Position numbers and translations under genes: made by a program. 64,000 nt of DNA, from assembly GCF_024609765.1 (NCBI RefSeq), contig NZ_JANFDG010000028.1, positions 1 to 64,000 of the forward strand, read 5' to 3'. Shown piece by piece: positions 1-64,000 of the stretch. The first letter of the stretch is position 1, and each line of letters opens with the position of its first letter. This DNA is from Shinella pollutisoli. Its GTDB lineage: Bacteria; Pseudomonadota; Alphaproteobacteria; Rhizobiales; Rhizobiaceae. The notes beneath the pieces are model-generated. The model was not told the DNA's origin, did no database searches, and saw nothing but the letters and a program-made list of their open reading frames with translations.

Positions 1-327
1 GACGCGCCAGCATTGGCCGCATAACTTAAACCAAACGGTCTCCGGAAAAGCCGGGCCGGTTCATATCTACGATGTGCCTGACACCACGGTAGTTCAATAG
101 GGGCGCGCTTTGTCGGGTTGCTCGCCCAATATGGCCAGCCTGCTTTCGGCCCCAAATCGGACATCCAGCGTGCGTAAGCTGAAGTCCGTGAACCCCTATA
201 CAGCAGTATCCAGAGTGTACATTCTGCAGGCTGCTGATAGTGAATGTGGGAACCATTGCCGCAAATCAGTATGGAGCTGATACGTTACAAGTCTCTGTGT
301 CCTCATGCCCCCGCAACCAGATCAAAC
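1..327. other. No supported gene
   Basis: I see no convincing gene here. A 76-residue minus-strand reading frame (26-256) exists but has no recognisable domain and no clear ribosome binding site, and its composition resembles the spurious frames found in rhizobial intergenic repeats. The stretch has lower GC than the neighbouring genes, which fits non-coding or decayed sequence ahead of the terminator at 328-361. Confidence 0.4.
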
Positions 328-361
328 AAAAACCCCTGCGAAACAAACCGCAGGGGTTTTT
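328..361. terminator. Rho-independent terminator hairpin
   Basis: A perfect 13-bp stem (arms 328-340 and 349-361) closes an 8-nt AAACAAAC loop. The stem has a GC-rich core (CCCCTGCG) flanked by A-runs on one side and T-runs on the other, so it can act in either direction. Which transcript it ends is unclear: no intact gene precedes it within the window. Confidence 0.75.
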
Positions 362-454
362 GCGTTAAAGGCGCATTCGCTCAAGGCGTTCCTGGCGGCA
401 AGCAAACGCACGCCCAAACCAAACCCCACACAACACAGGCCAACACGCATCCCA

Positions 455-549
455 TCAACGCACGCCGAAGGCACGGTGCGAGCGGCGGTAGCGCGCCGGC
501 GTCACGTGGTAGGTCCGCCTGAACCAGTGGACAAAATGCGCGCAGTCCT
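455..549 (-). pseudogene. AraC-family regulator, 3' remnant
   Basis: On the minus strand about 31 codons read DCAHFVHWFRRTYHVTPARY followed by RRSH and a TGA stop at 455-457. This matches the second helix-turn-helix end of AraC/XylS regulators (pattern HF-x2-x-FRR-x2-x-VTP-x2-YRR). Upstream of about 549 the frame loses the family pattern, including the expected glycine-phenylalanine turn, so only the last tens of residues survive. It is probably the 3' scar of a deleted gene. The residue pattern is seen directly; assignment as a remnant is inference. Confidence 0.55.
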
Positions 550-638
550 GCGTCCCCGACGACGGGAATGGGGACGATGTCCCTGATGATGAGACCTCCC
601 CGTCACGCCGCTGGCTGAAGCTGATCGGTAGGCTTTAC

Positions 639-1847
639 CTATGCCGCCGCCAGTTGTGTCTGCCTTCCGGGAAACGGTCGGAAGGTCGCCAGGATCAGCA
701 CGGCCGCCAGCCCCATGCCCCACGACCCGACGTACATCAGCGCGTAGGAGTCGAAACGGTCGTAGATCAGGCCGCCCAGCAGCGGGCCGATCGACATGCC
801 GAGGCTGCCGGCCATCGCCGTGCCGCCAATGATCGTGCCCATTATCCTGAGCGGAAAGTTCTCGCGGATGATCACCGCATAGAGCGGCATCGTGCCGGCA
901 TAGATGAAGCCGACGAGAGCCGCGACGGCATAGAAGGGACCGAGCGTGGAGACGAACATATAGGCAAGCACGCCGAAGGCCTGCGCCAGCAGCCCGATGA
1001 CGAGAACGCGCTGCGCGCCGAACCGGTCGCCCGCGAGGCCGAAGCCGATACGGCCGAGCATGCCGGCAAGCCCCTCGACGCTATAGATCGATACGGCCGC
1101 CATCGTCGGAATGCCGCAGGTCACGGCATAGCTCACCGTATGGAAGATCGGGCCGGAATGGGTGGCGCAGCAGAAGAAGTTCGCCAGCATCAGGATGACG
1201 AACTGCGGCGAGCGCACAGCCTGCCGGACGGTCATGTCCGGCTGCGGCTCGTCGGCGATCATCGCGTCCGGCCCGGCCTCCAGCGCGGGCGGCCGGCGCA
1301 CGAGCAGCGCCGCGGGGATCATCAGAGCCGCCGCGATGCCGGCGACGATCAGCATGGCCGCGCGCCAGTCGTGGACGGTGACCAGCCACGCCGCGAGCGG
1401 CGCCATGGTCAGCGGCGCCATGCCCATGCCGGCGGAGACCAGCGAGACGGCGAGGCCGCGCTGCGTGTCGAACCAGCCGGTCACGCACGCCATCATCGGG
1501 GCGAAGACGGCGGCGGTCGCAGCCCCAACCAGAAGGCCGAACAGCAGCTGGAACTCGACGAGCGACCCCGCCCGGCTGGCAAGCGCGAGGCTTGCCGCCA
1601 GCACGGCCGATCCCGTGAGCACCACCGGGCGCGGCCCGAACCGGTCGGAGAGGCCGCCCCACGCCATGCTGGCCGCCGCCATGGCGAGGAAGCCGATCGT
1701 CATCGCCGTCGAGATGCCGGTGACGGACCAGCCCGTGTCCTCCGCCATCGGCCGGAGGAAGATCGGCAGCGAGAACATGGCGCCGCCCGCGACGCAGCCG
1801 AGCAGGCCGCCCGCCGCGACGATCACCCAGCGGTAGGAATGGTTCAT
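639..1847 (-). CDS. MFS transporter
   Basis: A 402-residue major facilitator superfamily permease of the inner membrane with about 12 hydrophobic segments. Both copies of the family loop motif are visible: GGLSDRFGPRPVV between segments 2 and 3, and GLAGDRFGAQRVLV at the matching place in the second half. The start at 1847 (MNHSYRW) is preferred over an upstream in-frame ATG at 1943 because GGGAGA lies 6 nt before it and hydrophobic sequence begins at once. The overall look is of the small-carboxylate/oxalate-formate antiporter-like branch, but the substrate cannot be read from sequence. It stands alone; the next minus-strand gene upstream is a VOC protein 120 bp away, so they may share a transcript. 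Confidence 0.85.
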   Translation of the reverse strand: MNHSYRWVIVAAGGLLGCVAGGAMFSLPIFLRPMAEDTGWSVTGISTAMTIGFLAMAAASMAWGGLSDRFGPRPVVLTGSAVLAASLALASRAGSLVEFQLLFGLLVGAATAAVFAPMMACVTGWFDTQRGLAVSLVSAGMGMAPLTMAPLAAWLVTVHDWRAAMLIVAGIAAALMIPAALLVRRPPALEAGPDAMIADEPQPDMTVRQAVRSPQFVILMLANFFCCATHSGPIFHTVSYAVTCGIPTMAAVSIYSVEGLAGMLGRIGFGLAGDRFGAQRVLVIGLLAQAFGVLAYMFVSTLGPFYAVAALVGFIYAGTMPLYAVIIRENFPLRIMGTIIGGTAMAGSLGMSIGPLLGGLIYDRFDSYALMYVGSWGMGLAAVLILATFRPFPGRQTQLAAA

Positions 1848-1967
1848 GACGATCTCCCGGATGTTGCCGCACCGCTCCCGCCTCCCGGCGCGGCCGATGC
1901 CCCAAGGACGTGCCGGCACCGCCGGCACCGACATCGGCTTCATTTCCTGCCGACATTTTTCGTGGCA

Positions 1968-2420
1968 TCAGCCCTGCGGCTGCGACGGCTGCCAGCCGGC
2001 CGACGGTATGACGTTGATCATCCACGGCACGCCGAACCTGTCGACCAGCGAGCCGAAACCGGGCGACCAGAAGGTCTCGCCGAACGGCATGACCGCCTTG
2101 CCGCCTTCGGACAGTTGATCGAACCAGCGCCAGCCCTCCGCCTTGTCCCCGGTGTGCAGGGTGACGTCGAAGCCGTTCTTGGGCTTGTCGATGTTCGGCG
2201 CCCATTGGACGTCCATGTCCGCGCCCATCAGGGCCTGGTCGCCGACCTCCAGCCAGCAGTGCATCAGCCAGGTCTTGTACTTCCCGTCGGTGATCGGCAT
2301 GCCCGGAGGCGCGTCGCCGTAAGGCATGGCCGCGGTGATCCTTCCGCCCAGGACCCTGGCGTAGAACTCGAACGCCTCCCGGCACTGGCCCTGGAAGCTG
2401 AGGCTGGTCACGATCTTCAT
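1968..2420 (-). CDS. VOC family protein (PhnB/3-demethylubiquinone methyltransferase-like)
   Basis: A 150-residue single-module vicinal-oxygen-chelate protein of the PhnB-like type. Family signs are the opening SLSFQGQCREAFEFYARVLG, the middle MHCWLEVGDQALMGAD strand pair, and the C-terminal FWSPGFGSLVDRFGVPWMIN block. Such proteins are often wrongly named methyltransferases; most have unknown substrates and some confer resistance to electrophiles. A GAGAGGAAAAG sequence precedes the ATG. It is divergent from the ArsR operon across about 220 bp, which itself encodes another PhnB-like protein, so the two may belong to one regulon. Confidence 0.85.
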   Translation of the reverse strand: MKIVTSLSFQGQCREAFEFYARVLGGRITAAMPYGDAPPGMPITDGKYKTWLMHCWLEVGDQALMGADMDVQWAPNIDKPKNGFDVTLHTGDKAEGWRWFDQLSEGGKAVMPFGETFWSPGFGSLVDRFGVPWMINVIPSAGWQPSQPQG

Positions 2421-2591
2421 GGTCTTTTCCTCTCTTGCCGGACGTCACGGCATCGCGGGTCGACCCGCCGGCACAGGTCGGCCGCTTCTATTGGGTTGAT
2501 ATCAACGCAATATGACGGTAGATGTCAACCATGCAGGTGCAATCTTCTGAAGCCGTTCGCCGGAGCGGTACCTGCCCTATCGCGATAAAAT

Positions 2592-2646
2592 TCAACTGAT
2601 CGGTTGACTATCCCGCCGATCATGCAATACTCAACCGCATGGTTGA
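2592..2646 (+). promoter_or_regulatory. Two ArsR-type operator palindromes
   Basis: Two 16-bp sites share the layout TCAAC-N6-GTTGA: TCAACTGATCGGTTGA at 2592-2607 and TCAACCGCATGGTTGA at 2631-2646. The second covers the ArsR start codon (2639). A half-site TCAACC lies at 2525-2530 and a perfect 12-bp palindrome GTTGATATCAAC at 2495-2506. The position over the start is what autorepression by an ArsR protein would need. Binding is inferred. Confidence 0.55.
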
Positions 2647-2968
2647 ACAAGAGCTCGACACGACCTTCCACGCGCTTGCGGACCCGACGCGCCGGGGCAT
2701 GCTGGCAAGCCTCGCGCTCGGCGAAAAGTCGATCGGCGAACTGGCGCAGCCCTTCGCGATCAGCTTCGCCGGTGCATCGAAGCATGTGAAGGTGCTCGAA
2801 GGGGCGGGGCTGATCGCGCGGCGCAAGGTCGGCCGCATGCAGCTCTGCCGGCTGAGGCCCGAGCCGCTCGCCCGGGCCGACCTCTGGCTGCGCCAGTGGG
2901 AGACGTTCTGGACGGTCCGGCTCGACAGACTCGAAGCGCTGATCGAGGCCGAGAAGTCCCGCAGTTAG
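2639..2968 (+). CDS. ArsR-family winged-helix transcriptional regulator
   Basis: A 109-residue ArsR/SmtB-fold regulator. It opens LDTTFHALADPTRRGMLASL, the classic first helices of the family, followed by the recognition region (AISFAGASKHVKVLEGAGLI) and the wing. No cysteine or histidine metal cluster is seen on the recognition helix, so this is the non-metal branch usually found beside AHSA1/SRPBCC and DUF1428 genes. It heads a four-gene operon with only 9 bp to the next gene. Palindromes overlapping its start suggest autorepression. The ligand is unknown. Confidence 0.9.
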   Translation: MVEQELDTTFHALADPTRRGMLASLALGEKSIGELAQPFAISFAGASKHVKVLEGAGLIARRKVGRMQLCRLRPEPLARADLWLRQWETFWTVRLDRLEALIEAEKSRS

Positions 2969-2977
2969 GAGAGAATC

Positions 2978-3340
2978 ATGTCCTATATCGATGGCTTCGT
3001 CCTTGCCGTTCCAAACGCCAACCGCGAGCGGTTCCGCGCCATGGCGGTCCGCGTTGCGAAAATCTTCATCGAGCACGGCGCGGTGCGCGTGGTCGAGAAC
3101 TGGGGCGACGACGTGCCTGCTGACGAGGTGACCGACCTCGGGCGCGCGGTTGCGCTGAAGGAGGGCGAGACGGTCGTCTTCTCGTGGGTCGAGTGGCCGT
3201 CGAAGGAGGCGCGCGACAAGGGCAACGAGACGCTCGCCGCCGATCCGCGCCTCCGGCCCGATTCCGGCGAGGCCGACATCATGGACCCCAGGCGCATGAT
3301 CTTCGGCGGCTTCGTTCCGATCGTCGACATGCGCGCCTGA
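2978..3340 (+). CDS. DUF1428 family protein
   Basis: A 120-residue protein matching the DUF1428 (YbaA-like) family along its length: it opens MSYIDGFVLAVPNANRERF and ends with the MDPRRMIFGGFVPIVDM block typical of the family. The fold is a dimeric ferredoxin-like alpha/beta barrel; no enzymatic activity is established. GGAGAG sits 7 nt before the ATG. It is the second gene of the ArsR operon; ArsR, DUF1428, VOC and AHSA1 genes recur together in proteobacteria, which suggests a shared stress or detoxification role that has not been worked out. Confidence 0.9.
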   Translation: MSYIDGFVLAVPNANRERFRAMAVRVAKIFIEHGAVRVVENWGDDVPADEVTDLGRAVALKEGETVVFSWVEWPSKEARDKGNETLAADPRLRPDSGEADIMDPRRMIFGGFVPIVDMRA

Positions 3341-3354
3341 TCAGGGAGGACGAA

Positions 3355-3750
3355 ATGGCCAGAGCCACGCCTTTTCTCATGTTCCAGCACGGCAAGGCGG
3401 AGGCGGCGCTGGATTTCTACGTCGCGACCGTTCCCGGCAGCCGCATCGTTTCGCTCGAGCGGTTTGGCCCCGACGGCCCCGGCCCGGAGGGCACCCTGTT
3501 GCGCGCCCACGCAGAGATCGCCGGCCAGCCGGTGATGGCGCATGACAGCTTCATCACGCATGGCTTCGACTTCACGCCGTCCTTCTCCTTCTTCCTCGAC
3601 TGCGCCGACGAGGCGGAGACCGAGCGGCTGTTCGCAGCCCTCGGCGAAGGCGGCCAGGTGCTGATGCCGCTCGACAGTTACGGCTGGAGCCGCAGGTTCG
3701 GCTGGATATCCGATCGCTTCGGCATCTCCTGGCAGGTCAACCTCCCATGA
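3355..3750 (+). CDS. VOC family protein (PhnB-like)
   Basis: A 131-residue PhnB-like VOC protein. It carries the opening TPFLMFQHGKAEAALDFYV and the closing YGWSRRFGWISDRFGISWQV block; the middle strand reads AEIAGQPVMAHDS. The ATG at 3355 follows AGGGAGGA by 5 nt, so the longer reading frame starting at 3184 is not used. Its last codons overlap the next gene by 4 nt (ATGA), which suggests translational coupling. It is distinct in sequence from the VOC gene at 1968-2420 but belongs to the same subfamily. The substrate is unknown. Confidence 0.85.
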   Translation: MARATPFLMFQHGKAEAALDFYVATVPGSRIVSLERFGPDGPGPEGTLLRAHAEIAGQPVMAHDSFITHGFDFTPSFSFFLDCADEAETERLFAALGEGGQVLMPLDSYGWSRRFGWISDRFGISWQVNLP

Positions 3751-4706
3751 GCGGTCCGGTGATCCTCACACTGACGCGCGATTTCGCGGCTCCCGCCGAT
3801 CGCATCTTCGACGCCTGGCTCGATCCGGCCGACGCATCCCGCTTCCTGTTCGCGACGCCGGCAGGCGAGATGAAGCGGGTCGAGATCGATGCCCGCGTCG
3901 GCGGCGAGGCCCTGATCGTCGAGCGACGCGCGGAAGGCGAGGTGCGCCATCGGCTGCGTTTCGAAGTGATCGATCGCCCGCGCCGCCTCGTGTTCCTGTT
4001 TTCGGCCGATCCCTCGGACGACGGCAAGCGGACGCGCGTCTCGATCGACATCGCCGCGACGCCCGCCGGCTGCACCCTGACGCTCACGCATGAGATGGAG
4101 GCGGCCTGGGCCGGGCATGCGCCGCAGGTCCGAAGCGGCTGGACGATGATCCTCGACGGCCTCACGCGCCTATTGGAGAAGACCATGATCGACATCGAAC
4201 GCATCGCACCGGATACGATCCGGATGGAACGTCTGCTCGACGCGCCCGTCGAGACCGTCTGGCGCTGGCTCACCGAGCCCGACCTTCGCAGGCAATGGTT
4301 CGCCGGCGGCCGCATCGATCCGCGCGTCGGCGGAGAGATCGAGCTGGTCTTCGACCACGACGATCTCTCGGCGGATGACGTGCCCTATCCCGCGCAATAC
4401 GCCGAATACAAGGGGGCGATCGGCCGCGAGCGGATCGTCGAGTACGACCCTCCGCGCCGTTTCGCCATCAGCTGGGACGAAGGCAGGGAAGGCACGGCGC
4501 TGTTCGAGCTGTTCGAGGCGGGCGAGCGCACGCGGCTGGTGCTCACCCACAGCGGCATCAGCGGCCCCGGCCCGATGGCGAATTTCGGCGGCGGCTGGCA
4601 TGCGCATCTTGCCGTGCTGGAAGCCCGGCTGGCCGGGCGGCAGGTGCGCGATTTCTGGGCGCTGCACGCGCAGTCCGAGGAAGCCGTGGCGCGGCAGTTG
4701 CGCTAG
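3747..4706 (+). CDS. Tandem SRPBCC/AHSA1-domain protein
   Basis: A 319-residue protein made of two AHSA1 (START-like, SRPBCC) modules, roughly residues 1-145 and 147-319. Each module has the family entry (FAAPADRIFDAWLDP; LDAPVETVWRWLTEP) and a WTMILDGLTRLLE or GGWHAHLAVLEARL terminal helix. Single-domain forms of about 150 residues are the rule, so this looks like a fusion of two adjacent genes: an internal Met-Ile-Asp-Ile at residue 147 sits where a second start codon would be. It overlaps the preceding gene by 4 nt. The fold binds hydrophobic ligands; the function is unknown. Confidence 0.85.
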   Translation: MSGPVILTLTRDFAAPADRIFDAWLDPADASRFLFATPAGEMKRVEIDARVGGEALIVERRAEGEVRHRLRFEVIDRPRRLVFLFSADPSDDGKRTRVSIDIAATPAGCTLTLTHEMEAAWAGHAPQVRSGWTMILDGLTRLLEKTMIDIERIAPDTIRMERLLDAPVETVWRWLTEPDLRRQWFAGGRIDPRVGGEIELVFDHDDLSADDVPYPAQYAEYKGAIGRERIVEYDPPRRFAISWDEGREGTALFELFEAGERTRLVLTHSGISGPGPMANFGGGWHAHLAVLEARLAGRQVRDFWALHAQSEEAVARQLR

Positions 4707-4860
4707 CGTCCCGCCGGATTGCGCGGGCGGTCCCGCCGCGGCGAAGCCGGGGCCTGCATCGCCGCCGAGTATCGCGCGATCGGAGGACGACGGGCGGCAT
4801 AATGCGGGGAACCGCGCCGGCCGGTGACTATACTCACCACCGGTCGGTGCGCATGGAAGG

Positions 4861-5409
4861 TCAGTAGGTCGGTGGCGTGATCGCGCTCAGGATCTCGCTT
4901 TGACCGTCATGCACGTTGCGGAAGCGGTGCGGCAGGCGGCTGTCGAAATAATAGCCGTCGCCGGCCTTCAGCACGCGCTTCTGGCTTCCCACGGTCACCT
5001 CCACCGCGCCGGAAAGAACCATGCCGGCCTCCTGCGCCGCATGCGTGAACTCCTCGCCCGAATCCGCGCCGACCGCATATTTCTCGTGCAGCATGAGCAA
5101 TTGCCGGTTCGGATGGTTGAGGCCGATCACGCGGTAGGAGATCGTCTCGACCTTTCCGATCTCCACGAGGTCCGGCGCTGCATAGAAGGGCGTGTAGGGC
5201 AGGCTCGACTGCAGGTCGGAGAAGAAGCCGGGCAGCGTGGTTCCGAGCGCATCGAGCACGGCGCCCAGCGTATCGATCGACGGGCTCATCCTGTCCCGTT
5301 CGATGAGCGATATGGTGGAGTGCGAGATTCCGGAGCGGGCCGCCAGTTCCCGCACGCCCAGATCGCGGCGACGGCGGAGTTCACGAAGCTTGCTGCCGAT
5401 CTTGGGCAT
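4861..5409 (-). CDS. XRE-family regulator with C-terminal cupin domain
   Basis: A 182-residue two-domain repressor-type protein. Residues about 6-62 form a Cro/C1-type helix-turn-helix (LRELRRRRDLGVRELAARSG, then ISHSTISLIERDRMSPS). Residues about 110-180 form a cupin barrel (HAAQEAGMVLSGAVEVTVGS, GDGYYFDSRLPHRF). The architecture is that of PuuR and related regulators of polyamine or amino-acid catabolism, in which the cupin senses a small molecule. It is divergent from the histidinol dehydrogenase paralogue; a 17-bp motif in their shared gap recurs upstream of the ABC operon at 12.5 kb, so it likely controls both. Confidence 0.9.
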   Translation of the reverse strand: MPKIGSKLRELRRRRDLGVRELAARSGISHSTISLIERDRMSPSIDTLGAVLDALGTTLPGFFSDLQSSLPYTPFYAAPDLVEIGKVETISYRVIGLNHPNRQLLMLHEKYAVGADSGEEFTHAAQEAGMVLSGAVEVTVGSQKRVLKAGDGYYFDSRLPHRFRNVHDGQSEILSAITPPTY

Positions 5410-5465
5410 ATGGTCCCTTCCTGAGGATGGAGGCGAGGGGTCTCCCGGCCGGTCCGTTCCGAAGC

Positions 5466-5482
5466 GGTGAAAATACTAAACA
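5466..5482 (+). promoter_or_regulatory. Candidate operator of the XRE-cupin regulator (copy 1)
   Basis: GGTGAAAATACTAAACA lies between the divergent XRE-cupin and histidinol dehydrogenase-like genes. A copy matching 15 of 17 bases is at 12801-12817, upstream of the ABC transporter operon of the same locus. Neither is inside a gene. Role as the binding site of the XRE protein is inference from position and recurrence. Confidence 0.45.
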
Positions 5483-5558
5483 TGCGGTCGGCGGGCAATT
5501 GCCGGAGCGCGCCGCTTGGCGGATGCTGGCGCCAATCCCGACATGCAAGGAGGCCTCT

Positions 5559-6860
5559 ATGACGTCGCGGCTCGCTGCCCTCAAGGGCAAATTCACCCAG
5601 ATCAAATCGCCGAGAAGGGATGCGGTTTCGGATACCGCGTCGATCGAGCAGACCGTCAAGGACATCATCGCCAATGTCCGCGAACGCGGCGACGCGGCCG
5701 TGCGGGACTATTCCGTCGCCTTCGACAAGGCAGACGTCTCCAGCTTCGAGGTGACGGAGGAGGAGAAGCGGAAGGCCGTCGCCGAGCTCGATCCGCAGAC
5801 GCGGGAAGACACGGAATTCGCGATCGCGCGCGTGCGCGCCTTCGCCGAGGCGCAGCTCGGCACGATCCTGCCGCTGGAGATCGATGCCCTGCCGGGCCTA
5901 CATCTCGGCCACCGGGTGATCCCGATCGAGGTCGTCGGCTGCTATGTGCCGGGCGGCCGCTATCCGATTCTCTCGGCCCCGGTGATGACGATCGTCCCGG
6001 CCAAGGTCGCCGGCTGCGACCAGGTCATCGCCTGCCTGCCGCCGAACGCGCACCCGGCCATGATCGCCGGCTGCCATCTCGCCGGCGCCGACCGCATCTT
6101 CCGGGTCGGCGGCGCCCAGGCGATCGCGGCGATGGCCAACGGCACGGAGACGATCCCCGCCGTCGACAAGATCGTCGGCCCCGGCAACGCCTATGTGAAC
6201 GAGGCCAAGCGCCAGGTGTTCGGCCAGGTCGGCATCGACCAGCTCGCCGGCCCGAGCGAGATCTTCGTCGTCGCCGACGAGACGGGCAACGCGGCGATGA
6301 TCGCCACCGACCTCCTCGCCCAGGCCGAGCACGACGTGCGCACCCGCGTCGGCCTCATCACCACCGACCGCAGGCTCGCCGAGGCGACGCTAGCCGAGGT
6401 GGAAAGGCAGCTCAAGGACCTGCCGACCGCCGACGTCGCCGGCGCCGCCTGGCGCGACTACGGCGAGATCACGGTCTGCGCGGACGAGGCGGCGATGATC
6501 GCCTATTCCGACCATATCGCCGCCGAGCACCTCGAGGTGCATACCCGCGACGCCAGGGAGACGGCGACGAAGCTGCGCAACTACGGCTCGCTCTTCATCG
6601 GCGAGCTTGCGAGCGTCGTCTATTCCGACAAGTGCTGCGGCACCAACCACACGCTGCCGACGATGGCCGCCGGACGCTATACGGGCGGGCTCTGGGTCGG
6701 CTCCTACGTCAAGATCTGCACCCACCAGTGGCTCGACGAGCGCGGCGTCGCCGCCGTCGCCCCGCCGGCGGCGCGCCAGAGCGCGACGGAAGGGATGGAA
6801 GGCCATCGCCGCGCCGCGGCCCTGCGTCTCAGCCCCGGACAGTTCGCCGCCGCCGGCTGA
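5559..6860 (+). CDS. Histidinol dehydrogenase family protein (HisD paralogue)
   Basis: A 433-residue NAD-dependent dehydrogenase of the HisD family. Family blocks are intact: the LLAQAEHD zinc/substrate site, IAAEHLEVHT with the catalytic Glu-His pair, CCGTNHTLPT preceded by an aspartate, and the C-terminal GMEGHRRAA histidine, so it should be an active metal-dependent alcohol or amino-alcohol dehydrogenase. There is no other his gene nearby; instead it faces an XRE-cupin regulator and lies by an amidase and a polyamine-type transporter. Such catabolic paralogues oxidise other primary alcohols, for example sulfopropanediol in HpsN. AAGGAGG at 5547-5553 selects the ATG at 5559 over upstream starts. 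The substrate is unknown. Confidence 0.88.
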   Translation: MTSRLAALKGKFTQIKSPRRDAVSDTASIEQTVKDIIANVRERGDAAVRDYSVAFDKADVSSFEVTEEEKRKAVAELDPQTREDTEFAIARVRAFAEAQLGTILPLEIDALPGLHLGHRVIPIEVVGCYVPGGRYPILSAPVMTIVPAKVAGCDQVIACLPPNAHPAMIAGCHLAGADRIFRVGGAQAIAAMANGTETIPAVDKIVGPGNAYVNEAKRQVFGQVGIDQLAGPSEIFVVADETGNAAMIATDLLAQAEHDVRTRVGLITTDRRLAEATLAEVERQLKDLPTADVAGAAWRDYGEITVCADEAAMIAYSDHIAAEHLEVHTRDARETATKLRNYGSLFIGELASVVYSDKCCGTNHTLPTMAAGRYTGGLWVGSYVKICTHQWLDERGVAAVAPPAARQSATEGMEGHRRAAALRLSPGQFAAAG

Positions 6861-6883
6861 ATCCTTAAAGGCAGCCCACAGAA

Positions 6884-6916
6884 GAAACCGCCCGGCTCGC
6901 GCCGGGCGGTTTCTGC
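6884..6916. terminator. Terminator between convergent genes
   Basis: A perfect 13-bp stem (6884-6896 with 6901-6913, core ACCGCCCGGC) closes a TCGC loop, with GAAA on one arm and TTTC on the other. It lies 23 bp after the histidinol dehydrogenase paralogue stop; the ABC ATPase gene ends in the opposite direction at 7053. It probably ends the plus-strand transcript. Confidence 0.75.
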
Positions 6917-7052
6917 TTGTCGTCAAATCTTTCGTCCGCCCTGTCGTCACCCTCGGCCTTGAGCCGAGGATCGGGTCAAGGCCGGTCACGATGGAGGAGA
7001 GATTTCCGGATTTTGTCAGCAGTCCGGAAGCCGCCGGCTCGCGCCGGGCGGT

Positions 7053-8153
7053 TCATTCCAGAAGCAGGAGATCCTCGGCGGCGAAGGAGAAGCCGGCCGT
7101 CGTACCGACGTCGAGGCTTCGCACCTGGCTTGAGGAGACATTCGGCACGACCACGCTGAGCGGCGCGCCGCTGGTCTTCAGGGCGAGCTCGACATAGCTG
7201 CGGTCGCCGCGGAAGGAGAGCGCCGTCACGGTGCCTTCGCCCGCGATCCGGCCCGGGGCCGCGGCGGCGCCGGCGGCCTCGATGGCGACCTGCTCGGGCC
7301 GGACGGCCATCCGGAGCCTGCCGGAAGCGGTGGACGGAGCCGGCTCAGCGACGGAGATCGTGCCGAAGTCCGGGCTCTCGACGGTCGTCCGCCCGCCGGT
7401 GGCCGATCGGAGGACGCCGTCGAACAGGTTGATCGTGCCGATGAACTGGGCGACGTCGACGCTCTTCGGCCGGTTGTAGAGGTTCCTCGGCGTGTCGACC
7501 TGGGCGATCCTGCCGTCGAAGAGGACCGCCACGCGGTCCGACAGCGCCATCGCCTCCTCCTGGTCGTGGGTGACGAAGACGAAGGTGATGCCGACGCGCT
7601 GCTGGATGGCGCGCAGCTCCTTCTGCATCTCGTCGCGCAGCTTCTTGTCGAGCGCGCCGAGCGGCTCGTCGAGCAGCAGCACCTCCGGCTTCAGCGCCAG
7701 CGCCCGGGCGAGCGCCACGCGCTGCTTCTGCCCGCCGGAGAGCTTCTCGACGTTGCGGTTCTCGAGGCCCTTCAACTGCATCAGGTCGATGAGGCCCTCA
7801 ATGGTGGCGCGCTTCTCCGCCTCGCTCGCCTTCCGGCGCTTCAGGCCGTAGCCGATGTTTGCGTAGACGTCGAGATGCGGAAAGAGGGCATAGCTCTGGA
7901 ACACCATGTTGGTGTTGCGCCGGTAGGGCGGCACGTCGTTGACGCGCGTGCCGGCGATGATGACGTCGCCCGCGCTCGGCGCCTCGAAGCCGCCGAGGAT
8001 CTTGAGCAGGCTCGTCTTGCCGCAGCCGGAGGGGCCGAGCAGGGAGAAGAACTCCCCCTTCGCGATCGAGAGGTCGATGCCCTTGAGGGCGACGAAGCTG
8101 CCATAGGCCTTCGACACGCCCTCGATGCGGATATGGTGGTTGCCAGACATCAT
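7053..8153 (-). CDS. ABC transporter ATP-binding protein, polyamine/PotA type
   Basis: A 366-residue ATPase subunit for the importer encoded just upstream on the same strand. Walker A is GPSGCGKT, the signature is LSGGQKQRVALARAL, Walker B is VLLLDEP, and the switch region is VTHDQEEAM with the histidine present. The last about 120 residues form a TOBE-type regulatory domain (MAVRPEQVAIEA). The gene overlaps the permease stop by 4 nt (ATGA); an alternative ATG lies one codon later. It is the last gene of the operon binding protein-amidase-permease-permease-ATPase. The subfamily imports spermidine/putrescine or related cationic compounds; the actual substrate is not readable. Confidence 0.9.
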   Translation of the reverse strand: MMSGNHHIRIEGVSKAYGSFVALKGIDLSIAKGEFFSLLGPSGCGKTSLLKILGGFEAPSAGDVIIAGTRVNDVPPYRRNTNMVFQSYALFPHLDVYANIGYGLKRRKASEAEKRATIEGLIDLMQLKGLENRNVEKLSGGQKQRVALARALALKPEVLLLDEPLGALDKKLRDEMQKELRAIQQRVGITFVFVTHDQEEAMALSDRVAVLFDGRIAQVDTPRNLYNRPKSVDVAQFIGTINLFDGVLRSATGGRTTVESPDFGTISVAEPAPSTASGRLRMAVRPEQVAIEAAGAAAAPGRIAGEGTVTALSFRGDRSYVELALKTSGAPLSVVVPNVSSSQVRSLDVGTTAGFSFAAEDLLLLE

Positions 8154-8962
8154 TGCGCGTCCTGTTGTGCGGGATTGGTTGCGGAGCGGGCCTTGAGGGC
8201 TTCGGTCGCGAGGATGACCAGCACCGTGAAGGTCAGCATGCAGCTGCCGAGGGCGAGGATGACCGGAAGCCTGTCGGGGAAGCGGAGCTCGCCCCAGATG
8301 TAGACCGGCAGGGTCGCGTCCGTGCCGGAGACGAAGAAGGCGAGGATGAACTCGTCCAGCGATATCGTGAAGCAGAGGAGCAGGCTGGAGACGATCGCCG
8401 GCCAGCAGATCGGCAGCGTCACCCGGAAGAAGGTCATCCACCAGTTGTCGCCGAGGTCGCTCGCGGCCAGGAACAGGTTGCGGTCGAAGCCGCGCAGCCG
8501 GGCGGCGAGCGTCAGGAAGGCGAAGGGGATGCACAGGAAGACATGGGCGATGGAGACGGTGACGAGCGACAGCGGCATGCCGAGCCCGTTGAAGAACAGC
8601 AGCATGAAGATGCCGAGGATGATGAAGGGGATCGCCACGGGTGCGGCGACCGTCATCGTCACGAAGGTCCTGCCGGGCGCATCGTAGATCGTCACGCCGA
8701 GCGCGCAGAACAGGCCGAGCGCGGTCGCGACAATGCTCGCCGCGATCCCGACGGCGACGCTGTTGGAGAGCGCCGACAGGAGCGCCGGGGTCTGGAAGAG
8801 CTGCTCGTACCAGCTCCAGGTGAAGCCCTTGAGGGGCAGCGCCACGTAGATGGAATCGTTGAACGAGAACAGCGGGATGAGCAGGATCGGGAAATAGAGC
8901 GCGGCGATGTAGAGGAAGGCATAGGGCTTGAGCAGGCGGGAGCCGGACGAACGGAGCATCAC
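8150..8962 (-). CDS. ABC transporter permease, PotC type
   Basis: A 270-residue inner-membrane subunit with about six transmembrane segments and the cytoplasmic coupling loop LAASDLGDNWWMTFFRVTLP, the EAA motif that docks on the ATPase. It resembles PotC in length and in having its first segment near the N terminus. Its start overlaps the upstream permease stop by 4 nt, and its stop overlaps the ATPase start, so the membrane part of the transporter is translationally coupled throughout. Confidence 0.9.
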   Translation of the reverse strand: MMLRSSGSRLLKPYAFLYIAALYFPILLIPLFSFNDSIYVALPLKGFTWSWYEQLFQTPALLSALSNSVAVGIAASIVATALGLFCALGVTIYDAPGRTFVTMTVAAPVAIPFIILGIFMLLFFNGLGMPLSLVTVSIAHVFLCIPFAFLTLAARLRGFDRNLFLAASDLGDNWWMTFFRVTLPICWPAIVSSLLLCFTISLDEFILAFFVSGTDATLPVYIWGELRFPDRLPVILALGSCMLTFTVLVILATEALKARSATNPAQQDAQ

Positions 8963-9834
8963 TTCACCTCCACCTTGTGGACGCCGAGGAGCCGCGACGC
9001 CGCAAAGACGATCAGGCCGATGGCGAGAAGCGACATCAGCGCGATGGCGCTGCCGAGCGGCCAGTTGTTGAGCTTGGTGAACATTGCGAAGATCAGGTTG
9101 CCGATCATGATGCCGCTGGTGCCGCCGACGAGCTGCGGCGTCACGTAGTCTCCGACCGTCGGGATGAAGATCAGGATGCCGGCCGAGAAGACGCCGGACA
9201 GCGTCAGCGGCCAGACGACCCGGCGGAAGGCCTGGAGCGGCGTGTCGCCGAGATCGGCCGCCGCCTGCAACAGCGAGCGGTCGATCCGCTCCATCGACAG
9301 GAAGATCGGCACGACCGCGAAGGGCGCCCAGGAATGCGTGAGCGTCAGCACCACTGCGAAGCTGTTGTGGAGCAGCGCCTCGACCGGGGCCGATATGAGG
9401 CCGAGCGTGCCGAGGCCCGTGTTCAGAATGCCGTTGTAGCCGAGGATCAGCTTCCAGGAGAAGACCCGGAGCAGATAGCTCATCCAGAACGGCAGGGTGA
9501 GGATGGTGATCCAGAGCAGCTTGCGCCGTTGGACCTTGAAGGACACGTAATAGGCGACCGGATAGGCCGCGAGCACCGTGATCACCGAGGCGCCGAGCGC
9601 GATCAGCAGCGACTTGCCCAGCAGGAACAGGAACATCGGCTCCCGGAAGAAGCGCTGGTAGTTCAGGGTGGTCGGGGTATGGTCCATGTCGAGATAGGTC
9701 TGCGTCCAGATGCTGTAGCAGACGAGGCTCGCAAACGCGAAGGCGACGATGCCCGACACGACGAGAACCGCGGGCGCCGTCAGGAGAAGACCCTGGCGCG
9801 AGCCGCTGGCCGCAAAGATGGTCCTAGTCGTCAA
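8959..9834 (-). CDS. ABC transporter permease, PotB type
   Basis: A 291-residue permease with about six membrane segments and the EAA coupling loop AAADLGDTPLQAFRRVVWPL. The likely start is a TTG at 9834, five nucleotides after AGGAGG; it lies inside the end of the amidase gene, overlapping by 11 nt. An ATG-initiated version from 9906 would add 24 residues of shadow sequence. The TTG start may set permease output relative to the amidase. It pairs with the PotC-like permease to form the translocation path. Confidence 0.88.
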   Translation of the reverse strand: MTTRTIFAASGSRQGLLLTAPAVLVVSGIVAFAFASLVCYSIWTQTYLDMDHTPTTLNYQRFFREPMFLFLLGKSLLIALGASVITVLAAYPVAYYVSFKVQRRKLLWITILTLPFWMSYLLRVFSWKLILGYNGILNTGLGTLGLISAPVEALLHNSFAVVLTLTHSWAPFAVVPIFLSMERIDRSLLQAAADLGDTPLQAFRRVVWPLTLSGVFSAGILIFIPTVGDYVTPQLVGGTSGIMIGNLIFAMFTKLNNWPLGSAIALMSLLAIGLIVFAASRLLGVHKVEVK

Positions 9835-11302
9835 GCTTGCCTCCTGCGGGCGGGAGCGTCCAGGGACCGAGGCGGCTGAGGCGCCCGGTCCATGCCGCGC
9901 TGTCATGGACGGTTGTCGCGATCGAAAGCGCCAGCCGCTCCCGGTGGCGGCCCGCGACGATCTGCAGGCCGGTCGGCAGGCCGTCGCGCCCGAGGCCCGA
10001 GGGCACGCTCACGGCGGGCAGCCGGCCGAACAGGTTGAACGGCAGCGTCATGTCGAAGAAGATGGCGCGTCCCCTGTCGTCGGTGCCGGAATAGTCGAAC
10101 TCGGTCCGGCCGACCGGCGTCGCGGTGCGCGGCATGGTCGGAAGCAGCAGCGCGTCGCAGGTCTCGTAAATCCGGGCGATCTTCCGCCAGCCGTCGCTCA
10201 GCACGATCTGCGTGTGGGCAAGCTCGGCGGCGGAAAGGCTGCGGGCGAGATCGAAGAACTGCAGCAGCGTCGGGTCGAGCTCCGCGGCATGGTCGCGCTC
10301 GAAACGGCCGTAGCATTCGTGGATGTTGACGGCGAACATCTTGTAGCCCGCGTCGTAGAGCTCGGGCGTGAGCGCGAGGTCGACCTCCGTCAGGAGCGCG
10401 CCTTGCCGTTCGAGATCGCGCGCCGTCGACAGCGCGTTCTCGGCGACGTCGTCCTCGACCGACTGGAAGCCCAGGTCCGGGGAGAAGCCGATGCGCAGCC
10501 CGCGGGGGTCCCCGGCCATCGGCAGGGCGAGGTCCGGGTCGGCGGGCAGGGAGAGGGGGTCGCGGTCGTCCGGTCCGCTCGTCGCGCACAGGAAGGCGAA
10601 GGCGTCCGCCGTGGTGCGGGCGATCGGGCCGTGATGGGCGAGCGGATCGTAGAGATTGGGCAGGATGCCGAAAGGGATGCGGCCCAATGCGGGCTTCAGG
10701 CCGACGACGCCGCAGAAGCTCGCCGGGATGCGGACCGATCCGCCCATGTCCGACCCTTCCGCGAGCGCGACGCAGCCGGTGGCGACGGCGACCGCCGAGC
10801 CGCCGGACGACCCGCCGCTCGTTCGGCCGGGGTTCCACGGGTTTCTCGTCACGCCGGTTAGCGGGCTGTCGGTGACGCTCGCATTGGCGAATTCGGACGT
10901 GGTCGTCTTGCCGACGACGACGGCGCCCGCAGTCTTCAACCGCTCGACGACGACGGCGTCCTCGGACGGCACGTGATCCCTGAACAGGCGGGAGCCGAAG
11001 GCGGTTCTAAGGCCCGCCGTCGGCGTGAGGTCCTTGATCGCCACCGGCACGCCGTCGAGGCCGCCGAGCGGGCGTCCCGCCCGCCAGCGCTCCGCCGACG
11101 CTTCCGCCGCCTTGCGCGCGCCCTCCGCGTCGACGAGGCAGAAGGCATTCAGGACCGGGTTGACGTCCTCGATGCGCGCGAGGCTCGCTTCGAGCACCTC
11201 GCAGGGCGAAAACAGGCCCCGGCCGTATCCCTCGACCTGCTCTGCAGCCGAGAGCCAGTTCAGGGGATACGACGGGCGGTCGTTCTTCTCGTTGCCGGAC
11301 AT
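9824..11302 (-). CDS. Amidase signature family hydrolase
   Basis: A 492-residue amidase signature enzyme. The catalytic Ser-cisSer-Lys triad is visible: lysine in PVAIKDLTP, the cis-serine and nucleophile in TSGGSSGGSAVAVA and GSDMGGSVRIPA. The family hydrolyses linear amides to acid plus ammonia or amine. No signal peptide is seen, so it acts in the cytoplasm. It sits between the binding protein and the permease genes of a polyamine-type importer and overlaps the permease, so its substrate is probably the imported compound or an early product of it. Confidence 0.92.
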   Translation of the reverse strand: MSGNEKNDRPSYPLNWLSAAEQVEGYGRGLFSPCEVLEASLARIEDVNPVLNAFCLVDAEGARKAAEASAERWRAGRPLGGLDGVPVAIKDLTPTAGLRTAFGSRLFRDHVPSEDAVVVERLKTAGAVVVGKTTTSEFANASVTDSPLTGVTRNPWNPGRTSGGSSGGSAVAVATGCVALAEGSDMGGSVRIPASFCGVVGLKPALGRIPFGILPNLYDPLAHHGPIARTTADAFAFLCATSGPDDRDPLSLPADPDLALPMAGDPRGLRIGFSPDLGFQSVEDDVAENALSTARDLERQGALLTEVDLALTPELYDAGYKMFAVNIHECYGRFERDHAAELDPTLLQFFDLARSLSAAELAHTQIVLSDGWRKIARIYETCDALLLPTMPRTATPVGRTEFDYSGTDDRGRAIFFDMTLPFNLFGRLPAVSVPSGLGRDGLPTGLQIVAGRHRERLALSIATTVHDSAAWTGRLSRLGPWTLPPAGGKLDD

Positions 11303-11356
11303 CGATACCGTTTCTCGTGATTGAGCTTGCCGGGTCCATGCCGGAGCACGGAAGCC

Positions 11357-12481
11357 TCAGAAGCCGGACTTCACCTCTTCCACCATCGTGGAATATTTCT
11401 CCCGCGTCGGCCCGTCTATCTCCTCGAAGAAGATACCCTTGGACAGGTTGCTGGTCGGCTCCTCGAGGCCGAGCTGCTGCTTCTTCTCCGCCGAGGCGAT
11501 CTCGAATGACTTGCGGTTGGTGTGGCCGTAGCCGATCTCCTCGATCAGGTACTTGCCGGCTTCCGGTGCGATCCAGGCATTCATGAAGTCGTAGACCTCG
11601 TCGTCGCTCGCCTTGCCCTGCGTGGTGCGGACCACGCCGTCGAGCCAGGTGAGAATCCCCTCCTTCGGCTGCAGATAGGCGACCGGAACGCCCTGCTTCT
11701 TGAGCGAGTTGACAGAAGTGTTCCAGCCGACCGCGGCCACCAGCTCGCCGGAGGCGAGGCCCTGCTCCATGTCGGTCAGGCTCGACCAGTAGTAGCGCAG
11801 GTTACCGTGCTGCGCGCGCAGCACTTCCTTTGTCGCGGCGATCTGCTCGTCCGTCATCGAGAAGATCTCCGATTGCGGCACGCCGGCGCGCAATGCGGCC
11901 GGCAGCACGAGCTCCTCCAGGATGGTGCCCGCGGCGACGCGGCCCTGGTACTTGGGATTGGCGAGCAGCGCCCAGCTCGGATCGGCGATGTCGGCCTCGT
12001 CGACGAGGTCGGTGCGGTAGATGATCGAGGCATTGCCCCAGCAGGTGGGGCAGACGAAGGTCTCGCTCCCGTCCGTGATGCCCTTCACCGCCTTGACCTC
12101 GTCGAAGATGTCGGCCCAGTGCGACAGCTTGCCCGTGTCGATCGGACGGATTAGCTCGGCGTCGCGCCAGCGGCGGATCGACGACGTGTTGGGATGGGCG
12201 GTGTCGGCGGGAAAGCCGCCGCGCAGCTTCTGGAACGCGTCCTCGTCGTCGGACATGTAGGAGACCTTGGGAATGTCGCCGTACTTGTCCGCATAGGCGG
12301 GGAAGAGACCCTTGACGTGGTAGTTGGTGTAGGTCATCGCCGTCATGGTCGGCGCGGCGAAGGCCGCCCTGCCGAGGACCGGCATGCTGACGGCGGCCAG
12401 GCCGAGGGCCGCGAGCTTTTTGTTGAATTCGCGGCGCGAGGGATCGAAATTCGTTCGCGAGAAGGGCATCCACCGTTGCAT
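11357..12481 (-). CDS. ABC transporter substrate-binding protein, PotD type, Tat-exported
   Basis: A 374-residue periplasmic binding protein. The N terminus has a textbook twin-arginine signal (SRREFNKKLAALGLAAVSM, then AAFA as the likely cleavage region), so it is exported folded. The mature part has the spermidine/putrescine-binding fold pattern (YTNYHVKGLFPAYADKYG; SGELVAAVGWNTSVN). The start at 12481 is chosen because GGAGAGAG precedes it and the Tat motif falls at the usual distance. It is the first gene of the minus-strand operon; a 17-bp motif shared with the XRE-cupin locus lies 320 bp upstream. Confidence 0.9.
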   Translation of the reverse strand: MQRWMPFSRTNFDPSRREFNKKLAALGLAAVSMPVLGRAAFAAPTMTAMTYTNYHVKGLFPAYADKYGDIPKVSYMSDDEDAFQKLRGGFPADTAHPNTSSIRRWRDAELIRPIDTGKLSHWADIFDEVKAVKGITDGSETFVCPTCWGNASIIYRTDLVDEADIADPSWALLANPKYQGRVAAGTILEELVLPAALRAGVPQSEIFSMTDEQIAATKEVLRAQHGNLRYYWSSLTDMEQGLASGELVAAVGWNTSVNSLKKQGVPVAYLQPKEGILTWLDGVVRTTQGKASDDEVYDFMNAWIAPEAGKYLIEEIGYGHTNRKSFEIASAEKKQQLGLEEPTSNLSKGIFFEEIDGPTREKYSTMVEEVKSGF

Positions 12482-12800
12482 AGTTCTCTCTCCCCGGAGA
12501 TTGAGTGTAAGAAGATGCTTACGGAAGGGTATCCTTCCGGAAAGCCAGGCAATCCACGGATAAGCGGAAGCACGTGTCGTGCCTTGCTGCAGCACGGCTG
12601 CCGGCGAGGCTGTTCCTCTTCGTTCCCACCTTATTCGTTGGGCTCACTGTGATGCACGCCGGCCGCCTCAGGCAAGCGGTGGGACGGTCCGTGGTGAGTA
12701 TATTGACCGACCCGGAGGAACGAGGCGGAAGAGGCATCTTGATTCTTATACGGAAGCGTTGCCTCCCTCCCGCGAAATGCGCCGCTCCGCGCCGCGGGAA

Positions 12801-12817
12801 GGTGAGAAAACTAAACA
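12801..12817 (+). promoter_or_regulatory. Candidate operator of the XRE-cupin regulator (copy 2)
   Basis: GGTGAGAAAACTAAACA matches copy 1 at 5466-5482 in 15 of 17 bases. It is in the 573-bp gap (12482-13054) between the ABC operon and arcD, which holds no supported gene. Besides this motif and the FNR-type box at 12982-12995 I see nothing else clear in the gap. Confidence 0.4.
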
Positions 12818-12981
12818 CCGGAACATGCCGTGCACGCGGCGCCTCCGCCTGTGGCAGCCGCCTCGGACGGCTGCGGCTTTCTGTCCCGAGGCCTGCCGTC
12901 GACCTGCGGACCGGCCCGCATCGCAGGTGATCTTCGCGGGAAGACGGCTGCCGATCATGCACGGATTGTCGCACCGGGGAT

Positions 12982-12995
12982 TTGACGCTGGTCAA
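12982..12995 (+). promoter_or_regulatory. FNR/FixK-type box upstream of arcD
   Basis: TTGACGCTGGTCAA is a perfect palindrome of the TTGAY-N4-RTCAA anaerobox type recognised by FnrN/FixK proteins of rhizobia. Its centre is 66 bp before the arcD ATG, which fits an activator site near -41 of a start about 25 bp upstream of the gene. This would switch on arginine deiminase under low oxygen, as known for arc operons elsewhere. Confidence 0.75.
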
Positions 12996-13054
12996 AGCAA
13001 TGCACGCGGATCGGGCGCATTCTTACCGAATTGCTGAACTCCGGGAGACTAGCC

Positions 13055-14521
13055 ATGACTGCCGCAGATGTTCCTTCCGCATCCCCGACATCCGTTTCGA
13101 CAAGAGAGACCAAGCTGCGGCTGGGCGCGCTGACGGCGCTCGTCATCGGCTCCATGGTCGGCTCCGGCGTCTTCAGCCTGCCGCAGAATATGGCGGCCGG
13201 GGCCGGGCCGCTCGCCATCATGATCGGCTGGGCCATCACGGCGGTCGGCATGCTGGCGCTGGTCTTCGTCTACCAGTCGCTGGCGACCCGCAAGCCGGCG
13301 CTCGATGCCGGCCCCTACGCCTATGCCAAGGCGGGCTTCGGGCCGTTCATCGGCTTCAACAGCGCATGGGGCTACTGGATCAGCGCCTGGGTCGGCAACG
13401 TCTCCTATGCGGTGGTCGTCTTCAGCGCGCTCTCCTACTTCTTCCCGGCCTTCGGCGACGGGAACACCTGGCAGGCGGTGCTCGGCGCGTCCGTCCTCCT
13501 CTGGGTGATCCATTTCCTCATCATGGCCGGCGTGCGCCAGGCGGCGATCGTCAACATGATCGTCACCGTCGCCAAGATCGCGCCCATCGTGCTGTTCATC
13601 GGCATCGTCGCCGTCGCCTTCAAGGTGGACGTCTTCAACGCCGATTTCACCGGCCTCGGCAATGCCGACCTCGGCTCGATCATGAACCAGGTGAGGAGCA
13701 CCATGCTGGTGACCCTGTGGGTGTTCATCGGCATCGAGGGCGCGAGCGTCTTCTCGGCGCGTGCCGAGCGGCGCAAGGACATCGCCACGGCCACCGTGCT
13801 CGGCTTCCTGACCTGCCTCGCGCTCTATGCGCTGGTCTCGCTGCTGTCGGTGGGCATCCTCAGCCAGCCCGAGCTCGCAGCGCTCAAGAACCCGTCCATG
13901 GCGGGCGTGCTCGAGGCGGTCGTCGGCCCCTGGGGCGCCGTGCTCATCAACCTGGCGCTCGTCGTCTCGGTCATCGGCGCCTTCCTGAGCTGGACGCTGC
14001 TTGCGGCGGAGGTTCCGCATGTCGCCGGCCGCGACGGCACTATGCCGAGGTTCTTCGGCCATGAGAACGAGCGCGGCGTGCCTTCCACCTCGCTTCTCAT
14101 CACCAATCTCCTGGTGCAGGGCTTCCTCGTCATCACGCTGTTTGCGCAGAGCACCTACCAGGCGCTGTTCTACATCGCGTCTGCCGCCATCCTGGTGCCC
14201 TACATCTTCTCCGGCGCCTACGCGGCGAAGCTCGCGATCACCGGCGAAAGCTACGGTGCCGGCGAGAGCCGCAACGGCCCCATGCTGATCGGCCTCCTGG
14301 CGACGGTCTACGGCCTCTGGCTCGTCTATGCCGCCGGCCTCTCCTATCTCTTCATGTGTGCCATTCTCTATGCGCCCGGCATCGTCTTCTTCGTCTGGGC
14401 GCGGCGGGAGAACGGCGAGCGCGTCTTCCACCCGGTGGAGGCGGTCCTCGCCGCCGCCCTGGTCGCGGTGGGCCTCTACGCCGCCTACGCGATGTGGACC
14501 GGCGCCGTCAGCGCCCTTTGA
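13055..14521 (+). CDS. arcD: Arginine/ornithine antiporter
   Basis: A 488-residue APC-superfamily antiporter with about 12-13 membrane segments. The family entry LTALVIGSMVGSGVFSLPQN with its glycine-rich helix and the IGIEGASVFSARAERRKD loop are typical of ArcD/LysP-type basic amino-acid exchangers. It exchanges external arginine for internal ornithine, feeding the deiminase pathway encoded immediately downstream. The ATG at 13055 follows GGGAGA; an in-frame TTG at 13031 is a weaker alternative. It is first in the arcDABC operon behind an FNR-type box. Confidence 0.93.
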   Translation: MTAADVPSASPTSVSTRETKLRLGALTALVIGSMVGSGVFSLPQNMAAGAGPLAIMIGWAITAVGMLALVFVYQSLATRKPALDAGPYAYAKAGFGPFIGFNSAWGYWISAWVGNVSYAVVVFSALSYFFPAFGDGNTWQAVLGASVLLWVIHFLIMAGVRQAAIVNMIVTVAKIAPIVLFIGIVAVAFKVDVFNADFTGLGNADLGSIMNQVRSTMLVTLWVFIGIEGASVFSARAERRKDIATATVLGFLTCLALYALVSLLSVGILSQPELAALKNPSMAGVLEAVVGPWGAVLINLALVVSVIGAFLSWTLLAAEVPHVAGRDGTMPRFFGHENERGVPSTSLLITNLLVQGFLVITLFAQSTYQALFYIASAAILVPYIFSGAYAAKLAITGESYGAGESRNGPMLIGLLATVYGLWLVYAAGLSYLFMCAILYAPGIVFFVWARRENGERVFHPVEAVLAAALVAVGLYAAYAMWTGAVSAL

Positions 14522-14545
14522 ACCTGTCCGTCGAAAGGAACCGTC

Positions 14546-15763
14546 ATGGCTGCTCTTGGCGCCCATTCCGAAGTCGGCCGGCTGCGCGAGGTGATCGTGC
14601 ACCGGCCCGATCTCAGCCTCCGCCGCCTCACGCCCGACAACTGCAAGGCGCTTTTGTTCGACGACGTGCTGTGGGTCAAGCGCGCCCGGCAGGAGCACGA
14701 CGTCTTCGTCGATGCGCTGCGCGAGCGGGGCGTCACGGTGCATCTCTTCGGCGAGCTGCTGGCCGAGACCATGGCCCTGCCGGAGGGCCGCGACTGGCTG
14801 CTCGACCGGCGCGTCGACGCCTCTGTCGTCGGCTACGACATGGTGGACGAGCTGCGCGGCTGGCTGGACGAGATGCCGGCCGACCAGCTCGCCTTGCTGC
14901 TGGTGGGCGGCATCGCCCGCGCCGAGCTGCCCTTCCAGCCGGCCGGGCTGACCGGCCGGACGCTGCTGCCGCAGGACTTCGTGCTGCCGCCGCTGCCGAA
15001 CCAGCTCTTCATGCGCGACAGCTCCTGCTGGATCTATCGCTCGGTCTCCGTCAACGCCATGTTCTGGCCGGCGCGCAAGCCGGAGGCGGCGAATGTGGAG
15101 GCCGTCTACCGCTTCCATCCGCGCTTCCGCGACGCCGGCCTGCCCTTCGTCTCGCCCGACACTCCCGGTCCCGGCGTCAGCCTGGAGGGCGGTGACGTGA
15201 TGCCGGTCGGCGGCGGCGTCGTCCTGGTCGGCATGGGCGAGCGCACGACGCCGCAGGCGGTCGGCGGGCTGGCGCGCAGCCTGTTTGCGGCCGGCGCGGC
15301 GACCCATGTCGTCGCCGCCCTGATGCCGCGCGACCGGTCCTTCATGCATCTCGACACCGTCTTCACCTTCTGCGACCGGGATCTCGCGACCATGTACCCG
15401 CCGGTAGTGGAGCGGCTGCGCACCTTCTCGCTGCGGCCGGGCGAGGGCGAGGCGGCCGTCGACGTGGTCGAGGAGACAAGGCCCTTCGTCGAGGTGGTGA
15501 AGGAGGCGATGGGGCTTTCGACGCTGCGCATCGTCTCCACCGGCGGCGACAGTTACGAGTCGGAGCGCGAGCAATGGGACGACGGCAACAACGTCGTCGC
15601 CGTCGAACCGGGCGTGGTTATCGGCTATGATCGCAACGTCTATACCAACACCCTGCTGCGCCGGGCCGGCATCGAGGTCATCACCGTGGAGGGTGCCGAG
15701 CTCAGCCGCGGCCGCGGCGGCGGCCATTGCATGACCTGCCCGATCGCGCGCGATCCGGTCTGA
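14546..15763 (+). CDS. arcA: Arginine deiminase
   Basis: A 405-residue arginine deiminase, cytoplasmic, converting arginine to citrulline and ammonia. The guanidino-modifying enzyme blocks are complete: [33 protein letters not shown] and the C-terminal [14 protein letters not shown] with the nucleophile Cys395. Length fits the family (about 400-420). It starts 24 bp after arcD with AAAGGAA upstream and is followed 16 bp later by arcB. Confidence 0.96.
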
Positions 15764-15779
15764 TCCAGGAGGAAAGGAC

Positions 15780-16781
15780 ATGCCCGTCAACCTGCATGGC
15801 CGCAACGTTCTGACGCTGGACGATTTCTCCGGTGCGGAGATCCGCTACCTGCTGCGCCTTGCCGCCGATCTCAAGGCGGCGAAGCAGGCCGGCACGGAGG
15901 TGCCGCATCTTTCCCGCAAGAACATCGCCCTGATCTTCGAGAAGGATTCCACCCGCACCCGCTCAGGCTTCGAGGTCGCCGCCTACGATCAGGGCGCGCA
16001 CGTCACCTATATCGGTCCTTCCGGCAGCCATATCGGCCACAAGGAATCCATGAAGGACACGGCGCGCGTGCTCGGGCGGATGTACGATGCCATCGAATAC
16101 AGGGGCTTCAGCCAGCATCAGGCGGATGTGCTGGCCGCCCATGCCGGCGTGCCGGTCTATAACGGGCTCACCGACGAAGCGCATCCCACCCAGGTCCTGG
16201 CCGACTTCATGACGATGCGCGAGTTCACCCACAAGCATCTGTCGGACGTGACGCTCGCCTTCGTCGGCGAGGGCCGGGACAACGTGGCGAAGTCGCTTGC
16301 GGTCGGTGCCGCCAAGGTCGGCATGGACATGCGCATCGCCTCGCCCCGATCGCTCTGGCCGGACGAGGCGTTCTGCGACCATGTCCGCACGATGGCCGAG
16401 GCGAGCGGGGGCAGCTTCCGGGTGGACGAGGACGTGAAGGCCTGCGTGCTGGAGGCGGACTTCATCTACACCGACGTATGGCTTTCGATGGGCGAGAACG
16501 AAAGCGCCTGGGGCGAGCGCATAGAGCTGCTGACGCCCTATCGCGTGACCCGCGAGCTCATGGCGGCCACGGAAAATCCCCACACCAAGTTCATGCATTG
16601 CCTGCCGGCCTTCCACGACACGGAAACCGAGGTCGGAGAGGACATAGCGCGCAACTACGGCATCGATTGCATGGAGGTCACGGACGAGGTCTTCGAATCC
16701 GCCGCGTCGGTCGTGTTCGACCAGGCGGAGAACCGCATGCACACGATCAAGGCGATCCTCCTCGCCACCATCGGCACCTGA
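15780..16781 (+). CDS. arcB: Ornithine carbamoyltransferase, catabolic
   Basis: A 333-residue ornithine transcarbamylase. The carbamoyl-phosphate site STRTR is at residues 57-61 and the ornithine-site block [10 protein letters not shown] lies near residue 273. The length and the position between arcA and arcC identify the catabolic enzyme, which runs citrulline phosphorolysis to ornithine and carbamoyl phosphate. The biosynthetic ArgF of this group is normally shorter (about 305) and lies with argD. AGGAGGAAAG precedes the ATG. Confidence 0.95.
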
Positions 16782-16782
16782 G

Positions 16783-17682
16783 ATGAGGATCGTCGTCGCT
16801 CTCGGCGGCAATGCCCTCCTGCGGCGGGGCGAGCCGATGACGGCCGAGAACCAGCGCGCCAACATCCGGCGGGCGGCGGCCGTGCTCGCCGCGCTCGTCG
16901 CCGCCGGCCATTCGCTGGTCATCACCCACGGTAACGGGCCGCAGGTGGGCCTGCTCGCCCTCCAGGCGGCCGCCACCCCGGATGCGCCGTTCCCGCTCGA
17001 CGTGCTCGATGCCGAAAGCGCCGGCATGATCGGCTATGTCCTCCGGCAGGAGCTCGGCAATGCCATAAGGGACAGGCTCTTCGCCGTGCTCCTGACGCAG
17101 GTGCGGGTCGATCCGCGCGACCCCGCCTTCGCCGCGCCGACCAAGCCCATCGGCCCCGTCTATGACGAAGCCGCAGCCCGCCGGCTGGCGGCGGAACGGG
17201 GCTGGCAGATCGCGCCGGACAACGACAAGTGGCGCCGCGTCGTCGCCTCGCCGAGGCCGGTGGAGATCCTCGAGGCGGAGGTGCTCGCCTTCCTCGTCGA
17301 GCGCGGCGTCATCGTCATCTGCGCCGGCGGCGGCGGCATCCCGGTGGTGGAGCTGGAGGACGGCAGCCTCGCCGGCATCGAGGCGGTCATCGACAAGGAT
17401 TTCGCCTCCTCGCTCCTGGCGCGGCAGCTCGGCGCGGACCTTCTCCTGATGCTGACCGACGTCGATGCGGTCTATGCCGGCTGGGGCACGCCCCGGGCCC
17501 GCCCGCTCGGGCATGTGAACGCATCGGAGCTTGCGCCGGACGATTTTCCCGCCGGCTCCATGCGCCCGAAGGTCGAGGCGGCGATCGAGCTCGCCCGCAC
17601 GGGCAGGGCGGCGGCGATCGGACGGCTCGAGGATGCGGCGGACATCGTCGCCGGAACGCGCGGAACGTGGGTGGAGGCGTGA
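16783..17682 (+). CDS. arcC: Carbamate kinase
   Basis: A 299-residue carbamate kinase of the amino-acid-kinase fold, making ATP from carbamoyl phosphate and ADP: the energy-yielding step of the pathway. Seen are the N-terminal [31 protein letters not shown], the [12 protein letters not shown] loop, and [10 protein letters not shown]. The start is one base past the arcB stop (TGAGATG), so the two are coupled. It completes the arcDABC set; the universal stress protein gene follows after 78 bp. Confidence 0.95.
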
Positions 17683-17760
17683 AGGCCGCAGGGACCTTCG
17701 CTTGACCGGCATGGGATGCCTGTCGTTTGACGAATGCGAATAGAACGGAGAAACGGTGAA

Positions 17761-18582
17761 ATGAGCTACAAATCCATTCTCGTGAACCTGGATATCGACG
17801 GGCCGATCGCTCCGGTCGTGACGGCGGCGACCGGGCTGGCGCTGCGCTCGGACGCCAGGCTGATCGGCTTCTGCGCTGCCGATGCATATCTGCCGGTGAC
17901 GGGCCCCGAGGGCGCGGCGCTGGCCGCGGAGGTCATGCAGCAGATGCGGGACGACGACAGGCGCCGCTTCGAGGAGCTGCGCGGCGAGTTCGAGAAGCTG
18001 GTCGCGGGCGCGGTCGAGACCGAATGGCGCAGCGCCTCGGAAGGTCCGACATACGCGCTCGTCCAGACGTCGAGGGCCGCCGACCTCATTATCACCCAGG
18101 CCCGGCGCGGTGCCGCGACGGGCGACAGGGCGCGCGCGGCCGATCCGGGAAGCGTCGTCCTCCAGGCGGGCCGCCCGCTCCTGGTCGTGGGCGCGGACGC
18201 GCCGCAGCCGCCCGGCCGGAAGGTCGTCGTCGCCTGGAAGGATACGCGGGAGGCGCGGCGCGCGGTGATGGATGCGGTGCCGCTGCTGCGGACCGCCGAG
18301 GACGTCGCCGTCGTGACGGTGGCGCCGACCATCGACGATTGGGCGCGCGAGGGCATCGCCGACGTCGCCGCCTTCCTCGCGCGCCACGGGATAGCGGCGC
18401 GCAGCGAAGCGATCGAGAGTTCGCAGGAGAGCGAAAGCCTGCTCGAATTCATCGATGGGCACGATGCCGATCTCGTCGTGTCGGGCGCCTACGGTCACAG
18501 CCGCCTGCGCGAATGGGCCTTCGGCGGCGTGACCCGTTCGCTGCTCGACGAACTGCGGCTCAACCGCTTCATGTCGAGCTGA
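17761..18582 (+). CDS. Universal stress protein, tandem UspA domains
   Basis: A 273-residue protein with two UspA folds, about residues 1-145 and 150-273. The first opens YKSILVNLDIDGPIAPVVTA and the second RKVVVAWKDTREARRAVMDA; the C-terminal VVSGAYGHSRLREWAFGGVT is the nucleotide-loop G-x2-G-x9-G(S/T) type. Tandem UspA proteins accompany low-oxygen operons in several bacteria. The ATG at 17761 is chosen over 17734 because the domain begins there. It follows arcC by 78 bp and precedes the P-ATPase by 33 bp, so it is probably co-transcribed with both. Confidence 0.9.
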   Translation: MSYKSILVNLDIDGPIAPVVTAATGLALRSDARLIGFCAADAYLPVTGPEGAALAAEVMQQMRDDDRRRFEELRGEFEKLVAGAVETEWRSASEGPTYALVQTSRAADLIITQARRGAATGDRARAADPGSVVLQAGRPLLVVGADAPQPPGRKVVVAWKDTREARRAVMDAVPLLRTAEDVAVVTVAPTIDDWAREGIADVAAFLARHGIAARSEAIESSQESESLLEFIDGHDADLVVSGAYGHSRLREWAFGGVTRSLLDELRLNRFMSS

Positions 18583-18615
18583 CGACGGCATTCTCGCACG
18601 GCGGGAGAAAAGCGC

Positions 18616-21201
18616 ATGCAGCCGGATCTTTCCTCGTCGCCGTCCGCCGATGCCGGGCCGGCCTATTGGGCGGTCCCCGCGGACGCGCTGCTGGCCCGGC
18701 TGGGCACGCGCAAGAGCGGCCTTTCCTCCGGCGAGGCAAGGGCCCGCCTGCGGGACGCGGGCCCGAACACGATCGGCCCCGGCGGCGGCACGTCGGCGGC
18801 GGCCGCCTTCCTGCGTCAGTTCCGCAGCCCGCTGGTCCTGATCCTCATCTTCGCGGCCGTCGTGTCGGGTCTCGTCGGCGAGGGCAGCGAGGCGGTCATC
18901 ATCGCCGTCATCGTTCTGGCGAGCTGCGCCCTGTCCTTCACGCAGGAATACGGCGCCTCGCGCGCCATGCAGGCGCTGACGGCCCGCATCGCCCCGAAGG
19001 CCCTGGTGCTGCGCGACGGCAGGGAGGTCTCCCTTTCCGTCGACGAGATCGTGCCGGGCGACATCGTCCGGCTTTCGGCGGGAAACCTGATCCCCGCCGA
19101 CGGCATCCTGCTGGAGACCCGCGACGTCAACGTCAGCGAGGCGGCGCTGACCGGCGAGACCTTCCCGGTGGTAAAGGCGACCGGCGTTTCGGCGCCCGAC
19201 GCGCAGATCGGCCAGCGGACCAACGCGGTCTTCACCGGCACCTCGGTGCGCAGCGGCACGGCGACCATGGCCGTGGCGAAGACCGGCGTCCACACCGAAT
19301 TCGCCGCGATCGCCGCCGCGATCGCGCATGTGGCGCCGGAGACGGAGTTCGCGCGAGGCATCCGCCGCTTCGGCTATCTCATGACGGAGATCATGCTGGT
19401 CATCGTCATCCTCGTCTTCTTCGCCAATCTCCTGCTGCACCGTCCGGCGGTGGATTCGCTGCTGTTCTCCCTGGCGCTGGCGGTGGGGCTGACGCCGGAA
19501 CTCCTGCCCGCGATCATCAGCGTGACGCTTGCGCGCGGCGCCCGCGCCATGGCGGAGAGCGGCGTCATCGTGCGCCGGCTCGACGCGATCGAGAACCTCG
19601 GCAGCATGGACCTGCTCTGCACGGACAAGACCGGCACCCTGACCGAGGGCGTCATCCATCTCGATGCCTGCCTGGATGCTGCCGGCGCCGCGGCGCCGCA
19701 GGTGCGGCTCTGGGCGCTCCTCAACGCCACGCTGCAGGCGGGCATGGCGAACCCGCTCGACGAGGCCATCGCCGCCGGGAAGGGCGAGCGGGACGATCTG
19801 GCGGGCTACGCCAAGGTGGACGAGATCCCCTACGACTTCATCCGCAAGCGGCTTTCGGTGATCGTCCGCCGTTCGAACCAGCCGGACGACCTGATGATCT
19901 GCAAGGGCGCGGTGCAGGCGATCGTCGAGGCCTGCTCCTCCGTTCTCGTCGCAGGCGGCTCCGTGCCGCTGGACGCGGCGCAGGCGAGCGCCATCGATGA
20001 CAGGGTGCGGACATGGAGCGGGCAGGGCTATCGTGTCCTCGGCCTTGCGGTGCGCCGCTTCCCCGCCCGCGCCGCCTATCGGCACGAGGACGAGGCGGAC
20101 CTGGCTTTCGCCGGCTTCCTGCTCTTCCTCGATCCGCCCAAGGCGGGCATGGCGGAGACGCTGAAGGCGCTCGCCGGGCGCGGCATCAAGGTGAAGGTCA
20201 TCACGGGCGATAATCGCTACGTCGCCGCGCATCTTGCCGAAACCATCGGCCTGCCCCATCGCCGCATCCTCACCGGCGCGGAGTTGGGCAAGCTGACGAA
20301 GGAAGCCCTGTTCGGGCGCGTGATGCGGACCGACATCTTCGCCGAGATCGACCCGAACCAGAAGGAACGGATCATCGCGGCGCTGCGCAGGCACGGCCGG
20401 GTCGTCGGCTATCTCGGCGACGGCATCAACGATGCGCCGGCGCTGCACGAGGCCGATGTCGGCATTTCGGTGGACGGCGCGGTGGACGTGGCGCGCGAGG
20501 CCGCCGACATGATCCTGCTCGAGCGCGACCTCGGCGTGCTGCTGCGCGGGGTCGACGACGGCCGCAGGACCTTCGCCAACACGATGAAATACATCTCGAT
20601 CACCACCAGCGCGAATTTCGGCAACATGATCTCGATGGCCTTCGCCTCGCTCGCCTTGCCCTTCCTGCCGCTGCTGGCGCCGCAGATCCTGCTCAACAAC
20701 TTCCTGTCGGACGTGCCCTCGCTGGCGATCGCCACCGACAGCGTCGACCGCGATCAGGTCCGCGCGCCGCGCCGGTGGGACATCGCCTATGTCCGTCGCT
20801 TCATGGTGACGTTCGGCCTGATCAGCTCGGTCTTCGATTTCATCACCTTCGCCTTCCTGCTCCTCGTCGCCGGGGCCGTGGCCGAGGTCTTCCAGACCGG
20901 CTGGTTCGTCGAATCCCTGATCACGGAGCTTGCCATCGTGCTCGTCGTGCGCACCCGCAAGCCCTTCTGGAAAAGCCGTCCGAGCGCGCTGCTTTCCTGG
21001 CTGACGCTGGCCGTCGGCCTCTTCGCCGTGGCGATCCCCTATCTGCCGGGTGCGGACTGGTTCGGCTTCGTCCCCCTGCCCCTGCCGGTCGTCGCCGGCC
21101 TGGTCGCGATCACGCTTGCCTATCTGGCGGCATCCGAAGCGGCGAAGCACTGGTTCTTCGCCCGCGAACGCCGCCGCGCAGGGAACCGGCGGATCGTTTG
21201 A
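18616..21201 (+). CDS. P-type ATPase, Mg-translocating (MgtA/P3B) type
   Basis: An 861-residue cation pump of the inner membrane. It has the N-terminal cation-ATPase domain (LARLGTRKSGLSSGEARARL), the actuator loop LTGETFPV (TGET in place of the usual TGES), the phosphorylation site DKTGTLTEG with Asp337, the hinge GDGINDAPALHEADVGI, and about ten membrane segments. The SITTSANFGNMISM and ILLNNFLSDVP segments resemble MgtA/MgtB. No leader riboswitch was seen. Its placement behind arcC and usp suggests it supports ion balance under low oxygen rather than Mg starvation. Its stop codon lies inside an FNR-type box for the next gene. Confidence 0.9.
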   Translation: MQPDLSSSPSADAGPAYWAVPADALLARLGTRKSGLSSGEARARLRDAGPNTIGPGGGTSAAAAFLRQFRSPLVLILIFAAVVSGLVGEGSEAVIIAVIVLASCALSFTQEYGASRAMQALTARIAPKALVLRDGREVSLSVDEIVPGDIVRLSAGNLIPADGILLETRDVNVSEAALTGETFPVVKATGVSAPDAQIGQRTNAVFTGTSVRSGTATMAVAKTGVHTEFAAIAAAIAHVAPETEFARGIRRFGYLMTEIMLVIVILVFFANLLLHRPAVDSLLFSLALAVGLTPELLPAIISVTLARGARAMAESGVIVRRLDAIENLGSMDLLCTDKTGTLTEGVIHLDACLDAAGAAAPQVRLWALLNATLQAGMANPLDEAIAAGKGERDDLAGYAKVDEIPYDFIRKRLSVIVRRSNQPDDLMICKGAVQAIVEACSSVLVAGGSVPLDAAQASAIDDRVRTWSGQGYRVLGLAVRRFPARAAYRHEDEADLAFAGFLLFLDPPKAGMAETLKALAGRGIKVKVITGDNRYVAAHLAETIGLPHRRILTGAELGKLTKEALFGRVMRTDIFAEIDPNQKERIIAALRRHGRVVGYLGDGINDAPALHEADVGISVDGAVDVAREAADMILLERDLGVLLRGVDDGRRTFANTMKYISITTSANFGNMISMAFASLALPFLPLLAPQILLNNFLSDVPSLAIATDSVDRDQVRAPRRWDIAYVRRFMVTFGLISSVFDFITFAFLLLVAGAVAEVFQTGWFVESLITELAIVLVVRTRKPFWKSRPSALLSWLTLAVGLFAVAIPYLPGADWFGFVPLPLPVVAGLVAITLAYLAASEAAKHWFFARERRRAGNRRIV

Positions 21202-21211
21202 CCGGCGTCAA
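21198..21211 (+). promoter_or_regulatory. FNR/FixK-type box overlapping the P-ATPase stop
   Basis: TTGACCGGCGTCAA is a perfect TTGAC-N4-GTCAA palindrome. It contains the TGA stop (21199-21201) of the P-type ATPase. Its centre is 58 bp before the start of the oxidoreductase gene, leaving room for an FNR-activated promoter. It has the same arms as the arcD box. Confidence 0.65.
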
Positions 21212-21262
21212 GGCGCCGCCGCGGGCGGAAGCGTTTGATCGAGCCTTGCCACGGAGACCGCC

Positions 21263-21856
21263 ATGCCGCGCCGTATCCTCATCATCGTCGGCCATCCCGA
21301 CCCTGGGCCGAAGCGGCTGTGCAGGGCGCTTGCCGAGAGCTATGCCGAAGGCGCCCGCTCCGCCGGGCACGCGGTCCGGTCCATCGACATCGCCACGCTC
21401 GATTTCCCCTTGCTGCGGACGGCGGAGGAATTCGCGGCGCACTCCATGCCGGCGACGCTGGAGGATGCGGTGCAGGCGATTAGGCAGGCCGAGCATATCG
21501 TCTTCGTCTTTCCGCTCTGGCTCGGCACCATGCCGGCGCTGCTGAAGGCCTTTCTCGAACAGGTGATGCGCCCCGGCGTGGCCTTCGCCTATCCGGAGGC
21601 GGGCAAGGGCGGCTTCGCCAAGACCCTGCTCAAGGGGCGTTCCGCCCGCGTGGTCGTGACCATGGGAATGCCGGCATTCTTCTACCGGCTCTGGTATCTC
21701 GGCCATGGCGTCGCGGGCATGCGGCGCAACATCCTGAACTTCGTGGGCATCAGCCCGGTGCGGGAGACGCTGTTCGGCATGGTGGAAGGCGTGAGCGATG
21801 CCACGCGGCGCGAATGGCTTGCGAGGATGCGGGCGCTCGGAGCCCGCGCCGCCTGA
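21263..21856 (+). CDS. Flavodoxin-fold NAD(P)H-dependent oxidoreductase
   Basis: A 197-residue protein of the NQO/KefF-like flavodoxin fold. It opens RRILIIVGHPDPGPKRLCRA, the FMN-phosphate loop region, followed by IVFVFPLWLGTMPALLKAFL, the conserved active-site block that binds the flavin ring. These enzymes reduce quinones or act as regulators of potassium efflux pumps. It ends the low-oxygen block and probably has its own FNR-type box at 21198-21211. Substrate assignment is not possible from sequence. Confidence 0.85.
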   Translation: MPRRILIIVGHPDPGPKRLCRALAESYAEGARSAGHAVRSIDIATLDFPLLRTAEEFAAHSMPATLEDAVQAIRQAEHIVFVFPLWLGTMPALLKAFLEQVMRPGVAFAYPEAGKGGFAKTLLKGRSARVVVTMGMPAFFYRLWYLGHGVAGMRRNILNFVGISPVRETLFGMVEGVSDATRREWLARMRALGARAA

Positions 21857-21877
21857 CCCGGCATGCCTTCGCCGCCG

Positions 21878-23074
21878 TCAACGTGATGCGACGAGAGCCT
21901 GTGGGTCCGTGGCCGAAGCCGTCTCGATCTCGTGGAACCGGCAGCAATCCCGCCCGTCGCGCTTGGCTGCGTAGAGCGCATTGTCCGCCACGCGCATGGC
22001 CTCGTCCAGAGTGCCGCCGCCATGGCAGACGACCGCCCCGAAGCTCGCGGTGACGCGGCTGCCCGCCGGAAGGAGGCGGAACTCGTGCTGCGCCATGGCG
22101 GACATGAGCGCCTGCGGGAAGAGCCTCGCCTTGCCCTCGTCGCAACGTTCCAGCAGGACCGCGAACTCTTCCCCGCCCAGGCGCCCGCAGACACCCTGCC
22201 CGGAGGCCAGCCGCGTGAGGAGGCCGCCGAAATGCTGGATGACCTCGTCGCCCGCGGCGTGTCCGAAGCGATCGTTGACGGACTTGAAATGGTCGAGGTC
22301 CGCCATGACGAAGCAGCAGGGCGCCGACGGTGTCGCCGCCTTCAGGAGATTGCGGCCTTCCTCCAGGAACCCCTTGCGGGTGAGCGCTCCGGACAGCGCG
22401 TCGATCTGCGCCGCGGCGGCGGCCTTGCCCATGGCCTCGACGATGACGAGGCAGAGCAGGCTCAGGCCGAGCAGCAGGGACAGGATGGCGCCGATGGTCT
22501 GCGAAAGATGGGCATAGGTGCTGACGATATAGGTGTGCACCGATTGCCCCGTGGTGATCGCGGTCGCCAGCCCTGCCTTGAAGAGGAACTGAACGGAGCA
22601 GAGGGCAAGCACGCATCCGACCGCCCGGTCGATCGGCCGCCTGCGCCGGCTTGCGAGCGGTGCCGCGGCGGCGATGGCCGCCATCAGGACCGAGGAGCCT
22701 TGATAGGCGAAGGCATGAAGGATCGAGTCGCGCGGCAGATCGTAGATCACCGCCTGATGCGACAGGATCGACAGGAGAAAGAGCGCCCCGATTCCCGACA
22801 GGCGGCCGTCCGGCCGGTAGTGCCGCCACAGGCCGGCGGCGATCAGGGTGAGGGCGAGGAGAAAGGACGTGAACGAGAGGAACGACGTCAGCCTTTCCCA
22901 GGGGATGTAGGGCGCGAACGCCTCTATCGCGACCGTCGTCGCCGCGGCGACAAATCCGCCGGCGCACCAGTAGCCCAGCCTGACGTCGGATCGCCCGGCG
23001 AAGGCCACGAAGGCGGCGGCGAAGGAAAGGCCTATCGAAAAATTGACGATAAGCAGGAAAGTCGCGCCGTGCAT
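21878..23074 (-). CDS. Membrane-anchored diguanylate cyclase (GGDEF)
   Basis: A protein of about 398 residues with some seven predicted membrane helices in its first 210 residues and a C-terminal GGDEF domain. The substrate and metal residues are present (FVMADLDHFKSVNDRFGHAAG) and the active loop reads RLGGEEFAVLLE, so it should make cyclic-di-GMP. An RxxD product-inhibition site is not obvious before the loop. No EAL domain follows. I use the ATG at 23074 because the upstream codons to the alternative ATG at 23125 are AT-rich and atypical; neither has a strong ribosome site. It is not in an obvious operon. Confidence 0.85.
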   Translation of the reverse strand: MHGATFLLIVNFSIGLSFAAAFVAFAGRSDVRLGYWCAGGFVAAATTVAIEAFAPYIPWERLTSFLSFTSFLLALTLIAAGLWRHYRPDGRLSGIGALFLLSILSHQAVIYDLPRDSILHAFAYQGSSVLMAAIAAAAPLASRRRRPIDRAVGCVLALCSVQFLFKAGLATAITTGQSVHTYIVSTYAHLSQTIGAILSLLLGLSLLCLVIVEAMGKAAAAAQIDALSGALTRKGFLEEGRNLLKAATPSAPCCFVMADLDHFKSVNDRFGHAAGDEVIQHFGGLLTRLASGQGVCGRLGGEEFAVLLERCDEGKARLFPQALMSAMAQHEFRLLPAGSRVTASFGAVVCHGGGTLDEAMRVADNALYAAKRDGRDCCRFHEIETASATDPQALVASR

Positions 23075-23225
23075 GCCGTTATCCGACTGGTCGAGGTCAA
23101 TTCGTTTCAACCTAGTCGATTTCATTGAACGAATAGTCAATAGGGCCGGATGCAGGCATGGCCGGTCGGCGGTGCGGCGACGTGGCGGAGTTTTCGCGCG
23201 GCGTGAACGGGTTCCCGACGGGTGG

Positions 23226-24179
23226 TCAGCCGTTGCGCGCCCTTTCGCGGAACTCGCCGGGCGGCAGGCCGAAATGCGCCTTGAAGACGCGCGAGAACTG
23301 GGTCTGGTCGCCGAAGCCCCAGCTATAGGCGATCTCGGCGGCCGTCTGGACGTTGTCGGGATCTTCCAGCGCTTCGCGGCAGGCGGCGAGGCGCTGCTGG
23401 CGGATCCAGCTTCGCACCGTCTCGCCGGTGTCCCTGAAGAGCTCGTGCAGATAGCGGGTGGAGATGCCGCAGGCGCGGGCGATGCGCTCGGGATCGAGCC
23501 GGAAATCCTGGAGGTTGGCGCGCACGTAGGTCTCGATGCGGGCGAGATGGGCACTGCGCACCGTCGAATTGCCCGAGGTCAGCACCCGCTCGTCCGCCTT
23601 GATCGCCAGCACCAGCAGGTCGACGAGCTGCCGGCCGACCGTCGTCCTCGTCTCCTGCGTCATCCCGTCGAAGCGGCCCGGCAGGAGATGCAGCATGTCG
23701 GTGAAGAGGCCGCCGGCGCCGTTGTTCGCCTCGAACTGCAGCGTGCAGAAGCGGTCGGGCGCGCGCATGCGGCCGGAGAGCGCATCGGCCTCCACCTTCA
23801 GCACCCACATGTCCGCGGGCTCGGCATGGCTGAACCGGTAGGGCTCGCTGCTGCGTTCGAGGAAGAACCCGCCGGGCCGGCATTTGACCTCGCGGCCGCA
23901 TTGGGAGAAGAACACCTCGGCCCGTGCCGGCACCGTGACGAGGAATTCCTCCTCGCGGGCGCCGCGGAAATGATGCGGCAGGCGCAGGTACTGGAGCGCG
24001 TCGCAGGTCAGCCGCGAGATCGAGACGTCGCCGAACTTCCAGGTCGTCAGGTCGCCGGAGAACCGGTCGGCGTCGCGGAAGCGCAGGTCGAGCGGGAAAT
24101 AGGCCGAGGCGATGGCCTCGTGCCAGTGGCGGCTGCGGTCGGGTGGGCGCGTTGCGCTCGTGGTGATGCTCGTCTTCAT
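23226..24179 (-). CDS. AraC-family transcriptional regulator
   Basis: A 317-residue regulator with an N-terminal AraC-binding-like domain (about 20-180, as in FeaR/NphR) and a C-terminal double helix-turn-helix (LDPERIARACGISTRYLHEL; WGFGDQTQFSRVFKAHFGLP). The family mostly activates. The ATG at 24179 follows GAGGGAAAAG; a longer reading frame from 24443 would overlap the neighbouring gene. It is divergent from the hyuB-hyuA operon, and an inverted repeat (24208-24250) lies in the gap, so it is likely the operon's activator, sensing the substrate or product. Confidence 0.9.
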   Translation of the reverse strand: MKTSITTSATRPPDRSRHWHEAIASAYFPLDLRFRDADRFSGDLTTWKFGDVSISRLTCDALQYLRLPHHFRGAREEEFLVTVPARAEVFFSQCGREVKCRPGGFFLERSSEPYRFSHAEPADMWVLKVEADALSGRMRAPDRFCTLQFEANNGAGGLFTDMLHLLPGRFDGMTQETRTTVGRQLVDLLVLAIKADERVLTSGNSTVRSAHLARIETYVRANLQDFRLDPERIARACGISTRYLHELFRDTGETVRSWIRQQRLAACREALEDPDNVQTAAEIAYSWGFGDQTQFSRVFKAHFGLPPGEFRERARNG

Positions 24180-24207
24180 GCGGCTTTTCCCTCTTGCAGG
24201 AAAGGTA

Positions 24208-24250
24208 CGCACAGGATGTCTCCCAGGCAACGAAAATGGCAGCCTGTGCG
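24208..24250. promoter_or_regulatory. Inverted repeat between AraC regulator and hyuB
   Basis: Perfect 8-bp arms CGCACAGG (24208-24215) and CCTGTGCG (24243-24250) are separated by 27 bp. It lies in the 242-bp divergent promoter region. It could bind the AraC protein, though AraC sites are more often direct repeats, so this is tentative. Confidence 0.25.
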
Positions 24251-24421
24251 CCGTCGCGCAATCTGTTGTTCCTCCGCTGCAAAGACCGGCGCGGAAAACT
24301 CTGCCTAGATTGAAGCCGGCTTCAACGGTGCGACAGACGCCGACGGCCCGGGGAACGGACATTTCAGCACGTATCACGGTTTCCGGACCGTCGGTTCTCG
24401 CCCTCAACCAGCGTGAACACG

Positions 24422-26182
24422 ATGCTTCATACACAGAATTCAAAGGTCGACCCGATCACCCTTTCGGTCGTGCGCGGCATGCTCGAGACCACCCAGCGCG
24501 AGATGACGCTGGCGCTGGAGAAGACGGCGCGCTCGTCGGTCTTCAACCTGGCGCACGACTATTCGACGGCGCTCTTCAACGCGCGGCCGGAGATGATCCT
24601 GCAGGGCCAGGATATCCCGATCCATCTCGGCTCGCTCATTCCCGCCATGAAGGCGGTCGCCGGCTTCTTCGGCGACGACATCCACGAGGGCGACCTGATC
24701 CTCCACAACGACCCGGCCTTCGGCGGCAGCCATGCGATCGACACCTGCATGTACAAGCCGGTCTTCTACAAGGGCGAGCTCGTCTACTGGACGGTCTGCA
24801 AGGGTCACCTCACCGATATCGGCGGCCCGGTGCCGGCCGGCTACAACCCGAACGCCACGGAAATCTACGCCGAGTGCCTGCGCATCCCGCCGGTCAAGAT
24901 CTGGGACCGCGGCAAGCCGCGCCACGACGTCCTCAATATGATCCTCACCAACATGCGCGCGCGCCGCGACCAGGAGGGCGATTTCCGCGCCCTCATCGGC
25001 GCCTGCCAGGTCGGCGAGCGCAACCTGATCGCCATGCTCGACAAATACGGCAAGGCTGAGGTGGACGCCTGCGTCGACACGCTGCTCGACATGGCCGACA
25101 GGCACATGCGCGCGCTGATTTCCACCGTGCCCGACGGCACCTACGAGGGCGCTGCCATCCTGGAGGATGCCGGCCACGGCTTCGGCGATTTCGAGATCAG
25201 GGCGACGGTGACGATCACGGGCGACGCCTGCCATATCGCCATCGCCAGCCCGCCGCAGATCCCCTATTTCATCAATTCCTACGAGGGCAATTCCCATTCC
25301 GGCGTCTATCTCGGGCTGATGATGTTCGCGGCCCTGCCGCCGCCCTACAACGAAGGCCTCTATCGCTGCGTCAGCGTCGACTTCGGGCCGAAGGGCACGC
25401 TCTGCAACGCGCAGGAGCCGGCCCCGCATATGAACTGCACGACGACGCCGATGGAGACGCTGACGGACGCCGTGCGCCTCGCCTTCGAGAAGGCGATGCC
25501 CTCCAAGGTCTCCGCCTCCTGGGGCCACGCCAACGGGCTCAACATCGCCGGCCGCGATTCCCGCAACGGCGAGGAATTCGTGACCATGGTGCTCGCCACC
25601 ATCATCTCCGGCGGCGGGGCGACGCCGAAGCAGGACGGCTGGCATGCGGTCGGCCCGGAATGCTGCTTCGGGGCGCTCACCTCCGGCGACGTCGAATTGC
25701 TCGAATACTCCTACCCCATCGTCATCCACCGCTATTCGCTGATGACCGATTCCGGCGGGGCCGGAAAGTTCCGCGGCGGCTCGGGCACGGCCTGGGAGGT
25801 GGAGCCGCTCAACGGCGACATGCTGTGCATCGGCTTCGGCGAGGGCCGCCGCATCCCGGCGATGGGAGCCGCCGGCGCGACCTCGGCGATGGTCGACACC
25901 AAGGTCGGCCGCGTCGAGCTGCGCCGCGGCGGCAAGGTCGAGGTCGAGCGCAAGAACATCATCGAGACCATCCGGCCGGGCGAGACCATCACCAACCTCA
26001 ATCCCGGCGGCGGCGGCTACGGCAACCCGTTCGAGCGGCCGGTGGAGAAGGTCGTCTCGGACGTCAGGAACGGCCTCGTCTCGCTGGAAGGCGCCCGCCG
26101 CGACTACGGCGTCGTCATCGCCGACCCGGAGACGCTCGACGTCGACGCCGCCGCGACCGAACGGCTCAGAGCCACCGGCTAG
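24422..26182 (+). CDS. hyuB: Hydantoinase B / oxoprolinase family protein
   Basis: A 586-residue HyuB-type subunit. Family blocks are clear: FNLAHDYSTALFNARPEMIL, GDLILHNDPAFGGSHAIDT, GNSHSGVYLGLMMF, and the glycine-rich TDSGGAGKFRGGSGTAWEVE near the C terminus. With HyuA it forms an ATP-dependent ring-opening enzyme (N-methylhydantoinase, 5-oxoprolinase) or, in relatives, a carboxylase. A GTG at 24413 is an alternative start three codons earlier; neither has a strong ribosome site. It is the first gene of hyuB-hyuA-permease, divergent from the AraC regulator. Confidence 0.92.
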   Translation: MLHTQNSKVDPITLSVVRGMLETTQREMTLALEKTARSSVFNLAHDYSTALFNARPEMILQGQDIPIHLGSLIPAMKAVAGFFGDDIHEGDLILHNDPAFGGSHAIDTCMYKPVFYKGELVYWTVCKGHLTDIGGPVPAGYNPNATEIYAECLRIPPVKIWDRGKPRHDVLNMILTNMRARRDQEGDFRALIGACQVGERNLIAMLDKYGKAEVDACVDTLLDMADRHMRALISTVPDGTYEGAAILEDAGHGFGDFEIRATVTITGDACHIAIASPPQIPYFINSYEGNSHSGVYLGLMMFAALPPPYNEGLYRCVSVDFGPKGTLCNAQEPAPHMNCTTTPMETLTDAVRLAFEKAMPSKVSASWGHANGLNIAGRDSRNGEEFVTMVLATIISGGGATPKQDGWHAVGPECCFGALTSGDVELLEYSYPIVIHRYSLMTDSGGAGKFRGGSGTAWEVEPLNGDMLCIGFGEGRRIPAMGAAGATSAMVDTKVGRVELRRGGKVEVERKNIIETIRPGETITNLNPGGGGYGNPFERPVEKVVSDVRNGLVSLEGARRDYGVVIADPETLDVDAAATERLRATG

Positions 26183-26279
26183 AGCATTTTCGCTTTTCTT
26201 CGAATCGCGAAAACGCTCTATCCCTTTGTTTCTACACAATTCCGGACGCAAAACCGCTTCGCACTTTTGCTGGAATTGT
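26180..26279. repeat. Rhizobial intergenic palindromic element
   Basis: Two adjacent hairpins fill the gap between hyuB and hyuA: TAGAGCATTTTCGC (26180-26193) pairs with GCGAAAACGCTCTA (26207-26220) with one mismatch, and ACAATTCC (26236-26243) pairs with GGAATTGT (26272-26279). The sequence is AT-rich against its surroundings and matches the look of a dispersed repeat common in Rhizobiaceae. It could lower or stabilise expression of hyuA. Confidence 0.6.
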
Positions 26280-26296
26280 TCTGAGGATCACCTATC

Positions 26297-28378
26297 ATGA
26301 CCCAGAATTCCTACCGCCTCGGCATCGACGCCGGCGGCACCTTCACCGACTTCGTCATCGCCGACCGCGCGACCGGCGAGGTCAAGCTGTTCAAGGCGCT
26401 CTCCACGCCCTCCGACCCGACCAGGGCGATCGAGAACGGCCTCGGGCTGATCGCCGCCGATCTCGGCCGGCCGATCGGCGAGATCATCGCCAATTGCGAC
26501 CTCTGCATCAACGGTACCACGGTCGGCCTCAACGCCCTCATCACCCATCGCGGCGGACGCACGGGGCTGATCTGCACGGCCGGCCACGAGGATTCCATCG
26601 AGATCCGCAACGGCCACAAGGAGGACGGCTTCCGCTACGATCCCGAATATCCGGCGGCGACCATGCTCGTGCCGCGCTACCTGCGCCGCGGCGTGCGCGA
26701 GCGGGTGCTCTCGGACGGCTCCGTGCGCACGCCCTTGAACGAGGAGGACGTGCGCGAGGCCTGCCGGCTGTTCCTGAAAGAGGGGGTCGAGACGGTGGCC
26801 ATCTCCTTCGTCTGGTCGGTGCTCGACCCGTCGCATGAGCGGCGCGCGGCGGAGATCGTCCGCGAGACGATGCCCGGGGCGATCCTCACCGTCGGCAGCG
26901 AGCTCTACCCGCAGGTCCGCGAATACACGCGCACCTCGACGGCGGTGACGAACGCCTATCTGGCGCCGGTGATGCGCCGCTACATCGAGGCGGTCGACGC
27001 CTATTTCCGCTCGCTCGGCGCGCGCCAGCCGGTGCGCTACTTCCAGTCCAACGGCGGGCTTGCGGTCGGCCAGGTGATGACGGACCGCTCCGTCTACGCC
27101 ATCAATTCCGGCCCGGCCTCGGCCCCGCAGGCGGGCCTCTATGCCGGCGCGCCCTTCGGCCACGAGAACGTCATCACCGTCGACATGGGCGGCACCTCCT
27201 TCGACATCACGCTGACGCGCAACGGCCAGACCAACCTCAACAAGAACATCGACTTCCTGCGCTACCGCATCGGCGTGCCGATGATCCAGGTGGAGACGCT
27301 GGGGGCGGGCGGCGGCTCGATCGGCTGGGTCGACCCGCTCGGGCTCCTGCAGGTCGGCCCGCAATCGGCGGGCTCCGAGCCCGGCCCCGCCTGCTACGGC
27401 CGCGGCGGCGCGGAGCCGACCACCTCCGACGCCAACCTCGTGCTCGGCTATCTCAACCCCGAGGGCCTTCTCGGCGGCAAGCTGCCGCTCGACGTGGCGA
27501 AGGCCCGGGCGGCGATGGAGCGCGTCGCAAGACCCCTCGGCATCTCGGTCGAGCAGGCGGCCTACGGCATGTTCGCCATCGTCAACAACAACATGGTCAA
27601 CGGCATCCGCCGCGTCTCGGTCGAACGCGGCTACGACCCGCGCGACTTCGTCCTCGTCGGGGCGGGGGGCGCGACGGCGGCGCATATCACGGCGCTGGCG
27701 CGGGAGATGGGCATCGACACCATCATCCTGCCCAAGCTCGCCTCCGGCCTCTGCGCCTTCGGCCAGATCATATCCGACGTGAAGTACAACTACATGGCGC
27801 CCGCACCGGTACGGCTCGACAACGCGGCCGCCTACGAGCGCATCGACAGCCTCTTCAACGAGATCGAGGCGAAGGGCGTCGCGCATCTCGAAGCGGACGG
27901 CTTTCCGCCCGAGGCGATCGACATCCGGCGTTCGATCGACATGCGCTATGTCGGCCAGGTGCACGAATGCACCGTCGACATCGGCACCTTTCCGATTACC
28001 GAAACGACGATCGAAAAGGTCAAGGACGCCTTCCATGCCCGCCACGAGGAGCTCTACACCTATGCCGAGTGCCACAGCGCGGTCGAGGTGGTGAACCTCG
28101 AATCGACCATCTACGGCCGCATCGAGAAGGTGCGCCCGCCGAAGCTCGCCGAAGGCGGCGGCGCGGAGCAGGCGCTCAAGGGCCATCGCGACGCGATCTT
28201 CGACCAGTCCGGCAAGGCGACCGCCACGTCCGTCTACGACGGCGCGAAATTCGGCGCGGGCGCGCGCATCCACGGCCCGGCGATCATCGAGGAGGTGACG
28301 ACGACCATCGTCGTCGAGCCCGGCTGGACGAGCACACTGCACGAGAGCGGCAACTATCTGCTGACTCGGGAAAACTGA
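26297..28378 (+). CDS. hyuA: Hydantoinase A / oxoprolinase family protein
   Basis: A 693-residue HyuA-type subunit with the ASKHA-like ATP-binding fold. It opens YRLGIDAGGTFTDFVIADR (phosphate-1 loop), has VITVDMGGTSFDITL (phosphate-2) and GAGGATAAHITALAREM (adenosine motif). It should phosphorylate the ring amide or urea oxygen while HyuB completes hydrolysis. GAGGATCACCT precedes the ATG. Downstream comes an NCS1 permease, pointing to a heterocycle such as a hydantoin, or 5-oxoproline, as substrate. Confidence 0.93.
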   Translation: MTQNSYRLGIDAGGTFTDFVIADRATGEVKLFKALSTPSDPTRAIENGLGLIAADLGRPIGEIIANCDLCINGTTVGLNALITHRGGRTGLICTAGHEDSIEIRNGHKEDGFRYDPEYPAATMLVPRYLRRGVRERVLSDGSVRTPLNEEDVREACRLFLKEGVETVAISFVWSVLDPSHERRAAEIVRETMPGAILTVGSELYPQVREYTRTSTAVTNAYLAPVMRRYIEAVDAYFRSLGARQPVRYFQSNGGLAVGQVMTDRSVYAINSGPASAPQAGLYAGAPFGHENVITVDMGGTSFDITLTRNGQTNLNKNIDFLRYRIGVPMIQVETLGAGGGSIGWVDPLGLLQVGPQSAGSEPGPACYGRGGAEPTTSDANLVLGYLNPEGLLGGKLPLDVAKARAAMERVARPLGISVEQAAYGMFAIVNNNMVNGIRRVSVERGYDPRDFVLVGAGGATAAHITALAREMGIDTIILPKLASGLCAFGQIISDVKYNYMAPAPVRLDNAAAYERIDSLFNEIEAKGVAHLEADGFPPEAIDIRRSIDMRYVGQVHECTVDIGTFPITETTIEKVKDAFHARHEELYTYAECHSAVEVVNLESTIYGRIEKVRPPKLAEGGGAEQALKGHRDAIFDQSGKATATSVYDGAKFGAGARIHGPAIIEEVTTTIVVEPGWTSTLHESGNYLLTREN

Positions 28379-28384
28379 CGGCGC

Positions 28385-28404
28385 GCCCCGCCTGCGGGCG
28401 GGGC
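28385..28404. terminator. Intercistronic hairpin between hyuA and permease
   Basis: Perfect 8-bp stem GCCCCGCC (28385-28392) and GGCGGGGC (28397-28404) with a TGCG loop and only a weak T-run (CATTT). It may reduce read-through into the permease gene or protect the hyuA mRNA end, rather than fully terminate. Confidence 0.35.
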
Positions 28405-28429
28405 CATTTGCAACAGGGAGGAGAAAGCC

Positions 28430-29785
28430 ATGGCAGGCAGCCTGTCGGACACCGAAGCCGAAAGTTCGGACTATTCAAACGTGGCGGTTCCGCCGCAGGC
28501 GCGCATGCCGAAGGGCGCGCTCACCATGGCCTGGTGGGCGGTGTGCAGCGCCGTCTTCTACATCGTCGTCGGCGCGGCGATGGCGCTCAACTTCGGCACG
28601 TGGAATGCCATCGTCGGCATGGTGCTGTCGATCGTCGTCTACGGCGCCATCAATGCGGTGCTGAGCCGCTTCGCCATCCGCACCGGACTGTCCGTCGCGC
28701 TGTTCTCGCGCGTCCTGTTCGGCAATGTCGGGGCGGGGCTCGCCACGCTCATCTTCTGCGCCACCGCGATCTACTACGCCGTCTTCGAAGGCTCGGTGAT
28801 CGCGGTCGGCATCAACACGATCCTGCCGTCGATCTCCTATCCGGTCGCGGCACTGATCGTGGTGCTCTACTCCGTCCCGCTGATCTTCGGCAGCATCCAG
28901 ACCTGGCTCGACAAGTTCAACGGCGTGCTGCTGCCCTTCTATATTCTCGGCCTCGTCGTCGCCGTCGTGCTCGCCATCGGCGAATACGGCTACAGCGACA
29001 AGTGGCTGAACCTCGGCCCGGAGACGGGCGCGCCGGCCGGCGGCTGGTGGTCCTGCTTCGTCTACTACATGGGCGTCTGGGTGCTGATGATGTTCACCTT
29101 CGACTATGCCCGCTTCGGCCGGCAGGAGGATGCCGGCTATCACGCCTGGTTCAACTTCGGCATGCCCTTCTATGCCATGGCCTTCCTGGTGAGCGGCCTG
29201 TTCGGCATGTTCATGATCGGCACGGTGCCGGATCTCGGCGCGCTCTCGGAAGTCAGCGTGCTGCTCGCGCTCCTCAAGCTGATGGGCATCTGGGGCCTGC
29301 TCTTCGTCTGGGTGACCCAGACGCGCATCAACACGGCGAACTACTATCTTGCCGCCGTCAACATGGAGGCCCTCGTCCAGCTCTTCGGCCGGCTGCCCTT
29401 CGGGCGCATCGGCTGGGCGATCGCGGTCGGTGCCGTCGTCTACGTGCTGATGCTCGCCGACGTCTTCGCCTACCTGCTCTCGGCGCTCGCCTATCAGGGC
29501 ATCTTCGTCGTCGCCTGGGTGGCCGTCGCCATGGCGCATATCCTCATCGACCGCTACAGCGCGCTCGTCGGCAGCACGATCGAGTATCGCTCCAGCCATG
29601 TGCCGGCCTTCAATCCGCTCGGCATCAGCGCGTGGTTCGTCGCGGCGGCGGCTGGCATCTGGCTGCATGTCTGGGGCGGCGCCTATGCGGAGCTTTCGGC
29701 GCCGGCGACCGCGGTCGTCGCCTTCGCGATCTACGCGGCAGGACTCACCCAGGCGCGCCGCTCCTGGTTCCTGGCGGCCGGCTGA
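28430..29785 (+). CDS. NCS1 family nucleobase/hydantoin permease (CodB-like)
   Basis: A 451-residue membrane protein with about 12 helices and the NCS1 pattern: the soluble N terminus, then PKGALTMAWWAVCSAVFYIVV, and mid-protein LFSRVLFGNVGAGLATLIF. NCS1 proteins import cytosine, allantoin, uracil or hydantoins with sodium or protons. CAGGGAGGAGAAAG precedes the ATG. Position after hyuBA makes it the likely importer of the hydantoinase substrate. Its stop abuts the convergent LysR gene with no gap. Confidence 0.9.
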   Translation: MAGSLSDTEAESSDYSNVAVPPQARMPKGALTMAWWAVCSAVFYIVVGAAMALNFGTWNAIVGMVLSIVVYGAINAVLSRFAIRTGLSVALFSRVLFGNVGAGLATLIFCATAIYYAVFEGSVIAVGINTILPSISYPVAALIVVLYSVPLIFGSIQTWLDKFNGVLLPFYILGLVVAVVLAIGEYGYSDKWLNLGPETGAPAGGWWSCFVYYMGVWVLMMFTFDYARFGRQEDAGYHAWFNFGMPFYAMAFLVSGLFGMFMIGTVPDLGALSEVSVLLALLKLMGIWGLLFVWVTQTRINTANYYLAAVNMEALVQLFGRLPFGRIGWAIAVGAVVYVLMLADVFAYLLSALAYQGIFVVAWVAVAMAHILIDRYSALVGSTIEYRSSHVPAFNPLGISAWFVAAAAGIWLHVWGGAYAELSAPATAVVAFAIYAAGLTQARRSWFLAAG

Positions 29786-30688
29786 TCAGCGCTCCGGCAG
29801 GTGGAAGGCCTGCTGGAAATAGGAGCGAAAGGCGAGCATCGGCGGCGTGAGCTCCATGTTGCGCCGCCAGGCGAGACCGACGTCCATGGCGGGCACCGGA
29901 TCGCTGACGGTGACCGTCTCGATGCGCCGGCCCTCCAGCGACCAGGGCCGGTGCACCATGTCGGAGAGGATCGCCACGCCCTGGCCGTTGGCGACCAGCG
30001 AGCGCACGGCCTCCACCGAGGACGTGCGCAGGATGACCCTCGGCTGATAGGGCGTGGCGCTCCAGTATTTCAGCGCCGAATGTGCGGCCTCGTCCACTGT
30101 CAGCATGATGTAGGGCTCCTCGGCGATCTCTTTCAGGCCCACCGTCTCGGCCTGCAGCAGCGGATGCTGCGCCGGCAGCCAGAGCCGGCGCGTCGAGCTC
30201 AGCACCTTCTCCGTCACGAGCGCCGGGTTGAGGATGTTGGAGGTGAGCAGCACCGACATGTCGTAGCGGTTGCTGAGCAGCCCTTCCTCGATGGATTCGC
30301 GGTTGAGCTCGAAGAGCTGGATCTCCAGCCTGGGAAAGAGCCGGCGCAGGCGCTCGATGTGCAGCGGCAGGAAATAGCCGATCACCGTATAGGTGGCGGC
30401 GATGGTCAGCGTGCCCTCGATCTCGCTGCTGACGACGTTGAGATGGGTCGCCTCGTCGACCTTCTTGAGGATCTCGTAGGCGTGGGAGAGGAACTGCCGG
30501 CCGGCGGGCGTCAGGTCCATGCCGTGCGGCGTGCGCAGGAAGAGACCGACGCCGACCGTGCGCTCCAGCTCCTTGATCGCCGTCGTCACCGCCGACTGCG
30601 AGATCGAGAGGTCGATGGCCGCCTGCGAGATCTGGCCGAGCTCGGCCGTCGCGACAAAGTAGCGGATCTGTCTGAGGCTGATCGTCAA
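29786..30688 (-). CDS. LysR-family transcriptional regulator
   Basis: A 300-residue LysR regulator. The helix-turn-helix covers about residues 3-60 (LRQIRYFVATAELGQISQAA; QSAVTTAIKELERTVGVGLF), followed by a periplasmic-binding-like effector domain. It is divergent from pxpA across 255 bp that hold a 10-bp inverted repeat, which suggests it controls the pxpA-accBC-pxpBC operon, with the effector being a pathway intermediate. Confidence 0.9.
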   Translation of the reverse strand: MTISLRQIRYFVATAELGQISQAAIDLSISQSAVTTAIKELERTVGVGLFLRTPHGMDLTPAGRQFLSHAYEILKKVDEATHLNVVSSEIEGTLTIAATYTVIGYFLPLHIERLRRLFPRLEIQLFELNRESIEEGLLSNRYDMSVLLTSNILNPALVTEKVLSSTRRLWLPAQHPLLQAETVGLKEIAEEPYIMLTVDEAAHSALKYWSATPYQPRVILRTSSVEAVRSLVANGQGVAILSDMVHRPWSLEGRRIETVTVSDPVPAMDVGLAWRRNMELTPPMLAFRSYFQQAFHLPER

Positions 30689-30801
30689 GGCTGTGCGGGT
30701 CCTTCTGGTTTATCGTCTGAGCGTATCGAAAAAACAGAACGAGCGATATCGAAATGGGCATGAAGCCGCGCAGCTGCGAGCAATCGGGAGGCATCGACTT
30801 G

Positions 30802-30873
30802 TTTTTCCATACTTTTGCGTCGCAACAAAATGAGGCAATTGGTTCTGATTTTCAGAATTCGCATATGGAAAAA
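30802..30873. promoter_or_regulatory. Divergent promoter region with long-spaced inverted repeat
   Basis: TTTTTCCATA (30802-30811) and TATGGAAAAA (30864-30873) are perfect 10-bp arms 52 bp apart in an AT-rich stretch between the LysR gene and pxpA. LysR tetramers bind recognition and activation sites spread over about 50-60 bp, so each arm could be a half-site; a looped DNA or RNA stem is the alternative. Confidence 0.4.
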
Positions 30874-30943
30874 TAGAATTTTTCAAATGCCGACAAAGCG
30901 CCTAGCGTTTCCTTGTCGAGGAAAGCATGCGAGGGACGAGACG

Positions 30944-31720
30944 GTGCGCGAGGCGGTCGACATCAATTGCGACATGGGCGAGGCCTTCGGCCGCTGGCGC
31001 GTCGGCGACACGGACGACGCATCGCTGATGCCGCTGATCAGCTCGGCCAATATCGCGGCCGGCTTCCATGCCGGCGATCCGAACCTGATGGACGAGACCG
31101 TGCGGCTCGCCGCCGAGCACGGCGTCGGCATCGGCGCCCATCCCGGCTACAACGACCTGCAGGGCTTCGGCCGCCGCAAGATCGCCGGCACCGCCCGCGA
31201 GCTCGTCAACGACGTCGTCTACCAGGTCGGCGCCATCCGCGAATTCGCCCATCGCCACGGCATGCGCCTGCAGCACGTCAAGCCGCACGGCGCGCTCTAC
31301 ATGGAGATGGCCGTCAATCCGGAGCTGTCGCAGATCTTCGTGCAATACATGCGCACCGTCGAGCCGAACGCCTATATCTTCTGCATGGGCGGCTCGGCGA
31401 CCTGGCGCGCGGCGACCGAGGCGGGCCAGCCGGTCGTGCGCGAGTTCTACGCCGACCGCGACTATGACGACGGCGGCTCGATCGTCTTCACCCGCGATGC
31501 CGGCCGCCCCGATCCGGCGGCGATCGCCCGCAAGGTGCTGCGCGCCTGCAAGGAGGGCAAGGTCCGCACCGTGCAGGGCAACGACATCGCCATAGACTTC
31601 GAATCCATCTGCTTCCATTCCGACACGCTCGGCGCCTTGGACATCGTGCGCCGGATGCGCGAGACGCTCGTCGCCGCGGGCATCCGCATCGCGCCGGTCT
31701 CGGACGTGGCGCGGCGCTGA
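30944..31720 (+). CDS. pxpA: 5-oxoprolinase subunit A (LamB/YcsF family)
   Basis: A 258-residue LamB/YcsF protein. Diagnostic blocks: [67 protein letters not shown]. PxpA works with PxpB and PxpC to open the 5-oxoproline (pyroglutamate) lactam with ATP. The GTG at 30944 is chosen since GAGGGA is 7 nt upstream and the family N terminus begins there; the longer frame from 30815 is AT-rich non-coding sequence. It leads a tight operon pxpA-biotin carrier-biotin carboxylase-pxpB-pxpC. Confidence 0.93.
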
Positions 31721-31739
31721 CATTCACGTGGAGAGAGAC

Positions 31740-31982
31740 ATGAGCAAGATCGAGATCAGATCGCCCCTGCCGGGCACCTTCTACCGGGCGTCCGCGCCGG
31801 ACGTCCCGCCGTTCAAGGCCGACGGCGACAGCGTGGCGAGCGGCGACGCGATCGGCCTCATCGAGGTGATGAAGACCTTCCAGGAGGTGCCGGCCGGCGT
31901 CGACGGCAAGAATATCACCTTCCTCGTCGACAACGAGGAGCCGGTCATGGCCGGCCAGGTCATCGCCGAGGTGGAGGCATGA
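31740..31982 (+). CDS. Biotin carboxyl carrier domain protein
   Basis: An 80-residue stand-alone biotinyl-lipoyl domain. The biotinylation site is EVMKTF with Lys45 (the usual form is AMKM). It lacks the proline/alanine-rich N-terminal half of housekeeping AccB, which is about 150 residues, so it is a dedicated carrier. The ATG at 31740 follows GGAGAGAGAC, and the end overlaps the biotin carboxylase start by 4 nt. It should shuttle a carboxyl group between the carboxylase and a PxpB/PxpC-type transferase. Confidence 0.88.
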   Translation: MSKIEIRSPLPGTFYRASAPDVPPFKADGDSVASGDAIGLIEVMKTFQEVPAGVDGKNITFLVDNEEPVMAGQVIAEVEA

Positions 31983-33364
31983 CCATCCGCTCGATCCTCG
32001 TTGCCAACCGCGGCGAGATCGCGGTGCGCATCATCCGGGCGGCGAAGGCGCTCGGCATCCGCACGGTGCAGGTCCACAGCGCGGCGGACGCCGACATGCT
32101 GGCCGTCCGCCTCGCCGACGCGGCCGTCGACATCGGCTCGCCGGCGCCGAGGAAATCCTATCTCAACATCGAGGCGGTGGTGAACGCCGCCAAGGCGGCC
32201 GGCGTCGACGCCGTCCATCCGGGCTACGGCTTCCTGTCGGAGAACGCCGATTTCGCCGATGCCATCGAGGCGGCGGGCATGGTCTTCATCGGCCCGAAGG
32301 GCGAGGCGATCCGCCTGCTCGGCGACAAGGTCGCCGCCCGCGCCGTGGCCGAGAAGGCCGGCGTCCCGACCGTTCCCGGCAGCGACGGCCGCCTCGCCAC
32401 CATCGAAGAGGCGCGCGCCGTCGCGGAGAGAACGGGCTTTCCGATCATGATCAAGGCGGCGGCAGGCGGCGGCGGGCGCGGTATCCGCGTCGCCGCCGAC
32501 CTCGCCGACCTCGAACGCCATTTCCCGCAGGCCTCGGCGGAAGCGCTCGCCGCCTTCGGCGACGGCGGCCTCTACCTGGAGAAGGTCATCACCAGGGCCC
32601 GCCATGTCGAGGTGCAGATCCTCGGCGACGGCGAGAACGTCGTCCATTGCTTCGAGCGCGAATGCTCGCTGCAGCGCCGGCGTCAGAAGGTCTGGGAGGA
32701 GGCGCCCTCCTTCCTGCTGCCGGCCGAGGTGCGCGCACGGCTTTGCGAGAGTGCGGTGGCGCTCGCCCGCGCGGTCGGCTATCGCGGCGCCGGCACGGTC
32801 GAATATCTCTATGACGAGACGACGCGGGAATTCTACTTCATCGAGGTCAACACCCGCATCCAGGTCGAGCATCCCGTCACCGAGATGGTGACCGGCATCG
32901 ACCTCGTCGCCGAGATGATCCGCATTGCCGGCGGCGCGCCGCTGTCGGTTCGCCAGGAGGACATCCGGCTCGACGGCCATGCCATCGAGTGCCGCATCAA
33001 CGCGGAGGACCCCGAGCGCGGCTTCATGCCCGCACCCGGCACCGTCTCCGGGCTTACCGTGCCGGAGGGCGAGGGCATCCGCTTCGACACCATGCTCTAC
33101 GAGGGCTACACGATCCCGCCCTTCTACGATTCGCTCATCGGCAAGCTGATCGTCCACGGCGAGACGCGCGCGACCTGCCTCGAACGGCTGAAGGAAGCGC
33201 TCCAGGGGCTGGCGATCGAGGGCGTCGCCACGACCGTGCCGCTGCACCTGGCACTCGCCGGGGACGGCAACGTCGCGCGCGGCGCCTTCGACACCCGTTT
33301 CCTCGAGCAATGGCTCGAAACCGAATTCGCCGGGAAGGCCGGCCCGACCGCGGAGGTTGCCTGA
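31979..33364 (+). CDS. Biotin carboxylase (AccC-like)
   Basis: A 461-residue ATP-grasp biotin carboxylase: N-terminal SILVANRGEIAVRIIRAAKA, the glycine loop IKAAAGGGGRGIRVA, the active region IEVNTRIQVEHPVTEMVTGI, and EDPERGFMPAPG in the C-terminal domain. It carboxylates the carrier encoded just upstream. Start and stop overlap both neighbours by a few bases. The protein is a paralogue of the fatty-acid AccC, in a lactamase-type operon, so its carboxyl acceptor is probably the heterocycle and not acetyl-CoA. Confidence 0.93.
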   Translation: MTIRSILVANRGEIAVRIIRAAKALGIRTVQVHSAADADMLAVRLADAAVDIGSPAPRKSYLNIEAVVNAAKAAGVDAVHPGYGFLSENADFADAIEAAGMVFIGPKGEAIRLLGDKVAARAVAEKAGVPTVPGSDGRLATIEEARAVAERTGFPIMIKAAAGGGGRGIRVAADLADLERHFPQASAEALAAFGDGGLYLEKVITRARHVEVQILGDGENVVHCFERECSLQRRRQKVWEEAPSFLLPAEVRARLCESAVALARAVGYRGAGTVEYLYDETTREFYFIEVNTRIQVEHPVTEMVTGIDLVAEMIRIAGGAPLSVRQEDIRLDGHAIECRINAEDPERGFMPAPGTVSGLTVPEGEGIRFDTMLYEGYTIPPFYDSLIGKLIVHGETRATCLERLKEALQGLAIEGVATTVPLHLALAGDGNVARGAFDTRFLEQWLETEFAGKAGPTAEVA

Positions 33365-34236
33365 TGACCAGATATTCATTCGGAGGGGACGAGCACCTCT
33401 TCGTCGAATGCAGCGAGGAGATGTCGCTCGAAGCCTTCTTCAAGAGCCTTTCCATGGCGAAGGGCGTGCGCGAGAGCGGCATCAGGGGCGTCACCGAGAT
33501 CTGCCCGGCCAACGCCTCCTTCCAGGTCAAGTTCGACCCGGACGTCATCCATCCCGACGACATATTGAAGGAAGTGCAGGCGATCGAGGGCGCGGCGGAG
33601 AAGGCGGAGCCGGTGCTGAAGACCCGCATCGTCGAGATCCCGGTCTTCTACAACGATCCCTGGACGCACGAGACGCTGATGCGCTTCCGCGAGCGCCACC
33701 AGGACCCCACCGGCACCGACCTCGACTACGGTGCGCGCATCAACGGCTACGGCTCGGTCGACGATTTCGTCGCCGCCCATTCCGGCTCGCCCTGGTTCGT
33801 CTCGATGGTCGGCTTCGTCGCCGGCCTGCCCTTCATGTACCAGATGGTCGAGCGCCAGCGGCAGATCCAGGTGCCGAAATATCTTCGCCCGCGCACGGAC
33901 ACGCCCCGATTGACGGTCGGCCATGGCGGCTGCTTCGGCTGCATTTATTCGGTGCGCGGCGCCGGCGGCTACCAGATGTTCGGCATCACGCCGATGCCGA
34001 TCTTCGACCCGACCCAGACGACCAGCTATCTCAGCGACTTCATGGTCTTCTTCCGCCCCGGCGACATCGTCAAGTTCAAGCCGATCGACCGCGACGCCTA
34101 CGACCAGGCGGTGGAGGACGTCGACAAGGGCCGCTTCTTCCCGCCGATTCGCGAGGTGAGCTTCGACCTTAGGGAATTCCAGAAGGACATCGACGGTTAT
34201 AACGCCAAGCTGGAGGGCACGCTCAATGGCCATTAA
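33364..34236 (+). CDS. pxpB: 5-oxoprolinase subunit B / carboxyltransferase (KipI family)
   Basis: A 290-residue KipI/PxpB protein (allophanate hydrolase subunit 1 fold). Family signs: the C-terminal RTDTPRLTVGHGGCFGCIY region with a GCFGC loop in place of the common GSVGIAG, and FDPTQTTSYLSDFMVFFRPGD. The start overlaps the biotin carboxylase stop (TGATG), and the end overlaps pxpC by 11 nt. With PxpC it makes a carboxyltransferase-like unit as in urea carboxylase. The two cysteines in the usually glycine/serine-rich loop are unusual in my reading. Confidence 0.88.
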   Translation: MTRYSFGGDEHLFVECSEEMSLEAFFKSLSMAKGVRESGIRGVTEICPANASFQVKFDPDVIHPDDILKEVQAIEGAAEKAEPVLKTRIVEIPVFYNDPWTHETLMRFRERHQDPTGTDLDYGARINGYGSVDDFVAAHSGSPWFVSMVGFVAGLPFMYQMVERQRQIQVPKYLRPRTDTPRLTVGHGGCFGCIYSVRGAGGYQMFGITPMPIFDPTQTTSYLSDFMVFFRPGDIVKFKPIDRDAYDQAVEDVDKGRFFPPIREVSFDLREFQKDIDGYNAKLEGTLNGH

Positions 34237-35197
34237 GGTTCTCCACCACGGTCTTGCGACCACCGTCCAGGATCTCGGCCGCCCCGGCTATTTCCATCTC
34301 GGCATCCCGGTCGGCGGCGCGATGGACCGGTTTGCGCTGCGCGCCGCCAACCTGCTCGTCGGCAACGACGAGGGGGCAGCCGGGCTGGAGGCCGTCTTCA
34401 TCGGCCCGAAGCTCGAATTCACTGAGGACGCGCTGGTCGCCGTCACCGGCGCCGACATGCCGGCCAAGGTCGACGGCGTCGTCCAGCCCGGCTGGAGCGC
34501 CTTCAAGGTCAAGGCCGGCCAGGTGCTGACCTTCGACTTCCTGAAATCCGGCGCCCGCATCGTCATCGCCGTCTCCGGCGGCATCGACGTGCCGGAGGCG
34601 CTCGGCAGCCGCTCGACCTATCCGATCGGCGCGCTCGGCGGCTACAAGGGCCGGCCGCTTGCCGCCGGCGACGAGCTGCCGGTCGGCAAGGGAAGTCTCG
34701 CCGGCGAGGGCCGGACGGTGCCCGAGGCGCTGCGCCGCAAGCCCGGCATGCCGGCGGAGCTGCGCGTGGTGCCTGGCCTCTACTGGCACCGGGTAACGGA
34801 GCAGTCGCAGGAGAACTTCTTCGCCGACGAATGGAAGGTCGCCAACGAGGCCGACCGCATGGGCTATCGCTTCAAGGGCGGGCGCAAGCTCGACTTCGTC
34901 GCGCGCGAACAACCCTTCGGCGCCGGCTCCGACCCCTCCAACATCGTCGACAGCTGCTATCCCTACGGCTCGATCCAGGTGCCGGGCGGCACGGAACCGA
35001 TCATCCTGCACCGGGACGCGGTGTCCGGCGGCGGCTATTTCATGGTCGGCACGGTCATCTCCGCCGACATGGACCTGATCGGCCAGCTCCAGCCGCACAC
35101 GCCGACCCGCTTCGTCAGGGTGACGATGGAGGAGGCGCTGGCGGCGCGCAAGGACCGCAAGGCCGCCCTCTCCGCCCTGCGCGACGCGCTGGCATAG
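34226..35197 (+). CDS. pxpC: 5-oxoprolinase subunit C / biotin-dependent carboxyltransferase (KipA family)
   Basis: A 323-residue KipA/PxpC protein (allophanate hydrolase subunit 2 fold). It opens LHHGLATTVQDLGRPGYFHL and GIPVGGAMDRFALRAANLLV, exact family landmarks; later DSCYPYGSIQVPGGTEPIIL is the conserved C-terminal block. It completes PxpABC. The carrier and carboxylase in the same operon suggest it transfers carboxyl from biotin to the ring nitrogen or oxygen before hydrolysis. A non-coding, repeat-filled gap of 477 bp follows. Confidence 0.93.
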   Translation: MAIKVLHHGLATTVQDLGRPGYFHLGIPVGGAMDRFALRAANLLVGNDEGAAGLEAVFIGPKLEFTEDALVAVTGADMPAKVDGVVQPGWSAFKVKAGQVLTFDFLKSGARIVIAVSGGIDVPEALGSRSTYPIGALGGYKGRPLAAGDELPVGKGSLAGEGRTVPEALRRKPGMPAELRVVPGLYWHRVTEQSQENFFADEWKVANEADRMGYRFKGGRKLDFVAREQPFGAGSDPSNIVDSCYPYGSIQVPGGTEPIILHRDAVSGGGYFMVGTVISADMDLIGQLQPHTPTRFVRVTMEEALAARKDRKAALSALRDALA

Positions 35198-35271
35198 GGG
35201 AGGGCGATGCGACAGGCCGCATCCAGATCGGTACCCGGGGCAATCGCACATCGAATGCGACGTCTCCGCTA

Positions 35272-35398
35272 CCCCTTCTCCCCGGCGGGAAGAAGGTGGC
35301 CCGCAGGGTCGGATGAGGGGGTGGAACGCATCAGTTCGCTTGACGCGCGTCCCCCTCATCCCGCTGCCGCGACCTTCTCCCCGATGGGGAGAAGGGGC
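35272..35398. repeat. Rhizobial mosaic palindrome, copy 1
   Basis: Module L (CCTTCTCC...GGAGAAGG style hairpin followed by TGGCCCGCAGGGTCGGATGA) and module R (CCCCCTCATCC, CTGCCGCGA, then a second CCTTCTCC/GGGGAGAAGG hairpin) face each other. The same element recurs at 35497, 38350, 41080 and, rearranged, at 45449. It resembles the RIME-like dispersed elements of Rhizobiaceae. Confidence 0.75.
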
Positions 35399-35496
35399 AA
35401 AAGGCATGCTCCTCATTCCATATGCGACGGCATATCGATGCCGGTCCGATCAGCCCAGCGCGGGCGCGAGATAAATGGAATGCGACATCTCCGCTA

Positions 35497-35631
35497 CCCC
35501 TTCTCCCCGCCGGGGAGAAGGTGGCCCGAAGGGTCGGATGAGGGGGTGGGCCGCATCAGTTCGCTTGGCGCGCGTCCCCCTCATCCCGCTGCCGCGACCT
35601 TCTCCCCGATGGGGAGAAGGGGTAAAACGCG
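35497..35631. repeat. Rhizobial mosaic palindrome, copy 2
   Basis: Same L-R layout as copy 1, offset by exactly 225 bp because both lie in the tandem duplication. It ends 44 bp before the GntR stop codon, so it may also act as the 3' hairpin of that transcript. Confidence 0.75.
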
Positions 35632-35674
35632 CGCTCGCCATTCCAAATGCAACGGCGCATCGATACCGCTCCGG

Positions 35675-36685
35675 TCAGTCCAGCACGGGCGTCAGATAGG
35701 CGGCCGTGACGCCGGGGCCTGGTATGATCGCCACGATCTTCATCTGGGCGATGGTGCGGTTGAGCGAGGCCTCCAGATGGGTCTCCATCATCGAGACGGC
35801 GGCCTCCGTCGCGCCGCGCCGCAGCAGCTCGGCGATCAGCCGCAGCTCGGTGATGATCGCCGGATCGCCCGGCAGGCCGAGGCGGCGCAGCAGCCGGTCG
35901 GTCGCCGTCACCGGCAGCAGGTTGTTGCGCACGAGGTCCTTCAGCCGCTCGTTCGGCGCGGCCAGCACGCAGCATTCGATGAATTCGGCCTGGATCGCCT
36001 CGACCTCGCGCAGCGAACCGGCCGCACTCGCCTCCTCCGCCGCACGCAGCCGCTGCAGCAGCGCCTCCAGCCGGGACTGGCTCACCGCCCGGGCGCCAAG
36101 CCGGATCGCCGGCGGCTCCAGCATCTTGCGCAGCACGAAATGGTCCTTGACCATCTGCGCGGTCAGCGGCCCGGCGATCCAGTGCGAGCTCTGGTTCTTG
36201 CGCACCAGCCCGCGCTCGCGCAGGCGCGTCAGCACGTCGCGCACCACCGTGCGGCTGACGTTGAAATGGTTGGCGAGCTCCATCTCGACGATGCGGTAGC
36301 GGCCGAAGACGACGCAGCCGGCGACGTCCGCCTCCACCCGGTTGTAGATGCGCTCCCAGGAGGAGCGGCTCTGCAGCGCCTCGTCGGCATGGCGCGGCAC
36401 GACCATGCCGAGCGCCTTGATGTCGGTGCGGTTCGGCTCGATGCCTTCCCCCGGCGGACCGACGAGGAAGCCGCGCCCGGCGAAGCGATGGACGAGCCCC
36501 TCCGCCTCCAGCGTCTGCAGGGCCCGCTGCACGGGTGCGCGCGAGATCTGCAGGATGTCGGCGATCGGCCCTTCCAGCAGCACCAGGCCGGGCGGCAGGA
36601 CGCCCGCCTCGATATTGCTGCGCAGCACGTCCTCGGCGATCTCGTAGCGCTTCTGCGTGCCGGTGGCTGCCTGCTCGTCCTTCAT
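35675..36685 (-). CDS. GntR-family regulator with two winged-helix domains
   Basis: A 336-residue GntR protein. A first winged helix spans about residues 15-80 (PIADILQISRAPVQRALQTL, wing HRFAGRGFLVGP). A second spans about 108-170 (MELANHFNVSRTVVRDVLTR, wing ERGLVRKNQSSHWIAGP). A helical FCD-like effector domain follows to the C terminus. Ordinary FadR-type members have one such domain and about 230 residues. The ATG at 36685 is chosen since the first domain begins there; the ribosome site is weak. It is divergent from the ABC transporter operon and likely represses it. Confidence 0.85.
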   Translation of the reverse strand: MKDEQAATGTQKRYEIAEDVLRSNIEAGVLPPGLVLLEGPIADILQISRAPVQRALQTLEAEGLVHRFAGRGFLVGPPGEGIEPNRTDIKALGMVVPRHADEALQSRSSWERIYNRVEADVAGCVVFGRYRIVEMELANHFNVSRTVVRDVLTRLRERGLVRKNQSSHWIAGPLTAQMVKDHFVLRKMLEPPAIRLGARAVSQSRLEALLQRLRAAEEASAAGSLREVEAIQAEFIECCVLAAPNERLKDLVRNNLLPVTATDRLLRRLGLPGDPAIITELRLIAELLRRGATEAAVSMMETHLEASLNRTIAQMKIVAIIPGPGVTAAYLTPVLD

Positions 36686-36764
36686 GGGTCTCGTCGTTCT
36701 CGGCCTCGGTCGGGTCCGCACTGTGACGCATTCTCCCGCGTAAGGAAAGGATAGCATAAATGAT

Positions 36765-36777
36765 TATTGAATACAAA
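36765..36777 (+). promoter_or_regulatory. 13-bp motif, copy 1 (candidate GntR site)
   Basis: TATTGAATACAAA occurs here, 80 bp upstream of the GntR start, and again identically at 37016-37028, nearer the ABC operon. Its core TATTGAATA is palindromic around the G. The gap 36686-37228 (543 bp) holds no supported gene; a small-protein frame in it has no family match. Confidence 0.45.
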
Positions 36778-36884
36778 GTTTGCGACCTGCACGAGAGATT
36801 CTGAGCAGGACGGAAACGCCCGCATGCCCGAAAAGAGCGATGGCACTGTTCGGCCGACCTGCCGAAATTGCCGGCGCAAGCGAT

Positions 36885-36912
36885 GATTTTTGCGCATATT
36901 GCGCGAAAAATC
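36885..36912. promoter_or_regulatory. Near-perfect inverted repeat in GntR/ABC gap
   Basis: GATTTTTGCGC (36885-36895) pairs with GCGC-G-AAAAATC (36901-36912) around ATATT, with one bulged G. It lies midway between the two 13-bp motif copies and could be an operator or a terminator-like hairpin separating the divergent units. Confidence 0.35.
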
Positions 36913-37015
36913 GCCAGATAGGCCCGCGATGCGCGAGTGGAAATCCGTCCGCTCCGGACGGGATCGCATGGGCCGTCCAAAGGATAAAGCCTGCCACGCA
37001 AATTCTGAAAAAGTC

Positions 37016-37028
37016 TATTGAATACAAA
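37016..37028 (+). promoter_or_regulatory. 13-bp motif, copy 2 (candidate GntR site)
   Basis: An exact repeat of TATTGAATACAAA, 251 bp from copy 1 and about 200 bp before the ABC ATPase start. Two identical AT-rich sites flanking a divergent promoter region fit a regulator that controls its own gene and the operon. Confidence 0.45.
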
Positions 37029-37228
37029 AATCATTCGTGGCATGGTTTTGAAAACAAGGCGCCCGGCAAGAGGCGTCGCAGGTGGAACGAAACGTCCAGG
37101 AATAGCGCTGCGGCGCGCATCCGGTCCCGGGTGCGCGAACGAGGCTCTTTGCCGTGCCGGATGCCATGCGTCCGGCGAGATGCAGGCACGCCGCGCGCAG
37201 TTCCGGCTCGAAACTGGTGGGAACAGAC

Positions 37229-38302
37229 GTGTCATCCGTCCTCCAACTGAAGAACGTGCGCAAGGCCTTCGCGGGCGTGCCGGCGCTCGCCGGCATCGAC
37301 GCCGCGCTCGCCGACAATTCCTACATCTCGCTGCTCGGTCCGAGCGGCTCGGGCAAGACGACGCTGCTCCGCGTCATCGCCGGCTTCGAGCAGCCGGACG
37401 GCGGAGAAATCCTCTTTGCCGGCCGGCGCATCGACGGCGTGCCGCCGCACGAGCGCGGCATCGGCTTCGTCTTCCAGAATTTTGCGCTCTTCCCCCATCT
37501 GAGCGTCGCCCAGAACATCGCCTTCGGGCTGGAGAACCGGGCGATCGACCCCGTCACCGACGGAAGGATCGTCGCCGCCAGGGTGCGCGACATGATCGGC
37601 CTCGTCGGCCTCTCCGGCCTGGAGGACCGCGCCATCACGCAGATCTCCGGCGGCCAGAAGCAGCGCGTGGCGCTCGCGAGAACGCTGGTGACGGAGCCGA
37701 GCATGGTCCTGCTCGACGAGCCGCTCGGCGCGCTCGACGCCAACCTGCGCACGCGCATGCGCGGCGAGCTGCGCACCATCCGCGAGCGCTGCGGCGTCAC
37801 CTTCTTGCACGTGACGGGCAGCGAGACCGAGGCGCTCGCCATGGGCGACACCGTGCTGGTGCTCGACCGCGGCCGCATCGCCCAGTCCGCCGATGCCGGC
37901 ACGCTCTACAGCCGGCCGGCCTCGGCCGACGTCGCCCGCTTCCTCAACTGCTACAACATCTTCCCCGGCGAGATCGCCGGGGAGAGCTTCGTGAGCCCCG
38001 TCGGGGCGCTCGCGCTCGGCGGCCTCACCCAGGCCTCCGGCAAGCCGGGCTACGCCATCCGCTACGACCGCGTGTCGATCCGCCCGCGCGACGCCGCGCC
38101 CGCCGGCGACGAGGTCCGCATCGAGGGCAGCTTCGTCGCCAGCGAATATTCCGGTGCGGCGGTCAATTCCTTCTTCACGCTCGACGACGGCCGCGTCTTC
38201 GAGGTCGAGACGCATCTGAGCCATGCTGCGCCGGAGGCCTACGAGGAGCGCGGCCGCTACGCCCTCGTCTGGAAGCGGGAGGATGCCCTTGTCTTCGCCT
38301 GA
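37229..38302 (+). CDS. ABC transporter ATP-binding protein with altered H-loop
   Basis: A 357-residue PotA-type ATPase. Walker A GPSGSGKT is at about residues 37-44, the signature reads ISGGQKQRVALART near 139, and Walker B MVLLDEP has the catalytic Glu near 164. The switch (H-loop) region reads HVTGSETEALAMGD where the family has VTHDQEEA: the switch histidine is replaced by Gly197. A TOBE-type domain follows. The GTG at 37229 is the best start (GGTGG upstream); in-frame ATG at 37154 adds an unrelated leader. It heads an operon with two permeases; a second, complete ATPase is encoded at 43425, so the two may form a heterodimer. Confidence 0.85.
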   Translation: MSSVLQLKNVRKAFAGVPALAGIDAALADNSYISLLGPSGSGKTTLLRVIAGFEQPDGGEILFAGRRIDGVPPHERGIGFVFQNFALFPHLSVAQNIAFGLENRAIDPVTDGRIVAARVRDMIGLVGLSGLEDRAITQISGGQKQRVALARTLVTEPSMVLLDEPLGALDANLRTRMRGELRTIRERCGVTFLHVTGSETEALAMGDTVLVLDRGRIAQSADAGTLYSRPASADVARFLNCYNIFPGEIAGESFVSPVGALALGGLTQASGKPGYAIRYDRVSIRPRDAAPAGDEVRIEGSFVASEYSGAAVNSFFTLDDGRVFEVETHLSHAAPEAYEERGRYALVWKREDALVFA

Positions 38303-38349
38303 GCCTATTGGCGCTGGCCGCCTTTGGAGCGAGACGCCCGCCGCATCTT

Positions 38350-38486
38350 CCCTTCTCCCCTCGGGGAGAAGGTGGCCCGAAGGGTCGGATGAGGGGGCTG
38401 AGCGCGAGGAGCGCCTTGGCTTTTCCCGCCTGCGGCGTCCCCCTCATCCGCCTGCCGGCCCTTTCTCCCCGCCGGGGAGAAGGGGC
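38350..38486. repeat. Rhizobial mosaic palindrome, copy 3
   Basis: L-R layout as in copy 1: a CCCTTCTCCCC/GGGGAGAAGG hairpin, TGGCCCGAAGGGTCGGATGA, then the inverted partner CCCCCTCATCC and a second hairpin. It sits in the 242-bp gap between the ATPase and permease genes of one apparent operon. Confidence 0.8.
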
Positions 38487-38544
38487 ATGAGGCCGTCGCC
38501 TCATGCCCTTTGTCCGTCTGCCCTTGCCCCATCGGAGAACGAGA

Positions 38545-39450
38545 ATGACGATGGCCGCCACCAGCCATGACACCGCTGCCGAAACGGCGGAAACCAGCAC
38601 GCGCAAGCAGCCCGACCGCACGTTCTGGCTGCTCGCTCCCGGCGTCATATGGATGCTGCTCTTCCTCGTCGCGCCGATCCTGATGATGGTCTACGTGTCC
38701 TTCTGGACGCAGACGACCTTCAAGATCGAGCCGACGCTGACGCTGAAGAGCTGGGTCACCTTCTTCTCCAGCGACACCTATCTCGGCGCACTGTGGACGA
38801 CGATCCGCATCTGGCTGGTCGTGCTCGCCTCCACCCTCCTCGTCGGCTATCCGGCCGCACTCTTCGTCGGGCTCTTCGTCCGGAACAAGACGCTCTCGAC
38901 GGTGCTGCTCGTGCTCTGCGTCATCCCCTTCTGGACCTCCTTCCTGATCCGCGTGCTCGCCTGGCGGCCGATGCTCGGCAAGGAGGGGGCGATCAACATG
39001 ATCCTGATGTCGCTCGGCGTCATCGACCAGCCGATCGAGGTGCTGCTCTTTTCCGAACTGTCGGTCATCATCGGCATGACGCAGATCTACTGCGTCTTCA
39101 TGGTCGGGCCGATCGCCTTCATGCTGGGCCGCATCGACCCCGCGGTGATCGAGGCGGCGCAGGATCTCGGCGCCGGCTTCTGGCGCATCCTGCGCACCAT
39201 CATCCTGCCGCTCTCCATGCCCGGCGTGGTGGTCGGCGCGATCTTCGTCTCCGTCATGGTGCTCGGCGAGTTCGCGACCTCCGCGGCGCTCTCCGGCCGC
39301 AAGGTCAACCTGCTCGGCAACATCATCGTCACCCAGGTGGGTTCGCTCAAATGGGCCTTCGCCGCCGTCGCCGGCGTCGTCCTGACCATCCTGATGGGCG
39401 CGGTCGTCGCCGCGCTGCTGAGGGTCGTCGACCTCAGGAAGGAGCTCTGA
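38545..39450 (+). CDS. ABC transporter permease, PotB type
   Basis: A 301-residue permease with about six membrane segments starting at LLAPGVIWMLLFLVAPILMM and the coupling loop IEAAQDLGAGFWRILRTIIL. The first 30 residues are polar, as in PotB homologues. The ATG at 38545 follows GGAGAACGAG. It pairs with the next gene, 2 bp away. Together with the binding protein at 42128 and ATPases at 37229 and 43425 it makes a polyamine/opine-type importer. Confidence 0.9.
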   Translation: MTMAATSHDTAAETAETSTRKQPDRTFWLLAPGVIWMLLFLVAPILMMVYVSFWTQTTFKIEPTLTLKSWVTFFSSDTYLGALWTTIRIWLVVLASTLLVGYPAALFVGLFVRNKTLSTVLLVLCVIPFWTSFLIRVLAWRPMLGKEGAINMILMSLGVIDQPIEVLLFSELSVIIGMTQIYCVFMVGPIAFMLGRIDPAVIEAAQDLGAGFWRILRTIILPLSMPGVVVGAIFVSVMVLGEFATSAALSGRKVNLLGNIIVTQVGSLKWAFAAVAGVVLTILMGAVVAALLRVVDLRKEL

Positions 39451-39452
39451 CC

Positions 39453-40298
39453 ATGAACGCCACCGGCATCAAGTTCGGCCTCGGCCTCTACACGGCGCTG
39501 TTCATCGTCTTCCTCTACGGTCCGCTCGCGGTGCTGGCGATCCTCTCCTTCCAGACCGGGCCGGAGGGCGGGCCGCAGTTCCCGATCATCGAATGGTCGA
39601 CCTACTGGTACAAGCACCTCTTCGGGCTCACCCCGCCGTCGCGCATCGCGCCGCTGCCGATCGAGCAGGCGCTGGTCCGGTCGCTGACGCTCGCCGTCAT
39701 GACCATGATCGTCTCGACCGTGCTCGGCGTCACCGCCGCCCAGGCCTTCCGCAAGAAGTTCCGCGGCTCGGGCGTCGTCTTCTACCTGATCGTGCTCGGC
39801 ATGATGGTTCCCGGCGTGCTGGTCGGCCTCGGCATGGCGCTCGTCGCCAACACGCTCGGCATCGACCGGCACTGGTGGGGCACCGCCTTCGTGCTGCACG
39901 TCGTCTACACCTTCCCCTTCGCCTTCCTGGTGATGCTGGCGATCTTCAACCGCTTCGACCCGTCGGTCGAGGAGGCCGCCTGGTCGCTCGGCGTCACGCC
40001 GGGGCGCACCTTCCGCAAGATCACCTTCCCGCTGATCTTCCCGGGCGTGCTGTCGGCCATGCTCTTCGCCTTCACGCTCTCCTACGACGAGTTCTCGCGC
40101 ACGCTCTTCGCCTCGGGCCGGGACCTGACGCTGCCGCTCGCCATCTACGGCACCTTCTCGGTGGAGGTGCATCCCAACGTCTTCGCCTTCGGCGTGCTGA
40201 CGACGCTGTTCTCCTTCGCGCTGCTCGGCACCTATGCGGTGCTGATGGGCCTGTCGGTGCGCCGCGCCAAGCGCTTCGCGATCCAGGAGGAAGCGTGA
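39453..40298 (+). CDS. ABC transporter permease, PotC type
   Basis: A 281-residue permease with about six membrane segments and the EAA loop VEEAAWSLGVTPGRTFRKIT. AGGAAGGAGCTCTG lies just before the ATG, inside the end of the previous gene. Its stop overlaps the following dehydrogenase start (TGATG), so uptake and first catabolic step are translationally coupled. Confidence 0.9.
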   Translation: MNATGIKFGLGLYTALFIVFLYGPLAVLAILSFQTGPEGGPQFPIIEWSTYWYKHLFGLTPPSRIAPLPIEQALVRSLTLAVMTMIVSTVLGVTAAQAFRKKFRGSGVVFYLIVLGMMVPGVLVGLGMALVANTLGIDRHWWGTAFVLHVVYTFPFAFLVMLAIFNRFDPSVEEAAWSLGVTPGRTFRKITFPLIFPGVLSAMLFAFTLSYDEFSRTLFASGRDLTLPLAIYGTFSVEVHPNVFAFGVLTTLFSFALLGTYAVLMGLSVRRAKRFAIQEEA

Positions 40299-41035
40299 TG
40301 CCGGCCCGTCCCGCAATCGTTACCGGTGCCGGCTCCGGCATCGGCCGCGCCATCGCCGTCAAGCTCGCCGTCGTCGGCCATGCGGTGACGGTGAACGATC
40401 TCTCGCTCGAACGCGCCGAGGCCCTGGCCGGCGAGATTCGCGCGGCGGGCGGCAAGGCTGCGGCCGTGGCGGGCGACGTCTCGGCGGAGGCGGATGCCGG
40501 CGCCATCCATGCAGCCGCAGTCGCCGCCCATGGCGACGTGGGGCTCCTCGTCAACAATGCCGGCATCGTCCACCAGGCGCTGTTCGAGGACCTGACGGTC
40601 GGCGATTTCGACCGGATGTTCGCCGTGCACGTGCGCGGCACCTTCCTGATGACCAAGGCGGTGCTGCCGGCGATGCTTTCCGCCGGCGAGGGCATCGTCG
40701 TCAACGTCGCCTCGCAGCTCGGCCAGATCGGCGGCGTCGAGCTCGTCCACTATTCCGGTGCCAAGGCGGCGATCATCGGCATGACGAAAGCGCTCGCCCG
40801 CGAGGTCTCCGCCCGCGGCGTGCGCGTCAATGCGGTCGCACCCGGGCCGATCAACACGCCGCTGGTCATGGCGCTGTCGGAGGACTGGCGTGCCGCCAAG
40901 CGCGCGGAGCTGCCGCTCGGCCGCTTCGGCGAACCGGAGGAGGTGGCCGAGGCCGTCGCCTTCCTCGCCTCGCCCGCCGCCAGCCTCTTCGTCGGACAGA
41001 CGCTCGGACCGAACAGCGGAGATGTGATGCTGTGA
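40298..41035 (+). CDS. SDR family oxidoreductase
   Basis: A 245-residue classical short-chain dehydrogenase. Cofactor motif TGAGSGIGRAIA near the N terminus, NNAGIVHQ, the catalytic Ser in NVASQLGQIGG, and YSGAK with Tyr and Lys. VNDLSLERA after the second strand has an Asp, favouring NAD over NADP. It overlaps the permease stop; AGGAGGAAGC precedes it. Likely oxidises a hydroxyl group of the imported compound or of its hydrolysis product. Confidence 0.9.
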   Translation: MPARPAIVTGAGSGIGRAIAVKLAVVGHAVTVNDLSLERAEALAGEIRAAGGKAAAVAGDVSAEADAGAIHAAAVAAHGDVGLLVNNAGIVHQALFEDLTVGDFDRMFAVHVRGTFLMTKAVLPAMLSAGEGIVVNVASQLGQIGGVELVHYSGAKAAIIGMTKALAREVSARGVRVNAVAPGPINTPLVMALSEDWRAAKRAELPLGRFGEPEEVAEAVAFLASPAASLFVGQTLGPNSGDVML

Positions 41036-41079
41036 CCCCGAGGATGTTCGCCTATCGGATGAACCGTTTGCCGCATCTG

Positions 41080-41205
41080 CCCTTCTCCCCGCCGGGGAGA
41101 AGGTGGCCCGAAGGGTCGGATGAGGGGGTTTTGCAACGAAAACCTTTGCCTTCGGCATCCCCCTCATCCGCCTGCCGGCACCTTCTCCCCGGCGGGGAGA
41201 AGGGC
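41080..41205. repeat. Rhizobial mosaic palindrome, copy 4
   Basis: L-R layout, nearly identical in its hairpins to copy 3, located in the 226-bp gap between the two SDR genes. No gene is seen in the gap. Confidence 0.8.
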
Positions 41206-41261
41206 AGACGCGGCGACGTCCCGCCGCACGCGATCACTCCCCTTTGAATCCGGAGACATCC

Positions 41262-42029
41262 ATGACCGCACAGACACACCGTATCGTCATCGTCACCGGC
41301 GCCGGCATCGGCATCGGTCAGGCGACGGCAAAGGCCTTCGGGGCGCTCAGCGACCACGTCGTCGTCACAGACATCCTGGAGAAGGAGGGCCGCGAGACGG
41401 CCGAGGCCATCAATGCTGCCGGCGGCTCGGCCGAGTTCCGCTTCTACGACGTGCGCTCCACCGAGGCGGCCGACCGGCTCGTCGCCGATGTCGAGGCGCG
41501 CCACGGCAGGATCGACGTGATCGTCGCCAATGCCGGCATCGCCCACCGCACGCCGCTTGCCGAGCTCACCGACGAGAAGTGGGACCTCACCTTCGACATC
41601 GACCTCAAGGGCATCTTCCGCCTCGTGCGGGCGGCGGCACCGGGCATGCGCGCCCGCGGCTCGGGCGCCATAGTCGCGCTCTCCTCGATCATGGGCGTCG
41701 CCTACGGCTGGGACGAGCACGTGCACTATTCCGCCGCCAAGTCCGGCGTCGTCGGCCTCGTGCGGGGGCTGGCGGTCGAGATGGCGCGCGACGGCGTGCG
41801 GGTGAACGGCATCGCGCCCGGCTACATCCGCACCGCCCAGCTCCTCTCCGAGGAGAACTCGCTCGGGCCCGCGGGCGCGGAGAAGGCGGCGGAGTTCATT
41901 CCGATGGGGCGGCTCGGGACGCCGGAGGACATCGCCGATGTCGCCGCGTTCCTCGCCTCCGACAGCGCGAGATACATGACCGGCCAGGTGCTGGTCGTGG
42001 ATGGCGGCCTGCTCGTGGGCCGGTACTGA
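41262..42029 (+). CDS. SDR family oxidoreductase
   Basis: A 255-residue short-chain dehydrogenase with TGAGIGIGQATAKAF, VANAGIAHRTP, the catalytic Ser in ALSSIMG, YSAAKSG and a C-terminal GQVLVVDGGL. The Asp in VVTDILEKEG suggests NAD use. It differs clearly from the SDR at 40298 and may catalyse a second oxidation. The ATG at 41262 is preferred to 41244 because GGAGACATCC is right before it. Next comes the binding protein gene. Confidence 0.9.
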   Translation: MTAQTHRIVIVTGAGIGIGQATAKAFGALSDHVVVTDILEKEGRETAEAINAAGGSAEFRFYDVRSTEAADRLVADVEARHGRIDVIVANAGIAHRTPLAELTDEKWDLTFDIDLKGIFRLVRAAAPGMRARGSGAIVALSSIMGVAYGWDEHVHYSAAKSGVVGLVRGLAVEMARDGVRVNGIAPGYIRTAQLLSEENSLGPAGAEKAAEFIPMGRLGTPEDIADVAAFLASDSARYMTGQVLVVDGGLLVGRY

Positions 42030-42127
42030 ACCGCTCCGTCACGGCGAAGGGTAGCGCCGCGGCGGGGTAACGAGGGGTCGCGGGGGCGCGGCTCCGGGGA
42101 ACGACAAACAAAACTGGAGAAGAGAAC

Positions 42128-43360
42128 ATGTTGAAGTCGCAAATCAATCGCCGCTCGCTGCTGAAGCGCTCGGCCGGCATGATGGCACTCGCCATGGGCG
42201 GCGGCACGCCCTTCCTGTCCTCGCGCGCGGCCTATGCTCAAGGTGCAGACCTCGCCGGCCAGCAGCTTCGCACCATCGGCCTGTCGGTGACGGTGCAGGA
42301 ACGCATCCTGGAGGAGTTCAAGAAGCTCTCCGGCGTCGGCTCCACCTCCGGCACGGCCGCGACCTTTCCGGACGCGCAGACCAAGATCCTCTCGGGCTCG
42401 AAGGACTACGACTGCTGGGAGATCATCGCCGAGCGCCTGCCCGCCATCGTCATGACCGACAATGTCGAGCCGATCCCGGCGGCCTCGCTCAAGAACTGGG
42501 CGAACATCCGCGACACCTTTACGACGCCCGACGCGAAGTGGGACCGCGCCGCGCAGATCGTCGGCCAGATCTGGGCGGACGAGGCCCAGTCCGTGCTGAA
42601 CATGGTGCCGGCCGTCTACAACTACGACTCGATCGGCTACAACCCGGATGTGCTCTCCGAGGAGGAGGCCAACACCTGGACGTCGATCTTCGATCCGAAG
42701 TGGAAGGGCAAGTCCGGCCTCAACACCGACCCGCTGATCGCCTTCGGCCAGGCCATCATGGCGATGAACACGCTGGGCCTCTCCGACGTCAAGAATCCCG
42801 GCAACCCCACCGCCGCCGAGATTGACGAGGCTGCCGCCTTCCTCGTCTCGAAGAAGAAGGAAGGCCAGTTCCGCGCGCTCTGGGGCGATTTCGGCGAGCT
42901 GGTCAACCTCATGGCCTCGGGCGAGATGGTCGTCAGCGACGCCTGGCAGCCCGCCGTCATGGCCGTCAAGGCGCAGGGCAAGCCCTGCAAGTACGCCGTG
43001 CCGAAGGAAGGCTATCGCGGCTGGGCGATCGGCCCGTCGATGATCGCCGGCACGACCAACCGCGAGGCCGTCATCGCCTATGCCGACTACTGGCTGTCGG
43101 GCGAGCCGGGCATCACCGTCTCCGAGCAGGGCTACTACTCGCCGTCGACCAATATCAAGGACGTCATGGCGCCGGAGAAATACGCCTTCTGGTACGAGGG
43201 CAAGCCCTGGGTCGGTGCCGAGGAGCGCGGCATCAAGGAGGGGGACCTCCGCGACGGCGGCTCGCTGGAGGAGCGCTCCAAGAACGTCGCCTACTGGCAC
43301 CAGTGGCCGGACGAATACGACCACCTGATCCAGAAGTGGGACGAGTTCCTCAACGCATGA
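42128..43360 (+). CDS. ABC transporter substrate-binding protein, Tat-exported
   Basis: A 410-residue extracellular solute-binding protein of the PotD-like type. The N terminus INRRSLLKRSAGMMALAMGG followed by SSRAAYAQ is a twin-arginine signal with an Ala-x-Ala-like cut site. In the mature part AIGPSMIAGTTNREAVIAYA and WYEGKPWVG match polyamine-type binders. AACTGGAGAAGAGAAC precedes the ATG. A paralogue without signal lies at 46997. A strong hairpin follows the gene. Confidence 0.9.
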   Translation: MLKSQINRRSLLKRSAGMMALAMGGGTPFLSSRAAYAQGADLAGQQLRTIGLSVTVQERILEEFKKLSGVGSTSGTAATFPDAQTKILSGSKDYDCWEIIAERLPAIVMTDNVEPIPAASLKNWANIRDTFTTPDAKWDRAAQIVGQIWADEAQSVLNMVPAVYNYDSIGYNPDVLSEEEANTWTSIFDPKWKGKSGLNTDPLIAFGQAIMAMNTLGLSDVKNPGNPTAAEIDEAAAFLVSKKKEGQFRALWGDFGELVNLMASGEMVVSDAWQPAVMAVKAQGKPCKYAVPKEGYRGWAIGPSMIAGTTNREAVIAYADYWLSGEPGITVSEQGYYSPSTNIKDVMAPEKYAFWYEGKPWVGAEERGIKEGDLRDGGSLEERSKNVAYWHQWPDEYDHLIQKWDEFLNA

Positions 43361-43374
43361 TCCCAAGACTTGAG

Positions 43375-43396
43375 GACCGGGGCATCCGCCCCGGTC
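43375..43396. terminator. Hairpin after the binding protein gene
   Basis: Perfect 9-bp stem GACCGGGGC (43375-43383) and GCCCCGGTC (43388-43396) with an ATCC loop and no T-run, placed 14 bp after the stop. Such hairpins usually protect the 3' end of binding-protein mRNA so that it accumulates above the ATPase message. Confidence 0.55.
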
Positions 43397-43424
43397 CCCG
43401 ACCGATCCGTTCGGGAGACGCCCC

Positions 43425-44519
<1,095 letters not shown>

Positions 44520-44559
44520 GACGCTTCAAAAATCAGGGAAAACCAAAGGAGAGATACCC

Positions 44560-45441
44560 ATGGCGAAGGAAATTTTTTGCAGTTTCGGCATCGACGTCGA
44601 TGCCGTGGCCGGATGGCTCGGCTCCTATGGCGGCGAGGATTCGCCGGACGACATCTCGCGCGGCCTCTTCGCCGGCGAGGTCGGCAGCCCGCGGCTCCTG
44701 AAGCTCTTCGAGCGCTTCGGCATCAAGACGACCTGGTTCATCCCCGGCCACTCGATCGAGACCTTCCCCGACGAGATGCAGGCGGTGGCGGACGCCGGCC
44801 ACGAGATCGGCATCCACGGCTACAGCCACGAGAACCCGATCGCCATGACCCGCGAGCAGGAGACGGAGGTGCTCGACAAGTGCATCGAGCTCGTCACCAA
44901 GCTCTCCGGCAAGCGGCCGACCGGCTATGTCGCGCCCTGGTGGGAATTCTCCAACGTCACCAACGAGCTGCTGCTGGAACGCGGCATCAAGTACGACCAC
45001 TCGCTGATGCACAAGGACTTCACGCCCTATTACGTGCGCGTCGGCGACAGCTGGACGAAGATCGACTATTCCAAGAAGCCGGCCGACTGGATGGTCCCGC
45101 TCAAGCGCGGCCACGAGACCGACCTCATCGAGATCCCGGCCTCCTGGTATCTCGACGACCTGCCGCCGATGATGTTCATCAAGAAGTCGCCGAACAGCCA
45201 CGGCTTCGTCAATCCGCACGACATCGAAGAGATGTGGCGCGACCAGTTCGACTGGGTCTATCGCGAGATGGACTATGCGGTCTTCCCGATCACCATCCAT
45301 CCGGACGTGGCCGGCCGGCCGCAGGTGTTGATGATGCTGGAGCGCCTCTATGCGCACATGATCAAGCATCCGGGCGTGAAGTTCGTGACGATGAACGAGA
45401 TCGCCGACGACTTCGCCAGGCGCTTCCCGCGGAAGAAATGA
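44560..45441 (+). CDS. Polysaccharide deacetylase-fold hydrolase, imidase-like
   Basis: A 293-residue NodB-homology metal hydrolase. Metal site candidates are Asp12/Asp14 in GIDVDAVAG and His86/His90 in HGYSHENP. There is no signal peptide, so it is cytoplasmic and not a cell-wall enzyme. From memory, the cyclic imide hydrolase (imidase) of Pseudomonas putida YZ-26 has the same length and fold; together with lactam and amide hydrolase genes around it this makes cyclic-imide ring opening the best guess. An allantoinase of the PuuE type is the main alternative. AAAGGAGAG precedes the ATG. Confidence 0.75.
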
Positions 45442-45448
45442 CGGAAGG

Positions 45449-45562
45449 TCCCCTCATCCGGCCCTTCGAGCCACCTTCTCCTCAAGGGGAGAAGGAAGTC
45501 GGGGCGCCGCGTCGTCCCCTTCTCCCCATCGGGGAGAAGGTGCCGGCAGGCGGATGAGGGGG
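45449..45562. repeat. Rhizobial mosaic palindrome, rearranged copy 5
   Basis: Here the modules are turned outwards: it begins CCCCTCATCCGGCCCTTCGA plus a hairpin and ends with a hairpin plus GCCGGCAGGCGGATGAGGGG. This is the reverse of copies 1-4, where the GGATGAGGGG ends face inwards. It separates the imidase-like gene from the CxxC protein gene. Confidence 0.75.
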
Positions 45563-45595
45563 CCTTGCCAAGCCAAGCAACGGAAAGGAGGCGCC

Positions 45596-45928
45596 ATGTG
45601 TTCGCTTTGCGGCGTGCTCGGTGGAAACGAGCACTGGACGGATGCCGCCGCGCGGCCCGGCGTCTTCACGCGCAATGTCGAGCGAATCGACCGGCGGCGC
45701 GAGCGTGCGCGGCGGGTGGCCGCGGCCAACCGTGTGCTGGCCGCCTTCGGCATGAGCCTTTCCGACTGGCAGGGCTCGTCCTTCGTGCTCGCCACACGCA
45801 CCGGCAAGAGCGAGATCGTCGAGGATCTCGGCCATCTCTGGCCGGCGGCCGAGCGGCTGTCGGGCCGCGCCTGCGATCCGCTCGATCCAGACCTCATCCG
45901 CCGCATGGAGGAGGACGGGCATGGCTGA
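45596..45928 (+). CDS. Small conserved-looking CxxC protein
   Basis: A 110-residue soluble protein I do not recognise. It begins MCSLCGVLGG, a CxxC pair right at the N terminus that could bind zinc or iron, followed by an arginine-rich helix (NVERIDRRRERARRVAAANR) and FGMSLSDWQGSSFVLATRTG. A strong AAAGGAGG precedes the ATG, and its last 8 nt overlap the COG0523 GTPase gene, so a shared role in metal handling is plausible. No signal peptide or membrane segment is seen. Confidence 0.75.
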   Translation: MCSLCGVLGGNEHWTDAAARPGVFTRNVERIDRRRERARRVAAANRVLAAFGMSLSDWQGSSFVLATRTGKSEIVEDLGHLWPAAERLSGRACDPLDPDLIRRMEEDGHG

Positions 45929-46997
45929 CGCGCCCGTCTTCACCCCCGTCCACCTGCTGACCGGCTTCCTCGGCTCGGGCAAGACGACGCTCCTGAAGCG
46001 GCTGCTCGCCGACCCCGCGCTCGCCGACACGGCCGTGCTGATCAACGAGTTCGGCGAGGTCGGCCTCGACCATCACCTGGTCGAGCGGATCGACGAGACG
46101 ATGGTGCTTTTGCAGTCCGGCTGCGTCTGCTGCACCGTGCGCGGCGAGCTCGCCGATGCGCTGCGCGATCTCCATTCCAGGCGCGAACGCGGCCTCGTGC
46201 CGCCCTTCACGCGCGTGGTGATCGAGAGCACCGGGCTCGCCGACCCGTTCCCGGTCCTGTCGACGCTGAAGTCAGATCCGGTGCTGCGCCATCATTTCCG
46301 CGCCGGCAGCGTGGTGACGACCGTCGACGCCGTCAACGGACTCGCCCAGCTCGATACCTATGTCGAATCGAACCGCCAGGCGGCGATCGCCGACCGGATC
46401 GTCCTCACCAAGGCGGATCTCGCCGCCGACGGCGCCGTGCCGGCCGCCCTCATGGCAAGGCTGGCGCAGATCAATCCCGACGCCGTCCGCCATGTCGCGA
46501 CCGCCGACGGCCCCGCTGCCGAGACCCTGCTCGGCGATACGGAGGCGCATCGCGCGGGCAAGCTGCAATCGGCAAGCGGCTTCTATTGCGACGCGCCCGC
46601 CACGCTGCTTGCGGCGGACGGCACGGCGCACCGCTCGGCCATCTCCTCCTTCGTCGTCGCCGTCGACGGGCCGGTCGACTGGACCGGCTTCGGCGTCTGG
46701 CTCACCATGCTGCTCAACCGCCACGGCGAGCGGGTGCTGCGGGTGAAGGGCATCCTCGACATCGCCGGCGAGGAGCGCCCGGTCGCCATCCACGGCGTGC
46801 AGCACCTCGTCCATCCGCCGGTGCATCTTGCCGCCTGGCCGCCGGAGGGGCGCGGCTCGCGCATCGTCTTTATTGTTGACGGTCTCGACGCGAACCTGTT
46901 GAAACGGTCTTTTGACGCCTTCGCGCGTGCCGGGAAAACGCGCGAGGGCGCACAGCCGGAGGCAGCGGCGCAGGTTCGCAACGTCCAGAGTTCCTGA
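45921..46997 (+). CDS. COG0523 (CobW/G3E) GTPase, putative metallochaperone
   Basis: A 358-residue G3E GTPase. Walker A GFLGSGKT at residues 15-22, the metal motif GCVCC with Cys68, Cys70 and Cys71, a TKADL guanine-type motif and a C-terminal CobW domain. COG0523 proteins deliver or insert zinc, cobalt or iron into client enzymes. No cobalamin or nitrile hydratase gene is near; the imidase-like metal hydrolase, two genes upstream, is the obvious client. It overlaps the small CxxC gene by 8 nt and the next gene by 1 nt (TGATG). Confidence 0.9.
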   Translation: MADAPVFTPVHLLTGFLGSGKTTLLKRLLADPALADTAVLINEFGEVGLDHHLVERIDETMVLLQSGCVCCTVRGELADALRDLHSRRERGLVPPFTRVVIESTGLADPFPVLSTLKSDPVLRHHFRAGSVVTTVDAVNGLAQLDTYVESNRQAAIADRIVLTKADLAADGAVPAALMARLAQINPDAVRHVATADGPAAETLLGDTEAHRAGKLQSASGFYCDAPATLLAADGTAHRSAISSFVVAVDGPVDWTGFGVWLTMLLNRHGERVLRVKGILDIAGEERPVAIHGVQHLVHPPVHLAAWPPEGRGSRIVFIVDGLDANLLKRSFDAFARAGKTREGAQPEAAAQVRNVQSS

Positions 46998-48229
46998 TGA
47001 ACAAGCATTCCCCGAAACCGGCAACCGCAGCACCGGCCGTCCACACGGCGGGCCGGCCGAAGCTGCGCGTGCTCGGCACCGCGATCTCGCTGCTGGAGGA
47101 GCTGCGCGTGAAGGCCGAGGCCGATCTCGGCATCGAGGTCAGCTTCGACAACAACGATTTCATCGTCACCCAGCACAAGGCCGCGCAGGAGCCGGACAGC
47201 TACGACATCTACGACCAGTGCTTCCACAATCTCGACATCGTCTGGTACTGGCGGGCGATCCAGCCGATCGAGATCTCCCGCATCGCGCTGTGGGACGAGA
47301 TCAACGACCTGACGAAAACCGGGCAGATCGGCCCGAGCGCCCGCATGGGGCAGGGCGACGTGCCGGCCCGCAAGCTCTACGTCCAGCCGTCTTTCGCGCT
47401 CGGCGACACGCCGACCGGGCGCATCTCGATGCTGCCGACGACGCACAATTTCGACAGCTTCGCCTACCGGCGCGACGTGGTCGACGACCTGCAGCCGATG
47501 ACGAGCTGGGCGGCCTTGCTGGACGAGCGCTGGAGCGGCCGGGCGGCGCTCGTCGACGAGCCGGCGATCGGCATCTTCGACGCCGCGCTCGCCGCGCAGG
47601 CGGCCGGCCTCATGAGCTTCGGCAATGTCGGCAACATGACCGTCGCCGAGATCGACCAGTTGATGGATATCCTGGAGGCCAGGCGCAAGGCGGGCTTCTT
47701 CCGCTCCTTCTGGCGCACCGCGGAGGACGCCGCCCGCCTGATGATAGACGGCGAGACCGATATCCAGAGCATGTGGTCGACCGGCATCGGCATCCTCAAC
47801 AGCCAGGGCTTTCCCGTCGAGCAGGCCGCGCCGGCGGAGGGCTATCGCGCTTGGCACGGGGGCCTCTGCCTGTCGCGCCGCCTCGGCGGGCGCATGCTCG
47901 ACGTCGCCTACGAGTATCTCAACTGGTGGATCTCCGGCTGGCCGGGGGCGGTCGTCGCCCGGCAGGGTTACTACATCTCCACCCCGGAGCGCTCGCGCCG
48001 CTACATGAGCGCGGCCGAATGGGACTACTGGTACGAGGGCCTGCCCGCGCGCGAGGACCTGCCCGGCCCCGACGGGACGGTCCGCGTCAAGCGCGGCGCG
48101 GTGCGCAGCGGCGGCTCCTACTGGCAGCGCGCCAACGGCATCGCCGTGTGGAACACGACCATGGATGAACACAACTATCTTGTCCGCCGCTGGATGCAGC
48201 TCGTCGGACGCGCAGAGAAGGATATTTGA
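46997..48229 (+). CDS. Substrate-binding-protein paralogue without signal peptide
   Basis: A 410-residue protein with the polyamine-type binding fold (PTTHNFDSFAYRRDVVDDLQ; TDIQSMWSTGIGILNSQGFP; WYEGLPAREDL). Its C-terminal region aligns by eye with the binding protein at 42128 (WWISGWPGAVVARQGYY against YWLSGEPGITVSEQGYY). The N terminus MNKHSPKPATAAPAVHTAGR lacks any hydrophobic or twin-arginine signal, so it should stay in the cytoplasm, where it may act as a ligand sensor or carrier. It overlaps the GTPase stop and is followed 2 bp later by the amidase. Confidence 0.85.
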   Translation: MNKHSPKPATAAPAVHTAGRPKLRVLGTAISLLEELRVKAEADLGIEVSFDNNDFIVTQHKAAQEPDSYDIYDQCFHNLDIVWYWRAIQPIEISRIALWDEINDLTKTGQIGPSARMGQGDVPARKLYVQPSFALGDTPTGRISMLPTTHNFDSFAYRRDVVDDLQPMTSWAALLDERWSGRAALVDEPAIGIFDAALAAQAAGLMSFGNVGNMTVAEIDQLMDILEARRKAGFFRSFWRTAEDAARLMIDGETDIQSMWSTGIGILNSQGFPVEQAAPAEGYRAWHGGLCLSRRLGGRMLDVAYEYLNWWISGWPGAVVARQGYYISTPERSRRYMSAAEWDYWYEGLPAREDLPGPDGTVRVKRGAVRSGGSYWQRANGIAVWNTTMDEHNYLVRRWMQLVGRAEKDI

Positions 48230-48231
48230 CG

Positions 48232-49611
48232 ATGCCGACGCCGCGCTCGGTCGCCCAGCTTTCCGTGCTCCTGCAATCGGGGGCGCTCGACCCCGTCGTG
48301 CTCGCCGAGGAGACCCTTGATGCCATCGAGGCGCACCCGGACGCGGCGATCTTCACCTGCCTTACGAAGGAACGCGCGAAGAGGGAGGCCGAGGCCGCCC
48401 GCCGCCGCCTGCGCGAGGGCCGGTCGCTCGGCGCGCTCGACGGCGTGCCGATCGCCTGGAAGGACCTGTTCGACATCGAGGGCCTGCCCACAACCGCCGG
48501 CTCGCGGGTGCTCCGGGGCGCCGAGCCCGCCGGCAGGGACGCGGCCGTGGTGCGCGCGCTGGCGGGCGCGGGCATGGTCAGCGTCGGGCGGGTCAACATG
48601 AGCGAGTTCGCCTTCTCCGGCCTCGGCATCAATCCGCATTACGGCACGCCGCGCAACCCCGCCTCGCCCGACGGCGAGCATCGCCTTCCGGGCGGCTCCT
48701 CCTCGGGCTCGGGCGTCGCCGTGGCGGCCGGCCTCGTGCCCGTCTCGATCGGCACGGATACGGGCGGCTCTGTGCGCATCCCCGCCGCCTTCAACGGCAT
48801 CGTCGGCTACAAGGCCTCGCGCGGCCGCTATCCGATGGAGGGCGTGTTTCCGCTTGCAAGGAGCCTCGATTCGCTCGGGCCGCTCTGCCGCACCGTCAAG
48901 GACGCCGTCCTCGTCGACGCGGCCATGCGCGGCCTGCCGGCGGCGGAGGCCCTGCCGCGCCCCGCCCCGGCCGATCTTTCCCTCGTCATTCCCGAAACCG
49001 TCTTCTTCGACGGAGCCGAGCCGGAGGTCGTGGCGGCCTTCGAAACGGCCGTCGAGCGGCTGGCGAGGGCAGGGGCGCGCATCCGCCGGCAGGCTTTCCC
49101 GGAATTCTCCGCGATCTTCGAGCTGATGGCGAAACACGGTGCGCTCGTCACCGCCGAGGCCTTCGTCCTGCACCGCGAACGCATCCAGGGGCCGGCGGCG
49201 GCCGAGATGGATTCCCGCGTGGTCAAGCGGACGCTGCTCGGCGAGAAGATCACGCTTGCCGACTATCTGGAGACGCTCGCCGCGCGCGAGCGGCTGACGG
49301 CCGCCTTCGAGGCGCGGCTCGGGCCGGACAGCCTGCTGATCGCCCCGACGCTGCCGCATGTCGCTCCGGCGCTCCAGCCGCTGCTCGACGACGAGGAGCT
49401 GTTCTTCCAGGCGAACGCGAAGACGCTGCGCAATACCCTCGTCGGCAACTTCCTCGACTGGTGCGGCGTGTCGCTACCCTGCGGGACCGGCGCGGGCGCA
49501 ATGCCTGTCGGGCTCCTCATCTCGGCGCCGAGGAACGCCGACGACCGCCTTCTCGCCGCCGCGGCGGCGATGGAGAGCCCGCTCGGCGACCTGTCCCGTT
49601 CCGCCGAATAG
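48232..49611 (+). CDS. Amidase signature family hydrolase
   Basis: A 459-residue amidase. The triad is visible: Lys in VPIAWKDLFD, the serines in LPGGSSSGSGVAVAA and GTDTGGSVRIPA. It is cytoplasmic. It differs from the amidase at 9824 in length and sequence. A TTG at 48226 is an alternative start, but the ATG at 48232 is favoured. As the last gene of the cluster it would hydrolyse the half-amide left after imide or lactam ring opening. Confidence 0.92.
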   Translation: MPTPRSVAQLSVLLQSGALDPVVLAEETLDAIEAHPDAAIFTCLTKERAKREAEAARRRLREGRSLGALDGVPIAWKDLFDIEGLPTTAGSRVLRGAEPAGRDAAVVRALAGAGMVSVGRVNMSEFAFSGLGINPHYGTPRNPASPDGEHRLPGGSSSGSGVAVAAGLVPVSIGTDTGGSVRIPAAFNGIVGYKASRGRYPMEGVFPLARSLDSLGPLCRTVKDAVLVDAAMRGLPAAEALPRPAPADLSLVIPETVFFDGAEPEVVAAFETAVERLARAGARIRRQAFPEFSAIFELMAKHGALVTAEAFVLHRERIQGPAAAEMDSRVVKRTLLGEKITLADYLETLAARERLTAAFEARLGPDSLLIAPTLPHVAPALQPLLDDEELFFQANAKTLRNTLVGNFLDWCGVSLPCGTGAGAMPVGLLISAPRNADDRLLAAAAAMESPLGDLSRSAE

Positions 49612-49693
49612 CGAAGGGCGGCGGATGCCAGCTCCGAGCACGCCCTCGAAGGCTTCGTGATGTCGACGGACCGGTGGCGCCGCCTCGGCGGCG

Positions 49694-50008
49694 TCAGTGA
49701 TGGGCGTGCTGCTCGTTGCGCTTGCGGGTCGCGGCCGCCTTCTTGGCGGAGGCGGAGCGCTCCGCCTTCGGCCTTGCCGCGGATGCCGCGCCGCCCTTCC
49801 GCCCGCCCTTTTCGGAAGAGGCATGGCTTTCGGGATGGCCGCGGCCGGCGCCGGATTTCTTGCCGCCCCCGCTCTCCTTGTTCACGGTGGCCCAGGCGCG
49901 CCGTTCGGCTTCCTTCTCGGAAACGCCGCGCTTCTCGTATCCTTCCTCGATATGTTCGGCCTTGCGCTTCTGCTTGTCGGTATATGAGGATTTGTCGCCG
50001 CGGGGCAT
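49694..50008 (-). CDS. Small lysine-rich stress protein (plasmid-stabilisation-like)
   Basis: A 104-residue, very basic and glycine-rich protein. The first 45 residues (GDKSSYTDKQKRKAEHIEEG, then EKEAERRAWATVNKESGG) are a conserved module often annotated as plasmid stabilisation protein or ChaB-like. The rest is low complexity (Lys/Ala/Gly) and probably disordered or DNA-binding. AAGGAGAG precedes the ATG, and an EcfG-like promoter lies 37 bp upstream. It is likely a general-stress protein; a plasmid role is doubtful. Confidence 0.85.
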   Translation of the reverse strand: MPRGDKSSYTDKQKRKAEHIEEGYEKRGVSEKEAERRAWATVNKESGGGKKSGAGRGHPESHASSEKGGRKGGAASAARPKAERSASAKKAAATRKRNEQHAHH

Positions 50009-50044
50009 CGCGTCTCTCCTTGTCCCTGGTTCCGATCGGTCTCC

Positions 50045-50069
50045 AACTGCCCGGGCAGGACATTGTTCC
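50045..50069 (-). promoter_or_regulatory. EcfG-type promoter for the lysine-rich protein
   Basis: On the minus strand GGAAC (50069-50065), 17 bp, then GTT (50047-50045). This is the consensus of the alphaproteobacterial general-stress sigma factor EcfG. The -10 end is 37 bp before the ATG at 50008. Confidence 0.65.
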
Positions 50070-50085
50070 CCCGGGGCGCGCGCCT

Positions 50086-50745
50086 CTATTCGCCGGTCTG
50101 GGTGTGGGAGGCTGCGACCGGCTTCGATTCCGGCGATCCGCGGAACCGCAGGAAGATCGAGAGGACCACGATGACGGCGGTCGACAGGAATTCGGACTGC
50201 CAGTTCTGGAAGGATTCGAACCAGAACTTCGCGCCGCCGAGGTGCTGCCAGAGCGTCGGCGCGGGTTGCCCGTGACGCAGCGCCTCCGCCGCTTCGGCGA
50301 CGGCGCTTTCCTGCAGGTGGAGGGCGAAGCTGAGAACGAAGAGAAGGAACAGGACGATGCCGAGGGAGTAGGAATAGAGCGTGCGCGGCACGCCGCCGAG
50401 GCGGACCGGGAGCGGCGCGTTCGGGTCGTTGCGATGGCGCGCGGGGTCTTCGTCCTGCTCGGCGCTTTCGTCGGGGTCCCGCGATTCCGCCGAGCCCCGC
50501 TGGAAGAGGAATGCCGTCAGCACCACGTAGGCCGACATCTGCAGGAACTCGCTCTCCCAGTTCTCGAACACCGCGGACAGGAAGTGTCCGCTGAGCACGT
50601 AGCCGGCGAGCGTCACCAGGGGCTGGTGGTGCTGCGCCAGCTCGTCGTTGTAGACCGACAGCCCCGTCAGCAGCATTCCGATCAGCGTCGCGGCGGTCGC
50701 GGCGGCCAGGGTGATGGTCAAGCCATTGTCTCTCAATCGGTCCAC
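50086..50745 (-). CDS. DUF6766-like membrane protein
   Basis: A 219-residue inner-membrane protein with about four helices. It opens LRDNGLTITLAAATAATLIG and has paired ENWESEFLQM and QNWQSEFLST segments, a duplicated motif typical of the DUF6766 family. The function is unknown. The GTG at 50745 (GGGAG upstream) is used because the family N terminus begins there, leaving the correct distance to an EcfG-like promoter at 50783-50807. The divergent partner DUF4142 gene has one as well. Confidence 0.8.
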   Translation of the reverse strand: MDRLRDNGLTITLAAATAATLIGMLLTGLSVYNDELAQHHQPLVTLAGYVLSGHFLSAVFENWESEFLQMSAYVVLTAFLFQRGSAESRDPDESAEQDEDPARHRNDPNAPLPVRLGGVPRTLYSYSLGIVLFLLFVLSFALHLQESAVAEAAEALRHGQPAPTLWQHLGGAKFWFESFQNWQSEFLSTAVIVVLSIFLRFRGSPESKPVAASHTQTGE

Positions 50746-50782
50746 TTGCCGCTCCCGCCGTTCTCCGAGGTTCTCCGGCCGA

Positions 50783-50807
50783 AACTGCCTGGAACGAGCA
50801 AAGTTCC
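50783..50807 (-). promoter_or_regulatory. EcfG-type promoter for the DUF6766-like gene
   Basis: Minus-strand GGAAC (50807-50803), 17 bp, GTT (50785-50783). The -10 end is 38 bp before the GTG start at 50745. Same element and spacing as the two neighbouring promoters. Confidence 0.65.
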
Positions 50808-50829
50808 TCCGCGCCTGCGGAGCGTGCTT

Positions 50830-50854
50830 GGAACAATCCGTGCGGTCTCCGGTT
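50830..50854 (+). promoter_or_regulatory. EcfG-type promoter for the DUF4142 gene
   Basis: GGAAC (50830-50834), 17 bp, GTT (50852-50854), with the -10 end 25 bp before the ATG at 50879. It is divergent from the promoter at 50783-50807, 23 bp away. Confidence 0.65.
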
Positions 50855-50878
50855 CGGATCACGCAAAGGAGAACCGAC

Positions 50879-51406
50879 ATGAGACCCTATATTCTGGCAT
50901 TCGCTCTGGCGGCGGCGATCACCCCGGCAAGCGCACAGAGCACCGCGGAAGAGACCGGCGTGAACTCCGCGCTCGGCATTCCGCCCGAAACGGTGGACTT
51001 CGTGCGGATGGCCGCGCAAAGCGACATGTTCGAGATCGAGTCGAGCAAGCTGGCCGTCGAGCGCGCCCAGGGGCCGGTGAAGGCCTTCGCCGAGAAGATG
51101 GTGCAGGACCATCAGAAGACGAGTGCCGAGCTCAAGCAGCTGCTGCAGAACGCCAAGCTCGACATCGAGCTTCCGACCGCGCTTTCGGAGGATCACCAGG
51201 AAGCCCTCCAGGAGCTCGGTAAGCTGCAGGGCGCCGAATTCTCCGAGGACTACGTCGACAAGCAGGTGGATGCGCACGAGGACGCCGTCGACCTCTTCAA
51301 GCGCTACGGCGAGGAAGGCAGCAACGCGGACCTCAAGACATGGGCCGCCGCGACCGCTCCCCATCTGCAGCAGCACCTCGACATGGCACGCGACCTGGAC
51401 GAGTGA
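50879..51406 (+). CDS. DUF4142 periplasmic protein
   Basis: A 175-residue protein with a cleavable signal ([20 protein letters not shown]). The mature part is the DUF4142 helical domain ([55 protein letters not shown]), a ferritin-like four-helix bundle of unknown role often induced by stress. AAAGGAG precedes the ATG. A good terminator follows at 51412, so it is monocistronic from an EcfG-like promoter. Confidence 0.88.
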
Positions 51407-51411
51407 CGGGC

Positions 51412-51434
51412 AAGGCCGGGCGGACCGGCCTTTT
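51412..51434 (+). terminator. Terminator after DUF4142 gene
   Basis: Stem AAGGCCGG (51412-51419) and CCGGCCTT (51425-51432), GCGGA loop, followed by further Ts. It lies 5 bp after the stop codon. Confidence 0.7.
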
Positions 51435-51561
51435 CCCGACGGCCTGGATTTCCACGCTTGGAGAACGAGATGACCGACATACGCTATCCCATTCCGGCGC
51501 AGCCGCATCGACAACGGACACCGTTCCCCGGAACGGAAGGTGCCGGATGGGAGGGCGGGCG

Positions 51562-52731
51562 ATGAAGGCGCTGACCTGGCACGGAAAAAGCGACATCCGC
51601 TGCGAGAGCGTTCCGGACCCGAAGATCGAGGACAGCCGCGACGCGATCATCAAGGTGACGGCCTGTGCGATCTGCGGCTCCGACCTGCACATCTTCGACG
51701 GCGTCATTCCCTCCATGCAGCACGGCGACATCGTCGGCCACGAGACGATGGGCGAGGTGGTCGAGGTCGGGGCCGGCAACGGCAAGCTCAAGGTCGGCGA
51801 CCGGGTCGTGGTCCCCTTCACCATCGCCTGCGGCGAGTGCTTCTTCTGTGAGCGCGGCTACTATTCCGGCTGCGAGCGCTCCAACCCGAACCGCGAGAAG
51901 GCGGCGAAGCTGTGGGGCAACTCGCCGGCCGGCCTCTTCGGCTATTCCCATCTGCTCGGCGGCTTCAGCGGCGGGCAGGCGGAGTACATGCGCGTGCCCT
52001 ATGCGGATGTCGGTCCGATCAAGGTCCCGGACGGATTGACGGACGAGCAGGTCCTGTTCCTCTCCGACATCTTCCCGACGGGCTACATGGCGGCGGAATT
52101 CTGCGACATCAAGCCGGGCGACACGATCGCCGTCTGGGGCTGCGGTCCGGTCGGGCAGATGGCGATCAGGAGCGCCTTCCTGCTCGGCGCGGAGCGGGTG
52201 ATCGCCGTCGACACCGTTCCCGAGCGCAAGGCGCTGGCGGAGGCGGGCGGCGCGCTCGTCCTCGATTTCCGCACCGAGGACATCTACGACCGCATCATGG
52301 AATTGACCCATGGCCGCGGCGCCGATGCCTGCATCGATGCCGTCGGCACGGAGCCCGACACCATGTCCGGCGTCGACGCGCTCGTCGACCGCGTGAAGGT
52401 GGCGACCTTCATGGGGACGGACCGGCCGCACGTGCTGCGCCAGGCGATCCATTGCTGCCGCAACTTCGGCACGGTCTCCGTCGTCGGCGTCTACGGCGGC
52501 TTCCTCGACAAGATCCCGATGGGTTCGGCGATCAACCGGGGCCTCACGTTCAGGATGGCCCAGACGCCCGTCCAGCACTACCTGCCGCTCCTGCTGGAGC
52601 GCATCGAACGGGGCGACATCGATCCCTCCTTCGTGATCACCCACCGCGCGGGCCTGGAAGACGGGCCCGAGCTCTACAAGACATTCCGCGACAAGAAGGA
52701 CGGCTGCATCAAGGTCGTCCTCAAGCCGTGA
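51562..52731 (+). CDS. Zinc-dependent alcohol dehydrogenase family protein
   Basis: A 389-residue MDR-family dehydrogenase. Catalytic zinc ligands lie in [10 protein letters not shown] and [12 protein letters not shown]; the structural-zinc cysteines in [20 protein letters not shown]; the cofactor loop is [12 protein letters not shown]. The long insert and length fit the glutathione-independent formaldehyde-dehydrogenase-like branch. GGGAGGGCGGGCG selects the ATG at 51562 over 51547. The following SDR is 17 bp away, so the two are an operon, probably in the same stress block. Confidence 0.9.
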
Positions 52732-52748
52732 ACCCGGGAGACAGGACC

Positions 52749-53543
52749 ATGGAAGAGAAAGGTCGCAGGCTTGCGGTCGTCACCGGCGCCTCCTCCGGCA
52801 TCGGCCTGGAACTCGCGAAGATCGCCGCGCGGGAGGGCTATGATCTCGTCATCGCCGCCGACGAACCGGAGATCGATGCCGCCGCCGAGATGCTGCGGAC
52901 GACGGGCGCCGTCGTCTCCGCGATGCAGGTCGACCTGTCGACGAAGGACGCGGCGCTGCGTTACGCGCGCTTCGTCGCCGATACGGGCCGGCCCGTCGAC
53001 ATCCTGCTCGCGAACGCGGGAACGGGGCTGGGAGGCGGCTTCCTCGACCAGGACCTCGACAGGGCGCTGCACGTCGTCGCCACGAACGTCGTCGGAACGC
53101 TCGCCCTGATTCATGCGATCGGCAACGGCATGCGTGCCCGAGGGCAGGGACGGATCCTGATAACCGGCTCCATCGCCGGCTTCATCCCCGGCACCTACCA
53201 GGCCGTCTACAACGGCACGAAGGCCTTCCTGAACTCCCTGTCCTTCGCGCTGCGCCGCGAGCTGAAGGATACCGGCATCACCGTCACCTGCCTCATGCCG
53301 GGCGCGACGGACACGCGCTTCTTCGAGCGGGCGGGCATGCTCGACACGGAGGTGGGCCGGGCCGAGAAGGACGATCCGGCCGAAGTGGCGGAAACCGGCT
53401 TCCGGGCCATGATGGACGGCGAGGGCGACGTCGTCTCGGGATGGAAGAACAAGCTCCAGTCCGCGCTCGCCAACGTCACGCCCGCCGGCATGCTCGCCGA
53501 GCAGCACGCCAGGATGGCGGCCCCCGGCGACGCGGAGGAATGA
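52749..53543 (+). CDS. SDR family oxidoreductase
   Basis: A 264-residue short-chain dehydrogenase: TGASSGIGLELAKIA, ANAGTGLGG, the Ser in ITGSIAGFIPG, YNGTKAF, and a DltE/YqjQ-like C terminus (LMPGATDTRFFERAG). The Asp in VIAADEPEID could favour NAD. GGGAGACAGGACC precedes the ATG. Operon partner of the zinc dehydrogenase. It ends 6 bp from the stop of the convergent IclR gene. Confidence 0.88.
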   Translation: MEEKGRRLAVVTGASSGIGLELAKIAAREGYDLVIAADEPEIDAAAEMLRTTGAVVSAMQVDLSTKDAALRYARFVADTGRPVDILLANAGTGLGGGFLDQDLDRALHVVATNVVGTLALIHAIGNGMRARGQGRILITGSIAGFIPGTYQAVYNGTKAFLNSLSFALRRELKDTGITVTCLMPGATDTRFFERAGMLDTEVGRAEKDDPAEVAETGFRAMMDGEGDVVSGWKNKLQSALANVTPAGMLAEQHARMAAPGDAEE

Positions 53544-53549
53544 TCGCGG

Positions 53550-54368
53550 TCAGTCGGTCCGCGCCTTCAGCAGAAGCCCGAGGATGTCCTCCCGTCCGGC
53601 CGGGATCAGCGAGAGCTGCTCGGAAACGGCCTTTGCCATGCGGCGCGTATGGTCCGCATAGAAATCGAACCGGCCCTCGAAATCGACCAGCGGGACGACG
53701 AGGCTCATGGTCGCCAGGCAGCGCCCTTCCGCGTTGAGGACGGGCGAGGCGATGCAGGCGAGATGAGGGTCGACCTGGCCGTGAAGGGCGAAGACGTCGC
53801 TGTCGCGCGCGGATTCGATCGAGGCGATGAAGGCGTCCGGCGTCATCACCGAGCCGTCGCGCAGCACGTAGTCGCGCTCGTCGATGTTGTCGAGGATCTC
53901 CTGTCGGCCGAAATCGCGCAGCAGGAACCGGCTCGACGCCGTTCGCGGCAGCGGGTGCCGGCTTCCCTCGGCCGACAGCAGGTAGCTCGGCCGGCGGGCG
54001 ACCGCCGCCATCAGCACGAGCTGCTTCCAGCTGTCGAGCGCCACGAATTCCGCGAGCTGGTCGGCGTCGGCGGCAAGCTGCTGCACGGCGGCCCGGATGA
54101 AGCGCGCGAAGTCGAGGTGCTTCATCGCCACCTTGCCCAGCACGGCGACGCTGCGGCCGAGCTGGTAGGCGCTGTTGTCGACCTTCTCCAGATAGCCGCG
54201 CGCCTCCAGCCGCTCGATCAGGAGATAGGTGGTGGAGCGGGGAGACGATATCCCGACGCAGATTTCCGGAACGGTGCAGGGCGTTCCCCGCGCTGCCAGG
54301 AAATCAAGAATGTCGAGCACCCGGTCGGTGCCCCTGCCCCTCGATGCTTCCGCTTTGCTTTCCGCCAT
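53550..54368 (-). CDS. IclR-family transcriptional regulator
   Basis: A 272-residue IclR protein with an N-terminal winged helix (about 15-75: DRVLDILDFLAARGTPCTVP; SPRSTTYLLIERLEARGYL) and a GAF-like effector domain (about 90-265, with HLACIASPVLNAEGRCLATM). The ATG at 54368 follows GGGGAGACG. It is divergent from the D-carbamoylase operon; a 14-bp palindrome in the gap is a good operator candidate. It probably senses a hydantoin or N-carbamoyl amino acid. Confidence 0.9.
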   Translation of the reverse strand: MAESKAEASRGRGTDRVLDILDFLAARGTPCTVPEICVGISSPRSTTYLLIERLEARGYLEKVDNSAYQLGRSVAVLGKVAMKHLDFARFIRAAVQQLAADADQLAEFVALDSWKQLVLMAAVARRPSYLLSAEGSRHPLPRTASSRFLLRDFGRQEILDNIDERDYVLRDGSVMTPDAFIASIESARDSDVFALHGQVDPHLACIASPVLNAEGRCLATMSLVVPLVDFEGRFDFYADHTRRMAKAVSEQLSLIPAGREDILGLLLKARTD

Positions 54369-54486
54369 CGTCTCCCCGCGCTCGCTTGCCCCCTCGTGAA
54401 CCGCTCCACCCATAAAGTCGGGTCCGCGTCAAAGGAATGGTTGACACCAAGTGGGGCGTGTGTAAAGTTCAGTATATAGGACTTAG

Positions 54487-54500
54487 TCCAATATATTGGA
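54487..54500. promoter_or_regulatory. Candidate IclR operator
   Basis: TCCAATATATTGGA is a perfect 14-bp palindrome 45 bp before the D-carbamoylase ATG, next to GGACTTAGTCC just upstream (54479-54489). The gap is AT-rich against the surrounding sequence. IclR-family sites are typically palindromes of this length. Confidence 0.55.
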
Positions 54501-54544
54501 TTTGTCCAGAGGCAACACCGAGAGATCGCGAGGGAGGAAATCGC

Positions 54545-55480
54545 ATGGCGCGGATCGTTACCGTTGGGGCAGCACAGCTTGGGCCGATCGCCCGCTCCGA
54601 GGGGAGGGCCGAGGTCGTCGAGCGCCTCGTCGCACTGATGCGGCAGGCGAGGACGCACGGTTGCGATCTCGTCGTCTTTCCGGAGCTGGCGCTGACGACG
54701 TTCTTCCCGCGCTGGTTCATGGAGGATCAGGCCGAGATCGACACGTTCTTCGAACGCGCGATGCCGGGGCCCGAGACGCAGCCGCTGTTCGACGCTGCGC
54801 GCGAGCTGGGCGTCGGCTTCTACATCGGTTACGCCGAGCTTACCGAGCAGGACGGCCGCACGCGTCACTTCAACACGTCCATCCTCGTCGACAAGCAGGG
54901 CGAGATCGTCGGCAAGTACCGCAAGATCCACCTGCCGGGCCATGCCGAGCACGAGCCCTACCGGCCGTTCCAGCATCTCGAGAAGCGCTATTTCGAGACG
55001 GGCGACATGGGCTGGCCGGTGGTTCGGGCGTTCGGCGGCCTCATGGGCATGTGCATCTGCAACGACCGCCGCTGGCCGGAGACCTATCGCGTGATGGGGC
55101 TCCAGGGCGTGGAGATGGTGATGGTCGGCTACAACACGCCGCGCCACAACCCGCCGTCGCCCGAGCACGACAGCCTCAGCGATTTCCACAACCACCTGGT
55201 CATGCAGTCGGCCGCCTACCAGAACGGCACCTGGGTCATCGGCGTCGCCAAGGCCGGTGTCGAGGAGGGCTGCGAGCTGATCGGCGGCAGCGTCATCATC
55301 GCGCCGAGCGGCGAGATCGTCGCCAAATGCGTAACGATGGGCGACGAGCTCGCCGTCGCCCGCTGCGATCTCGACATGGGTATTTCCTACAAGAACACGA
55401 TCTTCAACTTCGCCGCGCATCGGGAGCCGCAGCATTACGGCATGATCGTCGAAAGAAAAGGCGCAATAATAGAAAAATAA
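54545..55480 (+). CDS. N-carbamoyl-D-amino acid amidohydrolase (D-carbamoylase)
   Basis: A 311-residue nitrilase-superfamily enzyme. The Glu-Lys-Cys triad is at Glu47 (VVFPELALT), Lys127 (YRKIHLPGH) and Cys172 (CICNDRRWPE), the same numbering as the known Agrobacterium D-carbamoylase, and the block YRPFQHLEKRYFE is shared. It hydrolyses N-carbamoyl-D-amino acids to D-amino acid, CO2 and ammonia. GGGAGGAAATCGC precedes the ATG. It opens the IclR-controlled operon, ahead of the transporter and hydantoinase genes. Confidence 0.93.
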   Translation: MARIVTVGAAQLGPIARSEGRAEVVERLVALMRQARTHGCDLVVFPELALTTFFPRWFMEDQAEIDTFFERAMPGPETQPLFDAARELGVGFYIGYAELTEQDGRTRHFNTSILVDKQGEIVGKYRKIHLPGHAEHEPYRPFQHLEKRYFETGDMGWPVVRAFGGLMGMCICNDRRWPETYRVMGLQGVEMVMVGYNTPRHNPPSPEHDSLSDFHNHLVMQSAAYQNGTWVIGVAKAGVEEGCELIGGSVIIAPSGEIVAKCVTMGDELAVARCDLDMGISYKNTIFNFAAHREPQHYGMIVERKGAIIEK

Positions 55481-55537
55481 TGCATCGAATTGAAGGCTTG
55501 GAATACTTCGAATTGGTGAAAAAGAGAGGGTACAGAA

Positions 55538-56737
55538 ATGCTGAAAAGAAGAACTGTCGTGACAGCCCTTGCGATTGCCTCCGGGCTGTCGGTTCTGGGA
55601 GTGGGGAGCGTCAGCGCCCAGGAGAAGGTCCTCAAGATCGGCCAGCTCGGCGTCATGAGCGGCCCGGCCGCCTCCTGGGGTCTCGTCAACCGCTATGCGG
55701 CGGAAGCCCATGCCAAAATGATCAACGCCAACGGCGGCTGGGAGATCGACGGCGAGAAGTACCGCGTCGAGATCGTCAGCGTCGACGACCGCAACGACCC
55801 GCGCACGGCAATCGCCGGTGCCGAGCGCCTCATCTATCAGGAAGGCATCAAATACATCATCGGCACCAATGTCGACGATACCACGCAGGCGATCCTGCCG
55901 ATCCTGAAGGCCGGCGGGGCCTTCGCCATCTCCTACGGCCACACGCGTGAAATGTTCGTGTCGCCGAACGACAACACCGCGCTCGGCAACATCGCCGGCT
56001 ACCAGATGTCGCCGATCATCTACAAGTACCTGGTCGAGCAGCGCGGCATCAAGAGCGTCAGCTTCATCGCCCGCAACGACCTCAACGGCCTCGGAAACCG
56101 CGACGCCGGCGTGGCCGCGGCCAAGGAACTGAACCTCGAGATCGTCTCCGCCGACGCGACCTACGAGCCCGGCACGAGCGACTATTTCCCGGTCCTGTCG
56201 CCGCTCGTGCGCGCCAATCCGGACATGATCGTGCTTTCGGGCGTCGCGCCCTCCGACGCGGGCCAGCTGCTGCGTGCCGCGCGCGAGCTCGGCTACGGCG
56301 GCATCATCAGCACGGAGACGGCGCACGACGCGACGGTGCTCAAGGAAACGGCGGGAGACGCGGCCAACGGCTTCATCTCGCAGGGCGGCGCCAGCACGCC
56401 CGAGATCCGCACGCCCTATGTCGAGGACTTCATGAAGGCCTACGCCGAGGTCGCCGGCGAGTGGAACGACGAGGCGGGCACGAAGATCTACGCGCTCGAG
56501 ACCATCCTCCAGACGCTGAAGCTCGCCGGTGCCAAGGCGATCGACGACGTCGAGGTCTTCAAGGCGGCGATCCCGAAGCTCGACATGGAGAACCCCTTCG
56601 TCAAGGGCGGCGAGCCGAAGCTGCGCTGGGTCGGCGAGAAGTGGTTCGGCCATCAGCGCCAGCTTGCCGTGCCGGTCGTGGTCAACGAATATCAGAACGG
56701 CGAATTCGTCACGCTCGTCGTCGACAGCGTCAACTGA
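55538..56737 (+). CDS. Branched-chain-type ABC substrate-binding protein
   Basis: A 399-residue periplasmic binding protein of the Liv/amide type. The signal MLKRRTVVTALAIASGLSVL ends near SVSAQ, then KIGQLGVMSGPAASWG opens the mature domain. Within the hydantoinase operon it probably captures hydantoins, N-carbamoyl amino acids or amides instead of leucine. It has a strong hairpin 13 bp downstream. AGAGAGGGTACAGAA precedes the ATG. Confidence 0.92.
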   Translation: MLKRRTVVTALAIASGLSVLGVGSVSAQEKVLKIGQLGVMSGPAASWGLVNRYAAEAHAKMINANGGWEIDGEKYRVEIVSVDDRNDPRTAIAGAERLIYQEGIKYIIGTNVDDTTQAILPILKAGGAFAISYGHTREMFVSPNDNTALGNIAGYQMSPIIYKYLVEQRGIKSVSFIARNDLNGLGNRDAGVAAAKELNLEIVSADATYEPGTSDYFPVLSPLVRANPDMIVLSGVAPSDAGQLLRAARELGYGGIISTETAHDATVLKETAGDAANGFISQGGASTPEIRTPYVEDFMKAYAEVAGEWNDEAGTKIYALETILQTLKLAGAKAIDDVEVFKAAIPKLDMENPFVKGGEPKLRWVGEKWFGHQRQLAVPVVVNEYQNGEFVTLVVDSVN

Positions 56738-56750
56738 CTGATCCATGCCA

Positions 56751-56775
56751 GCGGGTGCGCCTCGGGCGCATCCGC
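56751..56775. terminator. Hairpin after the binding protein gene
   Basis: An 11-bp stem GCGGGTGCGCC (56751-56761) and GGCGCATCCGC (56765-56775), with one G-T pair and a TCG loop. No T-run follows. As at 43375, it lies between binding protein and downstream transporter genes and probably sets unequal mRNA levels. Confidence 0.55.
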
Positions 56776-56841
56776 TGCGGTTTACGGTAGCCTGCGGGGC
56801 GCCTGCGCGTACCGCCACCCTTTCGTTCGACCAGAGGCACT

Positions 56842-57702
56842 ATGGAACAAGCTCTCGTGAACGGCCTCGTGCTCGGCATGAACTATGCCCTGATCGCGCT
56901 CGGGCTGACGATGATCTTCTCGCTCATGAACGTGCTCAACTTCGCGCACGGCCAGATGTACGTGCTGGGCGGATTCATCACCTACTACGTCTGCACCTCG
57001 CTCGGCCTGCCCTATTTCGTCGCCATCCTCGCCTCGATCGCTGGCCTCGCCGTCGTCGGCCTGGTGTTCGAGCTGTTCCTGTTCCGCCCCGTGCTCCAGC
57101 GAAGCGCGCGCGAGGAGAGCTCGATGCTGCTGGCGGCGGGCACCGCGACGCTGCTCGAAAGCCTCATCCTGCTGTTCTTCGGCGAGAAGCAGCGCGGCAT
57201 CCCGCCGGTCGTCTCCGGCGTCTTCGAGGTCGGCGGCGCGTTCATTCCCGCAAGCCGCGCGCTGGTCTTCGTGATCGCGCTCGCCTCGATCATCGCCTTC
57301 ATGCTGTTCATGCGCTACACCCGTCCGGGCCGGGCGCTGAGGGCGATCGCCCAGGACCGCGAGGTCACCGCGCTGCAGGGCGTCAACATCCAGCGCTATT
57401 CCGCGCTCGGCTTCATGATCGGCGCGGGCCTCGCGGGCCTTGCCGGCTCGCTGCTGATCACCGTGCTCTCCGTGAACTCCGGCATGGGGACCTCGATCTC
57501 CGTCAAGGCCTTCATCATGGTCATGCTGGGCGGGGCCGGGGTCATCCCGGGCGCCATCATCGGGGCCTTCGTCCTGGGGCTCGCCGAGGCCTTCGGCTAT
57601 GCCTTCATCCCGAGCTCGATGACCTATCTCATCATCTTCGTCGGACTGATCGTCTTCCTGATCATCCGCCCGCAGGGCGTCATGGGCAAACCGTGGGGCT
57701 GA
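56842..57702 (+). CDS. Branched-chain-type ABC permease (LivH type)
   Basis: A 286-residue inner-membrane permease with about eight helices. LivH signs are NGLVLGMNYALIALGLTMIF near the start and the coupling region RYTRPGRALRAIAQDREVTA followed by LQGVNIQRYS. It forms the pore with the LivM-type subunit that follows after 40 bp. The ATG at 56842 has only a weak ribosome site (GAGGCAC). Confidence 0.92.
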   Translation: MEQALVNGLVLGMNYALIALGLTMIFSLMNVLNFAHGQMYVLGGFITYYVCTSLGLPYFVAILASIAGLAVVGLVFELFLFRPVLQRSAREESSMLLAAGTATLLESLILLFFGEKQRGIPPVVSGVFEVGGAFIPASRALVFVIALASIIAFMLFMRYTRPGRALRAIAQDREVTALQGVNIQRYSALGFMIGAGLAGLAGSLLITVLSVNSGMGTSISVKAFIMVMLGGAGVIPGAIIGAFVLGLAEAFGYAFIPSSMTYLIIFVGLIVFLIIRPQGVMGKPWG

Positions 57703-57742
57703 AAGCGCCGATCCCCTGCACGCGTAAACGAGGAACCCTGCT

Positions 57743-58750
57743 GTGAACGACACGAAAAGCAAACTCCTGGCCTATGTCGCCTTCGCGGTGCTCTACCTCG
57801 TGGTGGTGCCGCTGGTCTTCTCCGGCTCGCCCTATGCGCTCGGCGTCTTTTCCATGTCCGCCGCGCTCAGCGTCATCGCGCTCGGCGTCTGGGTGACCTT
57901 CACCATCGGGCGCATCAACCTCGGGCAGGCGGCCTTCGCGCTGATCGGCGGCTTCGTCGCGGCGATCTGCATCACGCGCCTCGGCCTGTCGTTCTGGATC
58001 GCGCTGCCGGTCGCGGGGCTGGTGTCGGCCGGCGTCGGCGTGCTGCTCGGCCTTGGCATCCTGCGCCTGCGCGGCGTCTATTTCGCGATGATCACGATCA
58101 GCCTCTCGGAGGCGGTGCGCCTCGCCATCCTCAACGGCGGGTCGCTGACGGGCGGCGCCACCGGCATCACCGGGATTCCGGTGCCGGGCGAGCTCAGCCT
58201 GTTCGGTCTCGTCCTCATCCCCGATTTCGCCAGCGTCAACACGCACCGGGCGTTCTATTTCCTGTCGGCCTTCCTCCTGCTCGCCAGCATCCTCCTCGTC
58301 TGGCGCCTGATGGCGAGCCGCCTCGGCCGCGTGTTCGCCTCCCTCCAGCAGGGCCAGGAGCTGTCACAGAGCCTCGGCATCAACATCACGAAGTACCGCC
58401 TGATCGCCTTCTCGGTGAGCTGCTTCCTCGGCGGCATCGGCGGCGCCTTCTTCGCGGCGATGCAGCAGAGTATCTATCCCGGCAGCTTCGTGGTGGCGGA
58501 TTCGATCTCCTTCACCCTCTACTGCTTCCTCGGCGGGCTCGCCTATGTCGCCGGGCCGATCGTCGGGGCGTTCCTGCTGACCATCGCCTTCCAGCTCCTG
58601 CACGAGTTCCAGCAGTATCAGCAACTGGTCTACGCGCTGCTCATGATCGGCATCATGATGTGGCTTCCCAACGGTCTCCTGAGCCTGCGGCTTCCCACGT
58701 TCGGCGGCAGAGGCAGCGCATCGCGCGAGGTAACCCGCAATGAAGCCTGA
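57743..58750 (+). CDS. Branched-chain-type ABC permease (LivM type)
   Basis: A 335-residue permease with about nine to ten helices and the LivM pattern GRINLGQAAFALIGGFVAAI, plus the coupling loop RLGRVFASLQQGQELSQSLG. The GTG start at 57743 follows GAGGAACCC. It overlaps the LivG-type ATPase gene by 11 nt. No fused ATPase domain is present. Confidence 0.92.
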   Translation: MNDTKSKLLAYVAFAVLYLVVVPLVFSGSPYALGVFSMSAALSVIALGVWVTFTIGRINLGQAAFALIGGFVAAICITRLGLSFWIALPVAGLVSAGVGVLLGLGILRLRGVYFAMITISLSEAVRLAILNGGSLTGGATGITGIPVPGELSLFGLVLIPDFASVNTHRAFYFLSAFLLLASILLVWRLMASRLGRVFASLQQGQELSQSLGINITKYRLIAFSVSCFLGGIGGAFFAAMQQSIYPGSFVVADSISFTLYCFLGGLAYVAGPIVGAFLLTIAFQLLHEFQQYQQLVYALLMIGIMMWLPNGLLSLRLPTFGGRGSASREVTRNEA

Positions 58751-59540
58751 CAGAAATTCCACCCCGAGCCTTCTCGACGTGAAGGGCCTGACGCGCCGCT
58801 TCGGTGGCCTCGTGGCCGTGAACGACGTCAGCTTTTCCGTAAAGCCGGGCGAGATCTTCACCGTCATCGGCCCGAACGGCGCCGGCAAGAGCACGATGTT
58901 CAAGCTCATCGGCGCCTTCATCCGCCCGACGAGCGGCGACGTGGTCTTCGAGGGCAAGAGCCTGGTCGGGCTGGCGCCCCATCAGGCGGCCGCCCGCGGC
59001 GTCGTGCGCACCTTCCAGGAGACGACGATCTATCGCGAGATGACGACGATGGAGACGGTGCGCACCGCCTTCCACCTGCAGTGCAGGGCGACCAGCCTCG
59101 GCGCCTTCTTCAACACGCGGCAGGCGCGTGCGGACGAGGCGGAGGCGAACCGGGCGGCGGAAGAGATCCTCGAGCTCCTGCAGCTGCAGCATGTCCGCCA
59201 CGAGCAGGCCAAGAACCTGCCGCACGGCTATCTGCGCGCGCTCGGCATCGCCATGGCGCTCGCCGCCCGGCCGAAGCTCCTGATGCTGGACGAGCCCTTC
59301 GCCGGCATGAACCCGGAGGAGACGGACGCGGCCGTGCAGATGGTGCGCCGCATCCGCGACCAGGGCATCACGGTGATGCTGGTGGAGCACGACATGCACG
59401 CGGTCATGCGCATCAGCGACCGGATCGCCGTGCTCAATTTCGGGCGGAAGATCGCCGAGGGCACCCCGCAGGAGATTCAGAACGACCAGAACGTGATCGA
59501 CGCCTATCTGGGCCAGGAAGACGAGGAACTCGGCATATGA
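58740..59540 (+). CDS. Branched-chain-type ABC ATPase (LivG type)
   Basis: A 266-residue ATPase. Walker A GPNGAGKST, a signature that reads LPHGYLRALGIAMAL (the LivG-type variant of LSGGQ), Walker B LLMLDEPFAGMN and switch VEHDMHAVM. The C-terminal tail FGRKIAEGTPQEIQNDQNVI and AYLGQ is typical of LivG. It overlaps livM-type and livF-type genes at both ends. The signature LPHGY departs from the common L(S/P)(Y/H)G(Q/D) only slightly. Confidence 0.92.
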   Translation: MKPDRNSTPSLLDVKGLTRRFGGLVAVNDVSFSVKPGEIFTVIGPNGAGKSTMFKLIGAFIRPTSGDVVFEGKSLVGLAPHQAAARGVVRTFQETTIYREMTTMETVRTAFHLQCRATSLGAFFNTRQARADEAEANRAAEEILELLQLQHVRHEQAKNLPHGYLRALGIAMALAARPKLLMLDEPFAGMNPEETDAAVQMVRRIRDQGITVMLVEHDMHAVMRISDRIAVLNFGRKIAEGTPQEIQNDQNVIDAYLGQEDEELGI

Positions 59541-60286
59541 GCGCGCTGCTGTCCATCGAGGCCATCGACGTCCGCTACGACAAGGTCCGGGCGCTGAACG
59601 GCGTCTCAATCCGTCTCGACAAGGGCGAGGTGGTCGCGCTGATCGGCGCGAACGGCGCGGGGAAATCCACGACGCTCCGGGCGATCTGCGGCCTCGCGCG
59701 CCCGGTTGCCGGGCAGATCAGCTTCGACGGCGCGCCCATCAGCGGCCTGCGCGCGGACCAGATCGTCGCCCGCGGCATCTCGATGGTGCCGGAAGGCCGG
59801 CATATCTATCCGTTCATGACCGTCAAGGACAACCTGCTCATGGGCGCCTTCCTGCGCCGCGACAAGGCGGGCATCGCCTCGGACCTGGAACGGCTCTTCG
59901 TGCGCTTCCCGCGCCTGAAGGAGCGGATGGGCCAGCAGGCGGGCACGCTTTCGGGCGGCGAGCAGCAGATGGTGGCGATCGGCCGGGCGCTGATGGCGCG
60001 CCCGCGCCTGCTTCTCCTCGACGAGCCCTCGCTCGGCCTTGCCCCGCAGATGATCCGGGAGATCGCGCGGGTCATCAAGTCGGTCAACCAGGAGGACGGC
60101 GTCAGCATCCTGCTGGTCGAGCAGAACTCGCGCATGGCGCTCAAGGTCTCGAACCGGGCCTATGCGCTGGCGACGGGCCGGATCGCGCTGGAAGGCAGCT
60201 CCGCCGACCTGCTCACGAACGAAGAGATACGCAAACTGTACCTGGGCATCGGCGACGCGGAGGCGTCCGCCGGCGTCCACGCGTAA
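59537..60286 (+). CDS. Branched-chain-type ABC ATPase (LivF type)
   Basis: A 249-residue ATPase: Walker A GANGAGKSTTLRA, MVPEGRHIYPFMTVKDNLLM (a LivF landmark), signature LSGGEQQMVAIGRAL, Walker B LLLLDEPSLGLAP, switch VEQNSRMAL where the family often has Gln-Asn in place of His. The ATG overlaps the LivG stop (ATGA). It closes the five-gene importer and is followed 37 bp later by the hydantoinase. Confidence 0.92.
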   Translation: MSALLSIEAIDVRYDKVRALNGVSIRLDKGEVVALIGANGAGKSTTLRAICGLARPVAGQISFDGAPISGLRADQIVARGISMVPEGRHIYPFMTVKDNLLMGAFLRRDKAGIASDLERLFVRFPRLKERMGQQAGTLSGGEQQMVAIGRALMARPRLLLLDEPSLGLAPQMIREIARVIKSVNQEDGVSILLVEQNSRMALKVSNRAYALATGRIALEGSSADLLTNEEIRKLYLGIGDAEASAGVHA

Positions 60287-60323
60287 CGCAACGGCCCGGG
60301 GGCCGGACAAGGGAGAGACGGAG

Positions 60324-61781
60324 ATGAGCGAACTGGATTTGGTGATACGCGGCGGCACGGTCGCGACGGCCAGCGACGTGTTCAGGGCGGATGTCGGCAT
60401 TGCCGGCGGCCGGATCGTCGCGCTCGGCGAGAACCTCGGGGCCGCGCGCCGCGAGATCGACGCCACGGGCCGCCTGGTACTGCCGGGCGGCGTCGACAGC
60501 CATTGCCATATCGAGGAGCCGCAGGTGGGGCAGGTCCGCAACGCCGACAGCTTCGCCTCCGGCACGGCCTCGGCGGCGGCCGGCGGCACGACGACCGTCA
60601 TCTCCTTCTCCGGCCAGACGAAGGGCGGCACGGTCACCGAGAACCTGCGCGCCTACCACAAGAAGGCCGAGCAGGCGCTGATCGACTACTCGTTCCACCT
60701 GGTGATCTCCGACCCGTCCGAGGCGGTGCTCGCCGAGCTGCCGGGCCTGATCGATGAGGGGCACCGCTCGCTGAAGATCTTCCTCACCTACAACAACGTC
60801 GTGCTGGACGACGCCGAGACGCTGAAGGTGCTGGCGCTGGCGCGGCGCTGCGGCGCGCTCGTCACGGTGCATGCGGAGAACCACTCGGCGATCATGTTCC
60901 TGACCGAGGCGCTGGAGCGCGCCGGGCTGACCGGGACGAAATACCATTCCTGGGCGAAGCCCATGGTGGTGGAGCGCGAGGCGTGCCACCGCATCATCGC
61001 GCTCGCCGAGCTGCTCGACACGCCGATCCAGATTTTTCACGTCTCGGGGGCCGAGGCCGCCGAGGAGATCCGCCGGGCGCAGGGCCGCGGCCTGAAGATC
61101 TTCGGCGAGACCTGCCCGCAATACCTGATGCTGACCGAGGCCGACCTCGACCGGCCGGATTTCGAGGGCGCGAAGTTCCTGTGCAGCCCGGCGCCGCGTA
61201 CGAAGGAAGACCAGGCGGCGCTCTGGACCTATCTCGCCAACGGCACGCTCGGCGTCGTCTCGTCGGACCATGCGCCGAACCGCTTCGACGACCCGCACGG
61301 CAAGAAGGTCGGCGGCGTGAACGCGCCGTTCAGCACCATTCCCAACGGCGTGCCGGGCCTCGCCACCCGCCTGCCCATCCTGTTCTCGGAAGGGGTGAAG
61401 AAGGGGCGCATCGATCTCCAGACCTTCGTCGCGCTCACCTCGACCAATCCCGCCCGGCTGTTCGGCATCCATCCGCAGAAGGGAACGATCGCCGTCGGCG
61501 CCGACGCGGATATCGCCATCTGGAATCCGGACAAGAAGGTGACGATCCGCAACGACATGCTCCACCACCAGATGGACTATACGATCTTCGAGGGCGTCGA
61601 GGTCACCGGCTGGCCGGAGATCACCCTCTCGCGCGGCGAGATCGTCTGCGAGAACGGCGAGATCAAGGGCAAGGCGGGCCACGGACGGTTCCTGGCGCGC
61701 GGGCCCTACGAGGAGATCAGGCCGCTCGGGCGCTTCGTCACACCCTTCGACCCGGTTTCGGGAACCGTCCTCGGCGCGTGA
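60324..61781 (+). CDS. D-hydantoinase / dihydropyrimidinase
   Basis: A 485-residue cyclic amidohydrolase. Binuclear zinc ligands: His60 and His62 (SHCHIEEP), carboxylated Lys151 (RSLKIFLTYNN), later histidines in VHAENHSA and FHVSGAE, and the Asp in VVSSDHAPNRF. It opens 5-substituted hydantoins or dihydropyrimidines to N-carbamoyl amino acids, the substrate of the carbamoylase at 54545. GGGAGAGACGGAG precedes the ATG. Length fits the family (450-490). Confidence 0.93.
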   Translation: MSELDLVIRGGTVATASDVFRADVGIAGGRIVALGENLGAARREIDATGRLVLPGGVDSHCHIEEPQVGQVRNADSFASGTASAAAGGTTTVISFSGQTKGGTVTENLRAYHKKAEQALIDYSFHLVISDPSEAVLAELPGLIDEGHRSLKIFLTYNNVVLDDAETLKVLALARRCGALVTVHAENHSAIMFLTEALERAGLTGTKYHSWAKPMVVEREACHRIIALAELLDTPIQIFHVSGAEAAEEIRRAQGRGLKIFGETCPQYLMLTEADLDRPDFEGAKFLCSPAPRTKEDQAALWTYLANGTLGVVSSDHAPNRFDDPHGKKVGGVNAPFSTIPNGVPGLATRLPILFSEGVKKGRIDLQTFVALTSTNPARLFGIHPQKGTIAVGADADIAIWNPDKKVTIRNDMLHHQMDYTIFEGVEVTGWPEITLSRGEIVCENGEIKGKAGHGRFLARGPYEEIRPLGRFVTPFDPVSGTVLGA

Positions 61782-61831
61782 GCCGGATCGATTGGAAAAG
61801 GCACCGCTCTTGCGCGTGCGAGGAGACAGAC

Positions 61832-62566
61832 ATGAAGATCAAGGTCATCAATCCGAATACGACCCTGTCGATGACGGCGAAGATCGGCGAGGCGGCCGCA
61901 TCCGTCGCCGCACCCGGCACCGAGGTGGTCGCCGTCAGCCCGCGCATGGGCCCGGTCTCGATCGAGGGGCACTATGACGAGGCGATCAGCGCCATCGGCG
62001 TCATCGACGAGGTTCGCCGCGGCGAGGAGGAGGGCTTCGACGGCTACCTCATCGCCTGCTTCGACGATCCGGGACTGGCCGCCGCGCGCGAGATCGCCAA
62101 GGGGCCGGTCGTCGGCATCGCCGAGGCGGCCATGCACACCGCCTCCTATATTAGCGGCGGCTTCACCGTCGTCGCCACGCTGCACCGCAGCCGTATCATC
62201 CTGGAGCACCTGGCCCGCGCCTACGGCATGGACCACAAGTGCCGCAAGGTCCGCACGACCAGCCTCGCCGTCCTCGACCTGGAGGTGGAGGGCTCGGACG
62301 CCCAGTCGGTGATCTTCGAGGAATGCCGCCGGGCGATCGCCGAGGACGGGTCCGACTGCATCGTGCTCGGTTGCGCCGGGATGGCGGATCTGGTCGCGGC
62401 GATCCACAAGGAGGTGGGCGTCCCGGTGATCGACGGCGTGACGGCCGGCGTCAAGGTCCTCGAGGGCCTGATCGGCCTCGGCGTCACCACGAGCCGGCTC
62501 GGCGGCTACGCCCATCCGCTGAAGAAGACCTACATCGGCAGCATGGCCCAGTATCAGCCGGACTAG
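61832..62566 (+). CDS. Hydantoin racemase (Asp/Glu/hydantoin racemase family)
   Basis: A 244-residue racemase. It opens IKVINPNTTLSMTAKI and has both catalytic cysteines, Cys76 in IACFDDPGL and Cys181 in LGCAGMADL, at the positions known for rhizobial hydantoin racemases. It interconverts L- and D-5-substituted hydantoins so that the D-specific hydantoinase and carbamoylase can use both. GGAGACAGAC precedes the ATG. Confidence 0.92.
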   Translation: MKIKVINPNTTLSMTAKIGEAAASVAAPGTEVVAVSPRMGPVSIEGHYDEAISAIGVIDEVRRGEEEGFDGYLIACFDDPGLAAAREIAKGPVVGIAEAAMHTASYISGGFTVVATLHRSRIILEHLARAYGMDHKCRKVRTTSLAVLDLEVEGSDAQSVIFEECRRAIAEDGSDCIVLGCAGMADLVAAIHKEVGVPVIDGVTAGVKVLEGLIGLGVTTSRLGGYAHPLKKTYIGSMAQYQPD

Positions 62567-62674
62567 GCAGGGGCCAGTCCGGCCGGCCGCGCAATCCCGG
62601 GCGCCATGCGTGCGGGAGACGGGCGGGCCGTGCCGGCGGCAGCCAGAAACCACTCGGAATTCGGGAAGACAGAC

Positions 62675-64000
62675 ATGACGCAATCCTATCCCATCGCCGC
62701 CGCAAGCCCGCTTGCCGCGCTCACCGACGTCACGGTCGACGGCCGTACAAAGGGAATGCCGGGCGCGCTCGCGTCCACGCCGCTCGCGGAGGTCGGCGGC
62801 AAGGGCTGGAACCTCCTGCGTCACGACCTGCCGCTGCCGCTTGCGGTGCTCGACATGGACGCTCTGACGCACAACAGCCGCTGGATCGCCGCGGTCACGA
62901 AGCACTACGGCGTGTCGCTCTGCCCGCACGGCAAGACGACCATGGCGCCGCAGCTGTTCCACCGGCAGCTCGAGGACGGCTGCTGGGGCATCACCCTGTC
63001 GACCCAGCACCAGGTGGCGGTGGGCCGGCACTACGGCGTCTCGCGCATCTTCCTCGCCAACCAGATCCTCGATCCGAACTTCCTCGCCTACGTCGCCGAC
63101 GCGCAGGTGCAGGATCCGGCCTTCGACTTCTACTTCCTGATCGATTCCGCCGAGGGCGTCGATCTCATCGAGCGGACCGCGAAGGGCCGGAGGGGGCATC
63201 GTCCGTTCCAGGTGCTGATTGAGATGGGGCATCCGGACGGGCGCACCGGCTGCCGCACGATGGAGGAGGCGCTCGCACTCGCGCAGCGCGTCAAGGCCAT
63301 GCCGGACGCCGCCGTCATCGTCGGCATCGAAGGGTTCGAGGGCAGCATCCGCGGCAAGGACACGGGTGAGATCGAGGCGCGCATCGTGGCGTTCCTGGAG
63401 CTCATGAACGAGACCGCCCGGCAAATCGAGGCGCGCGGCCTCTTCGGCGGCCGGGAGATCCTGCTGACGGCGGGCGGGTCCGGCTTCTTCGACCTCGTGG
63501 CGCGGACGCTCACGGAGGCCCGTTTCGGCTCGCCGTCGCGCGTCGTGCTGCGCAGCGGCTGCTACATCGCGCACGACGCCGTCATGTATGCCGAGCAGGT
63601 GGCCCGGGCGATCGAGCGGTCTCCCGAGCTCGCCGCGCTTCAGATCCGGCCGCGCCAGGCGCTCACGGTCTGGGCCATGGTGCAGTCGCGCCCGGCCGAC
63701 GACGTGCTCTATCTCAACGTCGGACGGCGCGACGTCTCCTACGACGCGCACCTGCCGCGCGTCCTCAGCTACGTGGACGGCAGCCGGTCGGGCGCCATCC
63801 TGCCGCTGGAAGGCGCGCACGAGACCACGATGCTCTACGACCAGCATGCCTGCGTGCGGTGCCCGCAGGACAGCCCCCTGCGGCCGGGGATGATGGTGCA
63901 GCTCGGCATATCCCATCCGTGCACGACCTTCGACAAATGGGACGTCCTGGCTCTCGTCGACCGGGACCAGAACGTGATCGGCGCCGTGAAGACGTTCTTT
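62675..64000 (+). CDS. D-serine dehydratase-like / D-threonine aldolase-like PLP enzyme (partial)
   Basis: The frame is open for 442 codons to the window edge, so the C terminus is missing. It has an alanine-racemase-type N-terminal barrel with the PLP lysine at Lys87 (CPHGKTTMAP), the glycine-rich phosphate site TAGGSGFFDLV, and the C-terminal D-serine-dehydratase-like domain with a metal-type site ISHPCTTFDKWDVL. Relatives deaminate or cleave D-amino acids. Behind racemase, hydantoinase and carbamoylase it would use the D-amino acid product. The ATG at 62675 follows GGGAAGACAG. Confidence 0.85.
   Translation, partial: MTQSYPIAAASPLAALTDVTVDGRTKGMPGALASTPLAEVGGKGWNLLRHDLPLPLAVLDMDALTHNSRWIAAVTKHYGVSLCPHGKTTMAPQLFHRQLEDGCWGITLSTQHQVAVGRHYGVSRIFLANQILDPNFLAYVADAQVQDPAFDFYFLIDSAEGVDLIERTAKGRRGHRPFQVLIEMGHPDGRTGCRTMEEALALAQRVKAMPDAAVIVGIEGFEGSIRGKDTGEIEARIVAFLELMNETARQIEARGLFGGREILLTAGGSGFFDLVARTLTEARFGSPSRVVLRSGCYIAHDAVMYAEQVARAIERSPELAALQIRPRQALTVWAMVQSRPADDVLYLNVGRRDVSYDAHLPRVLSYVDGSRSGAILPLEGAHETTMLYDQHACVRCPQDSPLRPGMMVQLGISHPCTTFDKWDVLALVDRDQNVIGAVKTFF

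Follow-up and report, generated by a model that had tools for sequence, protein, structure and literature searches.

Several described systems open small cyclic amides. In the fungal nicotinate pathway, as set out in the available part of the report, a dehydrogenase (SDR), an imidase and an amidase act in that order, and ring opening of 3-hydroxyglutarimide is reported for the imidase homologue, HxnM (PMC9304392). A second homologue, HP0310 of Helicobacter pylori, carried a bound metal ion when purified from E. coli, and the available part of that report records that its authors noticed homologues adjoining polyamine-type importers (PMC3084791). For lactams, the closest described systems are the caprolactamase CapAB and the 5-oxoprolinase PxpABC. 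Relatives of all of these lie together in a 25-kb stretch (24422..49611) of DNA from the genus Shinella, within a window of 64,000 nucleotides that was analysed as a whole. With a probability of roughly 60%, we read this stretch as three small-cyclic-amide cassettes gathered at one place and partly integrated, cassette I acting on imides and cassettes II and III on lactams.

Gene content of the three cassettes

A preliminary description had assigned to this stretch a HyuA/HyuB pair, PxpABC accompanied by a biotin carrier and a biotin carboxylase of its own, an imidase, an amidase, an ABC importer, an NCS1 permease and two dehydrogenases (SDRs). Each of these pieces has an open frame with the expected codon usage and a family match, and the general theme of cyclic amide and imide catabolism is likewise supported. 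The three regulators it counted also exist, the third lying just outside the start at 24422, and three further genes went unmentioned: an ORF that we call H124, a CobW-family GTPase and a solute-binding-protein paralogue, SBP2. Elsewhere in the window lie further amide genes (a hydantoinase, a second amidase and a nitrilase family member), and close relatives of the locus sit on megaplasmids.

Cassette III comprises an AraC/FeaR-type regulator (23226..24179, minus strand) beside capB (24413..26182, plus), capA (26297..28378, plus) and an NCS1-like permease gene (28430..29785, plus). Its HyuAB pair is of the caprolactamase CapBA type: the beta-type HyuB matches PF02538 and scores 1102.9 bits with NF050157, the alpha-type HyuA scores 1235.5 bits with NF050156 and matches PDB 6yra at E 6.5e-253, and both subunits exceed the NCBIfam equivalog cut-offs of 1000. 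By these assignments, cassette III is predicted to open a lactam ring at the expense of ATP. The permease assignment is weak, with no Pfam match and 29 bits against a cut-off of 353 for TIGR00800. This gene was found in 8 of 81 related genomes and is retained by cassette III in this stretch; its loss beside cassette I (4/4 vs 3/8, or 3/9 with G058) was not significant (p 0.08, Fisher test ignoring relatedness).

Cassette II consists of a LysR regulator (29786..30688, minus) followed on the plus strand by a PxpA-like (LamB/YcsF) protein (30944..31720), a biotin carrier with an EVMKT biotinylation-type motif (31728..31982), a biotin carboxylase (31979..33364), and PxpB-like (33364..34236) and PxpC-like (34226..35197) carboxyltransferase halves. 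PxpA and the biotin carboxylase were assigned by family match; PxpA passes the subfamily models NF003814 (294.4, cut-off 226) and NF003816 (225.6, cut-off 213) and does not reach three equivalog models. PxpB scores 111.8 bits with TIGR02712 and falls short of the 5-oxoprolinase model TIGR00370 (71.2 vs 145.55), and PxpC, although above the cut-off of TIGR00724, falls short of NF045499 (226.2 vs 500). On these shortfalls, together with the biotin parts, we reject a plain 5-oxoprolinase. The set is instead probably a biotin-dependent lactam opener, kin of both 5-oxoprolinase and urea carboxylase.

Cassette I begins with a GntR regulator carrying two GntR wHTH stretches and an FCD domain (35675..36685, minus); all its other genes are on the plus strand. 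The Pot-like ABC importer is made up of ATPase 1 (37229..38302), permease 1 (38545..39450), permease 2 (39453..40298, in the longer frame reading), a solute-binding protein with a twin-arginine-type leader (42128..43360) and ATPase 2 (43425..44519), with SDR1 (40295..41035) and SDR2 (41262..42029) lying between; the ATPases, permease 1 and the SDRs were all assigned by family match. These are followed by a cyclic imidase of the HpPgdA/HxnM family (44560..45441), H124 (45596..45928), the CobW/COG0523 GTPase (45921..46997), SBP2 (46997..48229) and a PRK06102 amidase proposed to act as a half-amidase (48232..49611; NF004766 706.6 bits, cut-off 559). The imidase matches Pfam Polysacc_deac_1 and is 73.7% identical to HP0310 (PDB 3qbu chain). 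It keeps the Zn ligands D14/H86/H90, the catalytic D12 and H247, and W127/W128, all named in the available part of PMC3084791, and at 80.9 bits against 424.6 for TIGR03212 it does not qualify as a PuuE allantoinase.

We infer each chemical step of the proposed routes from sequence. In cassette I, a substrate would enter through the ABC importer, an SDR would oxidise a hydroxylactam to the cyclic imide, the Zn-dependent imidase would open this to a half-amide, and the amidase would hydrolyse the half-amide to a dicarboxylate and ammonia. The preliminary description had already proposed uptake followed in turn by SDR, imidase and amidase reactions, and we support this sequence; its SDR-imidase-amidase part is reported for the fungal nicotinate pathway (PMC9304392).

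Cassette arrangement and importers across genomes

Across the 81 related genomes each of the three cassettes travels as a unit and they are separable, being found apart and yet joined repeatedly, in differing orders and with CapAB lineages of clearly different identity classes. In the 17 of these genomes that have a close imidase (at least 65% identity, E 1e-165 or better), PxpC is linked to the imidase cassette in 12, elsewhere in 4 and missing from 1, and CapA lies near cassette I in 9 of 13 CapA genomes, including G058 and the contig-split G019. Among the best 80 of 566 confirmed candidate loci, 32 have PxpB/C and 13 have CapA/B at most about 9.5 kb away from the imidase; in this set the imidases are 80-97% identical, so that close kin are over-represented, and it partly duplicates the 81 genomes (for example, L079 is G007, L080 is G010, L107 is G043). 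Two of these loci, L099 and L121, are from MAGs outside Rhizobiaceae and hold imidase, Pxp and Cap genes together in other gene orders. Rhizobium johnstonii 3841, a laboratory strain, has cassettes I and II on pRL12 (RL_RS33710-33615). The preliminary description had named conservation of the whole block as a check, and separate occurrence in most relatives, with responses to unrelated substrates, as grounds for refutation. The blocks do recur together in varied arrangements; each is also found without the others in relatives, which is one part of those grounds.

Importer content differs with the arrangement. Where PxpABC is not fused to the imidase cassette, a contiguous same-strand ABC set lies beside it in 11 of 12 loci (Rbs-type in 7, Liv-type in 4); where it is fused, this holds in 0 of 12. 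The comparison is uncorrected for kinship, and in it G000, the window itself, was read directly and G019 was scored as fused across contig ends. Two ABC ATPases were not scored as adjacent importers: that of G043, encoded on the opposite strand 3.7 kb beyond the start of PxpC, and that of G018, upstream of LysR. Within the genus, an Rbs-type binding protein is present in 3/3 non-fused and 0/8 fused PxpABC genomes, G019 set aside. In 8 of the 12 genomes with non-fused PxpABC a close imidase is missing altogether, which makes fusion impossible there; the other 4 are G007, G017, G058 and G061, of which G058 is without an adjacent importer. Given that the importer is missing where PxpABC is fused, we read the island as sharing one importer: cassette II, once joined to cassette I, would use the importer of cassette I, which probably serves both.

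A rather unlikely alternative is that three independent nitrogen-scavenging pathways, with unrelated substrates and no common importer or intermediate, have piled up on the replicon. Every cassette does have its own regulator and does occur alone, and the additional amide genes of the window and the megaplasmid location of close relatives fit simple accumulation. Such accumulation accounts poorly for recurrent pairing in differing orders with distinct CapAB classes, and for the absence of the cassette II importer from all 12 fused loci. Together, the varied, repeated arrangements and the importer missing where PxpABC adjoins the imidase cassette support an association of the blocks beyond chance.

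H124 and its proposed CobW partner

HypB with HypA, and UreG with UreE, are G3E GTPase maturation pairs. The GTPase of cassette I carries the P-loop GFLGSGKTT and the metal motif GCVCC (GCxCC type), matches PF02492 and PF07683, and so belongs to CobW/COG0523; H124, a 110-residue CxxC protein, matches no known family. With the close-imidase class set after the hits had been seen, H124 is present in 17/17 genomes with a close imidase and 0/64 lacking one in the 81-genome sample, and in 10/10 and 0/388, respectively, in a sample of 398. Consistent with this, 58 of 60 H124-bearing plasmid records (a count that includes evidence on Skermanella) also have an imidase of at least 66%. Conversely, of the 72 plasmid records carrying an imidase at 60% or above, 58 have H124 by single-sequence tblastn, and a profile search added 3 from among the records inspected. 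The co-occurrence is thus exact in two genome samples and not universal elsewhere. The flanks seen of close imidases in Rouxiella (75%), Rhodococcus (73%), Variovorax (61%) and two haloarchaea hold neither H124 nor CobW, nor do those of the additional copy in Rhizobium ACO-34A (82.5%) or the roughly 2.6 kb visible downstream of the imidase in L109.

Given these associations, H124 and the CobW-type GTPase would load or maintain the metal of the imidase, and H124 probably helps in the loading. Since HP0310 from E. coli was already metal-bound, such helpers are not needed universally. A wider proposal, which we hold tentatively and at somewhat less than even odds, is that H124 founds a metal-delivery family and, with its own COG0523 GTPase, may form a portable HypA/HypB-like pair for cyclic-amide metallohydrolases of two unrelated folds, the NodB-fold imidase and a Paraburkholderia enzyme of the amidohydrolase superfamily, with SBP2 as a cytosolic imide handler or sensor. 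A hydrophobic leader was found in 0 of 48 readable SBP2 orthologues (of 49; Kyte-Doolittle window test). Oddly, the leaderless SBP2 is retained in operons with as well as without an ABC importer.

It is also possible, if unlikely, that H124 and CobW have a different client, or belong to a zinc-sparing response, and are tied to the operon by chance, with no part in metallating the imidase. COG0523 clients are diverse and mostly unknown in the available part of PMC2770081, some close imidases manage without the pair, and two Paraburkholderia plasmids carry H124-CobW with no imidase within 7 kb. On those plasmids, however, the pair adjoins another metal-dependent hydrolase of cyclic amides, from the amidohydrolase superfamily. 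The exact co-occurrence in two samples also argues for the imidase as client, as do 18 loci, among the best 80 of 566 candidates, in which imidase, H124 and CobW stand without the other searched cassette genes, a description that covers just the sequence present since L085, L093, L101, L111, L115, L116 and L128 end at contig borders.

Remaining alternatives and comparison with described systems

A single linear pathway for one compound, with CapAB, PxpABC, imidase and amidase as successive steps, is very unlikely, and we reject it as the sole account. All three cassettes do form one block in G000, G001, G002, G009 and G012 and, across contig ends, apparently in G019. However, cassette I is kept with II or III absent or elsewhere in G023, G043, G061, G007, G017, G004, G010 and G018, and serial use of two ATP-dependent lactam openers would be redundant. 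With a separate regulator for every block, and with the blocks also found apart, the linear logic of the preliminary description is not supported; CapAB, PxpABC and the imidase fit better as ring-openers working in parallel. Hardly credible is a peptidoglycan or polysaccharide deacetylase in place of the imidase, which the Polysacc_deac_1 match, the name and identity of HP0310 and its acetylesterase and chitin activity (PMC3688963, available part) would suggest, and which we reject in view of the missing leader peptide, an operon shared with genes for import, SDRs and an amidase, and the available accounts of an HP0310 inactive on the deacetylase substrates tried and without an open polysaccharide groove (PMC3084791) and of HxnM as a 3-hydroxyglutarimide opener (PMC9304392).

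If the three-cassette reading is correct, it would provide a genetic home for the bacterial utilisation of cyclic imides and lactams, in rhizobia as in other soil bacteria. It would also give a function to the unnamed protein family of H124 and back an imidase-type reading of H. pylori PgdA, a 'peptidoglycan deacetylase' with a disputed substrate. A client would further be assigned to one CobW subgroup, in a family where the clients of most members are not obvious (PMC2770081, available part).

Among described systems, hxnW-hxnM-hxnN of Aspergillus nidulans shares with cassette I a dehydrogenase yielding the imide, an imidase that opens it and an amidase that frees ammonia, HxnM and the Shinella imidase being of one family; neither CobW nor H124, nor a solute-binding protein or an ABC importer, is mentioned in the available part of that report, and the genes scanned in the 25-kb stretch include no equivalent of the fungal hydroxylases and oxygenases that supply the imide precursor (PMC9304392). 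HP0310/HpPgdA has an identical Zn site; unlike the Shinella enzyme as read here, it is named a deacetylase, and the available part of its report gives no CobW or H124 link (PMC3084791). Pseudomonas jessenii CapAB (PMC8453981, available part; PDB 6yra) is matched by both Shinella subunits above equivalog cut-offs, whereas Shinella capBA adjoins an NCS1-like permease and an AraC regulator, with a transaminase absent from the scanned adjoining genes. Like the PxpABC 5-oxoprolinase, cassette II has PxpA, PxpB and PxpC homologues within a single operon, but it also encodes a dedicated biotin carrier and biotin carboxylase, and its PxpB and PxpC are below the cut-offs, PxpB being nearer to urea carboxylase. 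Finally, although no relation in sequence or fold was detected between H124 and any HypA- or UreE-type partner, its setting resembles that of HypA/HypB and UreE/UreG: in each case a metal-binding GTPase has a small Cys/His protein as its neighbour and is linked to a metallohydrolase.

Gene content of the locus

The preliminary description had presented window positions 24422-49611 (contig 21 of a 5.2-Mb draft genome) as a composite of named families and had suggested that they act in one pathway. Using gene models built from codon-usage scoring and family scans, we found every one of these families in its place within the 25-kb stretch. The one-pathway reading survives in part: probable importer sharing points to related substrates, but gene order gives three separable units rather than one operon. 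Three genes between the imidase (44560-45441, +) and the amidase had gone unmentioned, namely a 110-residue ORF (45596-45928, +), called H124 after an earlier, longer reading of the same ORF; a CobW-family GTPase (45921-46997, +); and SBP2 (46997-48229, +), a solute-binding-protein paralogue.

By score, HyuB and HyuA are the caprolactamase proteins CapB and CapA, above curated equivalog cut-offs. The PxpB and PxpC homologues score below the 5-oxoprolinase cut-offs, and for the former the urea carboxylase model outscores the 5-oxoprolinase model. Because both fall under these cut-offs and the operon includes a biotin carrier and a biotin carboxylase, we read the PxpABC-like set as a putative lactam opener of the biotin type and not as an established 5-oxoprolinase. 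The GntR/FCD regulator (35675-36685) has 336 residues and two GntR winged-helix stretches, which are also present in all three further orthologues tested (Klebsiella, Paraburkholderia and R. johnstonii).

Elsewhere in the window, a further amide-use set (5559-12469) holds a histidinol-dehydrogenase-family gene, a second amidase (9824-11302), a PotF/PotD-like binding protein and, by eye, ABC importer genes. Positions 13154-21201 resemble an arginine deiminase set (arcD, arcA, arcB, arcC), followed by a universal stress protein and a cation ATPase, all by eye only. A further N-heterocycle set (54545-62566) includes a carbon-nitrogen hydrolase family gene, a Liv-type binding protein, a D-hydantoinase/dihydropyrimidinase above its cut-offs (60324-61781) and a weakly matching Asp/Glu-racemase-like gene (61832-62566).

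Three cassettes and their importers

We searched 81 genomes (own, genus, family and order) with five proteins, under E-value limits that differed per query, and compared gene order in the stretches fetched around the matches. Imidase and amidase matches each came from 19 genomes, PxpC matches from 24, solute-binding-protein matches from 16 and CapA matches from 13; for the imidase, 17 genomes reach at least 65% identity and the other two 39-43%. Gene order in the relatives resolves into three units. Cassette I comprises GntR, ATPase, two permeases, SDR1, SDR2, the leader-bearing binding protein SBP (42128-43360, +), ATPase, imidase, H124, CobW and SBP2, mostly with the amidase; cassette II comprises LysR, PxpA, biotin carrier, biotin carboxylase, PxpB and PxpC; and cassette III an AraC regulator, CapB and CapA, often with an NCS1-like permease. 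The order of cassette I, amidase excepted, is conserved in further genera and families (G023, G043, G058, G061). All three cassettes are contiguous in the genome under study (G000) and in G001, G002, G009 and G012; G019 has the same arrangement spread across contig ends, and in G030 they are mutually adjacent in a different order, with CapAB just 31-36% identical. CapAB is located elsewhere in G004, G010 and G018, as is PxpABC in G007 and G017. G011 lacks the imidase; its CapAB accompanies the amidase, and its PxpABC is on a separate contig. The amidase is mobile: it adjoins the imidase in G030 and G061 and the NCS1 gene in G011, and lies near PxpA in G058. In G043, no amidase was found in the vicinity of cassette I.

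Scanning named genomes with an alignment of imidases gave 566 confirmed relatives, and the best 80 of these were used. At up to about 9.5 kb from the imidase, PxpB or PxpC is present in 32 of these 80 loci and CapA or CapB in 13. The own 5.2-Mb genome has three PxpC-type and five HyuA-type genes, a density at which chance alone would give one or two such loci in 80. The cassette association exceeds chance; relatedness among the 80 loci is uncorrected, yet arrangements vary. Ensifer loci L067 and L072-L074 have a 35% CapAB behind the amidase, a Rhodospirillales MAG (L099) runs from SDR1, SDR2, amidase, imidase, H124 and CobW into CapB, CapA, PxpA, biotin carboxylase, PxpB and PxpC, and in a Kiloniellaceae MAG (L121) the order differs again.

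In the genus, genes for a PF13407 binding protein, an ATPase and a permease follow stand-alone PxpABC on the same strand. This binding protein was present in all three genus genomes with stand-alone PxpABC (G007, G011, G017) and in none of eight in which PxpABC and cassette I are fused (G000, G001, G002, G004, G009, G010, G012, G018); G019, also fused, has relatives of just 56% and 39% on a different contig. Across the 24 PxpC loci of the 81 genomes, with the G000 entry read from the window, a contiguous same-strand ABC set accompanied 11 of 12 non-fused loci and 0 of 12 fused loci (Fisher p 1e-5, without kinship correction), a contrast weakened by the lack of any close imidase in 8 of the 12 non-fused genomes. 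The set is Rbs-type in G007, G011, G017, G039, G045, G061 and G065, Liv-type in G031, G034, G037 and G048, and absent from G058. The NCS1 gene showed a similar, non-significant tendency (4/4 versus 3/8, or 3/9 counting G058). We read these data as fused PxpABC sharing the cassette I importer, which would imply related substrates.

Apart from the imidase cassette, PxpABC in L016, L048, L051 and L052 has as its neighbour a molybdenum hydroxylase of the xanthine dehydrogenase family (66-89% identity with the L051 large subunit), and L100, with both PxpABC and imidase, has a 63% piece of it at the locus edge. L051 also contains a class III aminotransferase, which suggests a route there from heterocycle to lactam, amino acid and semialdehyde.

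H124, CobW and SBP2

Among the best 80 of 566 imidase loci, H124 occurs in 78 and CobW in 77; L111 and L116, among the exceptions, are cut by contig ends, and both genes seem truly absent from L109. Within the sequence fetched per locus, 18 of the 80 carry imidase, H124 and CobW but no SBP2 or permease and no strong match to the amidase or SDR1. H124 was found in 17 of the 81 whole genomes, the same 17 with a close imidase, and in neither genome with a distant one (G006, G063); it was likewise found in 10 of 398 Pseudomonadota genomes, the same 10 with an imidase at E 1e-165 or better, and with none of the three distant imidases there (E 1e-51 to 1e-58), the close/distant boundary having been set post hoc, after the hits were inspected.

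H124 has an N-terminal CxxCG motif in which C5 is invariant, with C2 and H13 at 90% or more (53 sequences). It matched nothing in Pfam, NCBIfam or PDB sequences, and a predicted structure of modest quality gave no convincing fold match. The GTPase carries the P-loop and GCVCC motif of COG0523 (family background in PMC2770081).

In a plasmid collection, 60 records carry H124 and 72 carry an imidase of at least 60%. Fifty-four of the H124 records fall among the 60 imidase records listed, and the remaining six include four (Mesorhizobium, Rubrobacter, Bradyrhizobium, Skermanella) with a 66-74% imidase near H124. The last two, from Paraburkholderia (L177, L178), lack an imidase within 7 kb; here the neighbours of H124-CobW are a GntR gene, a transporter of the MFS type and an enzyme of the amidohydrolase superfamily that is related to allantoinase, dihydroorotase and hydantoinase and scores below all cut-offs. 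By family, this enzyme is probably a metal-dependent cyclic-amide hydrolase with a fold unlike that of the imidase. Such a second hydrolase type is consistent with H124-CobW being a metal-delivery pair, and speaks against the pair serving the imidase exclusively. Conversely, neither gene was seen in the available flanks of the Rouxiella (75%), Rhodococcus (73%) and Variovorax (61%) imidases, of two haloarchaeal imidases, or of a second Rhizobium ACO-34A copy (82.5%). In Klebsiella, Pantoea At-9b and Haematobacter, H124 was detected by profile and missed by single-sequence search. The L177 and L178 pair also adjoins a Tn3-family transposase and an integrase.

When the two sequences are compared by eye, SBP2 and the leader-bearing binding protein are paralogues, but the SBP2 sequence opens almost immediately with the fold's first strand. 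In a window test, none of 48 readable orthologues (49 of at least 49% identity) had a hydrophobic leader, and 36 of 38 orthologues of the leader-bearing protein have a twin-arginine-like motif. Since SBP2 is retained where an MFS transporter substitutes for the ABC importer, it is not just a binding protein for that importer, and we propose that it is a cytosolic ligand handler or sensor.

The individual parts belong to known families. New, and undescribed in the open-access literature searched, are the cassettes with their importer exchange, the near-obligate pairing of H124 with the imidase (a second type of hydrolase being an occasional partner) and the absence of a leader from SBP2.

The proposed imidase step

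The imidase (HpPgdA/HxnM family) has 293 residues and is 73.7% identical to Helicobacter pylori HP0310 (PDB 3qbu). The Zn-site and catalytic residues named for HP0310 in PMC3084791 are kept (D14, H86, H90; D12, H247), as are W127 and W128. According to that account, HP0310 was inactive on allantoin and the deacetylase substrates tested, lacks an open polysaccharide groove, and has homologues adjoining polyamine-type importers; acetylesterase and chitin activity is reported in PMC3688963.

Pseudomonas, Burkholderia-type and Enterobacterales loci commonly run amidase, imidase, transporter, SDR2, SDR1, H124, CobW, SBP2. Annotation or Pfam identifies this transporter as MFS in Klebsiella, Pantoea and Paraburkholderia; in the Pseudomonas cluster it was judged to be MFS by eye. 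No amidase adjoins the set in Pantoea, and the gene order differs in Halomonas (L133). One MFS-type cassette (L148) lies on a clinical Klebsiella pneumoniae plasmid, adjoining insertion sequences. In Leisingera (L157:16426-18876; a distant imidase relative) and Variovorax (L152:8282-11210; a 61% imidase), the polysaccharide-deacetylase-family gene shares an operon with an amidase and a 'urea carboxylase-associated' gene, and neither H124 nor CobW accompanies it.

On six plasmid records (Rhodococcus, Skermanella, Haladaptatus, Rubrobacter, Bradyrhizobium, Rhizobium ACO-34A) an asparaginase lies beside the imidase in place of the amidase of the others, consistent with a half-amide product of the imidase. 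The Aspergillus nidulans homologue HxnM is reported to be 64% identical to a Pseudomonas putida cyclic imide hydrolase (PMC9304392). As described there, the dehydrogenase HxnW converts 5,6-dihydroxypiperidine-2-one to 3-hydroxypiperidine-2,6-dione, which HxnM opens before the amidase HxnN acts; the same three enzyme types, dehydrogenase, imidase and amidase, occur in cassette I.
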